A DNA stretch of 64,000 nt from Mycobacterium marseillense (GTDB lineage: Bacteria > Actinomycetota > Actinomycetes > Mycobacteriales > Mycobacteriaceae): NCBI RefSeq assembly GCF_010731675.1, contig NZ_AP022584.1, forward strand, positions 124,001 to 188,000, given 5' to 3'. Below the pieces are notes generated by a model that saw only the letters and a program-made list of their open reading frames with translations, made no database searches and was not told the DNA's origin. Made by a program: the position numbers and the translations under genes. The number at the start of each line of letters is the position of its first letter. Position 1 is the stretch's first letter. Shown piece by piece: positions 1 through 64,000 of the stretch.

Positions 1-498
1 ATCGGCGTTGGTAACGCCGTAGGTGGTCATGTAGCGCTGGGCGTGCAAGGCGACCCAGGCGGCCGGTGTCATGAATCCAAACGGCGCATAGGGGGCCATC
101 CATAGTGGCGTTACGCCCGCTTGACGGCCGGCGCCCCCAAAGCGGAATCCGGAACGTTCGTTGAACGCGCGGTAGCACACCACCGCCTCTGCCACGCCGG
201 TCGCGACCGCCATGGCGGCCTGCATGACGGTTCCCGCGGCCGCGCCACCGCCGTGTGGGACCCTGGTGAAGAACGTCAAATCCCGGATGCCGGCATTGCG
301 CGCGACCTCGATCTCCTCGTTGTCGTCGACGCTGAAGGTGACCATGCCGTCGATGTCGGCGGGACGAAGGCCGGCGTCGTCGATGGCGGCTTTGACTGCC
401 TCGCAGGCCAGTTGCATTTCACTGCGGCCGGATTCTTTGGAGAACTCGGTTTGGCCGATCCCGGCGAGGGCGGCTTTGCCGCCGATACCGTTGTTCAT
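1..498 (-). CDS. Ltp2-like thiolase-fold aldolase (lipid-transfer protein), 3' end outside the window
   Basis: The minus strand is open from an ATG at 498 to the window edge, giving 166 residues without a stop, so the C-terminus is missing. The N-terminus has the Ltp2/SCP-x thiolase look, with AGIGQTEFSKESGRSE near residue 13, PHGGGAAAGTV and AVATGVAEAVVCYRAFNERSG. Known Ltp2 proteins cleave the C17 side chain of 17-hydroxy steroid CoA thioesters by retro-aldol reaction together with the DUF35 domain of ChsH2. The ATG overlaps the stop of the upstream MaoC gene (ATGA). It is the last visible gene of an igr-like operon. The family is clear; the substrate is inferred only from operon order. Confidence 0.9.
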   Translation of the reverse strand, partial: MNNGIGGKAALAGIGQTEFSKESGRSEMQLACEAVKAAIDDAGLRPADIDGMVTFSVDDNEEIEVARNAGIRDLTFFTRVPHGGGAAAGTVMQAAMAVATGVAEAVVCYRAFNERSGFRFGGAGRQAGVTPLWMAPYAPFGFMTPAAWVALHAQRYMTTYGVTNAD

Positions 499-947
499 GC
501 ATCCACGCCTTCGAGCAGGCTGAGTACCGCGGTCCCGGAGACGTGATCGCCAAGGCTGTTGGTGCCCTTGAAGGTGACCTCGATGAATCCTTCGCCGTCG
601 GCCGACGATTTGTCCGTGACGGATCCCGTGAATCGCATCGGGTCGTTCGGGTATGCCGGCACACCGAGACGGATGGATAATTTCTTGATCATCGCCTCGG
701 GGCCCGCCCAGTCATGCAGGAACTTCGCGCAAAGTCCGTTGGTCGTCAGGATATTCAAGAAAATGTCCTTCGATCCCTGGGAATTCGCGAAATCGCGATC
801 ATGGTGTACGGGCATGTAGTCACGGGATGCGATGGCGCCGGCGACGATCAGTGTGGTGGTCACCGGAACGTCCATCGGCGTGACTTCGTCGCCCACCTTG
901 ATGGAGTTCCACGCCAGCGTGGTGGTGCGGTCGACGGTGGAGGTCAT
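495..947 (-). CDS. MaoC-like enoyl-CoA hydratase subunit, ChsH1-like
   Basis: This 150-residue single-hotdog protein carries YMPVHHDRDFANSQGSKDIF around residues 50-70 and WAGPEAMIKKLSIRLGVP further on, both hallmarks of ChsH1 (Rv3541c). In M. tuberculosis ChsH1 pairs with the MaoC part of ChsH2 to hydrate the side-chain enoyl-CoA. The HHDRD segment holds the expected catalytic Asp/His. The ATG at 947 is preceded by GGAAGGAAA at a good distance, and it overlaps the stop of the acyl-CoA dehydrogenase upstream; its own stop overlaps the next gene's ATG. It probably works as a heteromer with the MaoC protein at 2487-3038. Confidence 0.9.
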   Translation of the reverse strand: MTSTVDRTTTLAWNSIKVGDEVTPMDVPVTTTLIVAGAIASRDYMPVHHDRDFANSQGSKDIFLNILTTNGLCAKFLHDWAGPEAMIKKLSIRLGVPAYPNDPMRFTGSVTDKSSADGEGFIEVTFKGTNSLGDHVSGTAVLSLLEGVDA

Positions 948-2053
948 GTGTTTCCTTCCGAGTATGCGGCGCCGAGACGGGCGAGTTGTTGAGGGGCCGA
1001 TCCCAGCGACAGTTCGATTTGCTTGGCCCACAGGAAATAGCGGTGAAGCGGGTAGGTGACGTCGATGCCCATACCGCCGTGGACCTGTTGTGCCGACGCG
1101 ACGACCCGCGCTCCGGCTTCGGCCGCCCAGAACTTGGCGATGGCGGCCTCGCGGGCCGCGGGTCGGCCATCCGCGATCAGCCACGCCGCGTGCCAGGTGG
1201 TCCACCGTATCGCCTCGACGTCGATGAACGCATCGGCCAGCCGCTGCTGCACGGCCTGAAATGAGCCGATCGGCCTACCGAACTGCTCGCGTTGGCTCGT
1301 GTAGCTTGCGGCGATCTTCAACGCCCGCTCGGTCACGCCGACCTGCATGGCGCAGAGTCCGACGAGCGCCCGAGTGTACAGCGAGTCGACGGCATCCCGG
1401 CCGCCGGCTTTGTTGAGTCGGTGCCCGACGGCACCAGTGAATTCGACGTCGGCGTAGGGCTCGCCGTTGGTGATTTCGGCCGGTGTGACTAGGACGCCCT
1501 CGGTAGCCGTCTCGACGACGAACAGGCCCGGCCCGTCGTCGGCGTGTGCCGAAACCACGATGGCGTCGGCAAGCTGCGCGGCGGGCACGAGCTCCTTGGC
1601 GCCGTCCAAGATCCAGGCGTCGCCATCGGGCCGTGCGGTGGTGCGTGGGGCGGCCGGGTCGGAGCTTCCCGGTTCGAGGAGCGCGGCGGTCAGGATCGTG
1701 CTTCCCTCCACCACCTTCGGTAGGTACCGCCGCTGAATGGTCGAGTCACCATGCCGCGCAATCGTATCCGCGCCGAGCACCAAGGTCGCATAGACAGGCA
1801 CTGGCGCGACGCTCCAGCCCACTTCCGCGAGCAGCACGCCGAGGTCGAGGAAGCTGCCACCGCTGCCGCCGACGGATTCGGGTAGCGCGATGCCCAGCAA
1901 GTCCGACGACGCCAGCTCACGCCATAGCGCGGGGTCGAAACGATTCTCGCCCGAATCCAACTCGGTGAGGTGTTCGGGCGTGGCGCGGTGCTCGAAGAGC
2001 TGGCGGGCCACCTTGCCGACGGTCTCTTGTTCTTCGGTGAAGGAAAAATCCAT
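944..2053 (-). CDS. Acyl-CoA dehydrogenase, FadE28-like (ChsE-type subunit)
   Basis: The product has 369 residues beginning MDFSFTEEQETVGKVARQLF. Its end, GGMGIDVTYPLHRYF followed by LGSAPQQLARLG, matches the FadE28 pattern, and SQREQFGRPIGSFQAVQQRL is the usual acyl-CoA dehydrogenase helix. FadE28 forms an alpha2beta2 enzyme with FadE29 that desaturates a shortened steroid side chain. The partner here would be the gene at 3035-4234. The ATG at 2053 was chosen because the dehydrogenase fold starts there; a longer frame upstream overlaps the DUF35 gene and looks non-coding. A 20-bp gap separates it from that gene, the only non-overlapping junction in this operon. Confidence 0.92.
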   Translation of the reverse strand: MDFSFTEEQETVGKVARQLFEHRATPEHLTELDSGENRFDPALWRELASSDLLGIALPESVGGSGGSFLDLGVLLAEVGWSVAPVPVYATLVLGADTIARHGDSTIQRRYLPKVVEGSTILTAALLEPGSSDPAAPRTTARPDGDAWILDGAKELVPAAQLADAIVVSAHADDGPGLFVVETATEGVLVTPAEITNGEPYADVEFTGAVGHRLNKAGGRDAVDSLYTRALVGLCAMQVGVTERALKIAASYTSQREQFGRPIGSFQAVQQRLADAFIDVEAIRWTTWHAAWLIADGRPAAREAAIAKFWAAEAGARVVASAQQVHGGMGIDVTYPLHRYFLWAKQIELSLGSAPQQLARLGAAYSEGNT

Positions 2054-2073
2054 GTTCGCCTGGTGCCTCGTGT

Positions 2074-2487
2074 TCAGCGCGCGGGCCGGAACTGGTGCAG
2101 CACCAGCTCGTCCCCGCTCGGGATTGCTTCGAACTTCTCGTAGAAGACCTCGACGGGCATCCCGACGTCGATGGCTGCCGGTTCGATATCGCACAGGTTC
2201 GACACGATGCGGACGCCTTCGTCAAGCTCTATCAGTGCCACGACATAGGGGTATTGGAGGAAGGGGAGTGGCGGGTATTGCGGCATCACGAAGCTGTAAA
2301 CCGTTCCGCACCCGGTTGATTCGATGGAATCCCAGTTGAGTGACTGGCAATTCCCACACATCGGGCGGGGCGGCACCCGCAACGTCTTGCAGTCGGCGCA
2401 TCGCTGGATCAGCAGCTTATGGTCCTCAAGGCCCGACCAAAAGAATTCGGTGTCCGGGCTGATCGACGGAGCGAGTCTGGTCGCCAT
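2074..2487 (-). CDS. Zn-ribbon/OB-fold DUF35 protein, free-standing equivalent of the ChsH2 C-terminal domain
   Basis: The 137-residue protein has a rubredoxin-like zinc ribbon, CADCKTLRVPPRPMCGNC near residues 30-47, followed by an OB fold (TVYSFVMPQYPPLPFLQYPY). DUF35 proteins partner thiolase-like enzymes; in ChsH2 this domain is needed for Ltp2 retro-aldolase activity. In M. tuberculosis it is fused behind a MaoC domain, but here it is a separate gene whose ATG overlaps the MaoC stop (ATGA at 2487). The summed length of the two proteins, 320 residues, is close to a fused ChsH2. It probably binds the Ltp2-like protein encoded at 1-498. Confidence 0.9.
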   Translation of the reverse strand: MATRLAPSISPDTEFFWSGLEDHKLLIQRCADCKTLRVPPRPMCGNCQSLNWDSIESTGCGTVYSFVMPQYPPLPFLQYPYVVALIELDEGVRIVSNLCDIEPAAIDVGMPVEVFYEKFEAIPSGDELVLHQFRPAR

Positions 2488-3038
2488 CAGCTTCCCGTCT
2501 TGAATCGCAGCGTGCGGAACCATTGGCGGCCGATGACTTCGCCGTTCTGATCGCGGTAGGTGGTCACCCACGTGACGAAGAATCCGTTGCCCATCGCGGT
2601 CGTCTTCTCGTCGGAGATCGAGTCGAAAACCGTCTCACCGGTGATCACGTCGCCGACGCGGGGATAGCGTTCGATCTCGAACTCCGAGTTTGTCGCGATG
2701 ATGCCCGTGTAGCCCGCGTCGGACAGGAATTGCAGCGGATTCGTCTTGATCTCGATCGGCACGCCGCCGCGCTCATGGATGCCGGCGAGCTTGGGCGGAG
2801 GCATCGTCCAGCTCTGCAACATCACCGGCGGGGAAACCAGGGCACCGTAGCGGGAGTTCTCTGCGAACTCGGGATCAAGGTAGGCGGGATTCATGTCGTC
2901 CAACGCGTACGCCCAGTGCCGGATCATCGCGGCGTTCACCGGATCAGGGGCGCGGGAGGGTCTGCCGACTCCGTCGGTGGGCGTCCCGATCAACGCGTCG
3001 AGGCGCTCGCGCAGGTCGTCTTTGGCTAGCTCTGTCAC
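2487..3038 (-). CDS. FAS1-type MaoC hydratase, free-standing equivalent of the ChsH2 N-terminal domain
   Basis: The 183-residue protein starts at a GTG (3038) that overlaps the stop of the preceding acyl-CoA dehydrogenase. MIRHWAYALDDMNPAYLDPE near residue 38 and YPRVGDVITGETVF near residue 126 are typical of the non-catalytic hotdog half of two-part MaoC hydratases. In ChsH1-ChsH2 this half binds the CoA ester while ChsH1 supplies the catalytic residues. The gene sits directly ahead of the DUF35 gene with a 1-bp overlap. I see no sign of a recent frameshift: the stop and the next ATG share bases as in a normal coupled pair. Confidence 0.9.
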   Translation of the reverse strand: MTELAKDDLRERLDALIGTPTDGVGRPSRAPDPVNAAMIRHWAYALDDMNPAYLDPEFAENSRYGALVSPPVMLQSWTMPPPKLAGIHERGGVPIEIKTNPLQFLSDAGYTGIIATNSEFEIERYPRVGDVITGETVFDSISDEKTTAMGNGFFVTWVTTYRDQNGEVIGRQWFRTLRFKTGS

Positions 3039-4234
3039 GTGGATTTCCCCTTTCCGGAGGCCCGCGCGTCTCGGGGTGCGCGGGGCATCCCAAGGCCGGC
3101 CATAGCGATGATGTCGCGTTGAAGCTCGTTGGCTCCGCCGCCGAACGTGTTGATGACCGCCAGGCGGTATGCGCTCTCCAACTCGCCCTTGAGCGGCGCC
3201 GCCGAGCCCTTGCGCACACCGGCTTGTCCCACCACTTCGAGCAGTTCGCGGGCGACCTGCTGGGTGAGCTCGGTGCCGAATACCTTTGCCGCGGAGGCCT
3301 CGCCCATCCCGAGTGCGCCCGAGCTCATGGTCGCGTTGACGCGCAGGTTCAGCAGGCGGTAGGCGGCGACTTGCGCTTCGACTCGGGCCAGGGCCTGCCG
3401 CACCCAGGGCTGGTCGATGACCATGCCTTCGTCGAGCGGTGTCGTCGATGCCCATTTGAGCGTCTTGATGAACAGCGGCTCCAGGGCACCGAGATTGCCC
3501 AGGGCGGCGCGTTCTAGGTTGAGTTGGTTCGTCACGAGCGTCCAGCCCTGGTTTTCGCCGAGCACGATGGCGCTCTCGGGTACCCGGACGTCATCGTAGA
3601 AGGTGTAGTAGGTGGACACCCCCGGCATCGTGTGTAGCGGCTTCCAGGAGAAGCCGGGTGAGTCGGTCGGCACGATGAACAGGGTGATTCCCTTGTGCTT
3701 CTTGACGGTTGGGTCGGTGCGTGCCGCCAGCCAGATGTAGTCGGCGAACTCCGCACCGCTGGTGAACATCTTGGAACCGTTGATGACGAACTCGTTGCCA
3801 TCGCGTACCGCGGTGGTACGTAGCGACGCGAGGTCGCTGCCGGCGCCCGGCTCCGAGTAGCCGATCGCGAAATCGACGGTGCCCTTGAGGATCGCCGGGA
3901 GGAACTTGGCCTTTTGCTCCTCGGTGCCGTACTGAATGAGCGTGGGGCCTACGGTATTCAGGGTGACAAACGGCAACGGCGCGTTGACCTTCCGCGCCTC
4001 CTCCGAGAAGATGTACTGCTCCAGCGCGGTCAGCCCGCCACCACCGTATTCAGCCGGCCAGGCGACTCCGAGTAGCCCGGCCTCGCCGAGAGCACGCCTG
4101 CACTCGGTCATCGCGGCACCGCCCTCGGTGAGGTTGGCCACGGCGGCGCGGCGCTCCGGGGTCATCACGGCCTCGAGTCGGGTCCGGTAGTCCTTTCGGA
4201 GCTGATCCTGTTCAGGCGTGTAGTCGAAGTCCAT
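3035..4234 (-). CDS. Acyl-CoA dehydrogenase, FadE29-like (ChsE-type subunit)
   Basis: The 399-residue protein has the full acyl-CoA dehydrogenase layout: VAWPAEYGGGGLTALEQYIF, then GYSEPGAGSDLASLRTTAVR, GSKMFTSGAEFADYIWLAAR and a C-terminal FGGGANELQRDIIA. These segments match FadE29 (Rv3543c). It likely forms a heterotetramer with the FadE28-like gene at 944-2053. The ATG at 4234 shares bases with the P450 stop, so the pair is translationally coupled. The extreme C-terminus is basic (GKGKST). Confidence 0.92.
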   Translation of the reverse strand: MDFDYTPEQDQLRKDYRTRLEAVMTPERRAAVANLTEGGAAMTECRRALGEAGLLGVAWPAEYGGGGLTALEQYIFSEEARKVNAPLPFVTLNTVGPTLIQYGTEEQKAKFLPAILKGTVDFAIGYSEPGAGSDLASLRTTAVRDGNEFVINGSKMFTSGAEFADYIWLAARTDPTVKKHKGITLFIVPTDSPGFSWKPLHTMPGVSTYYTFYDDVRVPESAIVLGENQGWTLVTNQLNLERAALGNLGALEPLFIKTLKWASTTPLDEGMVIDQPWVRQALARVEAQVAAYRLLNLRVNATMSSGALGMGEASAAKVFGTELTQQVARELLEVVGQAGVRKGSAAPLKGELESAYRLAVINTFGGGANELQRDIIAMAGLGMPRAPRDARASGKGKST

Positions 4235-5427
4235 CAGTTGTTCGCTCCCAGCCGGACCGGCATGCGTTTCACGCCGGGCACCATGGTGGCGCGAAGTCGT
4301 GACACGTCGCCGGTGAGCTCGATCGTGGGATAAGCGCCCAGCAGCACCTCGAACATCACCCGGGCTTCCAGGCGGGCGAGCTGCGCGCCAAGACAGGCGT
4401 GCTCACCGGCTCCGAATGCTATGTGAGGGTTGGGATTACGGGTGATATCGAACTCTTCGCAGGTGGGCCCGAAGATCTCTTCGTCGCGATTGGCGGCGCC
4501 GTAGAGCATGACGACGGTGTCGCCGGCCTTGATCTGTTGGCCGCGGATCTCGATGTCCTCGGTGGCGTGGCGGGCCATGTGGGTGACCGGGCTGGTGTAT
4601 CTCAGCATCTCCTCGACCGCGCTGGGTAGCAGCGATGGGTTCGATCGGAGCAGCGCGAACTGGTCGGGGTGGTCGATCAGGGCCAACGTGCCCAATGCGA
4701 TGAGGTTGCGCGTGGTTTCGTTGCCGGCGACCAACAGCAAGAAGGAGAAGTTGAGCAGATCCGCATCGGACAGCCGCTCGCCATCGACCTCGGCCGCAGC
4801 CAGGATGCTCAGCAGATCATCCTGCCCGCTGACCTCGCCGGAGCGCCGCGCACCGATGAGCTTGGTGAAGTATTCATAGAGTTCACCGAGCGCGACGATC
4901 GAGTCCAGCTCGATGTCTGGGTCGGCGGTGCCGACCGCCGCGTCCGACCACGCGCGGAATTGCTCCCAGTCTTCGGGCGGGGCACCTAGCATCTCTGCGA
5001 TCATCCGGGTGGGAAGAGGCGCGGCAATCTCCTCGGCGAACTCGTAATCTCGCGATGGGTCGATACTGTCGATGATGCCCTTCACGATCTGGCGCACCTT
5101 GGGCTCGAGCAACTGCACCTGCCGGCGGGTGAAGCCGGAGTTGATGAGCTTGCGGAGCTGCCGGTGGCGGGGAGGGTCGGTGAAAATGAGGTTGCCTTCC
5201 TGAACGGGTTCAGGCTGGCTGGGATCCGGAATCGTGATGCCCTTCGTCGACGAGAAGGTGAGTGGGTGGCCCGAAACGTAGCGGACATCCTCGTACTTCA
5301 ATAGCGCCCAGAAGTTGGTGACGTCGTTCCACACCACTGGCGTCGTGTTGCGGAGTTCCCGGTAGGCCGGGTAGGGATCGCCGGCGTAGAAGTCCGGAGA
5401 GTGCAAGGGAACAGTAGAAGTGGGCAC
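4234..5427 (-). CDS. Cytochrome P450, first gene of the igr-like operon
   Basis: The 397-residue P450 has the I-helix AGNETTR, the ExxR segment EEMLRYTSP and the heme loop FGAGEHACLG with the cysteine ligand near residue 345. It occupies the position of cyp125 in the igr operon, where the P450 oxidises the terminal methyl of the side chain. I chose the GTG at 5427 because AGGAAGG lies 5-6 bases ahead of it; an upstream ATG at 5472 would overlap the operator-like dyad at 5471-5486 and has no ribosome site. The enzyme should need a ferredoxin and reductase from elsewhere. The P450 subfamily is not certain. Confidence 0.93.
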   Translation of the reverse strand: MPTSTVPLHSPDFYAGDPYPAYRELRNTTPVVWNDVTNFWALLKYEDVRYVSGHPLTFSSTKGITIPDPSQPEPVQEGNLIFTDPPRHRQLRKLINSGFTRRQVQLLEPKVRQIVKGIIDSIDPSRDYEFAEEIAAPLPTRMIAEMLGAPPEDWEQFRAWSDAAVGTADPDIELDSIVALGELYEYFTKLIGARRSGEVSGQDDLLSILAAAEVDGERLSDADLLNFSFLLLVAGNETTRNLIALGTLALIDHPDQFALLRSNPSLLPSAVEEMLRYTSPVTHMARHATEDIEIRGQQIKAGDTVVMLYGAANRDEEIFGPTCEEFDITRNPNPHIAFGAGEHACLGAQLARLEARVMFEVLLGAYPTIELTGDVSRLRATMVPGVKRMPVRLGANN

Positions 5428-5470
5428 CGCATGCCTTCCTTGGACACTGGGCTGACCGGACAGATAATGC

Positions 5471-5486
5471 AAGAATGTCCGTTTCC
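5471..5486. promoter_or_regulatory. Operator-like dyad, igr-like operon
   Basis: AAGAATGTCCGTTTCC reads on the other strand as GGAAAC-N4-ATTCTT. It is 44 bases upstream of the P450 start and is nearly the same as the dyad at 38791. It belongs to the recurring GRGAAT-N4-RTTNTC family of this window. Confidence 0.55.
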
Positions 5487-5593
5487 ATGTTGTCTACAGG
5501 AGAGCTAGATCATCTGTCAATCGCCGCATATTTGGCTAGAGCTGGCTCAAATTAGCTGTTGACGGCGTTGCGGTCGGCGTGTACACACAGGTT

Positions 5594-5609
5594 GAGTATG
5601 TAAGTTATC
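5594..5609. promoter_or_regulatory. Operator-like dyad, aldehyde dehydrogenase operon
   Basis: GAGTATGTAAGTTATC fits the N4-spaced dyad family and resembles the copy at 11939. It is 54 bases upstream of the aldehyde dehydrogenase ATG. Together with the copy at 5471 it places one site in front of each divergent operon. Confidence 0.5.
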
Positions 5610-5663
5610 TCGGTGGCGTCGCCCGCGCTGCTTCATGATCGTGCAGTCAGGAAGGCAGGCAGG

Positions 5664-7124
5664 ATGGCTGGGTCGCGTTCGCTCCTCGAGGCATACGGTC
5701 ACTACATCGGCGGCCAGTGGACCGACCCGGACAGCGGACGCTACGACGTCGTCAATCCCGCCACCGAGGCGGTGATCCAAACGGCGCCCGACGCGAGCGT
5801 GGCGCAGGTCCGGCAGGCGGTCGCCGCGGCCAGGTCCGCCTTCGATACGGGTCCGTGGCCCGCGGCCGCGCCCGCGGAACGGGCCCGATGCCTGCAACAA
5901 CTCAGCGATGCGCTGATGGCCAGGGACGAGGAGGTCTACGAACTCGCGCAGGCTGAGTGGGGTTGTTCCGCAAACGAACGGCTGATTCACGTCGACGGAC
6001 CGGCATTCATGGTCGGCCATGCCGCTCAGCTCGCCACGGAGCCCGCCGAGGCGCCGATGGATGCGTGGGGGGCCGCGGGCACCACGCTGCTGCGCTACGA
6101 ACCGCTCGGTGTGGTGGCGGCCATGACGCCGTGGAACTTCCCGCACACCCTCAACGTCATGAAGCTGGGCGCGGCACTGGCGGCGGGAAATACGCTGGTG
6201 CTCAAGCCTTCGCCGCTGACACCGCTGGCAGGGCTGGCGTTGGCGCGAATCATCGACGAGGACACGGACATTCCCCCCGGCGTCGTCAACGTGGTGACGC
6301 CGACCAGCGTCGAAGCCAGCAGGAGCCTGACCTTGGATCCGAGGGTCGACATGGTGAGCTTCACCGGTAGCTCTGCCGTCGGCCGCGACGTGATGGCAGG
6401 CGCGGCGACCACGATGAAGCGCGTTCTGCTGGAATGCGGGGGCAAGTCGGCGACCATCCTGCTGCCCGACGTCGACGTCAGCGACGACCTGTTGGAACGG
6501 CTGTTGTTCGAGGGATGCACGATGCATGCCGGTCAAGCCTGCATTCTCAACAGCAGGTTGCTGCTGCCCGAGGCGATCCACGACGAGGTGGTGGACCGGC
6601 TCGCCGCACTGTCCCGCGGGGTCGTGATCGGCGATCCCGTCGATCCGGCGGTCACCATGGGTCCGTTGATCAGCCGCGAGCACCTCGACCGTGTCGAGGG
6701 ATTCGTCAAACGCGCCGAAGCCGACGGCGCGACCGTCGTGGCCGGGGGAGCCCGCCCGAAGGATCTGAGCAGCGGTTTCTATTTCGAGCCAACGATACTC
6801 ACCGACGCATCCGCCGATTCGTACATCGCGCAGGAGGAGGTGTTCGGTCCCGTGCTGACCGTGTTGCGGTATCGCGACGACGACGACGCGGTGACCATCG
6901 CCAACAATTCGTCCTACGGGCTCGGCGGGGCGGTGTGGGGAAGCGACATCGACCGTGCGGTGGCCATCGCCCGCCGGATCAGGACCGGACAGGTTTCGGT
7001 CAACGGCACGATCCCCGGCGACGCGCCGTTCGGAGGCTTCAAGCAGAGCGGCATCGGTCGGGAGGGCGGCGTGATGGGACTGCGGGCCTACATGGAGCCC
7101 AAGGCCATCGGGATACCCGCGTGA
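5664..7124 (+). CDS. NAD(P)-dependent aldehyde dehydrogenase
   Basis: The 486-residue protein contains the family motifs TPWNFPHTLN (residues 155-164), LLECGGKS with catalytic Glu257, and HAGQACILN with catalytic Cys293. It ends with the usual PFGGFKQSGIGREGG region. It should oxidise an aldehyde to a carboxylate, plausibly one made by the neighbouring P450 or by a retro-aldol step. The ATG at 5664 follows GGAAGGCAGGCAGG; the GTG at 5613 is less likely. Its stop overlaps the GTG of the CoA-transferase, which can activate the resulting acid. Confidence 0.93.
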   Translation: MAGSRSLLEAYGHYIGGQWTDPDSGRYDVVNPATEAVIQTAPDASVAQVRQAVAAARSAFDTGPWPAAAPAERARCLQQLSDALMARDEEVYELAQAEWGCSANERLIHVDGPAFMVGHAAQLATEPAEAPMDAWGAAGTTLLRYEPLGVVAAMTPWNFPHTLNVMKLGAALAAGNTLVLKPSPLTPLAGLALARIIDEDTDIPPGVVNVVTPTSVEASRSLTLDPRVDMVSFTGSSAVGRDVMAGAATTMKRVLLECGGKSATILLPDVDVSDDLLERLLFEGCTMHAGQACILNSRLLLPEAIHDEVVDRLAALSRGVVIGDPVDPAVTMGPLISREHLDRVEGFVKRAEADGATVVAGGARPKDLSSGFYFEPTILTDASADSYIAQEEVFGPVLTVLRYRDDDDAVTIANNSSYGLGGAVWGSDIDRAVAIARRIRTGQVSVNGTIPGDAPFGGFKQSGIGREGGVMGLRAYMEPKAIGIPA

Positions 7125-9517
7125 ACCGACCCCTGGCGGGCTTGCGCGTCGTCGAGTTGGCCTCCGAGATCGCGGGTCCCTATTGCACGAAGCTACTCGT
7201 CGACCTCGGCGCCGATGTGTGCAAAATCGAGCCCTCGTCAGGCGATCCCCTTCGCCGCTGGGGCCCGTTCCCCTCGGGCCATCCTGATCCGGACCGAAGC
7301 GGTCTGTTTGAGTACCTGAACGCCGGAAAGCGCGGCACCACACTTGATTTCGCACATCAAGGCGACATCACACTGCTGCGCGACACTATCTCCCAGGCGG
7401 ATGTGCTCGTCGAGGACCTGCCCGCTGGTGCGCCTGAGCGCCTGCAGTGGGGGTTGGACGAGGGCAACCTTTCCCACATCAATCCGAACCTTGTCGTGGT
7501 ACGCATCTCGACCTTCGGGCAGGAGGGGCCGCTGCGCGACCGGGTGACGACTCCGCTGACCCTGCAAGCGGCCTCGGGTTGGATCAATGTCCGTGAGCCC
7601 GGCCGGGCGCCGGTTCAGGCGGGTGCGCGCATCCCCGAATACATCGTGGGCGGGTACGCCGCCCTCGGCGCGCTCACCGCGCTCCGCATCGCCGCGGCCG
7701 GAACGAACCGGCCGGTCGAGGTGGACGTGTCGATGTTCGAGTCGCTGCTGTCGACACTGCCTTACCCCATGTTGATGGCCGCACGCCTGAAAAGTCTCGG
7801 CCTGCCGACTAATTCCAAAGCCGCGCCGATGCTGGGCATCGTGCACGCCGCCGACGGTTGGATCGGAATCAACTGCCTGACCGGCCAGCACTGGCTGGAC
7901 GTGTGCGCAATGGTCGGACTGCCCGAGTTCGGCAACCATCAGCTCGCCGTCATGCTCGGCGGCCCCGAGCGCGACGAGTTCTTCGCCAAGGCCCAGCCCT
8001 TCCTTGAATCGATGTCCGTTGCCGACCTGGTCGAATTGAGTCAGGCCATGCGAATACCCGCGGCGCCGATCTGCGCAGGGGACACCATCCTGAACTGCCC
8101 GCAGTACGCCGAGCGAGGCTTCTTCATCGAATCCGCCACGGAAACATGGCGATTCACCCGACCGGGTGCGCCGTTCCGGCTGTCGAAGACCCCGGTGCCG
8201 CCGCCGCTGGCCGCGCCTGCTGTCCGAGCGGGCGCGGAGGCGACGTGGAGCAAGCGCGACGCACCGCGCCCGACGGGTGACGTCGTCGACGTCTCTTTGC
8301 CGTTCGCCGGGCTGAAGGTGTTCGACTTGAGCACTTTCTGGGCGGGTGCGTATCTGACGTGCTACCTCGGTGCTTTCGGGGCCGACGTAGTCAAGGTCGA
8401 GTCAATCCAGCGACCCGATGGACATCGCTACTCGGGTGCCCTATTGCGCCAAGGCGACGACTGGTACGAGCGAGGTCCGCTCTGGCAGGGAACCAATCTC
8501 AACAAACGCGACATCACTCTTGACCTCACCTCTGCGACCGGCCGGGACCTGGCGCTGCGTCTGGCTGCTCAAGCCGATGTGGTGGTGGAGAACTTCTCGC
8601 CGCGCGTGGTCGAACAATTCGGGCTGGACTACGACTCCATCGCGCGCCTCAATCCCGGCGTGATCATGGTGCGAATGCCCGGATTCGGGCTGCACGGACC
8701 GTGGCGTGACTACGTGGGCTGGGCGCTGAACATCGAACAGGTATCCGGCATGTCGGCCGCGACCGGTTATGCGGACGGCCCGCCGTGCAATCTGCAGGGG
8801 CCCGCCGACCCGATCGCCGGAGTACACGCCTGCGTCGCGCTGCTGGCCGCCCTCGAACACAGGCGGTCCACCGGTGAGGGGCAGCTGATCGAGGCGGCGC
8901 AAATCGAGGTTGGCGCCGCGGTGACAGCCGATCCCGTCATCGAATACTCGTTGACGGGATCGGTGCGGCCGCGCGAGGGAAACCGCCACCGCGAATACGC
9001 GCAGGGCGTCTATTCGACCGGCAATGTCGACGAGTGGGTCGCACTCTCGGTGCGTGATGACGGTGACTGGCGAGCGGTGCTGGACGCCATTGATCGTCCC
9101 GACCTACGCGACGACCCTAGATTTGCCTCCGCCGCAGCGCGCCGGGAACACCACGACGAATTCGATGAGGTACTAGCGAATTGGACATGCGGGCGAACCG
9201 CGGAGGAAGTCGTGGCAACGTTTGGCCGGCATGGCCTGCCCGCCGAGCGACTACTGACGGCCGACCGGATGTATGACGTCGAGCAACTCGACGCGCGCGG
9301 CTTCTATCAGGACCTGGATCATTCGATCACCGGCCGACAGAGGTTTCCCGGCTGGCCGTTCCGCATCACGCCGGGACCCGCACACCAGCACAGGGCCGCG
9401 GCGCCGACACTCGGGCAGCACAACGCCGAGGTGCTTGGAGCGCTTGGACTTTCCGCCCAGGAGATTGCCGCGTTGCGGGAGCAACGAGTGATCGGGGAAC
9501 GTGTTCTGAACGCGTAG
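7121..9517 (+). CDS. Tandem-domain family III CoA-transferase (CaiB/BaiF), fused
   Basis: The product has 798 residues and two full CaiB/BaiF domains. The first starts PLAGLRVVELASEIAGPYC at residue 4, the second LPFAGLKVFDLSTFWAGAY near residue 391. Family III transferases move CoA between acyl groups through an Asp-linked anhydride. In both halves the place where I expect this Asp reads Glu (VDVSMFE in the first half, AAQIE in the second), which deserves an alignment. The GTG at 7121 overlaps the aldehyde dehydrogenase stop. The likely role is activation of the acid made by that enzyme. Confidence 0.9.
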   Translation: MNRPLAGLRVVELASEIAGPYCTKLLVDLGADVCKIEPSSGDPLRRWGPFPSGHPDPDRSGLFEYLNAGKRGTTLDFAHQGDITLLRDTISQADVLVEDLPAGAPERLQWGLDEGNLSHINPNLVVVRISTFGQEGPLRDRVTTPLTLQAASGWINVREPGRAPVQAGARIPEYIVGGYAALGALTALRIAAAGTNRPVEVDVSMFESLLSTLPYPMLMAARLKSLGLPTNSKAAPMLGIVHAADGWIGINCLTGQHWLDVCAMVGLPEFGNHQLAVMLGGPERDEFFAKAQPFLESMSVADLVELSQAMRIPAAPICAGDTILNCPQYAERGFFIESATETWRFTRPGAPFRLSKTPVPPPLAAPAVRAGAEATWSKRDAPRPTGDVVDVSLPFAGLKVFDLSTFWAGAYLTCYLGAFGADVVKVESIQRPDGHRYSGALLRQGDDWYERGPLWQGTNLNKRDITLDLTSATGRDLALRLAAQADVVVENFSPRVVEQFGLDYDSIARLNPGVIMVRMPGFGLHGPWRDYVGWALNIEQVSGMSAATGYADGPPCNLQGPADPIAGVHACVALLAALEHRRSTGEGQLIEAAQIEVGAAVTADPVIEYSLTGSVRPREGNRHREYAQGVYSTGNVDEWVALSVRDDGDWRAVLDAIDRPDLRDDPRFASAAARREHHDEFDEVLANWTCGRTAEEVVATFGRHGLPAERLLTADRMYDVEQLDARGFYQDLDHSITGRQRFPGWPFRITPGPAHQHRAAAPTLGQHNAEVLGALGLSAQEIAALREQRVIGERVLNA

Positions 9518-9540
9518 TCGATGAACTCGGCCCAGTTCGG

Positions 9541-10017
9541 TCAGGCGTCGACCATCGCGGCGATCGTGTCGACGACGCACGCCGGGCGGTCGCTGCCCTC
9601 CACTTCGACGGTGACGCGAACCGTGGCCCGGCCCCCCTTGTCGTTGCGCTCGACCTTCACCAGTTCTGCCCCCGCCCTGATGCGGGAATCGACCGGTACC
9701 GGCGCGGGGAAGCGCAACTTATCGCTGCCGTAGTTGACCTGCATCGCCAATCCGGTCACCCGGTAGATCTGTTGCACGAGAATGGGTACCAGCGACAATG
9801 TCAGGTACCCGTGCGCGATGGTCTTGCCGTAGGGGCCGGCGGCCGCCTTCTCCGGGTCGACATGAATCCATTGATGGTCACCGGTCGCCTCGGCGAATAA
9901 GTCGATTTCCTTCTGAGTGACCTGGCGCCAGTCGCTGAAACCGAGGTGCTCGCCGACGTGAGTCTCGAAGTCTGCGATTCCGTCGTAAACTATCGGGGAC
10001 GTGGGCGCCTGGGTCAT
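9541..10017 (-). CDS. MaoC-type (R)-specific enoyl-CoA hydratase
   Basis: This 158-residue single-hotdog protein carries FAEATGDHQWIHVDPEKA near residue 41 and GKTIAHGYLTLSL near residue 64, the hydratase 2 motif with Asp and His as catalytic pair. It resembles HtdZ-type mycobacterial hydratases. Its ATG overlaps the stop of the amidohydrolase upstream (ATGA), so the two are one transcription unit. It converges on the CoA-transferase gene with a 23-bp gap. Confidence 0.9.
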   Translation of the reverse strand: MTQAPTSPIVYDGIADFETHVGEHLGFSDWRQVTQKEIDLFAEATGDHQWIHVDPEKAAAGPYGKTIAHGYLTLSLVPILVQQIYRVTGLAMQVNYGSDKLRFPAPVPVDSRIRAGAELVKVERNDKGGRATVRVTVEVEGSDRPACVVDTIAAMVDA

Positions 10018-11207
10018 GCCGGAACCTTGAGCCCTAATTGCTCAATAGCGTTGCCGCCCATGATCTTCGCCTTGGCGTTCTCCGCGACGCCGTCAAGCCG
10101 GTCGACGAAACTCAGTGGATCACCGATGCCCTCAGGGTGCGGGAAATCGGAGCCGAACATCACGTGATCCTCGCCCATGATGTCGATAATCCCCTTGAGG
10201 TCGTCCTCGAGGAACGGATGGATGTAGATGTTCCGCTTGAACACCTCGACGGGGTGCTCGTCGAACTCCTTGGGCATGATCTTGTACGCGGTGTTCAACT
10301 GTTCGAGCAGATTGCGCACCCATCCGCTGCCGTTCTCGACGCAGAAGATCTTCAGATCGGGGAAACGGGACAGCGCGCCGTGACAGATCATCGCGGCCAG
10401 GGTGTCCTCGATGGCGCGATGGCCCATCACGACCTCGCGTAACGCGCTCGGCTTGAAGGACAGGTACTCGTCACCGCCCTCCCACTCCATGAGGTGCTTC
10501 TGGTAGCCGCTGTCCGACGCGTGCATGGTGACCGGCATGTCGGCGTTCACGACTTCTTCCCAGAACGGATCGAACTCGGGGAGGCCCATGGACCGCGAAC
10601 CGCCGAAGCGGCTGGGCACGGGTGCGGGACGCACCAGGAACGTCTTCATGCCGTGCTCGAGGCCCCAGTGGAATTCCTTGATGGCTTCGTCCACCAGGGG
10701 CAGGCAGATGACGGGGGTCGCGAAGATTCGGTCGTGATAGTTGAACGTCCAGTGCTCGGCCATCCATTCGTTGAGGGCGTGAATGATCGCGTGCGTGAGG
10801 ATAACGTCGTCGGTCGTGCGTTCCTCAATGAGGCTGGCGAGGGTCGGGTACATCACACAGCGGTCAATGCCCAGCTCGTCCATCAGCTCGAGGCGGGGAG
10901 CGGGATCCTGATACGCGGGAATGACATCCATTGCTTCGCCCACAAATTCGCGGAAGTTGAGGCCTTCGGGGTTGTTACCGAGGAAGTAATCCTCGGCGCT
11001 ACCTGGCCTGGCGACGCGCGCGAAAGTCGGGTTGGGGATCATATGGCTGATGTGGTCCTTGACGACGAGCTTGGGGCGGCCATTGACCTCGACGTAGCCG
11101 ACCTTTCCGCGATGCTCCTTCGGTAAGTACTTCGTGAGCGCGTCCGTCGTCTCGTACATGTGGTTGTCGATGTCGAAAACCGGGTACGGCAAGGAACGGG
11201 AAGACAT
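10014..11207 (-). CDS. Amidohydrolase-2 family TIM-barrel metal enzyme (paralogue 1 of 4)
   Basis: The 397-residue protein opens with DIDNHMYETTDALTKYLP and ends with FGSDFPHPEG, the two metal-site ends of the amidohydrolase_2 fold. The usual first HxH is DxDNH here, so the metal site is not standard. Relatives include ACMSD and resorcylate decarboxylases, so hydrolysis, decarboxylation or ring opening are all possible. The ATG at 11207 follows GGAGGAAAG; an upstream ATG at 11240 lacks a ribosome site. The dyad at 11252 lies 45 bases upstream. The paralogues are at 14668, 19612 and 37545. Confidence 0.88.
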   Translation of the reverse strand: MSSRSLPYPVFDIDNHMYETTDALTKYLPKEHRGKVGYVEVNGRPKLVVKDHISHMIPNPTFARVARPGSAEDYFLGNNPEGLNFREFVGEAMDVIPAYQDPAPRLELMDELGIDRCVMYPTLASLIEERTTDDVILTHAIIHALNEWMAEHWTFNYHDRIFATPVICLPLVDEAIKEFHWGLEHGMKTFLVRPAPVPSRFGGSRSMGLPEFDPFWEEVVNADMPVTMHASDSGYQKHLMEWEGGDEYLSFKPSALREVVMGHRAIEDTLAAMICHGALSRFPDLKIFCVENGSGWVRNLLEQLNTAYKIMPKEFDEHPVEVFKRNIYIHPFLEDDLKGIIDIMGEDHVMFGSDFPHPEGIGDPLSFVDRLDGVAENAKAKIMGGNAIEQLGLKVPA

Positions 11208-11251
11208 TGAACTTTCCTCCTGAGCAGCGAATATGATCATTTACGCTATCT

Positions 11252-11266
11252 GAGAACGACGTTATC
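11252..11266. promoter_or_regulatory. Operator-like dyad, N3-spaced form
   Basis: GAGAACGACGTTATC lies within the longer palindrome TGAGAACGACGTTATCA (11251-11267). It is 45 bases upstream of the amidohydrolase start. The spacing between half-sites is three bases, as at 28582 and 33567. Confidence 0.55.
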
Positions 11267-11308
11267 ATCCTGGGAGCGCCACATCCAGATCGGGGTAGTC
11301 CCAGCGCT

Positions 11309-11938
11309 TCAGTTCAATGCTCTCCACGCGTCGACGACGGCGCCAGACCGGGTTACGGTGGCGAGCAGGGACAGGGTGTTGTCGATGAGCGAATCGGCAT
11401 ACTCGCGCGGGTACCCACTTACTGCATCCCGTGGCAAAACGAATTGGTAGCCGCGGTTGACCGCGTCCATCACGAAATTCGTGATCGCGACGTTGACCGA
11501 AACTCCCACGCCCACAATCGTCTTGATGCCCAGGTTGCGAAGGACGGAGTCGAGATCGGTACCGCACATGGGGCCGACGCCGTGTGTGCGGGTCAGAATG
11601 AGGTCGGTATCGCGGGGACCCAACTCCGGCAGCACCGACGCCCCCGCGCTGCCCGGAGTGAGGTCGGCGTCAAAGGACTTGCCCGCCGCGAACAGCCGGG
11701 CGTTGGTGTTGGAGCCCCGGCCGTCGGCCCGTCGTTGGATCAGGCAGTGCACGACCGTGACGCCCGCCCCTCTTGCCGCGTCGAGCAGTGCGGCGATGTT
11801 GGGAACTGCTTCGCGGCGCGCTTCTTCGGCGAGTAAGGGGAGCCCGGCCTGCGGGCCTATCACCCCGTTCTGGCACTCCTGGGTCACGAGCGCGGTGGTT
11901 GCGGGATCGAGCAGTTCTTTCAGGCTGGGTTGCGGCAT
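11309..11938 (-). CDS. Isochorismatase-like hydrolase fold, apparently without the catalytic cysteine
   Basis: The 209-residue protein has the family layout: LVTQECQNGVIG near residue 18, a middle ILTRTHGVGPMCGTDLDSVL and the strand IVGVGVSVNVAITNFVMDAV. In active members these positions give an Asp (DxQN), a Lys and a Cys (tNxCV). Here they read Glu (ECQN), Thr/Arg and Ala (VNVAI), so the classical Asp-Lys-Cys triad is not visible. It may be a pseudoenzyme or use other chemistry. The ATG at 11938 directly abuts the dyad at 11939-11954 and has no Shine-Dalgarno site, which suggests a leaderless transcript. Confidence 0.82.
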   Translation of the reverse strand: MPQPSLKELLDPATTALVTQECQNGVIGPQAGLPLLAEEARREAVPNIAALLDAARGAGVTVVHCLIQRRADGRGSNTNARLFAAGKSFDADLTPGSAGASVLPELGPRDTDLILTRTHGVGPMCGTDLDSVLRNLGIKTIVGVGVSVNVAITNFVMDAVNRGYQFVLPRDAVSGYPREYADSLIDNTLSLLATVTRSGAVVDAWRALN

Positions 11939-11954
11939 GAGAATAGACGTTATC
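11939..11954. promoter_or_regulatory. Operator-like dyad between divergent genes
   Basis: GAGAATAGACGTTATC fits the N4-spaced dyad family. It touches the start codon of the isochorismatase-like gene and is 34 bases upstream of the SnoaL-like gene on the other strand, so it could control both. Confidence 0.6.
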
Positions 11955-11988
11955 GTGTGCTGGAAAGCAATTTCCACGAGGAGGGCCG

Positions 11989-12435
11989 ATGGAGATCTGG
12001 GAGCTCGAAGCGAGGGAGTCGGTACGGCAGACGTTGGCCGACTACACTGCCGCCACCGATCGATTCGATCTCCGGGCACTGGCGGCATGCTTCTGTGACG
12101 AAGGCGTGCTCGAATTCACCGGCGGCACCGAGCCACTGACCGGGCCCGCGCAAATCGAGGCCGGACTCGGTGCGGCGATCACGCGGCCTTTGCAACCGGG
12201 GGCGCCGGCCCGGCAGCCACCGACCCACGTCCGCCACCACGTCTCCAGCATCAAATTCGCATCGGTGGCCCGCCACAGGGTCGAGGTCAGCAGTTACTTT
12301 GCCGTCCACACCGACATCGGGCTCGACCATTGGGGCCGCTACCGTGATGTCCTCGTCCCTGCGCGCGGCCGGTGGCTGTTCGCTCATCGCAGGATCGGCG
12401 TGGACGCGTTCGCGGCCAACAGCCTGATGGCCTGA
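11989..12435 (+). CDS. SnoaL/NTF2-like protein
   Basis: The 148-residue protein has the NTF2-like start WELEARESVRQTLADYTAAT, a central ACFCDEGVLEFTGG and the closing strand pair VEVSSYFAVHTDIGLDHWGR / DVLVPARGRWLFAHRRI. The fold holds ketosteroid isomerases, dehydratases, hydroxylases and binding proteins, so the reaction cannot be named. The ATG follows GAGGAGGG. It is divergent from the isochorismatase-like gene and shares the dyad at 11939. It may isomerise or dehydrate an intermediate of the pathway. Confidence 0.85.
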   Translation: MEIWELEARESVRQTLADYTAATDRFDLRALAACFCDEGVLEFTGGTEPLTGPAQIEAGLGAAITRPLQPGAPARQPPTHVRHHVSSIKFASVARHRVEVSSYFAVHTDIGLDHWGRYRDVLVPARGRWLFAHRRIGVDAFAANSLMA

Positions 12436-12442
12436 GGAGGCG

Positions 12443-13345
12443 TCATTGCGTGATGAACTCTTTGGCGAACGCGCGCGAACGGTCGATGAGTTCGGTGCGG
12501 TCGGTGCCCGACGGCGCGATGGTGAGCCAGGTGACCCCGGCCGCGGCAAGGTTTTCGATGGTCGCGTGACGTTCGTCGGCCGATCTGCTGTCGTCCAACA
12601 GATTTCCCGCGGAAAAGCAGATGTCCAACGGTGCGGTGCGGCCGATTTCGGCTGCGTATTGTTTGGCCCAGTCGATGGCCTGCCGCAACTCGTCGATCGT
12701 CGAAATCTCCGCGGTGCGCGATGCCGCGGCGTAGCCGAACGTGTTAAACGGTGCCCATCCCTGCGCGCGCGACACCGCCCGGCGCACGGCCGGCTTGCTG
12801 TTCCCACCGACCCATACCGGTGGGGGAGTCGTCGGCAGCGGGCGCAGCCGCACACCGCGGGCGGCGAATGACGTCCCCTGGTAGGCGATGTCCTCGCCGG
12901 TGAGCACCTTGTCCAGCACGTCCAGTGCCTCGTCGAGCAGAGCGCCCCGGTTGTCGAAATCGATTCCGAGGGCCTTGAATTCGGGTTTGAGATATCCGGC
13001 AGCAGTTCCGAGGATGAGGCGCCCCTTGGACAACGCGGCGAGGCTCTGGATCGATTTGGCGCCGAGAAACGGATTGCGGTAAGCGGCGATGTAGACATTG
13101 GTCAGCAGCTTGATGTCGGTCGTTACGGCAGCGGCGAAAGCCAACGCGACGAATGGATCGAGGGCGTGGTGGCCGCCGTGGTCGAGCCATTTCGCGTCGG
13201 GGGCGGGGTGGTCGGTGACGTGGACTGCCGCGAATCCGCTTGCCTCGGCCATTCGTGCGATGTCGGCGATCGCTTCGGCGGTGACGAACTCGTCGACAGC
13301 CGCGACACGATGAGTCGGCAGTTCGAGGGAAAAGGAGACGGTCAC
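12443..13345 (-). CDS. LLM-class (luciferase-like) F420-dependent oxidoreductase
   Basis: The 300-residue protein has the TIM-barrel segments of the bacterial luciferase family: FAAVHVTDHPAPDAKWLDH, LLTNVYIAAYRNPFLGAKSI and GRLILGTAAGYLKPEFKALG. PPPVWVGGNSKPAVRRAV is the typical late motif. Mycobacterial members mostly use F420 as hydride carrier. The start is a GTG at 13345 behind AAAGGATC. It follows an acyl-CoA dehydrogenase gene by 10 bp on the same strand, so both are probably co-transcribed. Confidence 0.9.
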   Translation of the reverse strand: MTVSFSLELPTHRVAAVDEFVTAEAIADIARMAEASGFAAVHVTDHPAPDAKWLDHGGHHALDPFVALAFAAAVTTDIKLLTNVYIAAYRNPFLGAKSIQSLAALSKGRLILGTAAGYLKPEFKALGIDFDNRGALLDEALDVLDKVLTGEDIAYQGTSFAARGVRLRPLPTTPPPVWVGGNSKPAVRRAVSRAQGWAPFNTFGYAAASRTAEISTIDELRQAIDWAKQYAAEIGRTAPLDICFSAGNLLDDSRSADERHATIENLAAAGVTWLTIAPSGTDRTELIDRSRAFAKEFITQ

Positions 13346-13355
13346 GAGGATCCTT

Positions 13356-14456
13356 TCATTCAGAGACGAGCGTGGCCAGGCGCTGGGCGTGGTAGTCCGG
13401 GTCGCCGAAAATCAGCTGACTCACCTTGGCGCGCCGGACGTACAAATGCGCGTCGTGTTCCCAGGTGAAGCCGATGCCGCCGTGGATGCGCATGTTGTCG
13501 AGCGCAACCTGCAGGAAGGCCTCCGAACACACCATTTTGGCGACTGACACGGCGGTCGGGAGGTCATCGGTTCCGGCCACTTCGGCCGCATGCGATTCGG
13601 CCGATCGCGCGCCCTCCACCTGAATCAACATGTCGGCGCACCGATGCTTGACGGCTTGGAAGCTGCCGATGGCCCGACCGAATTGAATTCGATTCTTGGC
13701 GTAGTCGACGGCCATATCGAGGCACCGTTGCGCCGCGCCGACCTGTTCGGCCGTTAGCGCGACGAGCGCGAGGTCCGACGTGCGGGCAAGGAAGTTCGCG
13801 GCACCACCGTCCGTTCCGATCAGCTCTGCCTGCGCGCCGTCGAACTGCACGCGGGCCACCTTGCGGGTGCGGTCGAGCCCGGCTAGCGGTGTGCGACGAA
13901 GGCCGTCGGACCCGGCCCGTACCGCGAACAACGAGATGCCGGCGGTCGTCCTGGCTGCCACCAGGACGATGTCCGCGGTGTGACCGTCGATCACCAGCGG
14001 TGCCACACCGTGGATCCGATAGCCGCCACCGGCGCCGTCAGCCACCAGCGTCACGGCGTCGGGGTCCCAGGCGCCGAGTTCGCCGTTGAGGATCAGCGTC
14101 GCGGTGCTGGAGCCGTCGATGAAGCCAGGAATCAGCTGTTCCGCCGCCGCGTCGTCCTCGCTGGCGAGAACGGCTTGTGTCGCCAGCCCTATCGTGGCGA
14201 AAAACGGGGAACACGACAGTGCGTGTCCCATTTCCTCGAAGACCACCGCAAGTGCGACCGTGCCGGCGCCGGCGCCACCCCAGCGCTCGGGCACAGCGAC
14301 GCCGTGCAGGCCCAACTCAACGGCCATCTGGCGCCACGAGTGCTCGTCGTAGCCTGTTTCCGTCGCCATTAGGCTGCGAACGGTCCCGCTGGGCGAGGTC
14401 GCGGCCAGGTAGTCGCGTACTACGCCGCGCAGGTCATCGAGCTCATTTGTCGGCAC
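13356..14456 (-). CDS. Acyl-CoA dehydrogenase, short FadE type
   Basis: The 366-residue protein shows GLHGVAVPERWGGAGAG, the helix NRIQFGRAIGSFQAVKHRCA and the end motif IHGGIGFTWEHDAHLYVRRA. The middle domain is divergent, as in the beta-type subunits that pair with a longer FadE. I chose the GTG at 14456, with GGGGGAC eight bases ahead. A 27-codon reading frame with its own ribosome site overlaps the start. It shares the 14456-14668 intergenic region, with its perfect operator-like dyad, with the divergent amidohydrolase operon. Confidence 0.9.
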   Translation of the reverse strand: MPTNELDDLRGVVRDYLAATSPSGTVRSLMATETGYDEHSWRQMAVELGLHGVAVPERWGGAGAGTVALAVVFEEMGHALSCSPFFATIGLATQAVLASEDDAAAEQLIPGFIDGSSTATLILNGELGAWDPDAVTLVADGAGGGYRIHGVAPLVIDGHTADIVLVAARTTAGISLFAVRAGSDGLRRTPLAGLDRTRKVARVQFDGAQAELIGTDGGAANFLARTSDLALVALTAEQVGAAQRCLDMAVDYAKNRIQFGRAIGSFQAVKHRCADMLIQVEGARSAESHAAEVAGTDDLPTAVSVAKMVCSEAFLQVALDNMRIHGGIGFTWEHDAHLYVRRAKVSQLIFGDPDYHAQRLATLVSE

Positions 14457-14526
14457 GCACGTCCCCCGACGCGGGTTCGAGGGGCCAGCCGATCACATTG
14501 TCCTTCAGCGGATTTGATGGGCTCAT
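14443..14526 (-). CDS. Possible 27-residue leader peptide ahead of the acyl-CoA dehydrogenase
   Basis: A short frame starts at the ATG at 14526 behind CGAGGAAGAC and ends inside the first codons of the acyl-CoA dehydrogenase gene. The peptide contains NPLKDNVIGWPLEP. It lies between the operator-like dyad and the dehydrogenase start and could couple translation to that gene. It is too short to judge by composition, and no family is recognised. Confidence 0.25.
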   Translation of the reverse strand: MSPSNPLKDNVIGWPLEPASGDVRADK

Positions 14527-14634
14527 GTCTTCCTCGGTGCGGTGGCGGCCGGACCGGCACCGCTCATGCGGGCGCCTGGTCATCCCGACTGGGATAGCCA
14601 TTGCCGGATCAGGATAGTATGTTTTGTGAAAATA

Positions 14635-14650
14635 GAGAATAAGCATTCTC
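14635..14650. promoter_or_regulatory. Operator-like dyad, perfect 6-4-6 palindrome
   Basis: GAGAATAAGCATTCTC has perfect six-base arms. It is 17 bases upstream of the amidohydrolase GTG at 14668 and sits in the region shared with the divergent acyl-CoA dehydrogenase operon. It is one of the two clearest copies of the family. Confidence 0.75.
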
Positions 14651-14667
14651 GCCTAAGGAGCGAAGCG

Positions 14668-15864
14668 GTGACGACGAAACTCGACTACGGCATCTTTGAC
14701 TGCGACACCCACTGCTACGAGACGCGGGACGCGTTCACTCGTTATCTGCCGGAGGAGTTTCAGGACCGGGCGATCACCACCGTGCGCGGGGCGGACGGCG
14801 TTGAGGTGATCCTGGCGGGGCGCCGGGTCGCCACCTTCAACAGCGAAGGGGGACTGGGTCTCGATGTCGCTTACCGGCCGGGCTCGCTCAAGGAGATGCT
14901 CCGGCAGATGGGATCGGGCAACCCCGAGGAGTCCTACGAGCCGCAACCGATGCAACCGGAGTTCATCGAGCGTACCGCGCGGCTCGCCGTCATGGCGGAG
15001 CAAAACATCGAGCGTATGGTCATCTATCCCAGCGGTATGGCCCTGGCCGCCGAACACTACGTCGATGACACCGCCGCGCTGTATGCCAATCTGCGCTCGT
15101 TCAATCGATGGTTTGACGAAGAGTGGGGTTTCAACTACGAAGACAAGGTTTTCGCCACCGCACTGATGTCGTTGCGAGACTTGAACTCTGCGATCGCGGA
15201 GACCGAGGCGATCATCGCGCAGGGTGCAAAGTTCGTGCTCCTGCCGACTGGGCCGGCGTACGGTCGATCACCCGGCGACCCGTACTTCGACCCCATCTAC
15301 GCACGCTTGCAGGAGGCCGGCTGCATCCTGGTGTTCCACATCATGCCGTTCTGGTACTTCAATGCGATCTCGCCCGCCTGGGGCCAGAACTCCGACCCCG
15401 CTTCCTGGCACATGTCGGCGTGGCAGTGGATGAACGTGTACGGGCAGCGGCCCATCGAGGAGACGCTGTCCGCACTCATTTTCGACAACCTCTTCGGTCG
15501 CTTCCCGGGCCTGAACGTTCTTGTGGCCGAGCACGGAGCGGAATGGGTGCCGTTCTTCGTCAAGCATATGGACAAGAGCCGTGGCATGGGCCGCAACGGT
15601 CCGTGGATCGGTGGAAAGCTGACGGAACGGCCGTCGGTGATCTTCCGCCGTCACGTCCGTGTCGTGCCGTACCCCGAAGACGACATTCCAGCGATTGTCG
15701 CCGGCTTGGGATACGACGACTGCTTGGTGATGGGCTCCGATTATCCGCATGCCGAAGGCCTGGCTGTGCCGGCCGAGTTCGCCAAGCTGCTCGATCCGCT
15801 CGACGACGCCGCCAAGCGGCGGATCATGCGCGACAACGCCGACCAGCTGCTCTTCCGGAGTTAG
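14668..15864 (+). CDS. Amidohydrolase-2 family TIM-barrel metal enzyme (paralogue 2 of 4)
   Basis: The 398-residue protein opens FDCDTHCYETRDAFTRYLPE and closes with VMGSDYPHAEG, as in the paralogue at 10014. The metal-site start is again DxDxH instead of HxH. I chose the GTG at 14668, seven bases after AAGGAG; longer frames to 14542 run through the operator-like dyad. It is the first gene of an operon with two acyl-CoA dehydrogenases and an acyl-CoA ligase, with a 7-bp gap to the next gene. The reaction is unknown; decarboxylation or C-C hydrolysis fits the family. Confidence 0.88.
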   Translation: MTTKLDYGIFDCDTHCYETRDAFTRYLPEEFQDRAITTVRGADGVEVILAGRRVATFNSEGGLGLDVAYRPGSLKEMLRQMGSGNPEESYEPQPMQPEFIERTARLAVMAEQNIERMVIYPSGMALAAEHYVDDTAALYANLRSFNRWFDEEWGFNYEDKVFATALMSLRDLNSAIAETEAIIAQGAKFVLLPTGPAYGRSPGDPYFDPIYARLQEAGCILVFHIMPFWYFNAISPAWGQNSDPASWHMSAWQWMNVYGQRPIEETLSALIFDNLFGRFPGLNVLVAEHGAEWVPFFVKHMDKSRGMGRNGPWIGGKLTERPSVIFRRHVRVVPYPEDDIPAIVAGLGYDDCLVMGSDYPHAEGLAVPAEFAKLLDPLDDAAKRRIMRDNADQLLFRS

Positions 15865-15871
15865 CAGCGGC

Positions 15872-16840
15872 ATGGCAGAGCAGGACTCAGACGGCGTCGA
15901 CCTCGACCTGCTGAGGGCGTCGGCGCGGGAGTTCCTGGCTGAACGCGGCGAGCAGGAATCCATCAAGGACCTTGCGGCGATGGACTGGACCGGCCTGCTT
16001 GTCGACGAGAACTTGGGTGGCGTCGGCCCCCGTCCGGCCGAAACCTGCGTCGTAGCCGAGGAACTGGGACGAGCAAACGACAGGTCTGCTTGGTTGGGAA
16101 CCACACTGTCGGCCGCGGCCCTCGCCTGCGCGCCCGACGACGTCCGGGACGAATTGCTGCCGGGCCTGCTCTCCGGCGCGACCGCAGCGGGCTGCGCCGT
16201 CGCAGATCGCTGTGCGCGGGTCATTCACGGGGACGCGATCGACCTCGCCGTTATGCTGGGACACAACGGAATTCACCTGTTGCGCGACTTGGATCCCGCG
16301 AGGTTGGTACCGGACGGAGATCTGCTGGACGTCACCCGAACTGTATGGCGTATCGACTTCACGGCCGCGCCCAGCACCCTGATCGGACCGCCCGAACGCG
16401 CCAAGGAGCTGATGGCGGTGGCGCGGCTGCTCGTTTCCGCCGACTCCGTCGGTGCCGTGTCGATGACCCTTGAGCGCCTGACGGCATACCTGAGAGAACG
16501 GGTGGCGTTCGGGGTGCCGATCGCGAGCTTCCAAGCGATTCAGCACCGCCTCGTCGAGCTGTTGCTCTTCGAGGTCAAAGCACGCGCGGTCGTCATGAGG
16601 GCGGCGCGCGCCATCGCCTCAGCCGACGCACGAGCGCCCGTGTTGACGGCCGCGGCGCACGCCTTCGTCGCGGCGAAAGCCGCGGCCGCCGTGGACGAAT
16701 GCATGCAGCTGTCAGGCGGCATCGGATTCACCTGGGAGTATCCGCTGCACCACGAACTGCGCCGGGTCTTCACCAACGGTCAGCTGATGGGCACGGCACG
16801 CGCGAGTCGGCAGCTGCTGGCGGAGGTGTCCGGCTGGTGA
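15872..16840 (+). CDS. Acyl-CoA dehydrogenase, short FadE type
   Basis: The 322-residue protein is shorter than a standard acyl-CoA dehydrogenase and its middle domain is reduced. It keeps RERVAFGVPIASFQAIQHRL and the C-terminal SGGIGFTWEYPLHHELRR. Such short subunits usually pair with a full-length FadE as in FadE28/FadE29; the partner is probably the next gene. The ATG at 15872 was chosen because the frame upstream overlaps the amidohydrolase. Its stop overlaps the GTG of the next gene. Confidence 0.88.
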   Translation: MAEQDSDGVDLDLLRASAREFLAERGEQESIKDLAAMDWTGLLVDENLGGVGPRPAETCVVAEELGRANDRSAWLGTTLSAAALACAPDDVRDELLPGLLSGATAAGCAVADRCARVIHGDAIDLAVMLGHNGIHLLRDLDPARLVPDGDLLDVTRTVWRIDFTAAPSTLIGPPERAKELMAVARLLVSADSVGAVSMTLERLTAYLRERVAFGVPIASFQAIQHRLVELLLFEVKARAVVMRAARAIASADARAPVLTAAAHAFVAAKAAAAVDECMQLSGGIGFTWEYPLHHELRRVFTNGQLMGTARASRQLLAEVSGW

Positions 16841-18039
16841 GCGTGTTCGGGAACCGGCCGACGGAGGCGCAGCTGATCGAATTCAGGGATCGGGTCAGGG
16901 CGCACATCGTCGAACACGCACCGGCGATCGAAGCGCGTGAAGGCCATCGAGCCCCTGAGACCGCCGAGCAGGAAGCGTTACTGCGCGCCTGGTTCGCCGG
17001 CCTGTTCGAGGCGGGCTTCGTCGGCGCGGACTGGCCGGTCGAACACGGCGGTCGCGGCGATTATCATCCGCTGCACGATCGCATCGTGAGCGAGGAGATT
17101 CTGCGCGCCCGCGCACCGCGCCCGGTGGACCAGGTGAACCTGGCCGCCCATGTGCTCCTGCACTTCGGATCCGATGACCAGAAACGCGCACTGCTGCCGC
17201 CGATTCGGCGCGGCGAACATATCTGGTGCCAGCTACTGAGCGAGCCCGATGCCGGCAGTGACATCGCCGCAGTGCGCAGTCGCGGTGCGCACCGAGACGA
17301 TGGCAGCTGGCTGATCGACGGGCAGAAGACCTGGATCACCGACGGACACTGGGCCGACATGGGCCTTGCACTGATCCGCACCGACACGACCTCGGCGCGC
17401 CACCACGGCCTGTCGGTATTCATCGTCCCGCTCTCGGCAGACGGCGTCGAGGTTCGCCCGATTCGCACGATCGGTGACGCGATCGAGGTCAATGAGGTCT
17501 TCCTCACCGGAGTCAGACTGGATGCCGACAGCCTGATCGGCGAGGTGGGTGACGGCTGGTCGATCATCATGGCGGGCCTGGATTTTGAACGATTCGGCAT
17601 CGGCGGGAACGTCATCCTGCTGGAATTGCTGATCGACGACCTCGTCGCGGTGGCCCGGCACGCACATGTCGACGGCAGGCCGGCGTTAGAGTGCGGCGAC
17701 GTCCGCCAGGCCGTCGCCGAGCTGGCCGTGGAGGTCGAAGTGGCCAAGGCGTTCATCGACGATCACGTGGAGCGCCTGACATCGGGCGATGAACAACCGG
17801 GTGACGGCTCCATCGCCAAGCTGAGTTTTGCGGAGACATATCACCGCGTCGCGGCCTACGGCGCGGAACTGGCAGCGTATGCGACGGTCGCCGGTGGTGC
17901 AGACCAGGAACTGCAGAAGGCCAAACAGAGGTTGCGTGAATGCTGGCTATGGTCGCGGGCTTACACGATATCGGGTGGCAGCTCGGAGATGATGCGCAAT
18001 ATTCTTGCCAAGCGCCGACTGCACCTGCCGAGCCGATGA
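16837..18039 (+). CDS. Acyl-CoA dehydrogenase, full-length FadE type
   Basis: The 400-residue protein has VGADWPVEHGGRGDYHPLHD, the FAD/substrate segment QLLSEPDAGSDIAAVRSRGA, DGQKTWITDGHWADMGLALI and the ending YTISGGSSEMMRNILAKRRL. It should be the catalytic FAD subunit with the short gene just upstream. The GTG at 16837 overlaps that gene's stop, and its own stop overlaps the ligase ATG, so three genes are coupled. Confidence 0.92.
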   Translation: MSVFGNRPTEAQLIEFRDRVRAHIVEHAPAIEAREGHRAPETAEQEALLRAWFAGLFEAGFVGADWPVEHGGRGDYHPLHDRIVSEEILRARAPRPVDQVNLAAHVLLHFGSDDQKRALLPPIRRGEHIWCQLLSEPDAGSDIAAVRSRGAHRDDGSWLIDGQKTWITDGHWADMGLALIRTDTTSARHHGLSVFIVPLSADGVEVRPIRTIGDAIEVNEVFLTGVRLDADSLIGEVGDGWSIIMAGLDFERFGIGGNVILLELLIDDLVAVARHAHVDGRPALECGDVRQAVAELAVEVEVAKAFIDDHVERLTSGDEQPGDGSIAKLSFAETYHRVAAYGAELAAYATVAGGADQELQKAKQRLRECWLWSRAYTISGGSSEMMRNILAKRRLHLPSR

Positions 18040-19604
18040 CCTCACGTCCTGCCGCGCAGACCTACTGGTCCCTGGTGGAGACCGCAGCGCGGGCGCACCC
18101 CGACTGGGTGGTCCTCGCGGACGACTATGGGCGCCGGCTGTCCTGCGCACAGCTGCGGGATTCCGCACTGACGTGTGCGGCGGCGCTCGCGCAGCGGGGG
18201 ATCGGTGCGGGCACGGTGGTGTCCTGGCAACTGCCGACCACGCTGGAGACGATGGTCGTCATGACGGCGCTGGCGCGCCTCGGTGCGATGCAGAACCCGG
18301 TGCTGCCGATATGGCGGGAAAGCGAACTGCAGCTTGTGACAACACAACTCGGGACCGAAGTCATGATCGTCCCGGGATTGTGGCGCGACTTCGACCACAC
18401 CGCGCTCGCGTATCAGCTCGCCCGTGAACGTGCCGGTGAGCGGCCCATGTCCGTCGTGGTCGTCGACCACGACGCACCCATCAACGACGGGCTCCGCCTG
18501 CCAGCCGGCGACCCGAGGGCGCTGCCACCGCCGCCGAGCGGCGGCGAGGAACCGCGGTGGATCTACTATTCGTCGGGCACGACGGCGGCACCGAAAGGAG
18601 CGCGGCACTGCGACCGGTCGGTCATCGCCGGCTCGGCAGGGGTCATCGGGATCGTCGGGGCGTCCAGTCGCGACGTCAACCCGATCGCGTTTCCGGTTTC
18701 GCACATCGGAGGCGCCGCGATGCTCGCCGCGGCCCTGCTCACCGGGATGAAGCTGGTGCTGTTCGACGCCTTCGACCCCGTCGAGACCCCCGTCGCCATC
18801 GCGGCGCATCGCCCGACTCTGCTGGGCAGCGCGACGCCCTTCTTCGTCGCCTTCATGGCGGCGCATGCGAAGCATGGTGACGAACCGCTCTACCCCGATC
18901 TGCGGGGCTGCGTCGGAGGGGGTGCGCCGATCACCGCCGAGCTCGGTCACCAAGTGCGACAAACGCTTTCGGTCGACGGCGTGGCCAATGCGTGGGGTTT
19001 GACCGAATTTCCGGTCGCCACCTCTCAGGCGCCGAACGGTCCCGCGGAGCTACTGGATCACACCGTTGGCAAACCGGTGGCCGGCGTTGCGATACGGGTC
19101 GTCGACCGAGCTGGACAGCAGGTGCCGCGTGGCACGGAGGGGGAGCTGCGGCTCAAGGGGCCGCAATGCTTCCTCGGCTACGTCGACGCATCTTTGGATG
19201 CAGAGGCCTTCGACGCCGAAGGATGGTTTCGCACAGGAGATCTGGGCCGCATCGACGACGACGGCAATGTCGTCGTCACCGGCCGGATCAAGGATGCGAT
19301 CATCCGTAATGCGGAGAACATCTCGGCCTTGGAGGTCGAGGGTGTCCTGGCGAGTCACCCGGCGGTGGCCGACGTGGCCGTCATCGGTGTACCCGATGAA
19401 CGGACCGGCGAGCGGGTATGCGCCGTCGTCGTGGTGCGCCCAGGCGCGGCGGTGACGCTCTCGTCGGTGTTCGAACACTGTCAAGCGCGAGGCCTGAGCA
19501 AGCACAAAACCCCCGAACGACTCGAAATCGTTGATGCGCTGCCTCGCAACCTCACCGGCAAGGTGCTCAAGACCGAACTGCGCGCCCGGTTTGGGAGGCG
19601 GTGA
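18036..19604 (+). CDS. Acyl-CoA synthetase/ligase (adenylate-forming, FadD type)
   Basis: The 522-residue protein has the P-loop YYSSGTTAAPKGA near residue 180, the A5 motif NAWGLTE, the hinge region EGWFRTGDLGRIDDDGN and the C-terminal RNLTGKVLK with the catalytic lysine. It activates a carboxylic acid to its CoA ester with ATP. The ATG at 18036 overlaps the stop of the acyl-CoA dehydrogenase gene. The operon suggests that the acid it loads is then oxidised by the two dehydrogenases. Chain-length preference cannot be read. Confidence 0.93.
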   Translation: MTSRPAAQTYWSLVETAARAHPDWVVLADDYGRRLSCAQLRDSALTCAAALAQRGIGAGTVVSWQLPTTLETMVVMTALARLGAMQNPVLPIWRESELQLVTTQLGTEVMIVPGLWRDFDHTALAYQLARERAGERPMSVVVVDHDAPINDGLRLPAGDPRALPPPPSGGEEPRWIYYSSGTTAAPKGARHCDRSVIAGSAGVIGIVGASSRDVNPIAFPVSHIGGAAMLAAALLTGMKLVLFDAFDPVETPVAIAAHRPTLLGSATPFFVAFMAAHAKHGDEPLYPDLRGCVGGGAPITAELGHQVRQTLSVDGVANAWGLTEFPVATSQAPNGPAELLDHTVGKPVAGVAIRVVDRAGQQVPRGTEGELRLKGPQCFLGYVDASLDAEAFDAEGWFRTGDLGRIDDDGNVVVTGRIKDAIIRNAENISALEVEGVLASHPAVADVAVIGVPDERTGERVCAVVVVRPGAAVTLSSVFEHCQARGLSKHKTPERLEIVDALPRNLTGKVLKTELRARFGRR

Positions 19605-19611
19605 ACCTCGG

Positions 19612-20790
19612 CTAGATCCCGATGAGCTCTTTGAGGTTGCCACCCATCACTCGTGCGGTGGTCGCCGCGGGGAGATCCCCGAGTTCCTTGACGAAGTCCG
19701 CGGGCTCGGCCAGTCCCTCGGGATGCGGGTAGTCCGACCCGAACATCACGCGATCCGCACCCAGGATGTCGATGAGGTGCGACATGTCCTCCTCGTGGAA
19801 CGGGTTGATCCACACGTGTCTGCGGAAGACATCGCAGGGATGCTCGCTGAAGTCGTATGGCCTCTTGCGGTATACGCGGTCGAACACGTCCAACAGGCGG
19901 TGTGCCCACGAGCCGCCGTTCTCGACCACGCCGATGCGTACCCCGGGGAACCGCTCGAAGACCCCGTGCGCGATGAAGGCCGCAAGAGTGTCGAAGATGT
20001 TTCGGCTCTCCTCGTAGATGAAACCACGCAGCTTGCTCAGCGCGAATCCGTTGAACTCCGTAGCTTCCTCCCAGTCGTCGACGTAGCGCTCATAGCCGGA
20101 GTCCGAGTTGTGCATCTGCACCGAGATACCGGAATTCTCGACCAGTCGCCAGAAATCGTCGAACTCCGGCAGCGCCGGCGACCGCGACGTGCCGTCCGCG
20201 CGCGGAACGGGTGCCGGCCGGATCAGTACCGTCCGGGCGCCATTGTTCAGGCACCATTCGAGCTCCTGCACGCCCAGCGCGGGATCGTTCAGCGAGATCG
20301 CAGGAACGGGGAAGATTCGGTCCTTGTAGTTGAATGTCCAGTCGTCGAGTAACCACCGATTGAACGCATGCGTGACCGCGTGGGTGAGCTCGGTGTCGGA
20401 TTTGATCCTTTCTTCGAGCATGCCCGCTGTCGTCGGAAACATCACGGCGCCGTAGACGCCCTGCCGGTCCATCAGCGCCAGGCGTAGGTCGGGCCGCCGG
20501 AACTCATCGGGGCAGCGGATCGGTTCGGCAAGTTCCCGCAATGTCTTGCCCTCTGGGTTTATGCCCCGGAAGTAATCGGACCAAGCGCCCGGAGTGGGGA
20601 TCACCTCGTATGTCGGGTTGGGGATGCACTCGGTGACCGTGCCCAAAATCTGTAGCTTCTTGCGGCCGTTGACGTCGATGAACTTCAGCGCCTCGGAGTA
20701 CTTCTCCGGCAGATACCGGGTGTAAGCGTCGATGGTTTCGTACATGTGATTGTCGGCGTCCCACACTTCGAACGTTTTGTCGTCGTTCAC
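19612..20790 (-). CDS. Amidohydrolase-2 family TIM-barrel metal enzyme (paralogue 3 of 4)
   Basis: The 392-residue protein begins VWDADNHMYETIDAYTRYLP and ends MFGSDYPHPEGLAEP. It is closest in pattern to the paralogue at 10014 (shared DNHMYET, IFPVPAISL against IFATPVICL, and VLIRPAPVPRADG against FLVRPAPVPSRFG). I chose the GTG at 20790 because GGAGG lies five bases before it; the ATG at 20805 is nearly on top of the dyad at 20810. The gene is 71 bp downstream of an SDR gene on the same strand, but the dyad in between suggests its own promoter. Confidence 0.88.
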   Translation of the reverse strand: MNDDKTFEVWDADNHMYETIDAYTRYLPEKYSEALKFIDVNGRKKLQILGTVTECIPNPTYEVIPTPGAWSDYFRGINPEGKTLRELAEPIRCPDEFRRPDLRLALMDRQGVYGAVMFPTTAGMLEERIKSDTELTHAVTHAFNRWLLDDWTFNYKDRIFPVPAISLNDPALGVQELEWCLNNGARTVLIRPAPVPRADGTSRSPALPEFDDFWRLVENSGISVQMHNSDSGYERYVDDWEEATEFNGFALSKLRGFIYEESRNIFDTLAAFIAHGVFERFPGVRIGVVENGGSWAHRLLDVFDRVYRKRPYDFSEHPCDVFRRHVWINPFHEEDMSHLIDILGADRVMFGSDYPHPEGLAEPADFVKELGDLPAATTARVMGGNLKELIGI

Positions 20791-20809
20791 CCGCGCCTCC
20801 AGCATGTGA

Positions 20810-20825
20810 GAGAATGTTGATTCTC
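20810..20825. promoter_or_regulatory. Operator-like dyad, perfect 6-4-6 palindrome
   Basis: GAGAATGTTGATTCTC has perfect arms and lies 19 bases upstream of the amidohydrolase GTG at 20790. It resembles the copy at 14635 in both sequence and distance to the start codon. Confidence 0.75.
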
Positions 20826-20861
20826 AAGATAGCAAACGATTGTATCCGTCGACGACCCGGC

Positions 20862-21614
20862 TCAGAGGTTCATGAAATGCCCACCGTCGACACCCAGCGT
20901 CTGACCGGTGATGTATCTCGCTGACGGCCCAACCAGGAAGGACACCGCGGACCCGATGTCGCGTTCGGGATCGCCGATCCGGCCGATCGGGATCCTGCGG
21001 GAGAGGCGTTCTTCCATCGCGGCGTCCGCTTCGATCGCGGCGGTCATTGCCGGAGAGTACGCCAACGGCGAGACGACGTTGACGGTGATCCCGTGCGTCG
21101 CCCACTCGCGGGCGAGGCTCTTGGCGAAACCGCGAAGCGCACCTTTCACCGTCGCGTAAAGGGGGAGCGTCGCGCTGCCCTCGATACCTGCAGGCGACGT
21201 GAAGACCAGGAATGACCCGTCGCGCTCGCGCAGCGCATCGAACGCCGCGGCGGCGCAGTGTCGAGCGCCGCGCACCGACACGGAGACATGCTCCTCCCAT
21301 AGTGCGCGGTCGACCTCCTCGAGCCGATGCGGCTGACTGGATCTGTTGCTCGTGGCGTTGTGCACGACGGCGTCGAGTCGTCCCGTTGCGGCGACGGCGA
21401 CGCCGACGGCATCGACGACCTCTTCCGGCGCCGTGACATCGCAGCGCGCCCAGATCGCAGCATGACCGCGCGCGGATATTTCGTCGGCGACACCGGTGTC
21501 GGAGCGGGATGCGACGACGACATGCGCACCGTCGGCGGCCAATGCCATCGCGATACCGCGGCCCACGCCGGCGCCCGAGCCGGTCACCAGGACCGTATGG
21601 CCGCCGAGCGTCAT
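20862..21614 (-). CDS. Short-chain dehydrogenase/reductase
   Basis: The 250-residue classical SDR has the cofactor motif TGSGAGVGRG at residues 11-20, the catalytic Ser in VFTSPAGIEG and YATVK as the Tyr-x3-Lys pair. The usual NNAG reads HNATSN. It ends with the common VDGGHFMNL tail. It should interconvert an alcohol and a ketone on a CoA-bound or free intermediate. Its ATG overlaps the stop of the degenerate SDR upstream, and it is the last gene of the long minus operon. Confidence 0.92.
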   Translation of the reverse strand: MTLGGHTVLVTGSGAGVGRGIAMALAADGAHVVVASRSDTGVADEISARGHAAIWARCDVTAPEEVVDAVGVAVAATGRLDAVVHNATSNRSSQPHRLEEVDRALWEEHVSVSVRGARHCAAAAFDALRERDGSFLVFTSPAGIEGSATLPLYATVKGALRGFAKSLAREWATHGITVNVVSPLAYSPAMTAAIEADAAMEERLSRRIPIGRIGDPERDIGSAVSFLVGPSARYITGQTLGVDGGHFMNL

Positions 21615-22099
21615 GGCAGCATCACCGATCCACCGTCGACGACGATGGTTTCGCCGGTCACGTGCTCGATGTCGGGACGAAGCAGAAACAGTGCGGTCTC
21701 GACGATCGACCCAATCAACTTTTCGTCGTCGCGCACCGCGGCGATGGTCAGATGCGAGGCGTCAACCGGGGTCGCGAAGAGGCGTGCGGGAGCCGCGATG
21801 ATGTTGACCCCGATCGCTGCTGAGGCCCATTGCCGCGCAGCGGACTTGGCCATCGCCCGAATGCCTTCGAGAGCGGTCGTGTAGGGCACCGCGCCAGCGG
21901 CGCCCGCCATGCCGACCGTGGACAGCACCAGCACGATCCGTCCGCCCCGCGGCCGCATCGACCGCCATGTGGTCTGCAGCGCGACCAGTGCCCGCCACAT
22001 CGTCTCGTCGGCCCCGACCGCCTCTATGACGATGGTGTCCCCGATCTCATCCAGCGCCATCGACAGTGCCGGCGCCGGGTCGAGGGCGATGATGGTCAC
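21611..22099 (-). CDS. SDR-fold protein lacking the cofactor and catalytic motifs
   Basis: The 162-residue protein lines up with the second half of an SDR: RIVLVLSTVG, the VPYTTALEGIRAMAKSAARQ helix and the tail HVTGETIVVDGGS. The glycine-rich Rossmann start is absent and the catalytic Lys after Tyr is Leu (YTTAL). The GTG at 22099 overlaps the ligase stop and its own stop overlaps the next SDR's ATG, so it is kept in frame in the operon and is not simple debris. It may be a non-catalytic partner of the SDR at 20862. Function unknown. Confidence 0.75.
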   Translation of the reverse strand: MTIIALDPAPALSMALDEIGDTIVIEAVGADETMWRALVALQTTWRSMRPRGGRIVLVLSTVGMAGAAGAVPYTTALEGIRAMAKSAARQWASAAIGVNIIAAPARLFATPVDASHLTIAAVRDDEKLIGSIVETALFLLRPDIEHVTGETIVVDGGSVMLP

Positions 22100-23565
22100 G
22101 CGCCCGCCCGCGCTGCCAGGTCGCGTTTGACCACCTTGCCGACATCGTTGCGCGGCAACTCGTGGACGAAGAGCACGCGTACCGGAACCCGGTAGGGCGT
22201 CAGGCGCTCTCGGCACCACGACACGAGACCGTCTTCGGAGACCGAATCATCGCTTCGCACGACGAACGCCCATGGCACCTCGCCCAGCCGGTCGTCCGGA
22301 ACACCCACCACAGCGGCTTCGCGCACGCCGTCGGCAGCCAGCAGGACGTCCTCCACGGTGCCGGGAAACACTTTGAGGCCACCGCGATTGATCATGTCCG
22401 ATACCCGGCCGTCGAGCCAGAGGAAGCCGTCGTCGTCGAACCAGCCGAGGTCGCCGGTGTGGAACCAGCCGTCGTCGGTGAGTCGGTCCAGGAAGGTTGG
22501 ATCGATCTTCCGGGCGGCCGTCGTGGGCGTGCGGACCATCACCTCGTCGTCGGCGATCGTGACGTCGATGCCGGGCAGCGGCCTGCCGACCGAACCCAGT
22601 TTGGTCTCGCCCCACTCGCGGGCATCGGCGGCCGACCAGCCCACCACCTCGCCCCCGAGTTCGGTCTGGCCGTAGGAGTTCAGCACTATCACCCCGAACT
22701 TGTCCCGGAACCGGCGCGCCTGAACGGGCGACAGGGGAGCGGTGATCGACCGCACGATCTTCAGTGGCGCGAGGTCGGCCACCGAGTCGTCGTGCAGAAC
22801 CATGGTCAGCGCCGCGGGTGGCAGCACCGTGGAGCGCAATTGGTGTCGCTGGACCAGCGCGGCGAAATCCGACGGAGAGAACCGGTCCATCAGCACGACG
22901 CCCGAGCCGGCCCGGAAGGCGAACAACACCTGGTAGATGCCGGCCCACAGCGACAACGATAAGGGCACCAGGTTCGGCATCGGCGGGCGCTTTGGTTTGT
23001 CAGCGGGTTTGGAGGCAGGTTTCGTCCCGCGGAGTTTGGCCAGCAGCCGGTCAATCAGATCGAGCACCGTGGTGTGACGGAGCGGCACCGGTTTCGGCGG
23101 ACCCGTGGTGCCTGACGTGAACTGCAGTAGGGCCACATCGGCGTCGTACTGCCGAGGATCGATGGGATTTCGAGACCCAGCGGTCGTTGACCACGACCCG
23201 TCCTTGCCCCGCAGTACCGGCAACCCGAACGTCGTGAAGCGTTCGGCCAGTTCGGGAGTCGTGACGATGGCGACGGGACGCAAAGTCTCGAGCTGGCTGA
23301 CGATCTCCGCATCGGCCGCCCTAGGGTTCAGCGGTGTGTATACGCCGCCGGCGCACCACGTGCCGAACAGCGCGGCGACGGTGGTGGCGTCGTTGGGCAG
23401 CATCGCGGCGACCACCTGGCCGATAGCCAGTCCGCTGTCAGTGAGCAATGTGCTGAGCTGATCCGCACTGGCAGCCAACTCTTCGCGCGACATTTGGCTT
23501 TCCCTGGACCCGGCCATGTGCACGGCGACCTCGGGCAAACCGTCCAGCAGCCCGACGAGACTCAC
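22096..23565 (-). CDS. Acyl-CoA synthetase/ligase (FadD type)
   Basis: The 489-residue adenylate-forming enzyme has LLQFTSGTTGPPKPVPLRHT, the A5 motif NSYGQTELGG, DDGWFHTGDLGWFDDDG and the end RNDVGKVVKRDL. A lysine/proline-rich insert, TKPASKPADKPKRPP, follows the P-loop region near residue 200 and is unusual for the family. The GTG at 23565 overlaps the stop of the enoyl-CoA hydratase upstream. It would load the substrate for the hydratases in the same operon. Confidence 0.92.
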   Translation of the reverse strand: MSLVGLLDGLPEVAVHMAGSRESQMSREELAASADQLSTLLTDSGLAIGQVVAAMLPNDATTVAALFGTWCAGGVYTPLNPRAADAEIVSQLETLRPVAIVTTPELAERFTTFGLPVLRGKDGSWSTTAGSRNPIDPRQYDADVALLQFTSGTTGPPKPVPLRHTTVLDLIDRLLAKLRGTKPASKPADKPKRPPMPNLVPLSLSLWAGIYQVLFAFRAGSGVVLMDRFSPSDFAALVQRHQLRSTVLPPAALTMVLHDDSVADLAPLKIVRSITAPLSPVQARRFRDKFGVIVLNSYGQTELGGEVVGWSAADAREWGETKLGSVGRPLPGIDVTIADDEVMVRTPTTAARKIDPTFLDRLTDDGWFHTGDLGWFDDDGFLWLDGRVSDMINRGGLKVFPGTVEDVLLAADGVREAAVVGVPDDRLGEVPWAFVVRSDDSVSEDGLVSWCRERLTPYRVPVRVLFVHELPRNDVGKVVKRDLAARAGA

Positions 23566-24362
23566 GAATCGGCCTCCAGCGGAGCCCAATTCGGAGTTCG
23601 CTTGTCCGCGAAGGCAAGCGGCCCCTCGTTCTGGTCCGGGTGCCCCCACATCGATGTCAGGTGCTTCGCGCCTTCTCGGCATGCGTCCGTCAGCCCGTAT
23701 TCGAGCGCGCCCCATAGTGCCCGCTTGGTGGCCCGCATCGCTGCGGGGGAGTTCCTGGCAATCTTTTCGGCGAGTTCCTGCGCGACATCACGCAGACTGT
23801 CGGGTGGGTCGACCACCTGGCTGATCATGCCGAGCTCGTATGCCCGTTGGGCACTGAGCCGTTCGTGGCTGCCGACGAGTGCCATCCGTAACACTGCCTC
23901 GGCGGGCATCTTGCGCATCAGCGCGATCGTCTCCAGCGCGCTGACCTGACCTATCGACACATGGGGGTCGACGAACGTCGCATCCGACGACGCGATGACG
24001 ATGTCGGCGTCGGCCACCCAGTGCAATCCGCCGCCCGCACACACGCCATTGACGGCGGTGATGACCGGCTTCTCGACATTGCAGTGCCAGGCGCTCAACT
24101 TCAGATCCAGTGTGCGCATGGTCTCCTGAAATTGCAGCACGGCCTCGCCGTCGAGTTCCTCGACATCGGCGCCGACCTGAAAGGCCCGTCCGTTTCCGGT
24201 GTGCACGATGACGCGGACATCGGGATCGGTGTTCAATTCCGCCCACGCCCTGGGAAATTCCTCCCGCATCACGACGTCGTAGGCATTGAGGCGATCTGGG
24301 CGGTCATTGATGATCCATCCGACGGGACCGCGCCGTTCGACGATGAGTCTCTGGTATGTCAT
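23562..24362 (-). CDS. Enoyl-CoA hydratase/isomerase family protein (tandem copy A)
   Basis: The 266-residue crotonase-fold protein has FQVGADVEEL as oxyanion-hole region 1, VNGVCAGGGLHWVADADIVI as region 2 and FVDPHVSIGQVSALETIALM. It closely resembles the next gene upstream, and the pair looks like a tandem duplication. The usual first catalytic Glu region is not obvious (PHVSIGQ), so hydratase, isomerase, hydrolase or C-C lyase activity are all possible. The ATG at 24362 overlaps the stop of copy B. Confidence 0.9.
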   Translation of the reverse strand: MTYQRLIVERRGPVGWIINDRPDRLNAYDVVMREEFPRAWAELNTDPDVRVIVHTGNGRAFQVGADVEELDGEAVLQFQETMRTLDLKLSAWHCNVEKPVITAVNGVCAGGGLHWVADADIVIASSDATFVDPHVSIGQVSALETIALMRKMPAEAVLRMALVGSHERLSAQRAYELGMISQVVDPPDSLRDVAQELAEKIARNSPAAMRATKRALWGALEYGLTDACREGAKHLTSMWGHPDQNEGPLAFADKRTPNWAPLEADS

Positions 24363-25174
24363 GAAACCTCCGCGACATCTGGCAGCGGTTGCCACTGCGG
24401 TATGCGCTTCTCGCGCCACGCCCGGACGCCCTCGGCGTGGTCCGGGTGATTGCGCAGTCGCCAGATCTCATCGGTGGCATCGCTGCGCGCCTGCGTCATT
24501 CCGACTTCCAGGGAGCGCCAGAGGGCCTTCTTGGTGGCGCGCATCGCGGTCGGCGAATTCGTGGCGATCGCGGCCGCGAGTCGCCCCGCTGCCGCCCGGA
24601 GTTGATCAGTCGGCACGACCTCGGACACAATCCCCAACTGGTGGGCGCGTTGCGACGAGAGGCGTTCAGTCCTGCCGCTCAGCGTCATTCGAAGCGCGGC
24701 CTCCATCGGAGACTTGCGCAGCAGCGTGATGGCCTCGTAGGCGACTGCCTGGCCGATCGACACGTGGGGGTCGACGAACGACGCGCCCTCGGCCGCGATC
24801 ACGATGTCGGCGTCGGCCACCAGATGCAGACCGCCCCCGGCGCACACCCCATTAACCGCGGCGATCACCGGCTTCCAGACGCCGCAGTGCCACGACGAGA
24901 TCTTCAGCTCGGCGTCTCTTGTTCGGCGGGAGTGAAGTCGCATGGCCTCCTTGTCCCGCGCGACCTGGACGACATCCATTCCGGTGCAGAATGCCTTGCC
25001 GTTGGCGGTGTTGACGATCACTTGGACCCCGGGGTCGGCATCGAGCACGGCCCACGCGGATTCGAGTTCGTCGAGCATCAGGGCGTCGAAGGCGTTGCCC
25101 GCGTCGGGCCGGTTGAGAATCAGCCAGCCGATCCCGTCGGCCTTGGTCACCACCACGCGTTTATAGCCACTCAC
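24359..25174 (-). CDS. Enoyl-CoA hydratase/isomerase family protein (tandem copy B)
   Basis: The 271-residue protein has FCTGMDVVQV, VNGVCAGGGLHLVADADIVI and FVDPHVSIGQAVAYEAITLL in the same places as copy A. Both also share ATKKALW / ATKRALW helices and W-rich C-termini (IPQWQPL against TPNWAPL). The GTG at 25174 overlaps the acyl-CoA dehydrogenase stop. As two similar subunits encoded side by side they could form a hetero-oligomer. Confidence 0.9.
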   Translation of the reverse strand: MSGYKRVVVTKADGIGWLILNRPDAGNAFDALMLDELESAWAVLDADPGVQVIVNTANGKAFCTGMDVVQVARDKEAMRLHSRRTRDAELKISSWHCGVWKPVIAAVNGVCAGGGLHLVADADIVIAAEGASFVDPHVSIGQAVAYEAITLLRKSPMEAALRMTLSGRTERLSSQRAHQLGIVSEVVPTDQLRAAAGRLAAAIATNSPTAMRATKKALWRSLEVGMTQARSDATDEIWRLRNHPDHAEGVRAWREKRIPQWQPLPDVAEVS

Positions 25175-26430
25175 GAGCGGGGGATGCCCTTCCAGGGCTT
25201 GCCTTTCCAGGGGTCAGGCTCCTTGGGTAACCCGAGGACACGCTCGCCGAGGATGTTCTTGTTGATGTCGGTGGTGCCCCCCTCGGTCCCGTTGGCGAGG
25301 CTGCGCATCATCCCCTGGACGTCCCGGGGCAGCGCGTCCGGATCGTCGGTGGCGGGCCAGGCGATCGTCGCCGTACCCAGCAGATCGACCATCAGGTCCT
25401 GAATCTGCTGATTGAGGGTGGCCTGGTGCACCTTGCCGATCGAGGACGCCGCACCCGGTGACTGTCCGGCTGAAAGCGCGGCGCGCACACGCTCATTGGT
25501 CCAGCCGCGGACCTGCTCTTGCGCCCACAGGCGCATCACCTTGTTCCGGATCACCGGATCGGCCCAGCGGCCGGTCTCCTTGGCGAGTGTGATCAGACGA
25601 TCGGCGCTCGAGCCACCGAGGCGGCCCATCCCACCCGAACCCGAGCCCGACACCATCTGTCGCTCACTGGACAGCGTCGAAGCACTGACGCGCCAGCCAT
25701 CGTTGACGGCGCCGACGCGGTGGGCATCGGGGACCCGCGCTTCGTCGAGGAACACCTCGTTGAATTCGGCCTCACCGGTGATCTGCCGAAGCGGTCGCAC
25801 CTCGACACCCGGCTGGCGCATGTCGAGCAGGAAGTACGTGATGCCCTTGTGTTTGGGCTGATCGGGATCGGTCCGCGCCAACAGGATCGCGAAATCAGCC
25901 TCGTCGGCCCACGTGGTCCATACCTTTTGGCCGGAGATCACCCAGTCGGCGTCGTCTCCCACGCCGTCGCGGACCGCTCTGGTGGCGAGCGACGCGAGAT
26001 CCGAGCCCGCCCCCGGCTCGCTGAACAACTGGCACCACTTCTCCTCGTTACGCACGATCGGTGGCAGGAAACGTCGGCGTTGCTCTTCGGTCCCGTGGCT
26101 GAACAACGCGGCGGCAGCGTTGTTGAGCCCCAGCGGATTGAGTCGCGCCAGACGCAGCGGCGCGAGCACGCCTTCGATTGCGCGCGCGACATCGTTGTGG
26201 ACGCCGAGGCCCCCGTGGTCGGGGAGCCATGTGGGCGCCACCAGGCCCGTGCCGGCGAATTGCGGGTACCAGCGCCGGTAGTCGGCGGGGGTGCGGACGG
26301 CCCGCAGCACCGCTGGTCCCTCGGCCGCGGCCGAACGCCACGCGGCCGGAACCTCGGCGTCGATCCATTGCCGCACTACCGCGACCGCCTCGTCGACCGG
26401 GGTGCCCGGGGTGATCGGTAGCTGTGTCAT
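25171..26430 (-). CDS. Acyl-CoA dehydrogenase, full-length FadE type
   Basis: The 419-residue protein shows VAPTWLPDHGGLGVHND, CQLFSEPGAGSDLASLATRA and SGQKVWTTWADEADFAILLA, followed by a glycine-rich stretch near residue 265 (SGSGSGGMGRLGG). The end NGTEGGTTDINKNILGERVL matches the usual terminal helix, and the tail repeats KGKPWKG. It desaturates an acyl-CoA and feeds the hydratases downstream. The ATG follows GAGAAG; there are 18 bases to the next gene upstream. Confidence 0.92.
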   Translation of the reverse strand: MTQLPITPGTPVDEAVAVVRQWIDAEVPAAWRSAAAEGPAVLRAVRTPADYRRWYPQFAGTGLVAPTWLPDHGGLGVHNDVARAIEGVLAPLRLARLNPLGLNNAAAALFSHGTEEQRRRFLPPIVRNEEKWCQLFSEPGAGSDLASLATRAVRDGVGDDADWVISGQKVWTTWADEADFAILLARTDPDQPKHKGITYFLLDMRQPGVEVRPLRQITGEAEFNEVFLDEARVPDAHRVGAVNDGWRVSASTLSSERQMVSGSGSGGMGRLGGSSADRLITLAKETGRWADPVIRNKVMRLWAQEQVRGWTNERVRAALSAGQSPGAASSIGKVHQATLNQQIQDLMVDLLGTATIAWPATDDPDALPRDVQGMMRSLANGTEGGTTDINKNILGERVLGLPKEPDPWKGKPWKGIPRS

Positions 26431-26448
26431 GGTCTTCTCAGCATTTCA

Positions 26449-27255
26449 TCAGCGGCCCGAGAATTCTGCGTCGCGTTTGTCGCGGAACGCTGTCAGGCCC
26501 TCCTTGAAATCCTCGCTGCGACTAGATAATTCGAGTGCTAACGCCTCGTTTTGGAGATGGCGATCAAGATCGAGGCCGTTGCCGCTGTGCAGCAGCCACT
26601 TGGTGAGTCCGAGCGAAACCGTGGGCGCTTCACCCAGTTCTCTGACGAGTTGTTCCGCCACCGAGGGCAATTCGTCGGATGCGCAGGCGCCATGGATGAT
26701 GCCCCACTCGGCGGCGGCGGCTCCGGTGAGCTCCTGACCCAGCATCAGCAGTCGCCGGGTTCGTACCAATCCGATGAGCCGCGGGAGCAACCAGGCCGCG
26801 CCGCTGTCCGGGGTGAAACCCCGGGCCATAAAGGGTTCCCAAAACCGGGCGTCGTCGGTGGCGACACAGAAGTCTGACGCCAGCGCGATGTGGAAGCCCA
26901 GCCCGATCGCCCAACCGCGGACTACGCAGACAATGGGCACCTGCGTCTCCAGCATCAACGGGATCAGCCGATTGGCCTTGTTTGGTAGGCGGCGCTGCGT
27001 ACTGCCCACACGCGGTTTGCGTTCGGATTTTGCGTTGTTGGCGATCAGGTCCGCACCCGCGCAGAAGTCCGGTCCGTTGGCATCGATCCTGATGACCCGT
27101 ACCGATTCGTCAATGCCGGCACCGGCCAGATGAGCGATCATCGCGTCGAGCATGACGTCGTTGACGGCATTGCGGCGGTCGGCACGGTCGAGGGTCAGCC
27201 GCAGGATCGGGCCCTGCTGTTCGGCCAGAAGGCCAGGGACACGGGGGTAACTCAT
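26449..27255 (-). CDS. Enoyl-CoA hydratase/isomerase family protein
   Basis: The 268-residue crotonase-fold protein has DFCAGADLIANN, VVRGWAIGLGFHIALASDFC and FTPDSGAAWLLPRLIGLVRT. The PDSG motif at the second catalytic region resembles that of the gene at 28612 and of acyl-CoA isomerases. It ends KRDAEFSGR, similar to ERRAPRFLGR in that gene. The ATG is four bases after the stop of the double-hotdog dehydratase gene. Confidence 0.9.
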   Translation of the reverse strand: MSYPRVPGLLAEQQGPILRLTLDRADRRNAVNDVMLDAMIAHLAGAGIDESVRVIRIDANGPDFCAGADLIANNAKSERKPRVGSTQRRLPNKANRLIPLMLETQVPIVCVVRGWAIGLGFHIALASDFCVATDDARFWEPFMARGFTPDSGAAWLLPRLIGLVRTRRLLMLGQELTGAAAAEWGIIHGACASDELPSVAEQLVRELGEAPTVSLGLTKWLLHSGNGLDLDRHLQNEALALELSSRSEDFKEGLTAFRDKRDAEFSGR

Positions 27256-27259
27256 GTGC

Positions 27260-28510
27260 TCAGCGCTCGGCGAATTGTTCGGTGACGGCGGCCAGCAGCT
27301 CGCTCAGGTTCGCAGCTCCGCCCGGCGGGTCGGGCAGTCGCACGGGCCCTCGGTCGCGGCTGGGCAACAGGATGGTCGCGTGTCCGGGTGCGGTGATCTG
27401 GCCGCGGTGGTTGGTCGCCGCGAGCTCGAGGTCGACGGCGGGGCGTTCACCGTCGGCGAGGTATTTGCGAACGACGGTGCCCGTGACGGTGTGGACGTCG
27501 CCGACGTAATTGAACAGACGGAACTCGCAATCGAGCTTCCACAGCCAGGCGTCATCACCCATCCAGTCCGTGCACAAGTGGATCAGCCACGTCTCGCGCA
27601 TGCGCCCGTAGTCGAACGTGGTGGGATTGCCCGCGTTACGGGCGGCGTCGGGCTCCCAGTGCACCCGCTGCTGGGCATCGGGGACGCCATACTCGTTGGG
27701 CGTGTAGAAGCGGGGGATGCGCTGCCGGTTGCGCCACGCCAGTCTCAGTGGACGCACACCGTACATGCCCATACCCATGCCGACGTGCCAGCAGACCATG
27801 TCGGTGACCGTCAGCGGACCCTTTGTCAGTGACCCCAAATCGTCGCCTTCGTTGACGTCTTCCCACCACCGCGGCTCGGCGCCGCGCGGGCTTTCGCGCG
27901 CGTAGCGTTCGTCGAACTCGGCGATCTCGTCCGCGGTCCACGTCTTGAGTTCGACGGCTTCGTATTTCTTTCGGCCGCGAGCCTTGCCGCGCTCGGTGCG
28001 AATCATGTTGCGGTACTGGCCGCCCAAGATGGTGCCCTCGTCGTCGCGGAATACCTGGGCGGACCATTCGTGGATGGCGCGGTCGGCGAATTCGCTGCTC
28101 TTGTCGAGCGCGGCCACCAGGGCATTGCGCCTGAAGACGCGGTGGTTGGCGCGCAGCGGTGCCCACCATTCCCGGGCCGATGAGGCGTAGAAGGCGTGTA
28201 CCCCGCGCAGCGGGTCGCCCTTGGTCAGTGCGCGGTCCTCGTCCGAGAGCGTCGTGACTTCGTCCTCCCCGATCAGCGTGTCGCCGCCGACGAGGGCGGG
28301 TGGGGCCACAGACTCTCCCCATACAGACTTCGCGGCGTATTCGGGATCGGCCCACAAAGGATTGGCGTCACCGTAGCTTTGGGCGACGTGACGAAACGTG
28401 TCCTCGTTGGGGCGGTAGTAGTGCGGCGGCTGCGTGTGCGGGACGGCGATGCCGATGGTAGCCCGCAACCTGGCCAATCCCTCATCGGTGATCAGGCCCG
28501 TCTGCCCCAT
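27260..28510 (-). CDS. Double-hotdog MaoC-like acyl dehydratase
   Basis: The 416-residue protein has two hotdog-like parts, one beginning near YYRPNEDTFRHVAQSYGDAN (residue 31) and one near EDVNEGDDLGSLTKGPLTVT (residue 215). Between them is a tryptophan-rich segment (SAREWWAPL). It looks like the long MaoC-family proteins of actinobacterial steroid and aromatic-acid clusters, whose substrates are mostly unknown. The ATG follows GAGGAGG. It is the first gene of the minus-strand operon running to 20862, behind the dyads at 28559 and 28582. Confidence 0.82.
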   Translation of the reverse strand: MGQTGLITDEGLARLRATIGIAVPHTQPPHYYRPNEDTFRHVAQSYGDANPLWADPEYAAKSVWGESVAPPALVGGDTLIGEDEVTTLSDEDRALTKGDPLRGVHAFYASSAREWWAPLRANHRVFRRNALVAALDKSSEFADRAIHEWSAQVFRDDEGTILGGQYRNMIRTERGKARGRKKYEAVELKTWTADEIAEFDERYARESPRGAEPRWWEDVNEGDDLGSLTKGPLTVTDMVCWHVGMGMGMYGVRPLRLAWRNRQRIPRFYTPNEYGVPDAQQRVHWEPDAARNAGNPTTFDYGRMRETWLIHLCTDWMGDDAWLWKLDCEFRLFNYVGDVHTVTGTVVRKYLADGERPAVDLELAATNHRGQITAPGHATILLPSRDRGPVRLPDPPGGAANLSELLAAVTEQFAER

Positions 28511-28558
28511 CGGATTGCCTCCTCGTTGTGGCGGCCCGTGTCGTAGCCCGGACAGGGT

Positions 28559-28574
28559 GGAAATTAAGATACCC
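28559..28574. promoter_or_regulatory. Operator-like dyad (weaker copy)
   Basis: GGAAATTAAGATACCC fits the N4-spaced family with mismatches. It is 48 bases upstream of the double-hotdog gene start, in the divergent region with the hydratase gene at 28612. Confidence 0.4.
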
Positions 28575-28581
28575 GAAAAAC

Positions 28582-28596
28582 GGAAACGCCGTTAAC
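28582..28596. promoter_or_regulatory. Operator-like dyad, N3-spaced form
   Basis: GGAAACGCCGTTAAC matches the three-base-spaced copies at 11252 and 33567. It is 15 bases upstream of the hydratase ATG at 28612. Confidence 0.45.
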
Positions 28597-28611
28597 GCAG
28601 GGGTGAGCGAG

Positions 28612-29436
28612 ATGTCAGAAGAAGCATCCGGAATCGTGTGTGCGATCGACAACGATGGTGTCGCACGGGTGACGATAAATCGCCCGGAAGCGGGAAACTC
28701 GTTGTCGCCGTTGGCGCGTGACGCCGTGACGGAGGCCTTCGTGCGGGCCAATGAAAACCCCGCAGTCCGCGCGGTGCTGTTGAACGCCACTGGTAGTAGG
28801 CACTTCTGCGCCGGCGCTGGACTCGCACCGCGGCCGGATGGCGCGGCGGCCGCCGCCGGGCCGACATCAAGGCGCCCCGGCGACATCGCGCGGATGCTTC
28901 AGCAGGGTTGGCAGCGGCTGGTCGCCTCCATTCTCGACTGTGATAAGCCGGTGGTCGCCGCGGTCAAGGGTACCGCCGCCGGGGCCGGCGCGAGTCTGGT
29001 TCTGGCGTGCGACCTGGTCGTGATGTCAAGGGAGGCAAAGCTTGTCGAGGCATTCGTGCAACGCGGGATCCTGCCGGATTCCGGTGCCATCTACCTTTTG
29101 ACGCGCATCGTGGGCCTGCGCAAGGCGACCGAACTGTTGATGCTCGGTGAGCCGGTCGATGCGGCCGCGTGCGAAAGGCTCGGCCTGGTCAACCGCGTGA
29201 CCGCTCCGGACGACACCGACGCGGTCGCCGAGGAACTCGCCGGCCGTTTAGCCGCGGGGCCGACGGTGATGCTGTCGCTGACCAAGCGGCTGTTGTCGGT
29301 GTCGTCGGAGTCTGATCGGCACCGCGCATTCGAGCAGGAGGCATGGGCGCAGGAGGTGGTGTCGCGCACGGCGGACCTTCAGGAAGGCCTCGCTTCCTTC
29401 GCCGAACGCCGCGCGCCCAGGTTTCTCGGTCGCTGA
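28612..29436 (+). CDS. Enoyl-CoA hydratase/isomerase family protein
   Basis: The 274-residue protein contains HFCAGAGLAPRP, VKGTAAGAGASLVLACDLVV and ILPDSGAIYLLTRIVGLRKA. A run of alanines and glycines (DGAAAAAGP) follows the first oxyanion region. The PDSG motif groups it with the gene at 26449. I chose the ATG at 28612 behind GAGCGAG; a GTG nine bases earlier is possible. It is transcribed away from the long minus operon and converges on an SDR gene with an 11-bp gap. Confidence 0.9.
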   Translation: MSEEASGIVCAIDNDGVARVTINRPEAGNSLSPLARDAVTEAFVRANENPAVRAVLLNATGSRHFCAGAGLAPRPDGAAAAAGPTSRRPGDIARMLQQGWQRLVASILDCDKPVVAAVKGTAAGAGASLVLACDLVVMSREAKLVEAFVQRGILPDSGAIYLLTRIVGLRKATELLMLGEPVDAAACERLGLVNRVTAPDDTDAVAEELAGRLAAGPTVMLSLTKRLLSVSSESDRHRAFEQEAWAQEVVSRTADLQEGLASFAERRAPRFLGR

Positions 29437-29447
29437 CGACCCGCGCG

Positions 29448-30305
29448 TCAGCCGGTGGCGGGCCCGCCGCGAATGGTGAAGGTTGCGCTGTCGTCGATCT
29501 CCTCGATCGACTCTGCCACCGACTCCGCGGTCAGTGCCGTGTCCTCGATTCCCTTGGTGACGCCGATGAACACCCGTGACACTTTCCCAGCGCCCACCGA
29601 GTAGGTGTGCGCGGTGCGGTCGCACGACCGATGACACAGATAGACCACGACGGGTGTGACGAGCTCTGGCTGCATGGCCTTGCCGGCTTCGCCCATGATG
29701 TCCTCGGTCATTCGGGTCAACGCGATGGGGGCGATGGCGTTGATCGCGATGCCGTTGCGGGCGCCTTCGATGGCGAGGACGTGCATCATGCCGACCAGGC
29801 CCATCTTCGCGGCGCCATAGTTGGCCTGCCCGAAATTTCCGAAAAGCCCAGTGCCCGAAGTTGTCTGGACGATTCTCCCGTAATTCTGCGCCCGCATAAC
29901 CGGCCAGACTGCCCGAGTGACGTTGAACGCTCCGGAGAGGTGCACAGCCATGACGGCTTCGACCTGATCGGCGGTCATGTTCTTGAACGCGGCGTCGCGC
30001 AGGATTCCCGCGTTGTTCACCAGCACATCAACCTGTCCGAAGGCCTCCATCGCGGTTGCCACGATCGCCGCGCCGCCCTCCTCGGTGGCCACCGAGTCGC
30101 CGCTGGCGATCGCGGTACCCCCGGCCGCGGTGATCTCGTCGACCACGGCTTGGGCCGCCGAGATCGATGCTCCGCTGCCGTCCACGGAACTGCCGAGGTC
30201 ATTGACCACGACCCTGGCACCGCGCCGGGCCAGTTCGAGCGCATGGCAGCGGCCGAGTCCACCGCCGGCCCCGGTGACGATGGCTACCTGGTTGTCGAAA
30301 GTCAT
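29448..30305 (-). CDS. SDR, 3-hydroxyacyl-CoA dehydrogenase domain like that of multifunctional enzyme type 2
   Basis: The 285-residue protein has TGAGGGLGRCHALELARRGA at residue 11, VNDLGSSVDGSG as the dinucleotide-binding Asp region, VNNAGILRDAAFKNM and YGAAKMGLVG with the catalytic Tyr and Lys. The LRDAAFKNM stretch is typical of peroxisomal-type (MFE-2) hydroxyacyl-CoA dehydrogenases. Both the ATG at 30305 and one at 30314 lack a ribosome site; 30305 fits the family start. It is divergent from the ligase at 30371. Confidence 0.9.
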   Translation of the reverse strand: MTFDNQVAIVTGAGGGLGRCHALELARRGARVVVNDLGSSVDGSGASISAAQAVVDEITAAGGTAIASGDSVATEEGGAAIVATAMEAFGQVDVLVNNAGILRDAAFKNMTADQVEAVMAVHLSGAFNVTRAVWPVMRAQNYGRIVQTTSGTGLFGNFGQANYGAAKMGLVGMMHVLAIEGARNGIAINAIAPIALTRMTEDIMGEAGKAMQPELVTPVVVYLCHRSCDRTAHTYSVGAGKVSRVFIGVTKGIEDTALTAESVAESIEEIDDSATFTIRGGPATG

Positions 30306-30318
30306 TGCATGCATGGGG

Positions 30319-30334
30319 GAGAGGTTACATTTAC
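30319..30334. promoter_or_regulatory. Weak operator-like sequence between divergent SDR and ligase genes
   Basis: GAGAGGTTACATTTAC keeps GAGA and ATT in register with the N4 dyad family but has several mismatches. It also lies in a separate partial palindrome, AGGTTACATTTACCT. Reported because this 65-bp divergent region has no better copy. Confidence 0.25.
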
Positions 30335-30370
30335 CTAATCGAGAGCAGTCATTTGCATCGGAGGAAACCC

Positions 30371-31942
30371 ATGACTGGCCCGACTGAGTTGCTACGAGAG
30401 GCGCGCCGCCGCGCCGACGAAATGCGGCCCCGTTACCGCGCGGCCGGTTTCTGGGCGGCGGAGCCGGGCGACGCGGTGCGATGGACCGCGTCCCGGCACG
30501 CTGACCGGGTCGCCGTGGTCGAACGAGGCACCGAACTGACCTACGGCGAACTGGACAAGCGCATCGATTCGGCCGCCCACGCGATGGTCGATGCCGGCGT
30601 TGCTGCGGGCAGCGCGCTGGTGCTGGTGGTCGGTAACGACGTGGATTCCGTGGTGTCGATCCACGCCGCGCTGCGGGTCGATGCGGTGGTTCTGCTCGTG
30701 CCGCGTAGTGCCGGCGCCGCGCAGATCGCCGACATCCTCACGCGCACCGGTGCGCAATTCGGCGCGGCGCCGAACTGGGCGAAGATCACCGACCCGGAAC
30801 TGTCGCGATGTCGTTGGATCGAGTTCGGTGACGACGACCGAATGGGCGCCGGCCGGCCCGCCCGCCCACTGCGGCCGGCAGATGAGCCGTGTTTCGTGCT
30901 CTACACCTCGGGGACAACCTCTCGGCCCAAGGGCGTGATCCACTCGCTGAGCACGTTGACCATGGCTTCGGCGAATTACATTGCCGCGGCGGGACTCGGT
31001 TGCGACGATCGGATCTTTTTGATCAGCCCGCTCGCATCGGTCACGGGGGTCCTGCAAGCCCTGTTCATCGGTCCGATGCTGGCGGTACCGGTGATCCTCG
31101 AAGACCGCTGGGACCCTTCGGCGACCTGCGACCTCCTCGTCGCATCGGGTGCGACGTGGTACGGCGGCCCGGACCGGCTGCTGAACCGGATGCTCGATGA
31201 GGCCGTCGCCCGCGACGCCGCCGTGCCCTTACGCGCGGTGTATCTGGGCGGCACGATGCTGGACCGGCGGATCGTCGAACGCATCGAAGACGATTTCGGC
31301 ATCGTCGTCATGCGCGCCTATGGCTCTTCGGAGATCCCGGTCAGCACGTCCGGCCTGCGAACCGAACCCCGAGAGGTTCGCCACGCCGACGACGGAGTGG
31401 CCCTCGGCGAGGTCGAGGTGCGGGTCGGTTCCGTGGCCGAACCCACCGAGTGCTGCATCAAGGGGCCGCACACATTTCTCGGTTATATCGACGCCGAGGA
31501 CGACCAGCACGCCTTCGAGGGTGAGTGGTTCCGCACCGGCGATGTGGCGGAGGTCGTCGACGGGCGGGTGCGGATCATCGGCCGGATCAAGGACATCGTG
31601 ATTCGCAATGGGCTGAAGATCCCGGCCGCCGAAGTGGAGGAGGCCGTCTCGAGGATCCGCGGTGTGCGCGAATGCGCGGCCTACTCCGTGCCGGACGCCA
31701 CCACGGGTGAGCGACTGGCGATGGCGGTCGTGCTCGAACCCGGTATCGAGATGTCGCTCGCTGAGGTCGCCCGGGCTCTCGTCTCGGAAGGACTGCCGAA
31801 ATACAAACTGCCCGAGGAGCTTGTGTTCTGGGACAAGCCCCTTCCGGTCAACGCCAACGGCAAGGTCGACCGCGCCAAACTCGACGCCAGAGCGGCCGGG
31901 CGAGAGCGATTGCTCGCCGACCGCCTTGTCACTACGGCGTGA
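30371..31942 (+). CDS. Acyl-CoA synthetase/ligase (FadD type)
   Basis: The 523-residue protein has LYTSGTTSRPKGVIHSLSTL near residue 178, the A5 region MRAYGSSEIPVST, EGEWFRTGDVAEVVDGRVR and the terminal VNANGKVDRAKL with the catalytic lysine. The A5 motif reads YGSSE rather than YGxTE. It activates a carboxylic acid as CoA ester. The ATG follows a strong GGAGGAAA. Its end overlaps the convergent DUF35 gene by 11 bp. Confidence 0.92.
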   Translation: MTGPTELLREARRRADEMRPRYRAAGFWAAEPGDAVRWTASRHADRVAVVERGTELTYGELDKRIDSAAHAMVDAGVAAGSALVLVVGNDVDSVVSIHAALRVDAVVLLVPRSAGAAQIADILTRTGAQFGAAPNWAKITDPELSRCRWIEFGDDDRMGAGRPARPLRPADEPCFVLYTSGTTSRPKGVIHSLSTLTMASANYIAAAGLGCDDRIFLISPLASVTGVLQALFIGPMLAVPVILEDRWDPSATCDLLVASGATWYGGPDRLLNRMLDEAVARDAAVPLRAVYLGGTMLDRRIVERIEDDFGIVVMRAYGSSEIPVSTSGLRTEPREVRHADDGVALGEVEVRVGSVAEPTECCIKGPHTFLGYIDAEDDQHAFEGEWFRTGDVAEVVDGRVRIIGRIKDIVIRNGLKIPAAEVEEAVSRIRGVRECAAYSVPDATTGERLAMAVVLEPGIEMSLAEVARALVSEGLPKYKLPEELVFWDKPLPVNANGKVDRAKLDARAAGRERLLADRLVTTA

Positions 31943-32366
31943 GCGACCCTGCCGCCGAGGCCCCGCCGCCAGCAGGACGGAAGACCGGGACGACGAATCC
32001 ATCTTCGTCATCGCGGAAGGCGATCACCAAATCCATGCCGGCGCATAAATCTTCGATCTGGCAATTCTCCACGACCGTCATCAATCGCGGCCCCTCCGCG
32101 AGGTCCACCATCGCCAACACGTACGGGGTGCGCACATCGAAAGGAGCCGCATTGTGGTGGATGACGCTCCACGTGTAGAGCCGTCCGCGACCGCTGGCCT
32201 GTGCCAACTCGACGTCCTCACCCCAACAGTGCGGGCAGAACGGCCGTGCGTACAAAGATGTCTGGCCGCAGGACCCGCAGACGTTCACCATCAGCTTGCG
32301 GTCCTGCGCGGCTGACCACCACGCTCGGCCGTCGGCGTCGACCGTGGGCCGATCAGGAGCCGTCAT
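31932..32366 (-). CDS. Zn-ribbon/OB-fold DUF35 protein, second copy
   Basis: The 144-residue protein has the zinc ribbon CGSCGQTSLYARPFCPHC near residue 30 and an OB fold with LYTWSVIHHNAAPFDVRTPY. It follows a thiolase-like gene with an ATGA overlap, the usual arrangement for a DUF35 subunit and its Ltp-type partner. By analogy with Ltp2-ChsH2 and bacterial thiolase-DUF35 complexes, the two should form one enzyme. The protein ends in a Gly/Ala-rich tail. Confidence 0.9.
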   Translation of the reverse strand: MTAPDRPTVDADGRAWWSAAQDRKLMVNVCGSCGQTSLYARPFCPHCWGEDVELAQASGRGRLYTWSVIHHNAAPFDVRTPYVLAMVDLAEGPRLMTVVENCQIEDLCAGMDLVIAFRDDEDGFVVPVFRPAGGGASAAGSLTP

Positions 32367-33511
32367 CACTGCCTCCCGAGAATCATTGTGGCGCTGTGGG
32401 TAAAGAAGCCGCCCATGGCATGGACGCACCCCAGCGCGGCCCCGCTGACCTGGCGCGGTCCGCATTCTCCGCGCAACTGTCTGACCGCCTCCACCATGAG
32501 GAACATCCCCCGCATACCAGGATGGCAGGAAGCCAGGCCACCGCCGTCGGTGTTGGTGGGCAGCGCCCCGCCTGGCCGAAGCGCGCCGGACTCGATGAAG
32601 GGCCCCCCGTCGCCCTTGGCGCAGAAGCCGAGGTCCTCCACGGTCAACAGGACGGTGGAGGTAAAGGAGTCGTAGAGTTGGCACACATCGATGTCCGCCG
32701 GGCCGATGCCGGCGCGCGCGAACGCGAGTGGACCCGAGCGCGCCGCAGGCGACGTCGTGAAATCGGGCCAGTGGCTCATGCTCACGTGCGACGTCGCGTC
32801 GGCCGCCCCGAGAATCCAAACCGGTTCCTTCGCGCAGTCCCGGGCCACGCGCTCGCTGGCAAGAACGACCGCACCGCCACCGTCGGTGCGCAGGCACACA
32901 TGCTTGGAGGTGAACGGGTCGGCCAACATCGGCGCAGCCGCGACATCCGCGATGGTGATGCGCTCTCGGTCAAACGCGTTGTCGTTCAGGGCCGCCCACT
33001 CGTGGGCTGCGACGGCGACTTCGGCCAGTTGGTCGACCGTGGTGCCGAATTCGATCATGTGGCGCCTGGCCGCCATGGCGTATTTGGCAATCAGAGTGGG
33101 GCCGTAGGGCGCCTCGTACTGCAGTGCGCCACCGGTTCCCATGGCCGCAGCTGACGCCCGTACTTGTCGCTTGACGTCGGAACGTGCGGTCGACGCATAG
33201 GTCAGCAGAGCGACATCAATTTCCCCGGCCGCGATCGCGCCGGCTGCATGACCGGCCATCACTTCCCACGAAGATCCGCCGACGTTGGTCGCGTCGACCC
33301 AAGTCGGCCGTAGGCCGAGGTACTCGCTGACTTCTACGGGCGGAAGCAACGTTCCGTGCCCACCGAAACCATCGATGTCCTCCTTGGTGAGCCCGGCATC
33401 CGCGACAGCCCGCCGCGACGATTGAGCCATGAGAGCCATGGCGGTCTTGTCGGGCACCCGGCCGCACTCGGACAGGGCTGCGCCCACGATGGCGACGCGG
33501 TTCGACGGCAT
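32366..33511 (-). CDS. Thiolase-fold lipid-transfer-type protein (Ltp), partner of the DUF35 protein
   Basis: The 381-residue protein begins VAIVGAALSECGRVPDKTAM and has TNVGGSSWEVMAGHAAGAIA, CQLYDSFTSTVLLTVEDLGF and NTDGGGLASCHPGMRG, which are thiolase/SCP-x hallmarks. Ltp-type members often lack one or more thiolase cysteines and catalyse retro-aldol or acyl transfer reactions instead. The ATG at 33511 faces the divergent aldolase gene across a region with several dyads. It likely cleaves a C-C bond in the island's pathway. Confidence 0.9.
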   Translation of the reverse strand: MPSNRVAIVGAALSECGRVPDKTAMALMAQSSRRAVADAGLTKEDIDGFGGHGTLLPPVEVSEYLGLRPTWVDATNVGGSSWEVMAGHAAGAIAAGEIDVALLTYASTARSDVKRQVRASAAAMGTGGALQYEAPYGPTLIAKYAMAARRHMIEFGTTVDQLAEVAVAAHEWAALNDNAFDRERITIADVAAAPMLADPFTSKHVCLRTDGGGAVVLASERVARDCAKEPVWILGAADATSHVSMSHWPDFTTSPAARSGPLAFARAGIGPADIDVCQLYDSFTSTVLLTVEDLGFCAKGDGGPFIESGALRPGGALPTNTDGGGLASCHPGMRGMFLMVEAVRQLRGECGPRQVSGAALGCVHAMGGFFTHSATMILGRQ

Positions 33512-33566
33512 AGCTAATGGTTATCACATCCCTGTCCCGGCTGATAACGACCATTGACGATATTGT

Positions 33567-33581
33567 GGAAACGATATTCTC
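33567..33581. promoter_or_regulatory. Operator-like dyad, N3-spaced form
   Basis: GGAAACGATATTCTC matches the copies at 11252 and 28582. It is 19 bases upstream of the aldolase ATG at 33601 and 55 bases upstream of the thiolase-like start. A second, weaker candidate (GATAACGACCATTGAC) lies at 33542-33557. Confidence 0.5.
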
Positions 33582-33600
33582 GGTCCGCTACCGTGTGCCT

Positions 33601-34392
33601 ATGACGACGACGCTGCGGGACGCGTTGCGCGGAGACGCGCCGGTGCTCTGCCTGGCGTTGCTCAGTGCGCGCACTCCTGACGTTCCCGCGATCGCGGCCG
33701 CATGCGGATACGACGCCGTTTACGTCGATCTCGAGCACACAACCACGTCGCTGGACACTGCGCAGATGCTGTGCGTGAGCGCACTTGGCGCGGGAATTTC
33801 CGGCCTGGTGCGGGTGCCGTCCCACGATCCCAGCGTCATCGCGAGAGCCTTGGACGGCAGCGCGGTAGGAATCATTGTGCCCCATGTTAATTCGAAGGAA
33901 GAAGCAAAAGGTGTGGTCCGGGCTGCGCGCTTTCCGCCGATCGGTAGCCGGTCCATCTCGGGTCTAAATGCGGTCAGTGGATACACACCGCGAGGAGCGC
34001 CGCAATTGGTGGACTTGCTCGAACGGCGCACCGTTGTGGCGGTGATGGTCGAGACTCCAGAGGCGGTCGAAGCATCCGACTCCATCGCCTCGGTCGATGG
34101 GGTCGACATGATCCTCATCGGGCCGAGTGATCTGACCGCGGCGATGGGCATCCATGGGCAGTATGAGAATGAGCATTTCCATCGTGCAGTAGAATCGGTC
34201 GCGGCGGCTTGTCGTGGTCACGGCGTGGCGCTCGGCATCGCCGGAATAAAGTCAGTTGACCTGCTGAATCGATTCGTGGGACTCGGATTGCGATTCATCT
34301 CGGCGGGCACCGACATCGGGATGATGACCGAGGCGGCCACAGCGCGCGCGCAAGCGCTTCGCGAACTGCCGAGCCATCAGCGAGCCGAATGA
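33601..34392 (+). CDS. HpcH/HpaI-family class II pyruvate aldolase
   Basis: The 263-residue TIM-barrel protein has YVDLEHTTTSLDTAQML, LVRVPSHDPSVIARALD with the conserved Arg, VMVETPEAVEASDSIASVDG with the metal-binding Glu and MILIGPSDLTAAMG with the metal-binding Asp. Members cleave 4-hydroxy-2-oxoacids to pyruvate and an aldehyde. The ATG at 33601 was chosen because the dyad at 33567 lies just before it. It is followed by a TauD-type gene after 43 bp and probably heads the plus operon to 37529. Confidence 0.9.
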   Translation: MTTTLRDALRGDAPVLCLALLSARTPDVPAIAAACGYDAVYVDLEHTTTSLDTAQMLCVSALGAGISGLVRVPSHDPSVIARALDGSAVGIIVPHVNSKEEAKGVVRAARFPPIGSRSISGLNAVSGYTPRGAPQLVDLLERRTVVAVMVETPEAVEASDSIASVDGVDMILIGPSDLTAAMGIHGQYENEHFHRAVESVAAACRGHGVALGIAGIKSVDLLNRFVGLGLRFISAGTDIGMMTEAATARAQALRELPSHQRAE

Positions 34393-34435
34393 CACCGAGT
34401 AGCCGAAAGCGACGCCAACCCCACAGGAGGACCGG

Positions 34436-35551
34436 ATGCCGACAACCATCTACACCGAACGCGTCACCGACCCCATGGCGTGGACCGGCGCGGACTTCGC
34501 GAGCAAGGAAGACTTCGCCTTCGACCTGTCCGCCCGCAATGTGGCTGCGCTGGAATCGATCCTGGTCAAGACAGCCGGTAAAGACCGCGACGACATCACT
34601 CCGGAGGATGCTCGGCACCCAGACCTCGACGACGATCTGGGACGGCTCTACCGGGACCTGATGTTCGGCAAAGGCCTGGCATGCGTGCGGGGCTTTCCGG
34701 TCGATCAGCATGAGGTTGAAGACCTCGAACGCATCTACTGGGCGTTCTGCACGCATCTGGGCTATCTGGTGTCGAACAACTCCTTTGGTCACCGCATGGT
34801 GCGCGTGCAGGAAGAGATCCTGCCCGGCGGAATCCAACCCGCGCGCGGCACGAAGTCTCGCGCCGAACTCGCCATGCACAACGATGCCGCCGACATCCTG
34901 GCGCTGCTGTGCGTCTACCCGGCGGCCCAGGGCGGCGAAAGCCAGTTCGCGAGCGGTCCCGCCGCGCACAACCGAATCCTGGCCGAACGCCCCGACCTAC
35001 TCGACGTGCTCTATCAAGGCTTCCCGCACCACCGACGCAGCGAACAACCGGATGACCAGCCCGATATCACCCCTTACGACGTTCCGGTCTTCTCCCAGAT
35101 CAACGGGCGAATCTGCATCAACTTCACCTACAGCAGCATCTTGCCGGCGATGAAGACCCTCGGCCGCGAATTCACCCCGAAACAAGAAGAGGCCGTCGAG
35201 CTGCTTCGCAACATACTCGTCGACCAACAAGTCGAATTCCGTTTGGAATCCGGGGAAGCGGCCGTGGCCAACAACTTCGCGATGTGTCATTCCCGGTCGG
35301 ACTTCGTCAGCAGCAACGACCCCAAGAAAGCCCGCTGCTTTCTGCGCGCCTGGATGGAGGTCCCCCGCGAGGATCGTCGCCTGCCGATCGGCCGTGAGTA
35401 CTTCCACATGGAAAACAAGGATTTGCGGCTCGGATACGACGTGGTGCCCGGACGTGACGGCGCAATCGCGCGCAACGACTACCGCAACGTCGACAACGCG
35501 CTGGCCGACATGTTCAAAGCGGCGCAGGCCAAGCCGAAGGCTCGGCCATGA
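34436..35551 (+). CDS. TauD/TfdA-like Fe(II)/2-oxoglutarate dioxygenase
   Basis: The 371-residue protein carries the metal motif AMHNDAADILAL (His148, Asp150) and the distal histidine in FAMCHSRSDF (His285), with a later Arg in CFLRAWMEVP that could bind 2-oxoglutarate. VRGFPVDQHEVEDLERIYWA is the common N-terminal segment. Such enzymes hydroxylate unactivated C-H bonds with 2-oxoglutarate and O2. The ATG follows CAGGAGG. The neighbours, an HpaI aldolase and a 2-hydroxyacid dehydrogenase, fit further breakdown of a hydroxylated acid. Confidence 0.85.
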   Translation: MPTTIYTERVTDPMAWTGADFASKEDFAFDLSARNVAALESILVKTAGKDRDDITPEDARHPDLDDDLGRLYRDLMFGKGLACVRGFPVDQHEVEDLERIYWAFCTHLGYLVSNNSFGHRMVRVQEEILPGGIQPARGTKSRAELAMHNDAADILALLCVYPAAQGGESQFASGPAAHNRILAERPDLLDVLYQGFPHHRRSEQPDDQPDITPYDVPVFSQINGRICINFTYSSILPAMKTLGREFTPKQEEAVELLRNILVDQQVEFRLESGEAAVANNFAMCHSRSDFVSSNDPKKARCFLRAWMEVPREDRRLPIGREYFHMENKDLRLGYDVVPGRDGAIARNDYRNVDNALADMFKAAQAKPKARP

Positions 35552-35579
35552 CTGCTGGCGCGACAGGTGCACCGGGAAG

Positions 35580-36662
35580 ATGACCGACGCGCCACGACCG
35601 CGGTTGGTCGTCGAGCGGTGGACTGATCCCGCCGCTGGGGACATCTTGGAAGGTTCCGGCATTGAGATCGTCAAACTCGATCTGAGCGCCCCCACCGAAC
35701 ACGGTTGGGCAGCACTGGAATCCGCACACGGCTATCAAGTAGCCACACGAACCGATGTCGCATCGGTCGCCGATGGCGCACAGTGGCTGGCCGGGCAGGC
35801 ATTGATCGCGCGCTGTCCGACCCTGCTCGCCGTCTGCTCAGCCGGGGCCGGATATGACGTCATCGACGTCGATGCGTGCACGCGCGCGGGGATAGCGGTG
35901 TGCAACAACTCTGGTCCGGGCGCCGAGGCGGTGGCCGAGCACGCGCTGGGATTCATGCTCGACCTCGCCAAGAAGATCACCGTCTCCGACCGGGTATTGC
36001 GCAGCGGTCCGCTCGGTGACCGGCAGTCCCTGCGCGGAAGTCAGCTGCTGGGCAAGACACTCGGTGTCGTCGGGCTCGGCGCCATCGGTGGACGTCTTGT
36101 CGAGCTGTGCGCGCCGCTCGGCATGGAGGTCCTGGTCTTCGACCCCTACCTCGACGACGCGGCCGCACGATCACGCGGTGTGCAGCGGGTTCCTCTCAGC
36201 GAGCTGCTCGAGCGTTCGGACTTCGTACAAGTGACGTGTCCACTGACCAGAGAGACGCAAGGGCTCTTCGGCAGAGCCCAGTTCGCCGCGATGAAGCCGA
36301 CCGCCTTTTTCATCACCACGGCGCGCGGCCCCGTCCATGACGAGGAGGCGTTGTTCGACGCGCTCGTCAACGGTCGAATCGCCGGAGCAGGTCTCGATGT
36401 GTTCCACGAGGAGCCGCCACGGCAGGACAACCCCCTGCTGCGGCTCGACAACGTCGTTGCGACACCGCACACCGCTGGCATCACCGTGGAGGCGGCGCGG
36501 GACATCGCCGTGGCGACCGCCACTCAGTGGCAGACGATCTTCGAAGGCCGGATGCCGCCCCGCTTGCTGAACCCGGATGTCTGGCCACGTTATTGCGACA
36601 GGTTCCACGACATCCTGGGTGTTCACCCGACCGCCCGCGTCGCCGCGGCCGCCGCCGAATGA
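35580..36662 (+). CDS. D-2-hydroxyacid dehydrogenase
   Basis: The 360-residue protein has the NAD motif GVVGLGAIGGRL (residues 162-173), and the catalytic set Arg249 in TTARGPVHDEEAL, Glu278 in LDVFHEEPP and His297 in VVATPHTAGIT. It should reduce a 2-oxoacid to a D-2-hydroxyacid or the reverse. The ATG at 35580 has GGGAAG directly before it, an unusually short spacing, so the exact start is not secure. It lies 28 bp after the TauD-type gene. Confidence 0.9.
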   Translation: MTDAPRPRLVVERWTDPAAGDILEGSGIEIVKLDLSAPTEHGWAALESAHGYQVATRTDVASVADGAQWLAGQALIARCPTLLAVCSAGAGYDVIDVDACTRAGIAVCNNSGPGAEAVAEHALGFMLDLAKKITVSDRVLRSGPLGDRQSLRGSQLLGKTLGVVGLGAIGGRLVELCAPLGMEVLVFDPYLDDAAARSRGVQRVPLSELLERSDFVQVTCPLTRETQGLFGRAQFAAMKPTAFFITTARGPVHDEEALFDALVNGRIAGAGLDVFHEEPPRQDNPLLRLDNVVATPHTAGITVEAARDIAVATATQWQTIFEGRMPPRLLNPDVWPRYCDRFHDILGVHPTARVAAAAAE

Positions 36663-36704
36663 CATCGATTGTTGCCCGACGCGCTGAGAGGGGAGCCTGA
36701 CCCG

Positions 36705-37529
36705 GTGACACACTACGACACGATCGAGGTCGAGGTTAGGGGTCACACCGCTTGTGTGACCCTCAACCGTCCTGAGGTGCTCAACGCCGTCAACGACGAG
36801 ATGATCGCCGAACTGGCCGTGGCCTATGCGGAAATCGAACGCTCGCAGGATATCTGGACGGTGATCATCACGGGCGCCGGCCGCGCGTTGTGCGTCGGGG
36901 CGGACGTCAACAAGGCCGCCGACCACGACATGGAGAACGCGGCGGGAATCGACAACCAGGGCGAGCCCATTCTCAGTTCGATGCGGCAGTGGGATGCGCC
37001 GCAGGAGGCGACGCCGCCGTGGCTGCAAATGACCAAGCCGATCATCTGCGCCGTCAACGGCATCGCGTGTGGTGCGGGGATGGACCTCGTGACCACGGCG
37101 GACATCACCGTCGCCTCGGAGCGCGCGACGTTGATGGATCCGCATGTCAGCATCGGCGTGACCTCCGGGCGGGAAGGGGTCAGGCTCGCCCGCATACTTC
37201 CGCTACCGGTGGCGATGCGGCTGATCTTGATGGGCAAGCACGAAAAGCTGGACGCGCAGCGCGCTTATGACCTGGGCGTCTTCACCGAGCTGGTCGCGCA
37301 CGACGCGCTCATGGCACGCGCCTGGGAGATCGCCGACGTGGTGAATTCGAATGCGCCGCTGGCGGTCCGGGGTTCACGAATGGCCGTGCGCAAAGGGCTG
37401 TCGATGCCCATCTACGAGGCAGAGCTTCTCGCCGAGAACTACCGGATGAAGGTGGCCCTGACGAAAGACGCCATCGAGGGACCGCGCGCGTTCCTCGAGA
37501 AGCGCAAGCCCGACTGGAAGGCCCTGTAG
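36705..37529 (+). CDS. Enoyl-CoA hydratase/isomerase family protein
   Basis: The 274-residue crotonase-fold protein has LCVGADVNKAADHD, VNGIACGAGMDLVTTADITV and MDPHVSIGVTSGREGVRLAR. The DPHVSIG segment is shared with the tandem pair at 23562 and 24359. I chose the GTG at 36705, with AGGGGAG nine bases ahead, because the upstream residues do not look like the family. It is 42 bp after the dehydrogenase gene and ends the operon, converging on an amidohydrolase. Confidence 0.9.
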   Translation: MTHYDTIEVEVRGHTACVTLNRPEVLNAVNDEMIAELAVAYAEIERSQDIWTVIITGAGRALCVGADVNKAADHDMENAAGIDNQGEPILSSMRQWDAPQEATPPWLQMTKPIICAVNGIACGAGMDLVTTADITVASERATLMDPHVSIGVTSGREGVRLARILPLPVAMRLILMGKHEKLDAQRAYDLGVFTELVAHDALMARAWEIADVVNSNAPLAVRGSRMAVRKGLSMPIYEAELLAENYRMKVALTKDAIEGPRAFLEKRKPDWKAL

Positions 37530-37544
37530 CGCTTCGCAACCGCC

Positions 37545-38732
37545 CTACACCATTCCGAAGAAGTTCTTCGCGTTGGTGGACAGCACCTTTCGCTTGGTTG
37601 CCTCGTCCAGCCCTTCCGTCGCCTTGTTGGCGACCTCGGTGCTGCGCGGCCAGTTCGTGTCGTTGTGTGGGTAGTCGGTTTCGAACATGAGCTGGTCCTC
37701 ACCGACCAGATCCAGGATGCGGAACGCGACCGGATCGCCGAAGGTGGAAAACCAAACCCGACCGGGTACCTGACTGCTCGGCGGTTCGGTCAGCAGGGGG
37801 TGGATCCCGCCCCACGCCCGCCGGTCCTCCCAGACCTCGTCGACGCGCTGCAGGTAGTACGGGATCCAACCCGCTTGCGCCTCGGCGAACGCGAGCTTGA
37901 GGTCGGGGAACTGCATGAGCTTGCCGGAGAACAGCCAGTCGACCAGCGCGATAGTGCAATTGACCGCCATCAGCGCGCTCGTCACGACATGCGGAGAGTC
38001 GGGCGAGGACTTGGTGAGCGAAGAACTCGACCCGATGTGCAGCATGATCCCCACCTGGTTTCGCTCACATGCGGCGAAGAACGGGTCCCAATAGCCGCTG
38101 TGAATGGACGGCAGATCCAGACGAGAGGGCAGCTCGGAGAAGCACACGGCGTGCATGCCACGGGCGGCTACCCGTTCGACCTCCTTGACGGCGAGGTCGA
38201 CGTCCCAGAGCGGGATGATGCCCAGCGGGATCAGCCGACCGTTCGAACTCCCGCCCCACTCGTCGATCTGGAAGTCGTTGTAGGCCTCGACGCAGAGCTG
38301 CGCGAGCTGTTTGTCCTTGCCGTAGAGGAAGCGTTGACCGCAGAAACGGACGAGGGTATTGGGGAAACACGCCGAGGCCTCGATGCCGGCGATGTCCATG
38401 TCGGCGAGCCGATCCGCCGGCCGGAAGCAGCCGGGGCGCATCTCGTCGTAGGTGATTGGGTCGGTAGTGAGTTCGTCGATTTCGTAGCCGGCGGCCGCGC
38501 TGATGAGGGGGATCGGGATAATGGCGTCCTCGTAGTGCCAGATGTCTGCGTCCCGGCCCTCGTCGTCCTCGACGAACGCGACGTCGGACGTGACGGACGG
38601 GTCCATGCGCCCGCGGGTGCGAACGATCCGCGGTCCGATGTCTCGGTAGCGCTCGGGTAGTCGGCTGGTCCACAGATCTGCCGGCTCTACCAGATGGTCG
38701 TCCGGCGAGACGATTAGGATATCTGCGCTCAA
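37545..38732 (-). CDS. Amidohydrolase-2 family TIM-barrel metal enzyme (paralogue 4 of 4)
   Basis: The 395-residue protein starts with a TTG behind AAGGAG and opens IVSPDDHLVEPADLWTSRLP. It ends MFETDYPHNDTNWP. It is the most divergent of the four amidohydrolases: the metal site starts DDH rather than DxDxH, and the Asp near the end is in ETDYPH instead of GSDYPH. It resembles mycobacterial proteins annotated only as amidohydrolases. The gene is divergent from the TetR gene at 38992 with operator-like dyads in between. Confidence 0.87.
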   Translation of the reverse strand: MSADILIVSPDDHLVEPADLWTSRLPERYRDIGPRIVRTRGRMDPSVTSDVAFVEDDEGRDADIWHYEDAIIPIPLISAAAGYEIDELTTDPITYDEMRPGCFRPADRLADMDIAGIEASACFPNTLVRFCGQRFLYGKDKQLAQLCVEAYNDFQIDEWGGSSNGRLIPLGIIPLWDVDLAVKEVERVAARGMHAVCFSELPSRLDLPSIHSGYWDPFFAACERNQVGIMLHIGSSSSLTKSSPDSPHVVTSALMAVNCTIALVDWLFSGKLMQFPDLKLAFAEAQAGWIPYYLQRVDEVWEDRRAWGGIHPLLTEPPSSQVPGRVWFSTFGDPVAFRILDLVGEDQLMFETDYPHNDTNWPRSTEVANKATEGLDEATKRKVLSTNAKNFFGMV

Positions 38733-38790
38733 CGCTGCACTCCTTCGGGAACGGCAACGGCTTCAATTCGTGGCACATTGATACGGAAAT

Positions 38791-38806
38791 GAGAATGACC
38801 GTTTCC
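38791..38806. promoter_or_regulatory. Operator-like dyad
   Basis: GAGAATGACCGTTTCC is the reverse-order twin of the copy at 5471. It is 58 bases upstream of the amidohydrolase start and faces the TetR gene on the other side. Confidence 0.55.
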
Positions 38807-38934
38807 ACGGTACCGCATCGGGGTCGTCTCGTGCGCCGGGCACCTCCAGATGGAGGGAAGACCGGGGCGCCGGCGCGGCGATCGCGGGCGCGGTCCATGC
38901 GGGCAACAGCGACTTACGCGCAGTGAGAATCAAC

Positions 38935-38950
38935 ATACGCGTGTAGGTAG
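38935..38950. promoter_or_regulatory. Operator-like dyad (weaker), TetR promoter region
   Basis: GAGAATCAACATACGC keeps a perfect first half and an imperfect second half of the dyad family. It is 41 bases upstream of the TetR ATG at 38992, so the regulator may control itself. Confidence 0.4.
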
Positions 38951-38991
38951 ATCGCACATTTTCCGTAGCGGACGCGTATTCTTACCGCATT

Positions 38992-39792
38992 ATGCCTACG
39001 AAGAAGCCTGCCGGTTCCGCCGATTTCGAAGCCGGTTTAGAACTTGTCGATACCGAGGTCGAGCTGCCCGGCACGTGGCAGCAACGCACGATCGATCGGC
39101 GGTTGAGTACTGCCAGAGCGCGTGCCCTCGCCCGCAGTTCGCGGTTTTTGGCCACCGCGCTCGAATTGGTAGAGGAGTCGGGCAAGGCCGACTTCACTAT
39201 CCAGACGCTCATCGACAGGTCGAATCTGAGTCTCCGCGCTTTCTATCAACATTTCGCGGGCAAAGAAGAACTCATGTTGGCGCTCTACGAGAACGTGACA
39301 AGTCAGTTCACCGAGGACATCCGGCAGGATGTCGCCGCGGCCGACGGTCCGATGGAGCAACTCGAGGCCTTCTGCCGGGGCGTGCTGTCGCGTGCGGAAT
39401 CGTCGGAAGCCGTCGGCGGCCGGGTCATGACGATCTACAACCTGAGCCTGGAGATCGAGCGGCCGGACGACTTCGCCAAGGTGTGGGAGCCTCACCTGAA
39501 GCTCCTGACGAAGATCATCACCTCGTGCGCTCGGGCCGGCCTGGTACGCACCGACCTGACCCCCGCGCAGCTGACCACGTTGCTGAACACGACGCTCACC
39601 GCGCTCGCCCAGATCGGTGTTTTTCATCTGGGCGGCAAAGGTTCCAAGCTGACCGAGGACCAATTGTGGGCGTGGTGCAAGCAAGCGGTCACGCCGCCGG
39701 TCCCGGATGCCAAGGCCAAGCCTGCGCGCAAGGCGTCCGCGCGTGCCGCGTCTGCCGGCCGGGCCGGACGGTCTAAGAAACTAACGGGGTAG
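38992..39792 (+). CDS. TetR-family regulator with basic C-terminal tail, candidate master regulator of the island
   Basis: The 266-residue protein has a TetR DNA-binding domain at about residues 45-100, with the helix-turn-helix FTIQTLIDRSNLSLRAFYQHF at 68-88. About 45 residues precede it, longer than usual. The C-terminus from about residue 243 is rich in Lys, Arg and Ala (KPARKASARAASAGRAGRSK), a tail not typical of TetR proteins. Its ligand is unknown; acyl-CoA or steroid-like intermediates are plausible. The dyads at 38791 and 38935 lie in its divergent promoter, and the same dyad is found through the island. Confidence 0.9.
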   Translation: MPTKKPAGSADFEAGLELVDTEVELPGTWQQRTIDRRLSTARARALARSSRFLATALELVEESGKADFTIQTLIDRSNLSLRAFYQHFAGKEELMLALYENVTSQFTEDIRQDVAAADGPMEQLEAFCRGVLSRAESSEAVGGRVMTIYNLSLEIERPDDFAKVWEPHLKLLTKIITSCARAGLVRTDLTPAQLTTLLNTTLTALAQIGVFHLGGKGSKLTEDQLWAWCKQAVTPPVPDAKAKPARKASARAASAGRAGRSKKLTG

Positions 39793-40941
39793 GCCGAGCC
39801 CGCGCTGGGCGATGATGGAGCGCTGAACCTCGCTGGTGCCCGCATAGATCGTGGTGCCCAACGAGAACCGGAGTGAGTGGTCGAACCGGCCGCGCTCGGG
39901 AGCGGTTGGTTCGAGGTAGCTGCGTAACCCGTCGGGGCCGACGAGTTCGACCACGTCCTGGCTGGCGCGTTCAAGCGCCTCGGTGCTGAATACCTTGGAC
40001 ATCGGTCCCTCGGCCACCGGTATGTCGCCCTGTTCGAGCATCCACACGCACCGTCGCTGCAACAGCATCGACACCTCGGTCTCCATTGCGATGCGGGCCA
40101 GCCGGCGCCGGACGTCGGTTTTCGCGATGGGTGGTGAGTCGTCGTCGGCGTGACTGGTGGTGGCCCAGCGCTCGGCATGGTCCAGCAATCGGATCAGGTG
40201 CGGGCCCCATCCGGATGCGTGCTCGTCCTGCAACGACAGGCCGAGCACCTGCCACCCGCCATCGACTTCGCCGATCCGCCATTCGTCGCCGATGCGGACA
40301 TCGCTGTAGAAGGTGATGTTGGTGCGTTCTCCAGAGAGGGTCCACACGGCTTGTGCCGCAAAGCCTTCGGAGTCACACGGCACCAGAAACATGGTCAGTC
40401 CCTGGTGTTTCGGTTTGTCCGTGTTGGTGCGCGCGAGGAGAAACACGAAGTCGGCGATGTGACCGTTGGTGGTGAACATCTTGGAGCCGTTGATCACCCA
40501 GTCGTCGCCGTCGCGCACGGCCTTGGTCGCGGCAGCCGCAACGTCCGACCCGCATTCGGGTTCGGTGAAGCCGAGGGCGATGGTGATCTCGCCGCTGACC
40601 GCACCGGCCAGGATGCGATCCTTCAGCGCCGGGGTACCGACCTCGCGAATGATCGACGCCACCATCCGGGTTGTCTCGGAGAGGTACACCGGCGCGTCGA
40701 AGCGCATGAGTTCCTCTTTGACGACCTGGTCGTCCCATGCGTTGCGATTCTGCCCACCGAACTCGACGGGCCACGCCGGGGCGAAATAGCCCTTGTCAAC
40801 CAGGCCTTTGGCGAACGCGTCGTCGTGCGCGACGCCGCTCCGGTAGATGCGTTCCTCGAATTCGGGAGTCAACACGTCCTGAAGATGGGCACGGATCCCG
40901 TCGCGGTAGGCCGTGGTGTCTGCGGCGAGCTGAAAATGCAA
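39781..40941 (-). CDS. Acyl-CoA dehydrogenase, full-length FadE type
   Basis: The 386-residue protein has FAPAWPVEFGGQNRNAWDDQ, GFTEPECGSDVAAAATKAVR, GSKMFTTNGHIADFVFLLAR and the end GTTIYAGTSEVQRSIIAQRG. It starts with a TTG at 40941; no strong ribosome site is visible. It is divergent from a short acyl-CoA dehydrogenase gene at 41047, and the two may form a heteromer. Its 3' end overlaps the TetR gene by 12 bp. Confidence 0.9.
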   Translation of the reverse strand: MHFQLAADTTAYRDGIRAHLQDVLTPEFEERIYRSGVAHDDAFAKGLVDKGYFAPAWPVEFGGQNRNAWDDQVVKEELMRFDAPVYLSETTRMVASIIREVGTPALKDRILAGAVSGEITIALGFTEPECGSDVAAAATKAVRDGDDWVINGSKMFTTNGHIADFVFLLARTNTDKPKHQGLTMFLVPCDSEGFAAQAVWTLSGERTNITFYSDVRIGDEWRIGEVDGGWQVLGLSLQDEHASGWGPHLIRLLDHAERWATTSHADDDSPPIAKTDVRRRLARIAMETEVSMLLQRRCVWMLEQGDIPVAEGPMSKVFSTEALERASQDVVELVGPDGLRSYLEPTAPERGRFDHSLRFSLGTTIYAGTSEVQRSIIAQRGLGLPR

Positions 40942-41009
40942 TGTCTACACGCCAATCTGTCGTCGTATATGCCCTGGGTAGCACAGACGATAATGCTAAT
41001 CTCAATTTT

Positions 41010-41025
41010 GAGAGTAACCATATCC
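41010..41025. promoter_or_regulatory. Operator-like dyad between divergent acyl-CoA dehydrogenases
   Basis: GAGAGTAACCATATCC fits the N4 family with mismatches. It overlaps a separate perfect palindrome, TCTCAATTTTGAGA, at 41000-41013. Both lie within the 105-bp region between the two divergent starts. Confidence 0.45.
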
Positions 41026-41046
41026 GCATGTGATTGGACGTCAATC

Positions 41047-42066
41047 GTGGACCTGAGCCTAACGGGGGAGCAGAGACAGTTGGTGGATTCGTTCGCCGCG
41101 CTGTTTGCGCGTGAGTCGACCTCGGAGCGAGTGCGTGCCGCTGAACCGTCGGGCTTCGATCTCAAGCTGTGGGAAGCATTGCGGGACACCGGGGCAGTGG
41201 AGATGGCGGTCGGTGAGGGAGCCGGCGGATGGGGTGCCACCGAACTGGAACTTGCGCTGATCGCCGAGCAGTGCGGCCGCGCGGTCGCGTCGGCGCCTGT
41301 TATCGAGGCGCAGGTTGCCGCGCGACTGCTGGCAGCATCGGGCGAGGCCGGCGCAGGGCTGCTCAGCGCGGCCATCGCGGGTGACCGTCTGGTGACGTTT
41401 GCGCCGCGCGCCGAGCGTGGTGGCCAGCTGAGGCTGGTACCGGGCGGGGCGGTGGCCGACCACGTGATCGCCCTTGCGGACGGGCGACTGCTGGTGGTGC
41501 CGATCGAGAAGAACCGCACGGCAGTGGAAAACCTCGCGTCATTGCCGCTGGCGGACATTTCGATTGAGAACGAGCCCATGGTCCTCGCGGACGATACGTG
41601 GGCGCGCGACCTGTTCGACGGCGCTCTCGACCTGTGGCTCACGCTCACGGCCGTCGCGCTGGCCGGTGCTGCCAAGAAGGCCCTCGAGATCGGCGTCGAC
41701 TACGCCAAGCAACGCCATGCCTTCGGGGCTGCGATCGGCAGCTTCCAAGCGGTGTCCCACCCGCTGGCCGACAGCGCCACCGCTGCCGACGGGGCGCGGC
41801 TGCTGGGGCTCAAGGCGGCGTGCGCATTCGCCGACGAGCCCGAACGCGTACGGGAACTGGCCGCGATGGCATTCGCATTCGCTTACGAGACGGCGCGCGA
41901 TGCCACGCGGCGTAGCCTGCATATCCACGGCGGATACGGGTTCGGCATGGAGGGCGACATCCAGCTTTACTATCGCCGGGTACGGGGCTGGGCAATGGTT
42001 TTCGGCGAACCAGCCGTCGCCCTGGACCGGGTGGCCGACGCGCGCTACGGTGCCGCTGCGGAGTGA
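41047..42066 (+). CDS. Acyl-CoA dehydrogenase, short FadE type
   Basis: The 339-residue protein starts at a GTG (41047) with VDLSLTGEQRQLVDSFAALF. It has KQRHAFGAAIGSFQAVSHPL and the end IHGGYGFGMEGDIQLYYRRV. The shortened middle domain marks it as a FadE28-like subunit that would pair with the full-length enzyme encoded divergently. No clear ribosome site precedes the GTG. A much longer frame upstream is antisense to the neighbouring gene and was discarded. It overlaps the thioesterase gene by 22 bp at the 3' end. Confidence 0.88.
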   Translation: MDLSLTGEQRQLVDSFAALFARESTSERVRAAEPSGFDLKLWEALRDTGAVEMAVGEGAGGWGATELELALIAEQCGRAVASAPVIEAQVAARLLAASGEAGAGLLSAAIAGDRLVTFAPRAERGGQLRLVPGGAVADHVIALADGRLLVVPIEKNRTAVENLASLPLADISIENEPMVLADDTWARDLFDGALDLWLTLTAVALAGAAKKALEIGVDYAKQRHAFGAAIGSFQAVSHPLADSATAADGARLLGLKAACAFADEPERVRELAAMAFAFAYETARDATRRSLHIHGGYGFGMEGDIQLYYRRVRGWAMVFGEPAVALDRVADARYGAAAE

Positions 42067-42500
42067 ACAGGATCGCGCGACGCAAGGATCGCAAAGCTCA
42101 GCGTGGCGCGTGCCGCGAGCCGGTTTCGGCCAACGTCGCAGACGTCGACGCCGACAACGATCATCCGCTTTCCCGCGCGCACCAGCGTGGCGATCGCACG
42201 CGCGGGCCCATCGACGATCGGGGCCAGGAAATGGATGGACATGTCCGCGGTTCCCGCCCCGCCGCCGTCGCCGGCATATTTGACCGCAAGGCGCCCGGCG
42301 GCGACATCGATGAGTGTGGCTACGAGTCCCCCCTGCAGCGCGCCGCGCAGGTTCGTCAGGTCCGGCCGGTTGTGCAGGTCGACGACGACCGAATCATCGG
42401 TGTCGACGACGTCGTAGAACGGCAGCTGGGCGAAGAGATGCCCCGGAACGGTGACGTCCATGGGGCGTGGCGCCGCGGGCGAGTTGTTGGTCACCGGCAC
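42045..42500 (-). CDS. PaaI-type hotdog thioesterase
   Basis: The protein of about 151 residues has NLRGALQGGLVATLIDVAAG, the PaaI-type hotdog helix with an Asp, and MSIHFLAPIVDGPARAIATL. It should release CoA from acyl thioesters, perhaps relieving dead-end intermediates. The GTG at 42500 lies four bases after the hydratase stop; a longer start at 42545 would overlap that gene by 41 bp. No strong ribosome site is visible, in line with translational coupling. Confidence 0.82.
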   Translation of the reverse strand: MPVTNNSPAAPRPMDVTVPGHLFAQLPFYDVVDTDDSVVVDLHNRPDLTNLRGALQGGLVATLIDVAAGRLAVKYAGDGGGAGTADMSIHFLAPIVDGPARAIATLVRAGKRMIVVGVDVCDVGRNRLAARATLSFAILASRDPVHSAAAP

Positions 42501-42504
42501 AACG

Positions 42505-43413
42505 TTAGACGCCGGACCGGACCTGATCTTTGACGGCCAATACAACCGGGGGAGCGGTCCGCCAGTTCGGCACCCCTTGCTCTTCGCCCGCGGTGGGGAG
42601 CTTGTCCTCGCGGATCTGGGCCCAGTGTGAGTGATTCAGTTGGTGCAGCGCGAAACACGATTGCAGCGCGTTGTAAAAGCCCATGTTGTCGACTGATTGG
42701 TTCACCGATTCCTTGATGAGCAGGGCCGCCATCGTGGGCACTTTCGTGATCCGCCGCGCCAACTCCAGCGTGCGCTCGGCGAGTTCGTCGCGCGTGAAGA
42801 TCTTGCTGACCATGCCGAGCCGGTAGGCCTCTTCGATCCCGATCGCGTCACCGGTGAGCATGAGCTCCTTCGTGCGGCGCGGTCCGAATTCCCAGGGATG
42901 GCCGAAGTATTCCATGCCGCACATGCCGAGCCGCGTCCCCACCACATCGGCGAAGCGCACCTCTTCGCTTCCCACGATGAGGTCGCAGGCCCAGATCAGC
43001 ATGAGACCTGCTGAGAACACGTCGCCGTGCACCTGGGCGATCGTGATCTTGCGCAGGTTGCGCCAGCGCAGGTTGTTTTGAAAGAAATAGTGCCATTCCT
43101 GCAGCATGGTCCGCTCCGCGCCGTCGCGCGTACCTCCATTGATGGCCACGGTGGGGTGCTGGCCGGGCCCCGGACCGAACTCGGCACGCGCCTGCTTGGA
43201 GCCGATGTCGTGACCGGACGAGAACATCGGGCCCTCGCCGGCCAGGACGACGACGCGGACGGTGTCATCGGACTCGGCGCGGGCAAACGCCTCATCGAGT
43301 TCGACCAGCATGCCCCGATTCTGGGCGTTGCGCTGGTCGGGGCGATTCAGCGAAATCCGAACGACCATGCTGTCGTCGAAGGTCTCCCACTTCAAGAATT
43401 CGTAATCGCTCAC
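42505..43413 (-). CDS. Enoyl-CoA hydratase/isomerase family protein
   Basis: The 302-residue protein, longer than its paralogues, has MFSSGHDIGSKQARAEFGPG, a Trp/Phe-rich insert near residue 105 (EWHYFFQNNLRWRN) and HGDVFSAGLMLIWACDLIVG. FSSGHDIGS is the oxyanion region of ECHA20-like hydratases/hydrolases. The start is a GTG at 43413 behind GAAAGGGG. It is followed closely by a thioesterase gene and is divergent from a DapB-like dehydrogenase with the strong dyad at 43460. Confidence 0.9.
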   Translation of the reverse strand: MSDYEFLKWETFDDSMVVRISLNRPDQRNAQNRGMLVELDEAFARAESDDTVRVVVLAGEGPMFSSGHDIGSKQARAEFGPGPGQHPTVAINGGTRDGAERTMLQEWHYFFQNNLRWRNLRKITIAQVHGDVFSAGLMLIWACDLIVGSEEVRFADVVGTRLGMCGMEYFGHPWEFGPRRTKELMLTGDAIGIEEAYRLGMVSKIFTRDELAERTLELARRITKVPTMAALLIKESVNQSVDNMGFYNALQSCFALHQLNHSHWAQIREDKLPTAGEEQGVPNWRTAPPVVLAVKDQVRSGV

Positions 43414-43459
43414 CGTTCGCCCCTTTCGTCCGCATCCGGTAATGGTGTTATCAATATAT

Positions 43460-43475
43460 GAGAAGGTATGTTCTC
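43460..43475. promoter_or_regulatory. Operator-like dyad, long palindrome
   Basis: GAGAAGGTATGTTCTC sits inside TGAGAAGGTATGTTCTCA (43459-43476). It lies 34 bases upstream of the dehydrogenase ATG at 43510 and 46 bases upstream of the hydratase GTG on the other strand. Confidence 0.65.
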
Positions 43476-43509
43476 ACAGATCGGCTGGTGTTGGCCGGAA
43501 GGGGTGCAA

Positions 43510-44622
43510 ATGGCGGACGGTCAAGGCAAGCCACGAGTAATCCTGTGGGGCCCGGGCCAGGTCGGCGTCGGTGCGTTGCGTGCCCTCATCGCGCACCCCG
43601 GCTTGGAGCTGGCCGGGGTGGTGGTGCATGCGGAAGCCAAGGACGGCAAGGACGCCGGCGACTTGTGCGGAATGCCCGCGACTGGGGTCATCGCCACGCG
43701 AAACATCGACACCGCATTGTCGGTGGACGCAGACGTGGTGGCCTACTTCGCATCGGGTGACTATCGCTATCACGATGCGGCGCAGGACATCGCGCGCTGC
43801 CTGCGAGCGGGCATGAATGTGGTGTGCACCGCGTTGGTGCCGATGTGCTATCCGCCCGCAGCCGACAAGGAAACCGTCGAATTGCTCGAGGCGGCCTGCG
43901 CAGAGGGCAGCACCAGCTTCTTCAACAGCGGCGTCGACCCAGGCTGGGCCAACGACGTGATCGCGCTGACGATGACGGGCTTCAGCAGTCGTGTCGATAC
44001 CATCACCATGCTCGAGATGCTCGACTACGGCCCCATCAATCAACCCGACATCATGTTCGACTTCATGGGGTTCGGGCACGCCCCCGACCACCCGGCCCCG
44101 CTATTCGACCCCGAGCGGCTGGCCGCGCTGTGGGCGCCGATCGTCCACCTGGTGGCCGACGGCGTCGGACTCCCACTCGACCGCGTCGACACCTCCATCG
44201 AAAAATGGTTGGCCACAGAGCGATACGAGGTTGCGTCGGGCTGGATCGAGCCGGGCACCATGGGAGGTATGCGATTCAAGCTCGCCGGCATCGTGGGAGG
44301 TGAAGAGCGCGTTGTACTCGAACACATCACCCGTATGGGCGACGGTTCCGCGCCGGGTTGGCCGCGGCACCCATCACCGCACGGCGGCTACCGGGTCATC
44401 GTTGACGGGCTGCCCACCTACACCGTCGATATCGAGATGCATGGGCGGGAGAACAACATGCGCGGCCTGACCTACGCGACCGTCATGCGTGAGCTCAACG
44501 CCATCCCGGCCGTGATGGCCGCCCCACCGGGTGTGTTGTCGACCCTCGATCTGCCTCTGGTTACCGGTCCGGTGCGCGGCGGAACCTGGCACGGCGTGCT
44601 GCCCTCCACGGTGGCGCCGTGA
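43510..44622 (+). CDS. DapB-like NAD(P)-dependent dehydrogenase
   Basis: The 370-residue protein has an N-terminal Rossmann motif, VILWGPGQVGVGALRALIAH, and VVCTALVPMCYPPAAD, followed by FFNSGVDPGWANDVIALTMT. It resembles the mycobacterial proteins annotated as dihydrodipicolinate reductase-like or 2,4-diaminopentanoate dehydrogenase-like, whose substrates are mostly unknown. The ATG at 43510 follows GGAAGGGG; the ATG at 43468 lies inside the palindrome and was rejected. Its stop overlaps the GTG of the nitroreductase gene. Confidence 0.85.
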   Translation: MADGQGKPRVILWGPGQVGVGALRALIAHPGLELAGVVVHAEAKDGKDAGDLCGMPATGVIATRNIDTALSVDADVVAYFASGDYRYHDAAQDIARCLRAGMNVVCTALVPMCYPPAADKETVELLEAACAEGSTSFFNSGVDPGWANDVIALTMTGFSSRVDTITMLEMLDYGPINQPDIMFDFMGFGHAPDHPAPLFDPERLAALWAPIVHLVADGVGLPLDRVDTSIEKWLATERYEVASGWIEPGTMGGMRFKLAGIVGGEERVVLEHITRMGDGSAPGWPRHPSPHGGYRVIVDGLPTYTVDIEMHGRENNMRGLTYATVMRELNAIPAVMAAPPGVLSTLDLPLVTGPVRGGTWHGVLPSTVAP

Positions 44623-45278
44623 GCGAGCGACCCGGCCCGCAAACGTCGGCGGATCTCTGGGAGGTCATGCGCACCGCGTCGGCGGTGCGGCGCTATCGCG
44701 ACGAACCCGTCTCCGAGGAGGCGATCGACACCTGTCTGCGCGCTGCGAGTTGGGCTCCGTCCGGCGGCAATCAACAGCCGTGGAAGTTTGTCGTACTGAA
44801 ATCGAGCAGTTTGCGCGACGTGGTCACCGCCGCGGCCCACCAGACGTGGGACGTGATGACCGAGTTCTATCGGCTTTCGATGCCTGAGAACGCGGCGGAC
44901 GACCCCAAATCGCGCGTTCTGAAAGCGATGGCTGAGCACATGAGCGTCGGTGGCGCGGCGCCTGTGCTGGTGCTGTTCTGTGTCCAGCCGCAACGGGGAA
45001 CCACTGAACTACAGCAGGGCGGGTCGATCTTTCCGGCCGTCCAGAATTTCCTGCTGGCGGCCCGGGCCCAAGGCCTTGGAGCGGCGATCACCCTATGGCA
45101 CGGGTCCTGCGAGGACCAGCTGCGGTCCATGGTCGGTATCCCCGACGACTGGAAGATCGCGACTCTGCTCACGGTGGGCTGGCCCAAGGGCGGGCACCAC
45201 CCAGTGCGGCGGAAACCACTTGATCAGGTGGCGGCGATTGATCGTTGGGATCAATCGTGGAGCACCGCGATGGCATGA
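44619..45278 (+). CDS. Nitroreductase-family FMN oxidoreductase
   Basis: The 219-residue protein begins its fold with SAVRRYRDEPVSEEAIDTCL and AASWAPSGGNQQPWKFVVL, the FMN-binding start of the nitroreductase family, and has FLLAARAQGLGAAITLWHGS later. Such enzymes reduce nitro groups, quinones or enones with NAD(P)H. The GTG at 44619 overlaps the upstream stop, so it is coupled to the DapB-like gene. It could reduce a conjugated ketone in the pathway. Confidence 0.9.
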   Translation: MSERPGPQTSADLWEVMRTASAVRRYRDEPVSEEAIDTCLRAASWAPSGGNQQPWKFVVLKSSSLRDVVTAAAHQTWDVMTEFYRLSMPENAADDPKSRVLKAMAEHMSVGGAAPVLVLFCVQPQRGTTELQQGGSIFPAVQNFLLAARAQGLGAAITLWHGSCEDQLRSMVGIPDDWKIATLLTVGWPKGGHHPVRRKPLDQVAAIDRWDQSWSTAMA

Positions 45279-45440
45279 CGGCGGTGCCGGCGGCTGCGTG
45301 GTCCGACGCATCGAACTCAATCGACGAGGGAACGTAACGATAGCCGAAACGGCTTACACAGCACCATGATCGGCACACTCGTCGCGGCAGCGATTGAGGC
45401 ATCCCGCTGGCCTTCCGGGCCGCGCGGCCGAGCTCCCAGC

Positions 45441-46019
45441 TTATTTTTTCGGGGCGGAACGACCGATCGCGTCGTTGGAAAATGATGCGCCGAGGAAGCG
45501 CTGCACGATCGCACGTTCATCCGCTGGGGCTTTGAGTGGCCAGCACCAGAGGGCGAAAAATACGCGGATGAGCCACTGCGCGGCCAGCGGGTCCGGGTCG
45601 GTCTGGCCGAGCATTTCGGCGGCAAACCGCGTGACCGCCGGTGAGGTGGTCAGCCATTCACTGCCAGGCGCCAGCTGCGCCGATCGCATGAGATCGGCGA
45701 GCGGATCGGAACCCAAGCGCCGCAAAGCGACGTTGGTGGCCGTCACAACTCGCTCTGGGCCGCTCAGTCCGTTGATCGCGTCACGCACCGTAGCGAGGAT
45801 GCGGGTGGCCTGAATGCCAACCACGGCATCGCGAATGGCCGCCTTGCCGCCGGCGTGCCGGTAGATCGTCGCCGGCGAGCAGTGCACCTTGGCTGCCAGG
45901 GCGTCGATGGTGAAGGCATCGTAGCCGCCGCTGGAAATCAGGTCGGCCGCCGCGTTGTAGATGCGTTCAGCGGCCGCACTGCTGCGGTCGCCACCCACCA
46001 GCCAGTCGCCGTGCGACAT
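45441..46019 (-). CDS. TetR-family regulator
   Basis: The 192-residue protein has the helix-turn-helix FTIDALAAKVHCSPATIYRH at about residues 37-56 and a C-terminal ligand domain with a tryptophan-rich helix (FFALWCWPLKAPADE). It is divergent from a P450 gene, and the inverted repeat at 46060-46078 lies 41 bases upstream of its ATG. It probably represses itself and the P450. It is the second candidate for reading the GAGAAT half-sites of the island. The 162 bases between it and the nitroreductase gene show nothing else. Confidence 0.9.
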   Translation of the reverse strand: MSHGDWLVGGDRSSAAAERIYNAAADLISSGGYDAFTIDALAAKVHCSPATIYRHAGGKAAIRDAVVGIQATRILATVRDAINGLSGPERVVTATNVALRRLGSDPLADLMRSAQLAPGSEWLTTSPAVTRFAAEMLGQTDPDPLAAQWLIRVFFALWCWPLKAPADERAIVQRFLGASFSNDAIGRSAPKK

Positions 46020-46059
46020 CTCGTGAACGCCTCCCGCCGTCCAGAAAAGTGATTAGAGT

Positions 46060-46078
46060 ATTCTCTCACAGTGAGAAT
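46060..46078. promoter_or_regulatory. Inverted repeat with outward GAGAAT half-sites, TetR/P450 promoter
   Basis: ATTCTC and GAGAAT are separated by seven bases (TCACAGT). The half-site is the same as in the island dyad but the orientation is reversed, so this may be a site for the TetR at 45441 or two separate half-sites. Confidence 0.45.
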
Positions 46079-46216
46079 TCTGAGGTACGTTTTCTTAGCA
46101 ATTTCGCAGGTGGTGTGGTGCCACCGCTCCTGGCCGGGCCGTCGGCACGCTTGATCGTTCATCAACTTCGCCGCGACGTATTGACGCTGCTTGTGCGTGC
46201 GTCCCAACCTGAATCG

Positions 46217-47431
46217 GTGACGGTATTGGCTGACCCGGCCCAGTTCTTCGGCGCCGAGTCCCTGCAGGACCCCTACGCGCTGTATGACCGGATGCGTGCC
46301 GAGGCACCCGTTCATCGCATCGGCGATTCGGTGTTCTATGCCGTATGTGGCTGGGACGCAGTCGTTGACGCCGTAACGCGGGTAGAGGACTTCTCGTCGA
46401 ACCTCACCGCGACCATGGTCTATCACGACGACGGAACGGTCACCGCGTTTCAGATGGGTGAGCTGGGAGCCGCCATGCACGCGTTGGCCACCGCAGACGA
46501 TCCGACCCATGCGGCGCACCGCAAGCTTCTCCTGCCGCACCTGTCCGCCAAACGCATTCGCATCATCGAGGACTTCGCCGGCGAGACGGCCGCTCGCCTC
46601 TGGGAGGAAAACCTGCGCGACGGGCGCATCGAGTGGATGAGCGCCATGGCGAACAGACTTCCGATGATGGTGGTCGCCCGGCTATTGGGCCTGCCCGATA
46701 CCGACGTCGATGATCTCATTCGGCTTGGCTATGCCACCACCACGCTGTTGGACGGCGTCGTCACCGCCGCGCAGCTGGAAAAAGCCGGAGCCGCGGCCTT
46801 CGAACTCTCCAGCTACGTGATGGAACATTTTGAAAAGGCAAGCGCAAACGAGGAATCCGGCCTCATCGCAGATCTGGCTGCGCGCCATGCCTCTGGCGAG
46901 TTGGAGCAGACTGCCGCACTCGGGATCATGTTGACGCTGTTCAGCGCCGCGGGCGAATCCACGGCGTCGCTGCTCGGCACCGCGACATGGATTCTCGGCA
47001 CACGCCCGGCTATTCAACAGCGGGTGCGCAACGAGCCCGGGCTGTTGAATGTGTTCATCGAAGAGGTGCTGCGTTACGAGCCGCCATTTCGCGGTCACTA
47101 TCGGCACGTGCGGCGCGACACCGCGCTGGACGGCGTCGAGGTCCCGGCCGATGCCCATCTGCTGCTGATGTGGGGCGCCGCCAACCGCGATCCGGTGCAG
47201 TTCGAAGCTCCCAATGAATTCCGTCTCGACCGCGGCAGCGGCAAGACTCACGTGACTTTCGGCAAGGGCGTGCACTTTTGTGTCGGGGCTGCGTTGGCTC
47301 GGTTGGAGGCCCGCATTGTGCTGAGCACCCTGCTTAACCGCACCAGCTGGTTCGATGTGACGGACATCGGAATGTGGTTGCCTAGCATCTTGGTTCGTCG
47401 TCTCGAGCGTTTGGAGCTTGTCACGCAGTAA
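46217..47431 (+). CDS. Cytochrome P450
   Basis: The P450 of about 404 residues has the I-helix segment FSAAGESTASLLG, the ExxR region EEVLRYEPPFRGHYRHVRRD and the heme loop FGKGVHFCVGAALARLEAR. I chose the GTG at 46217 because PAQFFGAESLQDPYALYDRM is the normal N-terminus, but no ribosome site precedes it and starts up to 46049 are open. It is divergent from the TetR gene. The substrate is unknown. Confidence 0.88.
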   Translation: MTVLADPAQFFGAESLQDPYALYDRMRAEAPVHRIGDSVFYAVCGWDAVVDAVTRVEDFSSNLTATMVYHDDGTVTAFQMGELGAAMHALATADDPTHAAHRKLLLPHLSAKRIRIIEDFAGETAARLWEENLRDGRIEWMSAMANRLPMMVVARLLGLPDTDVDDLIRLGYATTTLLDGVVTAAQLEKAGAAAFELSSYVMEHFEKASANEESGLIADLAARHASGELEQTAALGIMLTLFSAAGESTASLLGTATWILGTRPAIQQRVRNEPGLLNVFIEEVLRYEPPFRGHYRHVRRDTALDGVEVPADAHLLLMWGAANRDPVQFEAPNEFRLDRGSGKTHVTFGKGVHFCVGAALARLEARIVLSTLLNRTSWFDVTDIGMWLPSILVRRLERLELVTQ

Positions 47432-47502
47432 CTTGTTCCGGCTGGCGGTTACCGGGCGCCGAGTGTCGCTACCCCGCAACGGGATCAACGTCGACCAAGG
47501 GA

Positions 47503-47727
47503 TCAACCTCTTATGGCTTCGATCGTCCACGCCGGCAGAAGTGGCGCTCGGGTCAGAAAGTGATCGCTTTGTCCGATGGCGCGAAGTAGTGCCTGTGTCC
47601 GCAGGATGCAACACCCCATGCGCACCATCGCCAATATTTCGTACCAGTCGAGTTCGACGAGCGGTCGACCGACCATCTCCTCGTAGCGTCGACTGGCTTC
47701 GGCACAGGTATCAACACCAGTTGCGGG
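47503..47727 (-). pseudogene. Remnant of an aminoglycoside-phosphotransferase-like protein, C-terminal part only
   Basis: About 74 codons encode SRRYEEMVGRPLVELDWYEI followed by LAMVRMGCCILRTQALLRAI, which looks like the C-terminus of APH/ACAD10-type kinases (a GRxLxxLDWYE helix). No N-terminal kinase part is seen; the reading frame runs back into the FUSC remnant. It is therefore a truncated fragment joined to another broken gene. Confidence 0.6.
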
Positions 47728-48070
47728 TGGCGCCAATAGGCACCGCCGCACACACGGAGACGAACACCGCAGCGGTGATGGCAATCGGGCCACTGCCGAA
47801 CAGACGATGCGCGCCGGTGCCTAACGCGATCCCCAGCGTCACGCCGATCATCATTTCGACGGCGAGTTCGGCCCGTACCACGTCGCTCACCCACAGGCAC
47901 ACCGCCGCGGCAATTGGTGCGAAGAATGGCTACTCATGGCCAAGGACATAGTGGGCGCGATACCACGCGAGGCCGCCGGCAACTGCCGATTGCGCAGCCG
48001 GCCACAGTAGGCGTCCCGATCGCTTCATCCCCGACAGTCCGACCGCAGGGATCAATGCAAACAATTTCAT
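47711..48070 (-). pseudogene. Broken FUSC-type membrane transporter
   Basis: From the ATG at 48070 the minus strand encodes LWPAAQSAVAGGLAWYRAHY and then a TAG at 47930-47932. In the same frame, PFFAPIAAAVCLWVSDVVRA and MMIGVTLGIALGTGAHRLFG continue to about 47711. This is the N-terminal membrane part of a FUSC/aromatic-acid exporter-like protein, interrupted by an in-frame stop and cut off after about 120 codons. It is next to the phosphotransferase fragment, so a deletion probably joined the two. Confidence 0.65.
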
Positions 48071-48242
48071 GATGTTGACAGCCCCGTTCGGAGTCGATGA
48101 ACTCGTGCTAATGGTCCCTGGAAGTTGTCGCCGAAAAGCGGTCTCAGCTGTCGTGCGTTGGTGCCGTCAGTCGCAAGGCGGCGCCACTGTCACATCTGCG
48201 CTATCGTGCTGTGCTGCACCGCCGTTGGGGGCCTACATCCGG

Positions 48243-49175
48243 TTAGCGGCGATTGACACCCCCGAGTCGTTCGGTGAAAAACTGGTCCAACGCAAGAGCT
48301 TGTGCGCTTTGCATGAACGCAGCCACCAACGGGGATGCATGTCCAGCGGAGTTGCTAGCGACCACGATAGGCGTTGTGACGATAGGGTCGATGAGCTCGA
48401 TGGCGCGTAGGTCGGCACCCATCAGCGTTGTCCATAGCCAAGTGTGCGGAACGATGCAGGCCCTGTCGCCGCTGGCTGCTTGCGCGAGCAGTGTGCTCAC
48501 CGAGTCGGTTTCAACTCGAGGAGTCAGACTGATGCCGAGGTCGGCGAAGGTTCCATCGACGATCTGGCGGACGCGTATCTCTGGTGTGAGCAACGTCAGT
48601 GGCAGCTTGGCCGCATCCGACCACGGCAGTGTCGTGGTGCTGGCGGGCACCATGCCGATCGGTGCGATGAGGAAATATCTCTCTTCATATAGGGGCAAAA
48701 AATCTAACCCGGCGATCTCCTCGTCCTGGGCGCCGGGAACGATCGCGGCGTCGAGTTCGAAGTCGCGCAGCCGGCGGTACAACTCTGAGGTTGCAAGGTG
48801 TGAGCGGACTTGAACCCGAACCATCGGATGCTGTGAACAAAAGCCTGACAGCACCAAAGACGAGGTAGTTGAAGCAGTCGGTATGGTGCCCAAGCGAAGC
48901 ATTCCGGTGACCCCGGATCGCATGCCTCGCATTTCGGCCTTCAACGCCGCATGCTCAGCAACCACCCGCTTCGCCCATGGCAGCAACCGTTCCCCTTCGG
49001 GAGTCAGTCCGACAAAGTTGTTTCCACGCTCGATGAGTGTGACATCGAGTTCGCGTTCGAGTTTGGCGATCGCGGCCGACAGCGCAGGTTGCGACACGTG
49101 GCAGCGCAAAGCCGCCCGGCCGAAGTGGCGCTCCACGGCGACCGCCACAAAGTACTCCAGCTGACGGAAAAGCAC
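48243..49175 (-). CDS. LysR-family transcriptional regulator
   Basis: The 310-residue protein has the N-terminal winged helix-turn-helix, RQLEYFVAVAVERHFGRAAL and VSQPALSAAIAKLERELDV, and a substrate-binding domain from about residue 90 (LRLGTIPTASTTSSLVLSGF). The start is a GTG at 49175 behind AAGGAGG. One of the four copies of the 29-bp element lies 113 bases upstream in the same direction. It may regulate the formate dehydrogenase/GMC genes to its right, or itself. About 170 bases between it and the FUSC remnant hold nothing I recognise. Confidence 0.92.
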   Translation of the reverse strand: MLFRQLEYFVAVAVERHFGRAALRCHVSQPALSAAIAKLERELDVTLIERGNNFVGLTPEGERLLPWAKRVVAEHAALKAEMRGMRSGVTGMLRLGTIPTASTTSSLVLSGFCSQHPMVRVQVRSHLATSELYRRLRDFELDAAIVPGAQDEEIAGLDFLPLYEERYFLIAPIGMVPASTTTLPWSDAAKLPLTLLTPEIRVRQIVDGTFADLGISLTPRVETDSVSTLLAQAASGDRACIVPHTWLWTTLMGADLRAIELIDPIVTTPIVVASNSAGHASPLVAAFMQSAQALALDQFFTERLGGVNRR

Positions 49176-50109
49176 CGGCGCCTCCTTGCAAACTGCGCTG
49201 TTGAGCTTGCCTGCTGGTGTGGCAACAAGGCTAGCGTGACGGGATCAACTGACGCTGAGCACTTAAACTTTCTGGGCTTGGGCTAGGGATAGCTACGGAG
49301 CCGTATCCAAGATTTCTGGCTGCCCATTCGCCGCGATTTGGCGGCGGCTACAAAGGCGAACGAAGTCAAGCGTCGCGGCCGGTTGCACGCGGCAAAAGGC
49401 CTTGAGACACCCCAACGGCGACGGCGCGGTCGTTGGGGCCATCTGGGGCGACCAGGACGGCGTCGGTTGAGGTGAGGGCGGATCGTGGCTTTCCTGGGGG
49501 TGCTGGCTGACCACTTGGTTGCTGTCTGCGGACGACTGCAGCGTGCGACCACTTCAAGTGAGCACCGAAAGCCGAAACCGTTGCCTCGCTTGGCAGTACT
49601 CCGATTACTGTGTTCAAATACGCGCCGTGCCGTTTTTATATGCCTAAGGCCGCTTGCGGCTCGCCATTCTGGAATGGAATTCGTTGACCTGCGAGCGATA
49701 GACCAGATCAATCGCCATCATCCAAATGATCAATCGTGGATAGCCGCATTTTCCTTGAGACCTTGCTCGGCCTAAGCGTAGTAAGGAAAAGCGACATCTA
49801 GGTGCGCGAGCATGCTCGACCTGATGACCATCAATGACAGGGTGGTGGGGGTTGCAATAGTGCGTCCTCGGCGCCACGGATGAGTACTTTGCCGGCTGGG
49901 AGCCAGTCGGAAATGACGTTCATTTGCGGGCTTTACGGAATTGTCCAAGGGGGGCAGGTTGCGGCGATCGACGGACTCTAGCCGGATGTACCCGGTTGGC
50001 TACTCGCCGCTGGGAAAATTGGCACGTCGCGACTCATTACCTGCGCGCAAAACATCACCCACGTGCGACTTTGCTCGGCGGTGTGTGGCCGTGCGAGGCG
50101 AATCCGGCG
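49176..50109. other. Long region without a supported gene
   Basis: Apart from the 29-bp element at 49289-49317, I see no frame with a family signature. The base composition around 49640-49780 is less GC-rich than the neighbours, which may mark old foreign or decayed DNA. Frames on both strands look like random readings. Confidence 0.6.
49289..49317 (-). promoter_or_regulatory. 29-bp element, copy 1 (toward LysR)
   Basis: Read on the minus strand it fits ATCTYRGAnnYGGCTC followed by YRTAGMYAT. It matches copy 2 at 25 of the first 26 positions. Its downstream edge is 113 bases before the LysR start. Confidence 0.6.
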
Positions 50110-51390
50110 ATGGCATGCGCGTTGGCGCAACCGGGTGACGTAAGCGGGTCCCCGGGACCCGGACAAGAGGTCGAGGCGGAAAATGAGGATGACGCGGTGG
50201 TCGAGGTCCAGTCGTCGACGGTAGGTGCTGCGGACGCGCTAGGCGGCATCGCGCCGGTGGTGGTTTCGCATGCATTCATCGATGCGTTGCTCGGCGAACA
50301 GGATGAGCTCCACCGGTGGCTTGGCGCGGCAGTACGGCAACGCCTCGTGTCGTATTGCCTGATACCGGCCGAATCATTTGACTTCGAGATGGGCGTCGTG
50401 CTCCGCCAGGTCTTCGCGGCGGCGAGCAGCCGCCAAGCAACATTGAACGAACAAGACGAAGCGGACCTGGCAGCAATCGGTGAGCAGCGAGCGCGCCAAG
50501 GCGTCCCCGTTGACGACATGCTTCGCGCATGGCGAGTCGCCACCGAGGCAGCTGTAAATTATGTGCGCAAGCTGGCGCAACGCGACGACGTCAGCGAGTC
50601 GAGGGCGCTGGAATTCCTTGAGTGCGTATTGCGGTGGTCCGATCTGGCCCTCGTCGTAACGACACGGGCGTACCGGCGCGCGGAGCTCGCGCTGGAGCGT
50701 GCGGCCGACGAGCGTGATGTGCGGTTCGTCCGCGGGACCCTGTTAGGCACGATTCCCAGCGTCGAGTTGCGCATGAAAGCCGAGGTATACGGGCTGGACC
50801 CTGATGGTGAGTATGTCGCTTTTCGCGCTCGAATCGATGACGACACTTCTCGCCGCCAGCTGGAAAAGGCGGTGGGCTTTCATGATCCGCTGTGCGAAAG
50901 GCGCGGACTGTGCGCCGATGTCGACGGCGAAGTCGTTGGGTTCATGACCGAGGCACCGCCCACAGACCTCGACGGCATCATTGGATTCGGGCACCCAAAG
51001 CCACTGGAACAGCTCGTTGAGTCCTACCGCCTGGCGACGCGCGCATTGGTGACCGCACAGGCGTGCGGACGTCGCGGAACCTACGACATCGTCGCGTTGG
51101 GTCTGCGCCCAGCCGTCGCGATGGACGTCGACGTAGGCGAATCGCTGCGCAGGCGCTACCTCGAACCGCTCGCTGCGGCGAGTTCGCCTGGTGAACTGAT
51201 GGCTACCCTGCGGGCGTACTTGGCGTGCGGAATGCACGTGGAGCGAACCGCGACGCGGTTATTTGTTCACCAGAACACCGTGCGCTATCGCATCGCGCGT
51301 TTCGAGGAACTGACGGGCGCGGACCTCGGCAGTACCGAGGTTGTGCTCGAACTCTGGTGGGCACTCGAGTTCTCGGCGATGCGTTTGTAG
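50110..51390 (+). CDS. PucR/CdaR-type transcriptional regulator
   Basis: The protein of about 426 residues ends in the PucR helix-turn-helix, LRAYLACGMHVERTATRLFV and HQNTVRYRIARFEELTGADL. The upstream region has a helical RsbT-like part (LGEQDELHRWLGAAVRQRLV) and a GGDEF-like CdaR middle domain. The start is uncertain: the ATG at 50110 has no ribosome site, while a GTG at 50197 follows GAGGA. Such regulators often respond to small metabolites. It lies between the LysR and the DUF732-like gene, flanked by copies 1 and 2 of the 29-bp element in inverted orientation. Confidence 0.85.
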   Translation: MACALAQPGDVSGSPGPGQEVEAENEDDAVVEVQSSTVGAADALGGIAPVVVSHAFIDALLGEQDELHRWLGAAVRQRLVSYCLIPAESFDFEMGVVLRQVFAAASSRQATLNEQDEADLAAIGEQRARQGVPVDDMLRAWRVATEAAVNYVRKLAQRDDVSESRALEFLECVLRWSDLALVVTTRAYRRAELALERAADERDVRFVRGTLLGTIPSVELRMKAEVYGLDPDGEYVAFRARIDDDTSRRQLEKAVGFHDPLCERRGLCADVDGEVVGFMTEAPPTDLDGIIGFGHPKPLEQLVESYRLATRALVTAQACGRRGTYDIVALGLRPAVAMDVDVGESLRRRYLEPLAAASSPGELMATLRAYLACGMHVERTATRLFVHQNTVRYRIARFEELTGADLGSTEVVLELWWALEFSAMRL

Positions 51391-51918
51391 CTGATCGCCG
51401 AAAGCCAGTCCTACATCCCCCAAACGGTTCGCGTCGCGCGCAATTCGCGTCAGCACCAGACACCGCTGGATGCGAAAAGGCTGTCGTATAGGGCGAAGCG
51501 GTTACGAGAAAGCCTGGCGCCGTATGCCAGCACCGCCGAACGGCAGGCGAGGAACTGATGGCCACTACGAGTCAATTGCCACCCACATTGGGTCGTGCAC
51601 GCTGTGGTATGGGCCTTGACATTCGATGTTGTAGCGCCCACCAAAGCCGAGCAAAGAATCAGCGAGAAATCTTGGAAACGGCTCCGTAGCCATTGGCGCT
51701 CCGTCCACCGACAGTTAGAGGCGAGACCGCGATGAGTGACCGCAGGCAGGGTGCGGCTCGTCGCACTACCTGCAGGTAGCTATCGCGTCTGAACGGGAAG
51801 TCTCGGCGCTCTGGGGTGGTCACGTGGATGACATCGAAGGCATCGCGTGCGCGAATGCCCAGAGTCTGCCCCGCCTCACCGACAAACGGTTGTATTGTCA
51901 CGGCGCTGGGCCGCGGCC
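51391..51918. other. Intergenic region with 29-bp element, no gene supported
   Basis: The region holds copy 2 of the 29-bp element at 51665-51693. Short frames on both strands lack family signatures and ribosome sites. Confidence 0.55.
51665..51693 (+). promoter_or_regulatory. 29-bp element, copy 2
   Basis: The copy contains GGAAACGGCTCCGTAGCCAT. It is an inverted repeat of copy 1 across 2.35 kb and is 225 bases upstream of the DUF732-like ATG. Confidence 0.6.
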
Positions 51919-52254
51919 ATGAACCGGCGGCATGCGCGGCCGGCCCGGGCGGCTGTGTTTGTTTTCGGCGTCCTGGGATTCAACCAAGCCATCGCCCATG
52001 CTGACCCTGTCGAGCCGAACGTCCTCAACTATGCGGTCGTTGCGGCGCCAGTGGTTTGCCGCACTCTCAACGAGGATCCGACCATCCTTGGGGTCGCCGG
52101 GCTGATGCAAGCCGTGATCGTGAAGACGGGATTAACGGCGTACCAAGCTGGTGAGGTGGTCACTCTGTCCGTGATCAATGAGTGCCCTTGGCACACGGCA
52201 CTTCTGAATCAAATCGCAACCGATTACGCTCCGCAAAGACTGCGATCGGCATGA
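51919..52254 (+). CDS. Small secreted DUF732-like protein
   Basis: The 111-residue protein has a basic start (MNRRHARPARA), a short hydrophobic stretch and an alanine-rich AIAHADP cleavage region, so it is probably exported. Behind it, PVVCRTLNEDPTILGVAGLM and SVINECPWHTALLNQIA resemble mycobacterial DUF732 proteins, with two cysteines that could form a disulfide bond. The function of this family is unknown. No ribosome site is obvious before the ATG. Confidence 0.65.
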   Translation: MNRRHARPARAAVFVFGVLGFNQAIAHADPVEPNVLNYAVVAAPVVCRTLNEDPTILGVAGLMQAVIVKTGLTAYQAGEVVTLSVINECPWHTALLNQIATDYAPQRLRSA

Positions 52255-52402
52255 CTGCCGCTGGCATCGTTCCGCACGCCACCCGCACTACGGCGTCACA
52301 CCAGGAGTCGCTGCGATGCACTGAGACCCGACCATCTGCCACAACGGGCATTTGCCGAACGACACCGTCATGGTTACTCGCGAGGAATAGGAGGCCTAGA
52401 CA

Positions 52403-52825
52403 ATGAGCACAGCACGCGAGATGGTGCGCCACGGGCTACTGTTGGACGCCCTCGGCGATCCCGTCGATCTCAATGCCGTCGATTGGCATGTCAAACAACA
52501 CAATCCGACGGCAACAGCGACAGAAGTGCAAAACGAGACCTTGGAGGTCATTCGCTCGCTGGTCAGCGATGGGCTGTTCAGACTGGGCAAAGAGACTGTG
52601 CTCGGCGAACATCTGGGCGGAGTGGCCACCGAAGGGGAACGCTTCGTTGCCTGGAACCAGTCTCTGGACCATGCACTGCACAAGATTTCCCACGTTTACG
52701 TCAAACACTACGACGATCCCGAGAAGTGGATGTACACCGCGTTTTTGCAACTCACCGACAAAGGCGAGCAGCTCGCACGATCCCTTGAACGCAACGACAT
52801 CGAGTCCTACCGAGGCCTCGAATGA
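52403..52825 (+). CDS. Hypothetical protein of about 140 residues
   Basis: The ATG follows AGGAGG, so translation is likely. The protein has NPTATATEVQNETLEVIRSL near residue 33, a DGLFRLG stretch typical of winged-helix wings and a Trp/Tyr-rich HYDDPEKWMYTAFLQLTDKG near the end. The pattern could be a small winged-helix-like protein, but I do not recognise the family. It is in the same direction as formate dehydrogenase, with copy 3 of the 29-bp element in between. Confidence 0.7.
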   Translation: MSTAREMVRHGLLLDALGDPVDLNAVDWHVKQHNPTATATEVQNETLEVIRSLVSDGLFRLGKETVLGEHLGGVATEGERFVAWNQSLDHALHKISHVYVKHYDDPEKWMYTAFLQLTDKGEQLARSLERNDIESYRGLE

Positions 52826-52915
52826 CGGCGGCGAAGCTGCCGCGAGGCGGTTCCCGCGAGGTCGTTTAGCCGTGCACACTGTGAGGCCCTTGTAGCTGCG
52901 ACCAAAGCGGCGGCG

Positions 52916-52944
52916 GGGAATCTCAGAAGTGGCTCTATAGCCAT
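52916..52944 (+). promoter_or_regulatory. 29-bp element, copy 3 (toward formate dehydrogenase)
   Basis: The copy contains ATCTCAGAAGTGGCTCTATA and fits the consensus with fixed length. It is 65 bases upstream of the formate dehydrogenase ATG. Confidence 0.6.
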
Positions 52945-53009
52945 TCAGCGCCATGTCCGCAGATGCTGGTAACTGCGAGTCCGCGACCAGCCGCTCGAGG
53001 AGGATGCGA

Positions 53010-54164
53010 ATGGCGAAATGTGTGATGGTGCTCTATCCGGACCCCCTTAATGGCTATCCACCCAAATACGCCCGGGATGGTATTCCGGTGCTCGCGAGTT
53101 ATCCCGACGGCAGTTCGTTGCCAACCCCGTCCAAGATCGATTTCACGCCCGGCGAGATGCTCGGCTGTGTGTCCGGGGCGTTGGGGTTGCAGGAGTTTTT
53201 TGAGGACGGTGGACACGAGTTGGTGGTGACCTCGGACAAAGATGGGCCGGATTCCGAGTTTGAACACCACCTGCCTGACGCCGATATTGTGATCTCCCAA
53301 CCCTTTTGGCCCGCATATATCACCAAGGAGCGGTTCGCCAAGGCCCCCAAGCTCAAGCTGGCATTGACCGCGGGGATCGGCTCAGATCACGTCAATCTCG
53401 ACGAAGCCAGGGCCAGGGGCGTCACGGTCGCAGAAGAAACCTACAGCAACAGCATCAGCGTGGCCGAGCACGCCGTCATGCAGATTCTGGCGTTGGTGCG
53501 AAACTTCATTCCCTCGCACCGCTGGGCCGCCACCGGCGGCTGGAACATCGCCGACTGTGTGTCACGCGCCTACGACATCGAAGGCATGGACGTCGGAGTG
53601 ATCGCCGCCGGACGGATCGGGCGGGCGGTGCTGCAACGGATGAAGCCGTTCGGAGTTCACTTGCATTACTTCGACGTTCACCGCCTGCCGCTCGAGGTGG
53701 AAAATGACCTCGGCGTCACCTACCACCGCGATGTGGAGTCACTGGCGGCCGCGGTGGACGTGGTGTCCATCCACTCTCCGCTGATTGCACAGACCCATCA
53801 CATGTTCAACGAGAAGTTACTGAGCAAGATGCGGCGCGGCTCTTACATCGTCAACACCGCACGCGCGGAAGAGACCGACCAGAAAGCGATCGTGGCGGCG
53901 CTCGAGAGCGGTCAGCTCGCCGGTTACGCCGGTGACGTCTGGTACCCGCAGCCGCCGCCTCCGGATCACCCGTGGCGGATCATGGCCAACAACGCCATGA
54001 CGCCTCACGTTTCGGGCACCACGTTGTCGGCACAGGCCCGCTATGCCGCCGGAACCCGGGAAATCCTCGAAGACTGGTTCGCCGGTAGACCCATCCGGTC
54101 GGAATACCTGATCGTGGAGGGGGGAAAATTCGCCGGCACCGGGGCTGCCTCCTACGAGCAGTAG
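53010..54164 (+). CDS. fdh: NAD-dependent formate dehydrogenase
   Basis: The 384-residue protein matches the metal-free formate dehydrogenase of Pseudomonas sp. 101 along its length. It has QPFWPAY (residues 97-103), the formate site Asn147 in TYSNSIS, the NAD motif AAGRIGRAVL (199-208), Arg285 in NTARAEE and His333 in TPHVSGTT. Asp222 after the NAD strand favours NAD over NADP; the next residue is Val where the Pseudomonas enzyme has Arg. It oxidises formate to CO2 in the cytosol and yields NADH. The ATG at 53010 follows GAGGAGG. Confidence 0.95.
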   Translation: MAKCVMVLYPDPLNGYPPKYARDGIPVLASYPDGSSLPTPSKIDFTPGEMLGCVSGALGLQEFFEDGGHELVVTSDKDGPDSEFEHHLPDADIVISQPFWPAYITKERFAKAPKLKLALTAGIGSDHVNLDEARARGVTVAEETYSNSISVAEHAVMQILALVRNFIPSHRWAATGGWNIADCVSRAYDIEGMDVGVIAAGRIGRAVLQRMKPFGVHLHYFDVHRLPLEVENDLGVTYHRDVESLAAAVDVVSIHSPLIAQTHHMFNEKLLSKMRRGSYIVNTARAEETDQKAIVAALESGQLAGYAGDVWYPQPPPPDHPWRIMANNAMTPHVSGTTLSAQARYAAGTREILEDWFAGRPIRSEYLIVEGGKFAGTGAASYEQ

Positions 54165-54300
54165 GCGCCCATGCCGAAACACGTCGGATGGACGGCGGCC
54201 CTCCCAGCCGCTCCGCCGATCCCAACCCAACACCGAGCTAAACGCACTGTGTGCGAATCACCGTAATTTCCACAATGTTTGAAGACGAGGGGATAGGCAG

Positions 54301-55755
54301 ATGACGGAGAACTTCACTACGACGAATGCGGGTGCTCCCGCACCTAGCGACGAACACTCTTTGACGGTGGGTCCGGATGGTCCGGTCCTGTTGCAGGATT
54401 TCTACCTGATTGAGCAGTTGGCGGCGTTCAACCGCGAGCGGGTTCCCGAGCGTCAGCCGCACGCCAAGGGCGCCGGCGCGTTCGGCCGATTTGAGGTCAC
54501 CAATGATCTGAGCGCCTACACCAAGGCCGCGGTGTTTCAACCTGGTACGACGACCGAGGTGTTTGTGCGACTCGCCACAAATGCGGGTGAGCGCGGCAGC
54601 GCTGATACCCTCCGCGACACTCGAGGGTTTTCGGTCAAGTTCTACACTACCGAGGGCAACTTCGACCTCGTCGGTAACAATGTGCCGATCTTTTTCATCC
54701 GCGATCCGATCAAGTTTCCGCAGATGATCCGCTCAGCCAAGCGCCGCGCGAACAACGACTGCCACGACCACAACATGCAGTGGGATTTTTGGACTCTGTC
54801 CCCGGAGACTGCGCATTTGGTGACGCTGGTGATGGGGGACCGCGGCATCCCCAAGACGTTTCGAAACATGAACGGCTATGGCCTGCATACGTTCAGCTTG
54901 CTCAACGCCGCCGGTGAGATCTCTTGGGTGAAGTTTCACTTCAAGACCAATCAGGGCGTCGAGTGGTTGACCCAGGAAGAGGGTGATCGGTTGGCCGGTA
55001 CCGACCCGGACTGCTGCTTTCGCGATCTGTATGACGCGATCGAGCGCGGGGAGTATCCGAGCTGGTCGCTGAAGGTGCAGATCATGCCGTTCGAGGATGC
55101 GAAGACGTATCGGCTCAATCCGTTCGATGTGACCAAGGTGTGGCCGCATGCCGACTATCCGCTCATCGATTTAGGGACAATGACCCTGGACCGCAACGTG
55201 ACCGACCACCACACTGAGGTCGAGCAGGCAACCTTCGCGCCCCACGCGCTGGTGCCCGGCATCGGACTAAGCCCGGACAAACTGTTGCTGGGGCGCAGTT
55301 TCGCTTACGCCGACGCGCATCGTTACCGCGTCGGGGCCAACCACAACCAGATCCCGGTCAACGCCCCGAAGTGTCCGGTACACAGCTATTCCAAAGACGG
55401 GCAGATGCGCTTCGTCAACTCCACCGATCCGGTGTATGCACCTAATTCCTATGGCGGGCCGCATGCCGACGAGGACCGGGCATCCGTGGTGAAATGGTCT
55501 GTCGACGCAGGAATGATGATGCGCGCCCCCTACACCCTGCGACCCGATGACGACAATTGGAGCCAGGCCCGCGCCCTGGTGCGTGGCGTGATGGACGACG
55601 CGCAGCGGGAACGTCTGGTGCACAACGTCGTTCACCATGTATCTGATGGGGTCAAAGAGCCAGTGCTCTCGCGAGTGTTTGAGTACTGGCACAACATCGA
55701 CCCCGATATCGGTGACCGAATCGAGGAAGGTGTGCGCGCTGCCTTGAGTGAGTAG
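54301..55755 (+). CDS. katA: Monofunctional heme catalase (clade 3-like, small subunit)
   Basis: The 484-residue protein has the distal His54 in RQPHAKGAGAFG, the Asn of DLVGNNVPIFFIRD (126/127), RGFSVKFYTTEGNFDLVG and the proximal heme ligand Tyr336 in RSFAYADAHRYRVG. It breaks down H2O2 to water and O2. The ATG follows GAGGGG. It lies 136 bases after formate dehydrogenase on the same strand and before the GMC gene, which suggests it removes peroxide made by that oxidoreductase. Confidence 0.95.
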   Translation: MTENFTTTNAGAPAPSDEHSLTVGPDGPVLLQDFYLIEQLAAFNRERVPERQPHAKGAGAFGRFEVTNDLSAYTKAAVFQPGTTTEVFVRLATNAGERGSADTLRDTRGFSVKFYTTEGNFDLVGNNVPIFFIRDPIKFPQMIRSAKRRANNDCHDHNMQWDFWTLSPETAHLVTLVMGDRGIPKTFRNMNGYGLHTFSLLNAAGEISWVKFHFKTNQGVEWLTQEEGDRLAGTDPDCCFRDLYDAIERGEYPSWSLKVQIMPFEDAKTYRLNPFDVTKVWPHADYPLIDLGTMTLDRNVTDHHTEVEQATFAPHALVPGIGLSPDKLLLGRSFAYADAHRYRVGANHNQIPVNAPKCPVHSYSKDGQMRFVNSTDPVYAPNSYGGPHADEDRASVVKWSVDAGMMMRAPYTLRPDDDNWSQARALVRGVMDDAQRERLVHNVVHHVSDGVKEPVLSRVFEYWHNIDPDIGDRIEEGVRAALSE

Positions 55756-56501
55756 GCGATCTCGGCGAGCCGGAAACGGGAGAAGCGAGCAAGGGCTGCA
55801 GCGCTCAGGCCCAGGGCGACAACGGTCATCGTCGTCGGCCGCGGTTTCGTCGGTTTCGGCTGCTCACGCTGCCTGGCTCACCAGGTATGCAAGTTGAAGG
55901 CATCCGGCGTCGGGGCGACGCCTCTCTCATCCAGTTGAGGGGTGCCCCGGCGTCGACAACCGTAACCATGACGGGAAGTATTGCGGTGCAACGTGGTTGG
56001 GATATTTTGAGATGGCTCGCGCCCTGCCGATGACACCTGGCGTTCGACGAGCATTTGGACGATCGTCGGTGCACCCGGGTAGGGGCCAACCACTGCCGGT
56101 GCCGCGGTGCTGTGCGCGCGACGCAGTTAGCGCGCCGGGGAGGGTCGGACGCTGCGGTGAGTTCCCCAGCTAGGTAACGGTTCTGCGAGGGTTACTTTTC
56201 AGCGGCACCCATGAGGACTCGATTGCGTGTCTGGCGGTTGACGGACTTGGCAACGGCGACTTGGCCATACGATGCATGCGCAGAATGATCGGACTCATTT
56301 CTCAGGGATACGACACGCTTCCCGCACCCCTTGTACTGGATCCCAAACACGGGTCCGGGTATCTCAGAGCCGGCTCCATAGACATCGAAATTCCTTGGAA
56401 TAACACTGATGTGCGGGGCCGAACGCCGCGCTTGTAGCAGGCCAGCGCTGTGTTGAGTGGCCCGGCCAGCTGCACACCAAATCCATTTATAGGAGGAACT
56501 C
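55756..56501. other. Intergenic region ahead of the GMC gene
   Basis: This region of nearly 750 bases has no supported gene. It holds copy 4 of the 29-bp element at 56357-56385. A weak, gapped relative of the element may lie near 55993-56015. Confidence 0.55.
56357..56385 (+). promoter_or_regulatory. 29-bp element, copy 4 (toward GMC oxidoreductase)
   Basis: The copy contains ATCTCAGAGCCGGCTCCATA and is closest to copy 3. It is 116 bases upstream of the GMC ATG. Confidence 0.6.
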
Positions 56502-58268
56502 ATGTTAGAGGAGCAACTCAGCGCCCAGCATGACGGAGCGCGCTTTGACTTCGTCGTCGTTGGCGGCGGCACGGCGGGTTGCGTCGTGGCTGGCCGGCTC
56601 GCCGAAAACCCCAACGTCAGTATTTTGATCGTGGAGGCGGGTGTGCCGAACCCGTGGGACGTTGACATGGTCACCACGCCGTCGCGGGCGATGGAGATTC
56701 GAGGCACCGAATCAGACTGGAATTACAAGGCCACGTTCGTCAAACGCGACGTCTGGGAGCGCACCGACAAGCAATGCACCCGCGGCCGGGCTCTCGGTGG
56801 CAGCTCGGCGGGGAACTACTTCAGCTGGATCCCGGGGTGCAAGCCAACCTTTGACCGCTGGGGCGAATACGGTGGCCAAGAATGGACCTGGGAACCGCTG
56901 GTGCCGTACCTGCGCAAGAGCGCCACCTACCACGGGGACCCCAAGGACGCCACCCGCTACCCGGCCGAGCTCGAGAAAATCGGCGCCGGTGGCCCCCTTC
57001 CCATTTCGCACGCCGACATCCCGGAGTTGCAGAACTTCCGTGATGCTCTCATTCAGGCCTGGACGTCGCGTGGTTTGCCTGTTACCGAGAACATTTACGA
57101 CGGTGAGATGAACGGGCTCACTCATTCCATCAACAGCATCTACAACGGCCAGCGATCTGGGGCTTACCTATTCGTCAAGGACAAGCCCAACATCACCATC
57201 TTGGGTCACACTCGCTCCAAGCGTCTGATCATTGACTATGCGGATCGGACAGCCAAAGGAGTGACAGTCGTTGACTCCTTGGGCAACGAGCGCAACTTCT
57301 ATGCCAACCGGGAGGTCATCCTTTCTCAGGGCGTCTTTGAGAGCCCAAAGCTGCTGATGCTCAGCGGTATCGGTCCCGCCCGCGAGCTGGCCAAGCACGG
57401 GATTCCGGTGATTGTCGATTCACGACACGTCGGCCAGCACTTGCTCGACCACCCCGGCGTCCCCTTTGTGCTGCGTGTCAAGGATGGATTCGGTATGGAC
57501 GAGACCTTGATCCGGCACGGGGCCAATTACAAGGACGCGGCGGCGGCCTACCAGAAAGACCACTCCGGCCCCATCGGCTCGGGCTTATTGGAGATGATCG
57601 GCTTCCCTCGCATCGACGAATACCTGGAAAAGGACCCTATCTACTGCGAGGCCAAGGCTGCTAACGGCGGGGTCGACCCCTTCTCGCCGGAGGGACAGCC
57701 GCACTTTGAACTCGATTTCGTTCCCATGTTCGGCAGTGCATTCCAGTGGCAGTACCCGACCCCCGAGGAAGGCGACCACCTGACGGTGATGGTGGACCTA
57801 GTCCGTCCGGTGTCCGACGGCGGCACGGTGACGCTCAACAGTGCTGACCCCCTCGTGCAGCCCAACATCAACCTGAACTTCCTCGCCAACGAGCTCGACA
57901 TCATTGCCTTGCGTGAGGGCATCAGGTTCGCTTATGACGTGCTCACCAAGGGTGAGGGCTTCAAAGACCTTGTGATCAGCCAATACCCCTGGGACATGCC
58001 TTTCCACTCCAACGAGCTGATGCGAACGTCCGTTCAGGACCGGGTCCAGACCTCATTCCACCCATGCGGCACCAACCGGCTGTCCAAGAACATCGACCAG
58101 GGTGTGGTCGACCCACAGCTCAAGGTCCACGGCGTCAATAAGCTCCGGGTCATCGATGCGTCGGTTACTCCCGTAATCCCCGACTGCCGAATCCAAAACC
58201 ACGTCTACATGATCGGGGAGAAGGGCGCGGACGCCATCAAGGCGGACCATAAGGATTTGTTCAAGTAA
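56502..58268 (+). CDS. GMC-family FAD alcohol oxidoreductase
   Basis: The 588-residue protein has the FAD motif FVVVGGGTAGCVVAGRLAEN (residues 17-36), the GMC signature GRALGGSSAGNYFSWIPG and the active-site His520 in FHPCGTNRLS, with Asn566/His567 in IQNHVYMIGEKGAD. The family oxidises alcohols with FAD and either O2 (giving H2O2) or another acceptor. The neighbouring catalase and formate dehydrogenase fit an O2-using role and a one-carbon substrate, but the sequence alone does not show this. The ATG follows AGGAGGA. Confidence 0.92.
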   Translation: MLEEQLSAQHDGARFDFVVVGGGTAGCVVAGRLAENPNVSILIVEAGVPNPWDVDMVTTPSRAMEIRGTESDWNYKATFVKRDVWERTDKQCTRGRALGGSSAGNYFSWIPGCKPTFDRWGEYGGQEWTWEPLVPYLRKSATYHGDPKDATRYPAELEKIGAGGPLPISHADIPELQNFRDALIQAWTSRGLPVTENIYDGEMNGLTHSINSIYNGQRSGAYLFVKDKPNITILGHTRSKRLIIDYADRTAKGVTVVDSLGNERNFYANREVILSQGVFESPKLLMLSGIGPARELAKHGIPVIVDSRHVGQHLLDHPGVPFVLRVKDGFGMDETLIRHGANYKDAAAAYQKDHSGPIGSGLLEMIGFPRIDEYLEKDPIYCEAKAANGGVDPFSPEGQPHFELDFVPMFGSAFQWQYPTPEEGDHLTVMVDLVRPVSDGGTVTLNSADPLVQPNINLNFLANELDIIALREGIRFAYDVLTKGEGFKDLVISQYPWDMPFHSNELMRTSVQDRVQTSFHPCGTNRLSKNIDQGVVDPQLKVHGVNKLRVIDASVTPVIPDCRIQNHVYMIGEKGADAIKADHKDLFK

Positions 58269-58855
58269 TACTCGCGCCCTCCTCGGCTTAGGGTGCTGCA
58301 GTAATCCGGAGCCGGGCCAGTCGATGCCGCCGCCCCACACGGCGTCGCGGCCCGGTTCTCCGGATAGCAATGCGATACAGCGGTTTCCATCACCATTGAG
58401 TGCTCGATCCGAGGAGGGCGAGGGGCTCTTCTCTGCGCCCGGCAGAAGCACCTGCGACCGCAGCTACCAGTTTTCCGGCGCCCAGGCCGGCGGCAGTATT
58501 AGAGGGCGCTTGTAGCGGCTCGGTGACGGGGGCGATGTCGATGCTCAGAACGGAGTACGGGCACCTGCTGCCGGGGTGACCACGAGGACGGGCGTTACAT
58601 TTGTGTGTGCTAGTGTAACTGCGTTCGCAACAGCCCGACGGGAAAATGATGACCGCTGAGGTAGTCGTGCGTGCCGGGATCGCCGCATTGAGCAGCAACG
58701 ATGCCGACGAAGTCTTTTGTCGGCGTTGATGTGGTGACGATGCGCCACCGGCCGGTCATAGACGCATATCAGGTGCGGAGCGAATAGATGCGTCACTCGC
58801 TCGTGGACACCTGCGTGCTGCCCCTCCCGTTCAACCACGCCCCGATGGAGTTCTG
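58269..58855. other. Intergenic region, no gene supported
   Basis: It contains a perfect 12-bp inverted repeat, CGCCCTCCTCGG at 58275-58286 and its complement at 58409-58420, just after the GMC gene. No frame shows a family signature. A promoter for the P450 may lie near 58600-58620, but this is a guess. Confidence 0.5.
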
Positions 58856-60052
58856 ATGACCGCGCCCGCAGCCCCCACCGAATCCGACCTGTACTACGAC
58901 CCGTACAACGTCGACCTCAACATGAATCCCTATCCGGTCTTCGCCCGGATTCGGGAAGAGGCCCCGCTGTATTACAACGAACAGCACGACTTCTACGCGC
59001 TGAGCCGCTACGACGACGTCAACAAGGGCGTGATCGACCACGAGACGTTCATCTCCGGGCGCGGGGCACTGCTCGAGATCATCAAGTCCGGCATGGAAAT
59101 ACCGCCGGGCACACTGATTTTCGAGGATCCGCCGATCCACAACATTCACCGCAACCTACTGTCGCGGGTGTTCACACCGCGCAAGGTGCTCGCACTCGAG
59201 CCGCAGATCCGCGAATTCACCGCGCGCTGTTTGGATCCGCTGGTCGGGTCGGATCGGTTCGACTTCGTCAACGACCTCGGCGAGCAGATGCCGATGCGCG
59301 TCATCGGCATGCTGCTGGGGCTCCCCGAAGACCGGCAGCGCCAGATCACCGACCACGGCGAGGAGACCCTGCAGGGCAAGACCGTCGACGCGCTGGCCAC
59401 CGGTGAGGTGTTCGCGGAGTTCATCGACTGGCGCGCCGAACACCCCTCCGACGACATCATGACCGACCTGCTCAACGCCGAGTTCGAGGACGAGAACGGC
59501 ACCGTGCGCAAGCTGCGCCGCGACGAGCTGTTGATGTACCTGACGGTCATCGCCACGGCCGGTTCGGAGACCACCACCCGCCTGATCGGCTGGGCCGGAA
59601 AGACGCTGGCGGACTACCCGGATCAGCGCCGCGATCTGGTGGAGAATCCCGCATTGATTCCCCAGGCGATCGAGGAGATCCTGCGCTGGGAGCCGCCGGC
59701 CCTGCAGATGGCCCGCTACGTCACCCGTGATGTCGAGTACTACGGCCAGATCGTGCCGGAGGGTTCGGCGATGCTGATGCTCGTCGGCGCCGCCAATCGC
59801 GACCACCGCAGGTTCGCGCCGGACGGTGACGTCTTCGACATCCACCGGGAACAGCGCTCCCACATGACCTTTGGTGCGGGCACACACTTCTGCATGGGCA
59901 ACGCGCTGGCCCGGCTCGAGGGCCGGATCGCGCTGGAGGAGATCCTCAAGCGCTTCCCGGCCTGGGAGGTCGACTGGGCCAACGCGGTTCCGTCGGAGAC
60001 CGCCGCGGTCCGCGGCTGGGCCGCCATGCCCACGCTGGTTTCCCGCTCCTAA
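58856..60052 (+). CDS. Cytochrome P450
   Basis: The 398-residue P450 has the I-helix TAGSETTTRL, the ExxR region EEILRWEPPALQMARYVTRD and the heme loop FGAGTHFCMGNALARLEGR. It begins close to the fold (NMNPYPVFARIREEAPLYYN). The ATG follows GGAG. Its 3' end overlaps the convergent nitroreductase gene by 4 bp. No ferredoxin gene is adjacent, and the substrate is unknown. Confidence 0.93.
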   Translation: MTAPAAPTESDLYYDPYNVDLNMNPYPVFARIREEAPLYYNEQHDFYALSRYDDVNKGVIDHETFISGRGALLEIIKSGMEIPPGTLIFEDPPIHNIHRNLLSRVFTPRKVLALEPQIREFTARCLDPLVGSDRFDFVNDLGEQMPMRVIGMLLGLPEDRQRQITDHGEETLQGKTVDALATGEVFAEFIDWRAEHPSDDIMTDLLNAEFEDENGTVRKLRRDELLMYLTVIATAGSETTTRLIGWAGKTLADYPDQRRDLVENPALIPQAIEEILRWEPPALQMARYVTRDVEYYGQIVPEGSAMLMLVGAANRDHRRFAPDGDVFDIHREQRSHMTFGAGTHFCMGNALARLEGRIALEEILKRFPAWEVDWANAVPSETAAVRGWAAMPTLVSRS

Positions 60053-61086
60053 CGCGAGGCCAACGTCGCCTGTGCGCCTGACCACTGCACGACGTCGGCG
60101 AGAGCGCGCCGCGGTGTTGGCGGCAAGGGGGCCGCGCCGTCGGCGGCCCACCCCACCCGCAGCAGCATCTGGGGATAACCATCCGCAGCCCACACGTCGG
60201 CGCGGATGGCCTCGCGTGTGGCCGGGATTTCGAGGGGTTCGGTGATCGGGCACGTCGCCAGCCCCATCGCCGTCGCCGTCAGCAGCACGGCGCTGGTCGC
60301 CTCGCCGACGCGCAACTGAGCCAGGCGGTCGTCGGCCGCACCGCCGAGCATCAGGATGACGGCACTGTCCTCGGCCGGTGAGGCGTCCGGCGGCTGCGCC
60401 AGTCCCGGCCCGGCAAAGATGCGGCCGGGTATCGGTGCGCCACAATCGTGTTCGGGAACGTTGCGGGCGGGCACCCCGGCTAGGGAACCGTAACGGCCGC
60501 TCCACCGTGCGAGCTCGACCAGGTAATCGCGGTCGGTCGCATGTGTCAGCGCGGCGCGTTTGACGATCTCGTGTAGCTTTTCCGTGGCATCGACCTTGCG
60601 CAGCGTCACTCCCATGCGCGCGGCCACAGCGGCCATCGAGGCGATATCGCTCGCCGCGACCGGGCGCGCACTGTAGGTCCGCCGATCGGATCGGCGCCGC
60701 GGGATCGCCTCCGACAGGAGGAGGTCGGCGCGATCAGGGGTGTGTGGAAACACCTCGATGGCGGCGAGGTGGCTGGGGTCGGCCGGATCGGGGAGGCGGT
60801 GCACGTCGGCCCGCCAGCCTGTCGCCGCCAAAGCGGCGACGCAATGATGAAGCGCCGCACCGCAACTCAGGATCAGGTCCCGGCCGTCCGGGTCGGTGTT
60901 GGGTAATCGCATGCCCGGATCGGTGTAGAGGTGCAGGCTGGTGCGATCCACTCGCCATCGCCACGGCTGCGTGTTGTCGATGGAGGGCGCCCGGGTGGCC
61001 GACGCGAGAACGGCGTCAACGACCCGCGCATCGGGGAAGGGCCGGGCGTTCCCGGCAGTGGCGTGCTTTTCCGCCGCACTCGGCAT
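60049..61086 (-). CDS. Acg-type nitroreductase-like protein (Rv3131-like)
   Basis: The 345-residue protein has RAPSIDNTQPWRWRVDRTSL and SCGAALHHCVAALAATGWRA near the start, as in the mycobacterial Acg/Rv3131 family, and VGEATSAVLLTATAMGLATC later. These proteins bind FMN but have a lid that may block reduction; their role is thought to be FMN storage under hypoxia. In M. tuberculosis the homologue is divergent from tgs1, as here. The ATG at 61086 starts the family fold; a longer frame upstream is antisense to tgs1. Confidence 0.9.
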   Translation of the reverse strand: MPSAAEKHATAGNARPFPDARVVDAVLASATRAPSIDNTQPWRWRVDRTSLHLYTDPGMRLPNTDPDGRDLILSCGAALHHCVAALAATGWRADVHRLPDPADPSHLAAIEVFPHTPDRADLLLSEAIPRRRSDRRTYSARPVAASDIASMAAVAARMGVTLRKVDATEKLHEIVKRAALTHATDRDYLVELARWSGRYGSLAGVPARNVPEHDCGAPIPGRIFAGPGLAQPPDASPAEDSAVILMLGGAADDRLAQLRVGEATSAVLLTATAMGLATCPITEPLEIPATREAIRADVWAADGYPQMLLRVGWAADGAAPLPPTPRRALADVVQWSGAQATLASR

Positions 61087-61275
61087 GGCTGCCTCCGATT
61101 GTCGACGGCCCAGCCCCTTGCGTCCAGGCCAGTATAAATGAATAATATCCGTTAAATAGGTGGCGAGCAACCGGGCGGAAGAATAGGCGGGTCGACCGTT
61201 GATCCACGGCGCCAAAACGCCTTTGGGTCGCGAGGCGCGCTGCTGCCGTCGCCTATTCGGGAAGACCGCCTCGGC

Positions 61276-61295
61276 TTGGGGACTTTTGGCCCTGC
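61276..61295. promoter_or_regulatory. DosR-like box
   Basis: TTGGGGACTTTTGGCCCTGC agrees with the 20-bp DosR consensus (TTSGGGACTWWAGTCCCSAA) in its whole first half and less in the second. It is 67 bases upstream of the tgs1 GTG. The rest of the 276-bp divergent region holds no other strong copy. Confidence 0.7.
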
Positions 61296-61362
61296 TGTCG
61301 TGGCGTTCCGCGATCGAGAATGGTGTTACGACTAGTTGCAGATAAGGTTGGAGGTGGCGGCC

Positions 61363-62772
61363 GTGGATCAACTGACAACCCTTGACGCCGGCTTTCTCAA
61401 GGCGGAAGACGCCGATCGGCACGTGAGTTTGGCGATCGGCGGCCTGGCGGTCATCGAGGGTCCGATCCCGGACCGGGCTGCGCTGATGGCGACCCTTGCC
61501 GAGCGGATCCGCTTGTGCCCGCGGTTCGGCCAGCGCCTGCGGACGCGCCCGTTCGACCTCGGTGCACCCGTATGGGTGGACGATCCGGACTTCGATCTCA
61601 GCCGCCACGTGCGGCACATCGCCTTGCCGCGGCCCGGCGACGATCGCGAGTTGTTCCAGTTGGCGGCCGACGTGATTTCGCGTCGCCTCGACCGGGATCG
61701 TCCGCTGTGGGAAATCTGGATCATCGAGGGCCTCAGCGACAACCGGTGGGCAATGCTCACCAAGATCCACCACTGCATGGCCGACGGAATTGCCGCCACC
61801 CATATGCTTGCCGGTCTGTGTGATGACGGCATCGGCGAGAGCTTCGCGAGTCATATCCGTGCCGGCAAAGCGACTGGCCCGCAAGGTCCTTCACCGAGCG
61901 CACGCGGGGTCAACCCCTTGAATATCCTCGGCGGCCTGTGGAACGCGTCAACGGCCATCACGGCGACCGCGGCTCGTACGGCGTTGGGTGCCGCCGAGAT
62001 TGCCGCCGGCTTGTTGCGTCCCACGACGACGTCGCTGAACGGGCCGATCACCACGTTGCGCCGCTACGGGGTCGCTCGGGTTCCCCTCGCCGACATCGCG
62101 CAGGTGTGCCAAAGCTTCGATGTCACCATCAATGACGTTGCCCTGGCCGCCATTACGGAGAGTTACCGTGACATCCTCGTGCAGCGGGGTGAAGCGCCGT
62201 TGCCGGATGCATTGCGCGCGCTGGTGCCGGTGTCGATGCGGTCTGTCGACGCGATGGACAGGACGGATAACCGCGTGTCGGTGATGCTGCCGTATCTGCC
62301 GGTCGACGAGGAGCACCCGATAGAGCGGCTGCGGGCCGTCCATTCCCGCTTGGACCGCACGAAGTCTCACGGACAGAGCCAGGCGGGTCACGCCTTCGTG
62401 TCGATGGCCAATCGCATTCCATTTCCCCTGACCGCGTGGGCCGTCCGGTTGTTGACCCAGCTTCCGCAGCGCGGTGTGACCACCCTGGCGACGAACGTCC
62501 CGGGGCCTCGTCAGCCGCTGCGACTCATGGGCCAACGGGTGCTCAGCGTATTCCCGGTTCCGCCGATCGCGATGCAATTGCGAACCGGGGTGGCGATGCT
62601 CAGCTATGCCGAGGACCTGTTCTTCGGTGTATTGGCTGATTACGAGGCCGTCGCCGACATCGACGCACTGGCCCGCGGGATCGAGCTGGCGGTGGCACGT
62701 CTGGTAGCGATCAGCAAGCAACGCAAACGAACGCGCGGTCGCCGCGGGCTGTCACTGGTCGTCAACGTCTAG
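61363..62772 (+). CDS. tgs1: Wax ester synthase/diacylglycerol acyltransferase, Tgs1-like
   Basis: The 469-residue protein starts DQLTTLDAGFLKAEDADRHV and has the acyltransferase motif HHCMADG (136-142), then NDVALAAITESYRDIL and TLATNVPGPRQPLRLMGQRV. These match M. tuberculosis Tgs1 (Rv3130c) closely. It makes triacylglycerol from diacylglycerol and acyl-CoA, used as a dormancy store. The GTG at 61363 follows GGAGGTG. It is divergent from the Acg-like gene and has a DosR-like box upstream, so hypoxic induction is expected. Confidence 0.93.
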   Translation: MDQLTTLDAGFLKAEDADRHVSLAIGGLAVIEGPIPDRAALMATLAERIRLCPRFGQRLRTRPFDLGAPVWVDDPDFDLSRHVRHIALPRPGDDRELFQLAADVISRRLDRDRPLWEIWIIEGLSDNRWAMLTKIHHCMADGIAATHMLAGLCDDGIGESFASHIRAGKATGPQGPSPSARGVNPLNILGGLWNASTAITATAARTALGAAEIAAGLLRPTTTSLNGPITTLRRYGVARVPLADIAQVCQSFDVTINDVALAAITESYRDILVQRGEAPLPDALRALVPVSMRSVDAMDRTDNRVSVMLPYLPVDEEHPIERLRAVHSRLDRTKSHGQSQAGHAFVSMANRIPFPLTAWAVRLLTQLPQRGVTTLATNVPGPRQPLRLMGQRVLSVFPVPPIAMQLRTGVAMLSYAEDLFFGVLADYEAVADIDALARGIELAVARLVAISKQRKRTRGRRGLSLVVNV

Positions 62773-62824
62773 CCGTCGCACGCAAGGTTATGCCTTGATT
62801 GCCGGCCGGCGCCGGGAAACTCGG

Positions 62825-63547
62825 TCAATGATGATGCCGCACAACGGGATCAGGCAGGAACAATCGGCAGGCGCCGGGCTCGGCGAAGGGTATGAGGTCG
62901 AGGCCCGGTGTGTCGGTGACGCCGAGCCGCTCCAGCATTCCCTCGACGATCCCGAGGTGGACCTGGCAGACGATCGTCGGGTAGCGGCGGGCCGCGTCCA
63001 GCAGCGGGCAGCGTCGCAGCGCGATCCCTCGGCGCCCGCCCGCGCCGTCAACGTCGCCGGCGGCGTCGTCGTCGGGCGCAAACCCGAGGCGAGCCAACGC
63101 CTCGAGTACGGACTGCCGGGCGTCGCCGCCGGCGACGCTGCGCTCGCCGATGAGGTCGCGTCCCCACTCGACGCCGGCGGCGCGCGCGTCGCGCTCCGGG
63201 TGGGCGCTGGTGCGCGCCAGTTGTCCGGCCAGCGCGGTCGCCAAACCCGCGTAGTCCCGCATCGCCACCGCGGGGTCGGCGGCCGACGCCCGGTACACCG
63301 TCGCCGGGCGTCCGCGTCCAGGTGACCTGGCGGTGGAGCGTTCGACGAGCCCAAGCTCGACGACCGCGTCGAGATGTTCGCGAACGGTGTTGGCGTGCAA
63401 GTCAAGAGCCGCTGCGGCATCAGTGACCCGGGCGGGGGAGTTTGCCCGCACGTAGTCGAGCACCCGCAGCCGCTGGCCGGACAGCGCCACCGGAGCCTCC
63501 AGTACCGGTGTCGGCCGCGGGCCCAAGGCGACGGGCTCTTTTTTCAC
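62825..63547 (-). CDS. SufR/ArsR-like regulator with three-cysteine C-terminus
   Basis: The 240-residue protein has a winged helix-turn-helix near residues 25-70 (DAAAALDLHANTVREHLDAV) and a C-terminal domain with Cys180, Cys194 and Cys227 (RRCPLLDAARRYPTIVC, EPGACRLF). This three-cysteine layout resembles SufR-type iron-sulfur sensors. It is divergent from a hemerythrin-like gene, which suggests sensing of iron, oxygen or nitric oxide. It starts with a GTG at 63547, three bases from a palindrome, without a ribosome site, so a leaderless transcript or a later start is possible. Confidence 0.85.
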   Translation of the reverse strand: MKKEPVALGPRPTPVLEAPVALSGQRLRVLDYVRANSPARVTDAAAALDLHANTVREHLDAVVELGLVERSTARSPGRGRPATVYRASAADPAVAMRDYAGLATALAGQLARTSAHPERDARAAGVEWGRDLIGERSVAGGDARQSVLEALARLGFAPDDDAAGDVDGAGGRRGIALRRCPLLDAARRYPTIVCQVHLGIVEGMLERLGVTDTPGLDLIPFAEPGACRLFLPDPVVRHHH

Positions 63548-63549
63548 GG

Positions 63550-63567
63550 AATTTATTGTAGTAAATT
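63550..63567. promoter_or_regulatory. Operator-like palindrome of the SufR-like regulator
   Basis: AATTTATTGTAGTAAATT has perfect six-base arms (AATTTA/TAAATT) around six bases. It is unusually AT-rich for this genome, three bases from the regulator's GTG and 77 bases upstream of the hemerythrin-like ATG. Confidence 0.65.
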
Positions 63568-63644
63568 ATTGGGCGATACACCTAGTGCAATGAGCCAGAT
63601 TCGCTCGGTGAAGCGATCGGGCTCGACCCCGAAAGGAAGCCAAC

Positions 63645-64000
63645 ATGCCGGCCAACGATGTGATCGTGGCGTCCACAGCTGCCGATGCCGGCGCGGTCGA
63701 AGCCATCACCAGCCACCGCGCGCAGCTGGCCGGGCAGCTCGCGGTGCTCACCGACGCGATGGTCTCGGCGGTCGAGCGCGGTGCGGACTTCGAGCCGGCG
63801 CGTGTTGCGGCCCTGGGCTTTTTGGCCGGCGAGTTGCTGCCGCACGCCGCCGCCGAAGAGGAGCGCCTGTACCCGGCCGCCACTCGCACGCCGCGCGCGC
63901 GGCCCCTGATCGAATCGATGATCGCGGCGCACCGCGTCATCGGCTCCCTCGTCGACAGCATCCGCACGGAACCGCCGGTGCGCGCGGCCGGTTCCGGCCA
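63645..64000 (+). CDS. Hemerythrin-like (HHE) protein, 3' end outside the window
   Basis: The frame starts at an ATG behind GAAAGGAAG and stays open for 118 codons to the window edge. It has AITSHRAQLAGQL, LLPHAAAEEERLYPAA and IAAHRVIGSLVDSI, the spaced His/Glu pattern of HHE cation-binding domains that hold a di-iron site. Such proteins bind O2 or respond to nitric oxide or peroxide. It is divergent from the SufR-like regulator, which likely controls it. Confidence 0.8.
   Translation, partial: MPANDVIVASTAADAGAVEAITSHRAQLAGQLAVLTDAMVSAVERGADFEPARVAALGFLAGELLPHAAAEEERLYPAATRTPRARPLIESMIAAHRVIGSLVDSIRTEPPVRAAGSG

Follow-up and report, generated by a model that had tools for sequence, protein, structure and literature searches.

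Which regulator reads the short dyad that recurs in front of the operons of a catabolic island in Mycobacterium marseillense, and how far does its regulon extend? The island comprises 62 called genes over roughly 65 kb (C1:103474-169278; window -20.5 kb to +45.3 kb, the window being the whole stretch of 64,000 nucleotides that was analysed), and it probably serves the breakdown of a ring-shaped lipid. What was computed directly is that the dyads exist, cluster, pair up and are conserved, and that they are linked to one regulator gene. On this basis the dyads are very probably operators of a single local TetR-family repressor, here called TetR1, that would control itself and many of the island operons.

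Occurrence of the dyad

In the window, the loose consensus GRGAATNNNNRTTNTC occurs only a little more often than chance predicts (41 matches with up to two mismatches versus 27.2 expected; none of 100 shuffles reached 41); a strict form and a matrix took its place as tests. Decisive evidence comes from the strict form: all four sites of GAGAAT-N4-ATTCTC with at most one mismatch in the 5.5-Mb genome fall in the island, within 36 kb (C1:108635-144825, with two lying upstream of the window), while the reversed-pattern control at the same tolerance found no site in that genome. With up to two mismatches there are 28 sites genome-wide, and 11 of these fall in C1:108635-167475, a stretch that makes up about 1% of the genome; two of the 11 (C1:135389 and C1:158165) lie inside open reading frames (ORFs). 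The original prediction named an equal abundance of such dyads far from the island as the outcome that would speak against it, and at neither tolerance was this observed. A perfect dyad is present in 61 of 248 genomes of the same genus. A first iterative matrix drifted toward coding-like matches and was dropped; scores (PWM) refer to a stricter one, which found 71 matches in 20 loci versus 0-7 for each of 12 column-permuted matrices, a control that covered the first 20 of 57 loci.

Sequence checks recovered the dyads predicted at 5471, 5594, 11939, 14635, 20810, 28559, 38791 and 43460, the N3-spaced forms at 11252, 28582 and 33567, and the two perfect palindromes (14635 and 20810). The dyad reported at 38935 exists, with 38925 as its true position; that at 41010 is present only loosely and is absent among the matches with up to two mismatches. 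Dyads missing from that list were found at 11229, 30319/30341, 34165 (intragenic), 20832, 38948, 40989 and 43438 (Table 1), as well as outside the window, at C1:105616 and 108635 (16-18 kb to the left of its start) and at C1:113921, 114076 and 118860. A simple gene caller places all listed copies in intergenic space; whether all of them precede start codons depends on which starts are chosen. The alternative start 43468 falls within the dyad 43460, and the alternative start 5472 within 5471; 28559/28582 would be coding if their ORF started at 28528, and 33567 if its ORF started at 33517, with in-frame starts past the dyads at 28612 and 33601.

Table 1. Dyads and related features of the island (window coordinates; N3 and N4, spacer of three or four bases)
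Feature	Position	Strand	Score and conservation
CGGACA-N13-TGTCCG inverted repeat overlapping dyad 5471	5457..5481		6/6 islands, one letter off in G246 (also in alignment)
Doubtful dyad before 5664	5594..5609		PWM 16.0; no partner
N4 dyad before amidohydrolase 10014-11207	11229..11244		PWM 16.1; aligned in 6 genomes
N3 dyad GAGAACGACGTTATC, 22.5 bp from 11229	11252..11266		N3 score 17.0
Dyad in divergent space 11938-/11989+	11939..11954		PWM 17.6; 15.4-18.4 in 5/5 sister islands
Perfect dyad before amidohydrolase at 14668	14635..14650		21.6-22.7, same place, 5/5 sister islands
Perfect dyad before amidohydrolase 19612-20805	20810..20825		21.4-23.2, same place, 4 sister islands
Partner dyad GCAAACGATTGTATCC, 22 bp from 20810	20832..20847		PWM 9.8
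N4 dyad before 27260-28510	28559..28574		16-mer identical in 6/6 genomes
N3 dyad, 22.5 bp from 28559	28582..28596		Half-sites kept, 6/6 genomes
Dyad GAGAGGTTACATTTAC before AMP-binding ligase gene 30371	30319..30334		At most 1 base changed, 6 aligned genomes
Partner dyad, 22 bp from 30319	30341..30356		PWM 9.6 here; 11.9-17.2 in 5 sister islands
Dyad before thiolase-like gene 32366-33511	33543..33558		PWM 8.8; N4 here, N3 in four sisters (alignment)
N3 dyad GGAAACGATATTCTC, 23.5 bp from 33543	33567..33581		N3 score 17.4; GAGAAY half kept, 6 aligned genomes
Intragenic dyad in HpcH/HpaI aldolase ORF 33517-34392, 255 bp before TauD gene 34436	34165..34180
Dyad GAGAATGACCGTTTCC before amidohydrolase 37545-38732	38791..38806		PWM 16.6
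Dyad GAGAATCAACATACGC upstream of TetR1	38925..38940		PWM 17.2; pairs with 38948
Partner dyad TAGATCGCACATTTTC, 23 bp from 38925	38948..38963		PWM 12.0
TetR1, likely regulator, 266 aa	38992..39792	+	TetR_N Pfam match
N3 dyad GATAATGCTAATCTC before acyl-CoA dehydrogenase at 41083	40989..41003		Score 14.3; aligned in 6 genomes
Partner N4 dyad, 21.5 bp from 40989	41010..41025		PWM 9.6 here; 7.5-17.3 in sister islands
N3 dyad GGTAATGGTGTTATC	43438..43452		Score 12.4
N4 dyad, divergent space 43413-/43468+, 22.5 bp from 43438	43460..43475

TetR1 as the likely reader

TetR1 carries an N-terminal TetR_N helix-turn-helix domain (PF00440, 31.6 bits versus a cut-off of 24). Relatives of at least 60% identity occur in 37 of 40 dyad-positive genomes and in 0 of 40 dyad-negative ones (samples from 61 and 187 genomes, respectively). 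The three exceptions (G057, G082 and G134) hold one perfect dyad each with no second dyad of at most one mismatch nearby, so that these dyads look like chance. Among the 37, G012 has a 64% relative with the same helix, its sole perfect dyad lies 2.8 Mb away, and the 20 kb around the relative contain no N4 site scoring at least 10 and no dyad pair. Among the matches listed for 28 genomes with TetR1 and at least one perfect dyad there are 52 perfect dyads: 36 on the contig of TetR1 within 76 kb, 15 on other contigs, which makes them unplaceable, and the distant one of G012.

Of 57 TetR1 orthologues, 56 have a dyad scoring at least 13.5 in the 350 bp ahead of the gene, in this as in other species, which amounts to a palindromic operator in the regulator's own promoter; at scores of at least 14, 15 and 16 the count is 54, 51 and 41. 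Site density in these upstream regions is 4.3 per kb, versus 0.16 per kb elsewhere in the loci. The one orthologue without an upstream dyad at the threshold is L071. The 57 loci are 59 minus L094 (Williamsia) and L096 (Dietzia, 29% identity), neither of which has an N4 site scoring at least 15.5. Both the co-occurrence and the upstream dyads favour the candidate at 38992 that had been proposed from the start.

The presumed recognition helix SNLSLRAFYQHF is nearly invariant in 21 aligned proteins, namely the TetR1 of the window and 20 of 25 candidate rows (L068 and L092 were left out for a stop codon in the stretch, and L072, L076 and L095 to limit size). Paralogues of TetR1 (60-63% identity) with a near-identical helix have GAGAGTNNNRTTCTC 150-250 bp upstream in all three loci examined, out of four (G102 was left out). 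An AlphaFold model of TetR1 is all-helical but poor (mean pLDDT 66.5), and gave no hint of a ligand.

Paired dyads and promoter position

The dyads are often paired at 21.5-24 bp centre to centre, with N3 and N4 forms mixed. A partner scoring at least 4 at this distance accompanies 55 of 91 strong sites in six islands, whose relatedness makes these sites non-independent; five other spacing windows gave 0, 0, 3, 6 and 1 partners for the same 91 sites. Both the partner cut-off and the 21.5-24 bp window were set after a first look at the data. In this island, 11 of the 18 listed sites have a partner of at least 4, and 7 do not, the strong site 14635 (3.4) among them. Sites with up to two mismatches outside the island were rejected as members of the regulon, as none of these 17 has such a partner. 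The locus of a Williamsia relative of TetR1 (62-63% identity; 20.8 kb) contains three dyad pairs at 22-23 bp with summed scores of 24.2-28.7, versus a best summed pair score of 7.4-17.7 in six control loci.

Activators exist within the TetR family, and TetR1 bound to the dyads could be an activator or a dual regulator instead of a plain repressor, as might be read from some dyads 61-97 bp before the start codon and from the one inside a gene. We consider this unlikely, given that many dyads overlap -10-like hexamers and start codons or lie next to them, and that TetR1 has dyads in its own upstream region, as is typical of repression. A -10-like TANNNT starting 6 bp before the dyad was found in 11 of 84 oriented pairs, versus a background of 0.17 per offset. 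Hexamers inside the dyad arise partly from the motif itself.

Other regulators of the island

It is also quite unlikely that another TetR of the island, TetR4 (C1:105670-106302) or TetR2 (C1:122678-123316), reads the GAGAAT dyads. Of 40 dyad-positive genomes, 36 contain a TetR4 relative of at least 61%, with none above 44% listed for the 40 dyad-negative ones; as this nearly equals TetR1, inheritance of the island as a unit may account for part of the co-occurrence of TetR1 and dyads. However, the intergenic space of TetR4 itself lacks the GAGAAT dyad and holds a different palindrome, CAACATTCANNNTGAATGTTG, twice, which occurs nowhere else in the genome at up to two mismatches of its relaxed form. 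Weaker copies of CAACATTCANNNTGAATGTTG exist elsewhere in the sister islands. TetR2 relatives of at least 69% were found in 33 of 40 dyad-positive genomes (one, in G047, a contig-end fragment) and in one dyad-negative genome (G065). Against TetR2 stand the lack of a dyad upstream of it, the occurrence of 61-69% relatives in many dyad-negative genomes, and G132, which has dyads, TetR1 and TetR4 without a close TetR2.

Conservation and extent of the regulon

The comparison set consisted of this island and five syntenic sister islands of other species. With the matrix from this genome, each sister island yields 13-18 sites, many of them at corresponding promoters. The counterpart of 38791 scores 16.6-18.8 upstream of the amidohydrolase in five sister islands, at a corresponding distance (-74 to -92) in four of five, and a 43460-type dyad lies upstream of the 43413 gene in all six islands (PWM 16.2-21.8). 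The gene behind the 20810 site is 90-96% identical in the four sisters that share the site, and G084, with only a 58% relative, also has a dyad. At 11229 the best upstream score is 11.1-16.1 in the five sister islands, and the half-sites of 11252 are kept in the six-genome alignment, with one extra spacer base in G145. For C1:105616, 113921 and 114076, not every sister has a dyad at the equivalent position.

The island contains paralogue families (five Amidohydro_2 proteins, enoyl-CoA hydratases and acyl-CoA dehydrogenases), and the dyads might accordingly be copied promoters, a by-product of gene duplication rather than a maintained regulon. This appears very improbable: between promoters the half-sites are kept while spacer letters and flanks differ, unrelated gene families are preceded by dyads, and cross-species conservation at single promoters and in codons points to selection. 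The second candidate of the original prediction, the TetR at 45441 (TetR3), adjoins the right edge of the island and has a GAGAAT-like sequence in its own upstream region, but can practically be dismissed, because it has no match of at least 50% in the five sister islands and its relatives are found in genomes with the dyad as well as in those without it; in its 300 bp upstream, no dyad scores above 4.3.

The same operator stands before catabolic operons and is rare elsewhere in the genome, as in local TetR catabolic regulons of the KstR kind. About 35 kb had been taken as one regulon. The regulon reading is supported, and the dyads in fact span about 62 kb (C1:105616-167475); it applies to much, but not surely all, of the island, since 5471 and 5594 are doubtful and the operon running leftward from 5427 may differ. 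These two sites score well in only two of six islands, here and in the nearest sister, G246. The 5471 dyad scores 13.9 here and 16.9 in G246 only; the counterpart of 5594 reaches 14.6 at a like place in G246, with a best upstream score of 2.5-9.5 in the other four. A good dyad for the 5427-leftward operon is wanting in four of five sister islands, and at least this operon may answer mainly to another regulator. The CGGACA-N13-TGTCCG repeat that overlaps the 5471 dyad is a probable operator of a different regulator. As an operator of TetR2 the CGGACA-N-TGTCCG repeat was rejected, being absent from six TetR2-paralogue loci. A looser form occurs once, in L143, 7 kb from the gene.

The intragenic dyad at 34165 scores 17.5-19.6 in all six islands. 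By a codon test with 54 of 58 sequences searched, it appears to be kept at the nucleotide level, which makes a coding accident of the conserved E-N-x-H-F segment unlikely and suggests selection on DNA letters within a protein gene.

Proposed mechanism

We infer that TetR1 binds the dyads and represses, with cooperativity between dimers and release by an inducer. A TetR1 dimer would read GAGAAT half-sites separated by 3 or 4 bp, and at many promoters two (sometimes more) dimers would occupy neighbouring positions about 22.5 bp (two helical turns) from each other, covering the core promoter and the start region. A weak dyad may be helped by its neighbour, and a strong one may suffice by itself. 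Release of TetR1 would be brought about by a ligand, probably an intermediate of the pathway such as a CoA thioester. More tentatively, and with some doubt, TetR1 may form rows: dimers in register every two helical turns, N3 and N4 spacers tolerated through neighbour contacts, pairs over promoters (triplets or four in a row at some loci), and the intragenic operator acting as a road-block or internal control. If true, TetR1, its Williamsia relative and the paralogues would have a distinct operator grammar in common. Possible neighbour-assisted TetR binding can be tested clearly on the two-turn paired spacing, and for a large catabolic island there is now a candidate regulator together with an operator rule and a boundary. 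TetR1 would further provide a direct route to the substrate, as a compound that releases it from its dyad, or one on which growth induces the island, would identify the pathway.

Relation to known systems and possible substrate

EthR reportedly octamerizes cooperatively on its operator, going by the title of a cited study. The operators of EthR and Mce3R are described as larger and more complex, with multiple copies, and as departing from the classical short-spacer palindrome (PMC4482099); unlike these, the units of the TetR1 island are clear dyads at a spacing of about 22.5 bp. KstR (Rv3574) is described as a mycobacterial TetR repressor that controls itself and a large lipid-metabolism regulon through the motif TnnAACnnGTTnnA, with one dimer per dyad and a palindrome in its own promoter that partly overlaps the -10 region (PMC1995591). 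The proposed TetR1 regulon likewise combines a TetR with a short palindrome in its own promoter, but differs in motif, regulator and gene set. KstR2 is reported as a local TetR repressor of 15 genes and three promoters, whose motif AnCAAGnnCTTGnT was found from its own promoter and then its surroundings (PMC3068626); it resembles TetR1 as a local system with the motif in its own promoter, and the motifs differ. The window has no exact match to TnnAACnnGTTnnA and none to AnCAAGnnCTTGnT, in agreement with the earlier statement that the dyad is not the KstR or KstR2 pattern. Among the titles and abstract openings surfaced by searches of an open-access library there is no paper on this regulon, and those papers that bring together TetR, Mycobacterium and a GAGAAT palindrome do not concern this motif.

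In the 5427-leftward operon, a P450 is best matched by CYP125MRCA, an acyl-CoA dehydrogenase by 4x28, which we take to be a steroid-pathway enzyme, and a hydratase by ChsH1 and ChsH2 alone; the operon also encodes an OB_ChsH2_C and a Thiolase_C_1 protein. The enzyme set resembles the ChsE/ChsH/Ltp2 steroid side-chain module, from which the operon differs in having no KstR site in the window and dyads of its own that are weak in most sister islands. The amidohydrolase 37545-38732 has as its best solved-structure matches DitZ (E 5.5e-53) and PtmU3 (9.5e-31), with a likeness in sequence only; both presumably act on diterpenoids. The substrate of the island may perhaps be a polycyclic terpenoid or steroid-like acid.

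Clustering and conservation of the dyad

According to the original prediction, inverted repeats of the type GRGAAT-N4-RTTNTC (dyads) precede nearly all operons of some 35 kb and unite them in one regulon. Their positions agree with the sequence, except that 38935 should read 38925. The loose consensus is weak evidence for clustering, with 41 matches at up to two mismatches in the window (C1:124001-188000; C1 marks contig coordinates) vs 27.2 expected. The strict symmetric form GAGAATNNNNATTCTC is strong evidence: in the genome searched (5.5 Mb, 2 contigs) it occurs at up to one mismatch at four sites (C1:108635, 113921, 138635, 144810), and at up to two mismatches at 28, of which 11 lie within C1:108635-167475 (two of these, 135389 and 158165, inside ORFs). 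Because strict-form sites concentrate in this segment, the cluster is real; it is not confined to the window, however, and continues to its left (C1:108635, 113921).

Sites from this region served to train a symmetric 16-bp matrix; in a scan of 144 kb (C1:64001-208000) its 14 top-scoring sites all fell within C1:105616-167475. A simple gene caller placed 13 of these 14 between genes and 108635 in the beginning of a called gene; site 34165, intergenic by the caller, actually lies within an HpcH_HpaI ORF that it overlooked. Since the training sites are local, conservation in other genomes is the proper test of the matrix. Five syntenic sister islands (80-100 kb each) hold 13, 13, 15, 16 and 18 sites scoring at least 14. 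Across 20 loci from the set retrieved for TetR1 (see table) orthologues, 71 sites score at least 15 vs 0-7 for twelve column-permuted matrices; these loci overlap with the same-genus genomes (L045 and G133 have identical coordinates), so the two sets are non-independent. The perfect dyad was found in 61/248 same-genus genomes and the reversed pattern, an imperfect background model, in 0/248. Some single perfect dyads (G012, G057, G082, G134, G222) look like chance occurrences.

Second dyads scoring at least 4 are nearly confined to a centre distance of 21.5-24 bp on either side of a strong site (55/91 in the five sister islands and our own), while five other windows of equal width gave 0, 0, 3, 6 and 1 such sites; the count of 6 sits at 45 bp, double the spacing, as triplets would give. 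In this genome 11/18 listed island sites have such a partner vs 0/17 outside sites. The N3-spaced sites 11252, 28582 and 33567, listed earlier as a separate form, are indeed present and are explained by this pairing as partners of 11229, 28559 and 33543. Both members are visible in six-genome alignments at 11229/11252, 28559/28582, 30319/30341, 33543/33567 and 40989/41010, and the spacer at 33543 and 11252 varies between N3 and N4 with the species.

The intragenic dyad 34165 has no partner in this genome. Its Asn codon is AAT in 53/54 sequences (114/223 for the gene's other Asn codons), and its fourth codon ends in T in 54/54: CAT in 43/43 with His, and CGT, GAT or TAT with Arg (6), Asp (3) or Tyr (2). 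CAT accounts for 114/401 of the gene's other His codons. The overall His tally at the dyad (44/45) includes two His at the third codon, and as the 54 sequences are related, no probability is stated. This codon bias argues for selection at the DNA level.

Features of the island and its surroundings
Feature	Position	Context
TetR1	38992-39792
TetR2	C1:122678-123316	final gene of the operon leftward from 5427
TetR3	45441
TetR4	C1:105670-106302
CAACATTCANNNTGAATGTTG palindrome and weaker second copy	L006:2317-2337, 2397-2417 (C1:106317, 106397)	between TetR4 and divergent Peripla_BP_6 gene 106424
13-bp palindrome TCTCACTGTGAGA	46019-46217	upstream of TetR3; differs from the island dyad
Dyad 34165	34165	in frame in aldolase ORF (33517-34392), residues E-N-E-H-F
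CGGACA-N13-TGTCCG inverted repeat	5457-5481	divergent promoter of P450/Chs-like operon; overlaps 5471; 6/6 islands, one letter off in G246

The candidate regulator

Of the four TetR genes within the island or close to it, TetR1 is the best-supported predicted reader of the dyads because it co-occurs with them and carries them upstream, while the other three fit less well. Relatives of at least 60% identity were found in 37/40 dyad-positive vs 0/40 dyad-negative genomes tested, the best matches in the latter being no better than 1.4e-33. In 56/57 orthologues the 350 bp before the matched start contain a dyad scoring at least 13.5, and dyad density there is 4.3 per kb vs 0.16 per kb in the rest of those loci. 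Where TetR1 and perfect dyads were both listed (28 genomes), 36/52 perfect dyads share the contig of TetR1 at a distance of at most 76 kb; 15, found on a different contig of the assembly than TetR1, are unplaceable, and one lies 2.8 Mb away (G012).

TetR4 co-occurs with the dyads almost as often (36/40), but its intergenic space holds another palindrome, CAACATTCANNNTGAATGTTG, whose only two sites genome-wide at up to two mismatches are both there, and which is probably the operator of TetR4 itself. Similar sites also occur in sister islands. TetR2, also less supported than TetR1, closes the operon leftward from 5427, and no dyad lies upstream of it. TetR3, the second regulator originally proposed beside TetR1, has no match of at least 50% in the five sister islands and is rejected.

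Paralogues of TetR1 (60-63% identity; G107, G170, G007) have a presumed recognition helix, ANLSVRTFYQHF or ANLSLRTFYQHF, near-identical to its SNLSLRAFYQHF, and GAGAGTNNNRTTCTC occurs upstream of all three paralogue genes. Every paralogue locus (20 kb) holds one further N3 dyad at up to one mismatch, where 0.13-0.16 would be expected, and upstream of the G170 paralogue four dyads, some weak, stand in a row at 22-23 bp (L110, 9525-9607). In Williamsia the gene of a relative (62-63%) is directly preceded by a degenerate dyad, GAGCACGAGCATTCTC, and three dyad pairs with 22-23 bp spacing lie 4 to 9 kb from it. Counting against this pattern, the relative in G012 (64%) shares the helix but showed no dyad pair. 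Among 120 listed of 228 database homologues, names are absent or generic regulator names. The last 30 residues of TetR1 form a low-confidence basic C-terminal tail, before which the aligned stretches of the paralogues stop.

Mode of action and doubtful members

In 84 site-gene pairs, chosen with the dyad -10 to 110 bp from the start codon, the distance ranges from -9 to 97 bp. In 11/84 pairs a TANNNT hexamer begins 6 bp before the dyad, vs 0.17 per offset upstream; inside the dyad it is commoner still (18/84 at one offset), partly as a consequence of the motif itself. These positions fit promoter occlusion. By analogy with KstR (PMC1995591), TetR1 may repress the island and permit its induction. 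KstR and KstR2 (PMC3068626) represent the same kind of local TetR catabolic regulon, whereas motif and regulator differ here. A TetR survey in 10 mycobacterial species (PMC4482099) gives motifs for 30 regulators under M. tuberculosis gene numbers.

Sites 5471 and 5594, predicted as regulon members, score well here (13.9 and 16.0) and at the corresponding place in sister island G246 (16.9 and 14.6), but the same space in the other four islands reaches at most 9.5. As these dyads are weak elsewhere and a second inverted repeat, overlapping 5471 here, occurs in all six islands (see table), the P450/acyl-CoA dehydrogenase/hydratase operon leftward from 5427 may answer mainly to another regulator; one guess would be TetR2.

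Gene content

Five Amidohydro_2 proteins have a dyad close upstream (10014, 14668, 19612, 37545, C1:104271). A scan of part of the called genes further gave acyl-CoA dehydrogenases, enoyl-CoA hydratases, AMP-binding ligases, family III CoA-transferases, P450s, thiolase-like proteins, TauD, HpcH aldolase and DAP_DH_C. The top solved-structure matches of amidohydrolase 37545-38732 are DitZ and PtmU3, both members of diterpenoid pathways; for P450 4234-5427 the top match is a CYP125-type chain, and the hydratase of the operon at 5427 matches only ChsH1 and ChsH2. Our best guess, a tentative one, is a polycyclic terpenoid or steroid-like acid as substrate. A single ORF of 798 aa (7121-9517) holds two tandem family III CoA-transferase domains. 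To the left of the island, 6 kb (C1:89098-95243) are without typical genes by the simple gene caller and are perhaps a mobile or foreign element.
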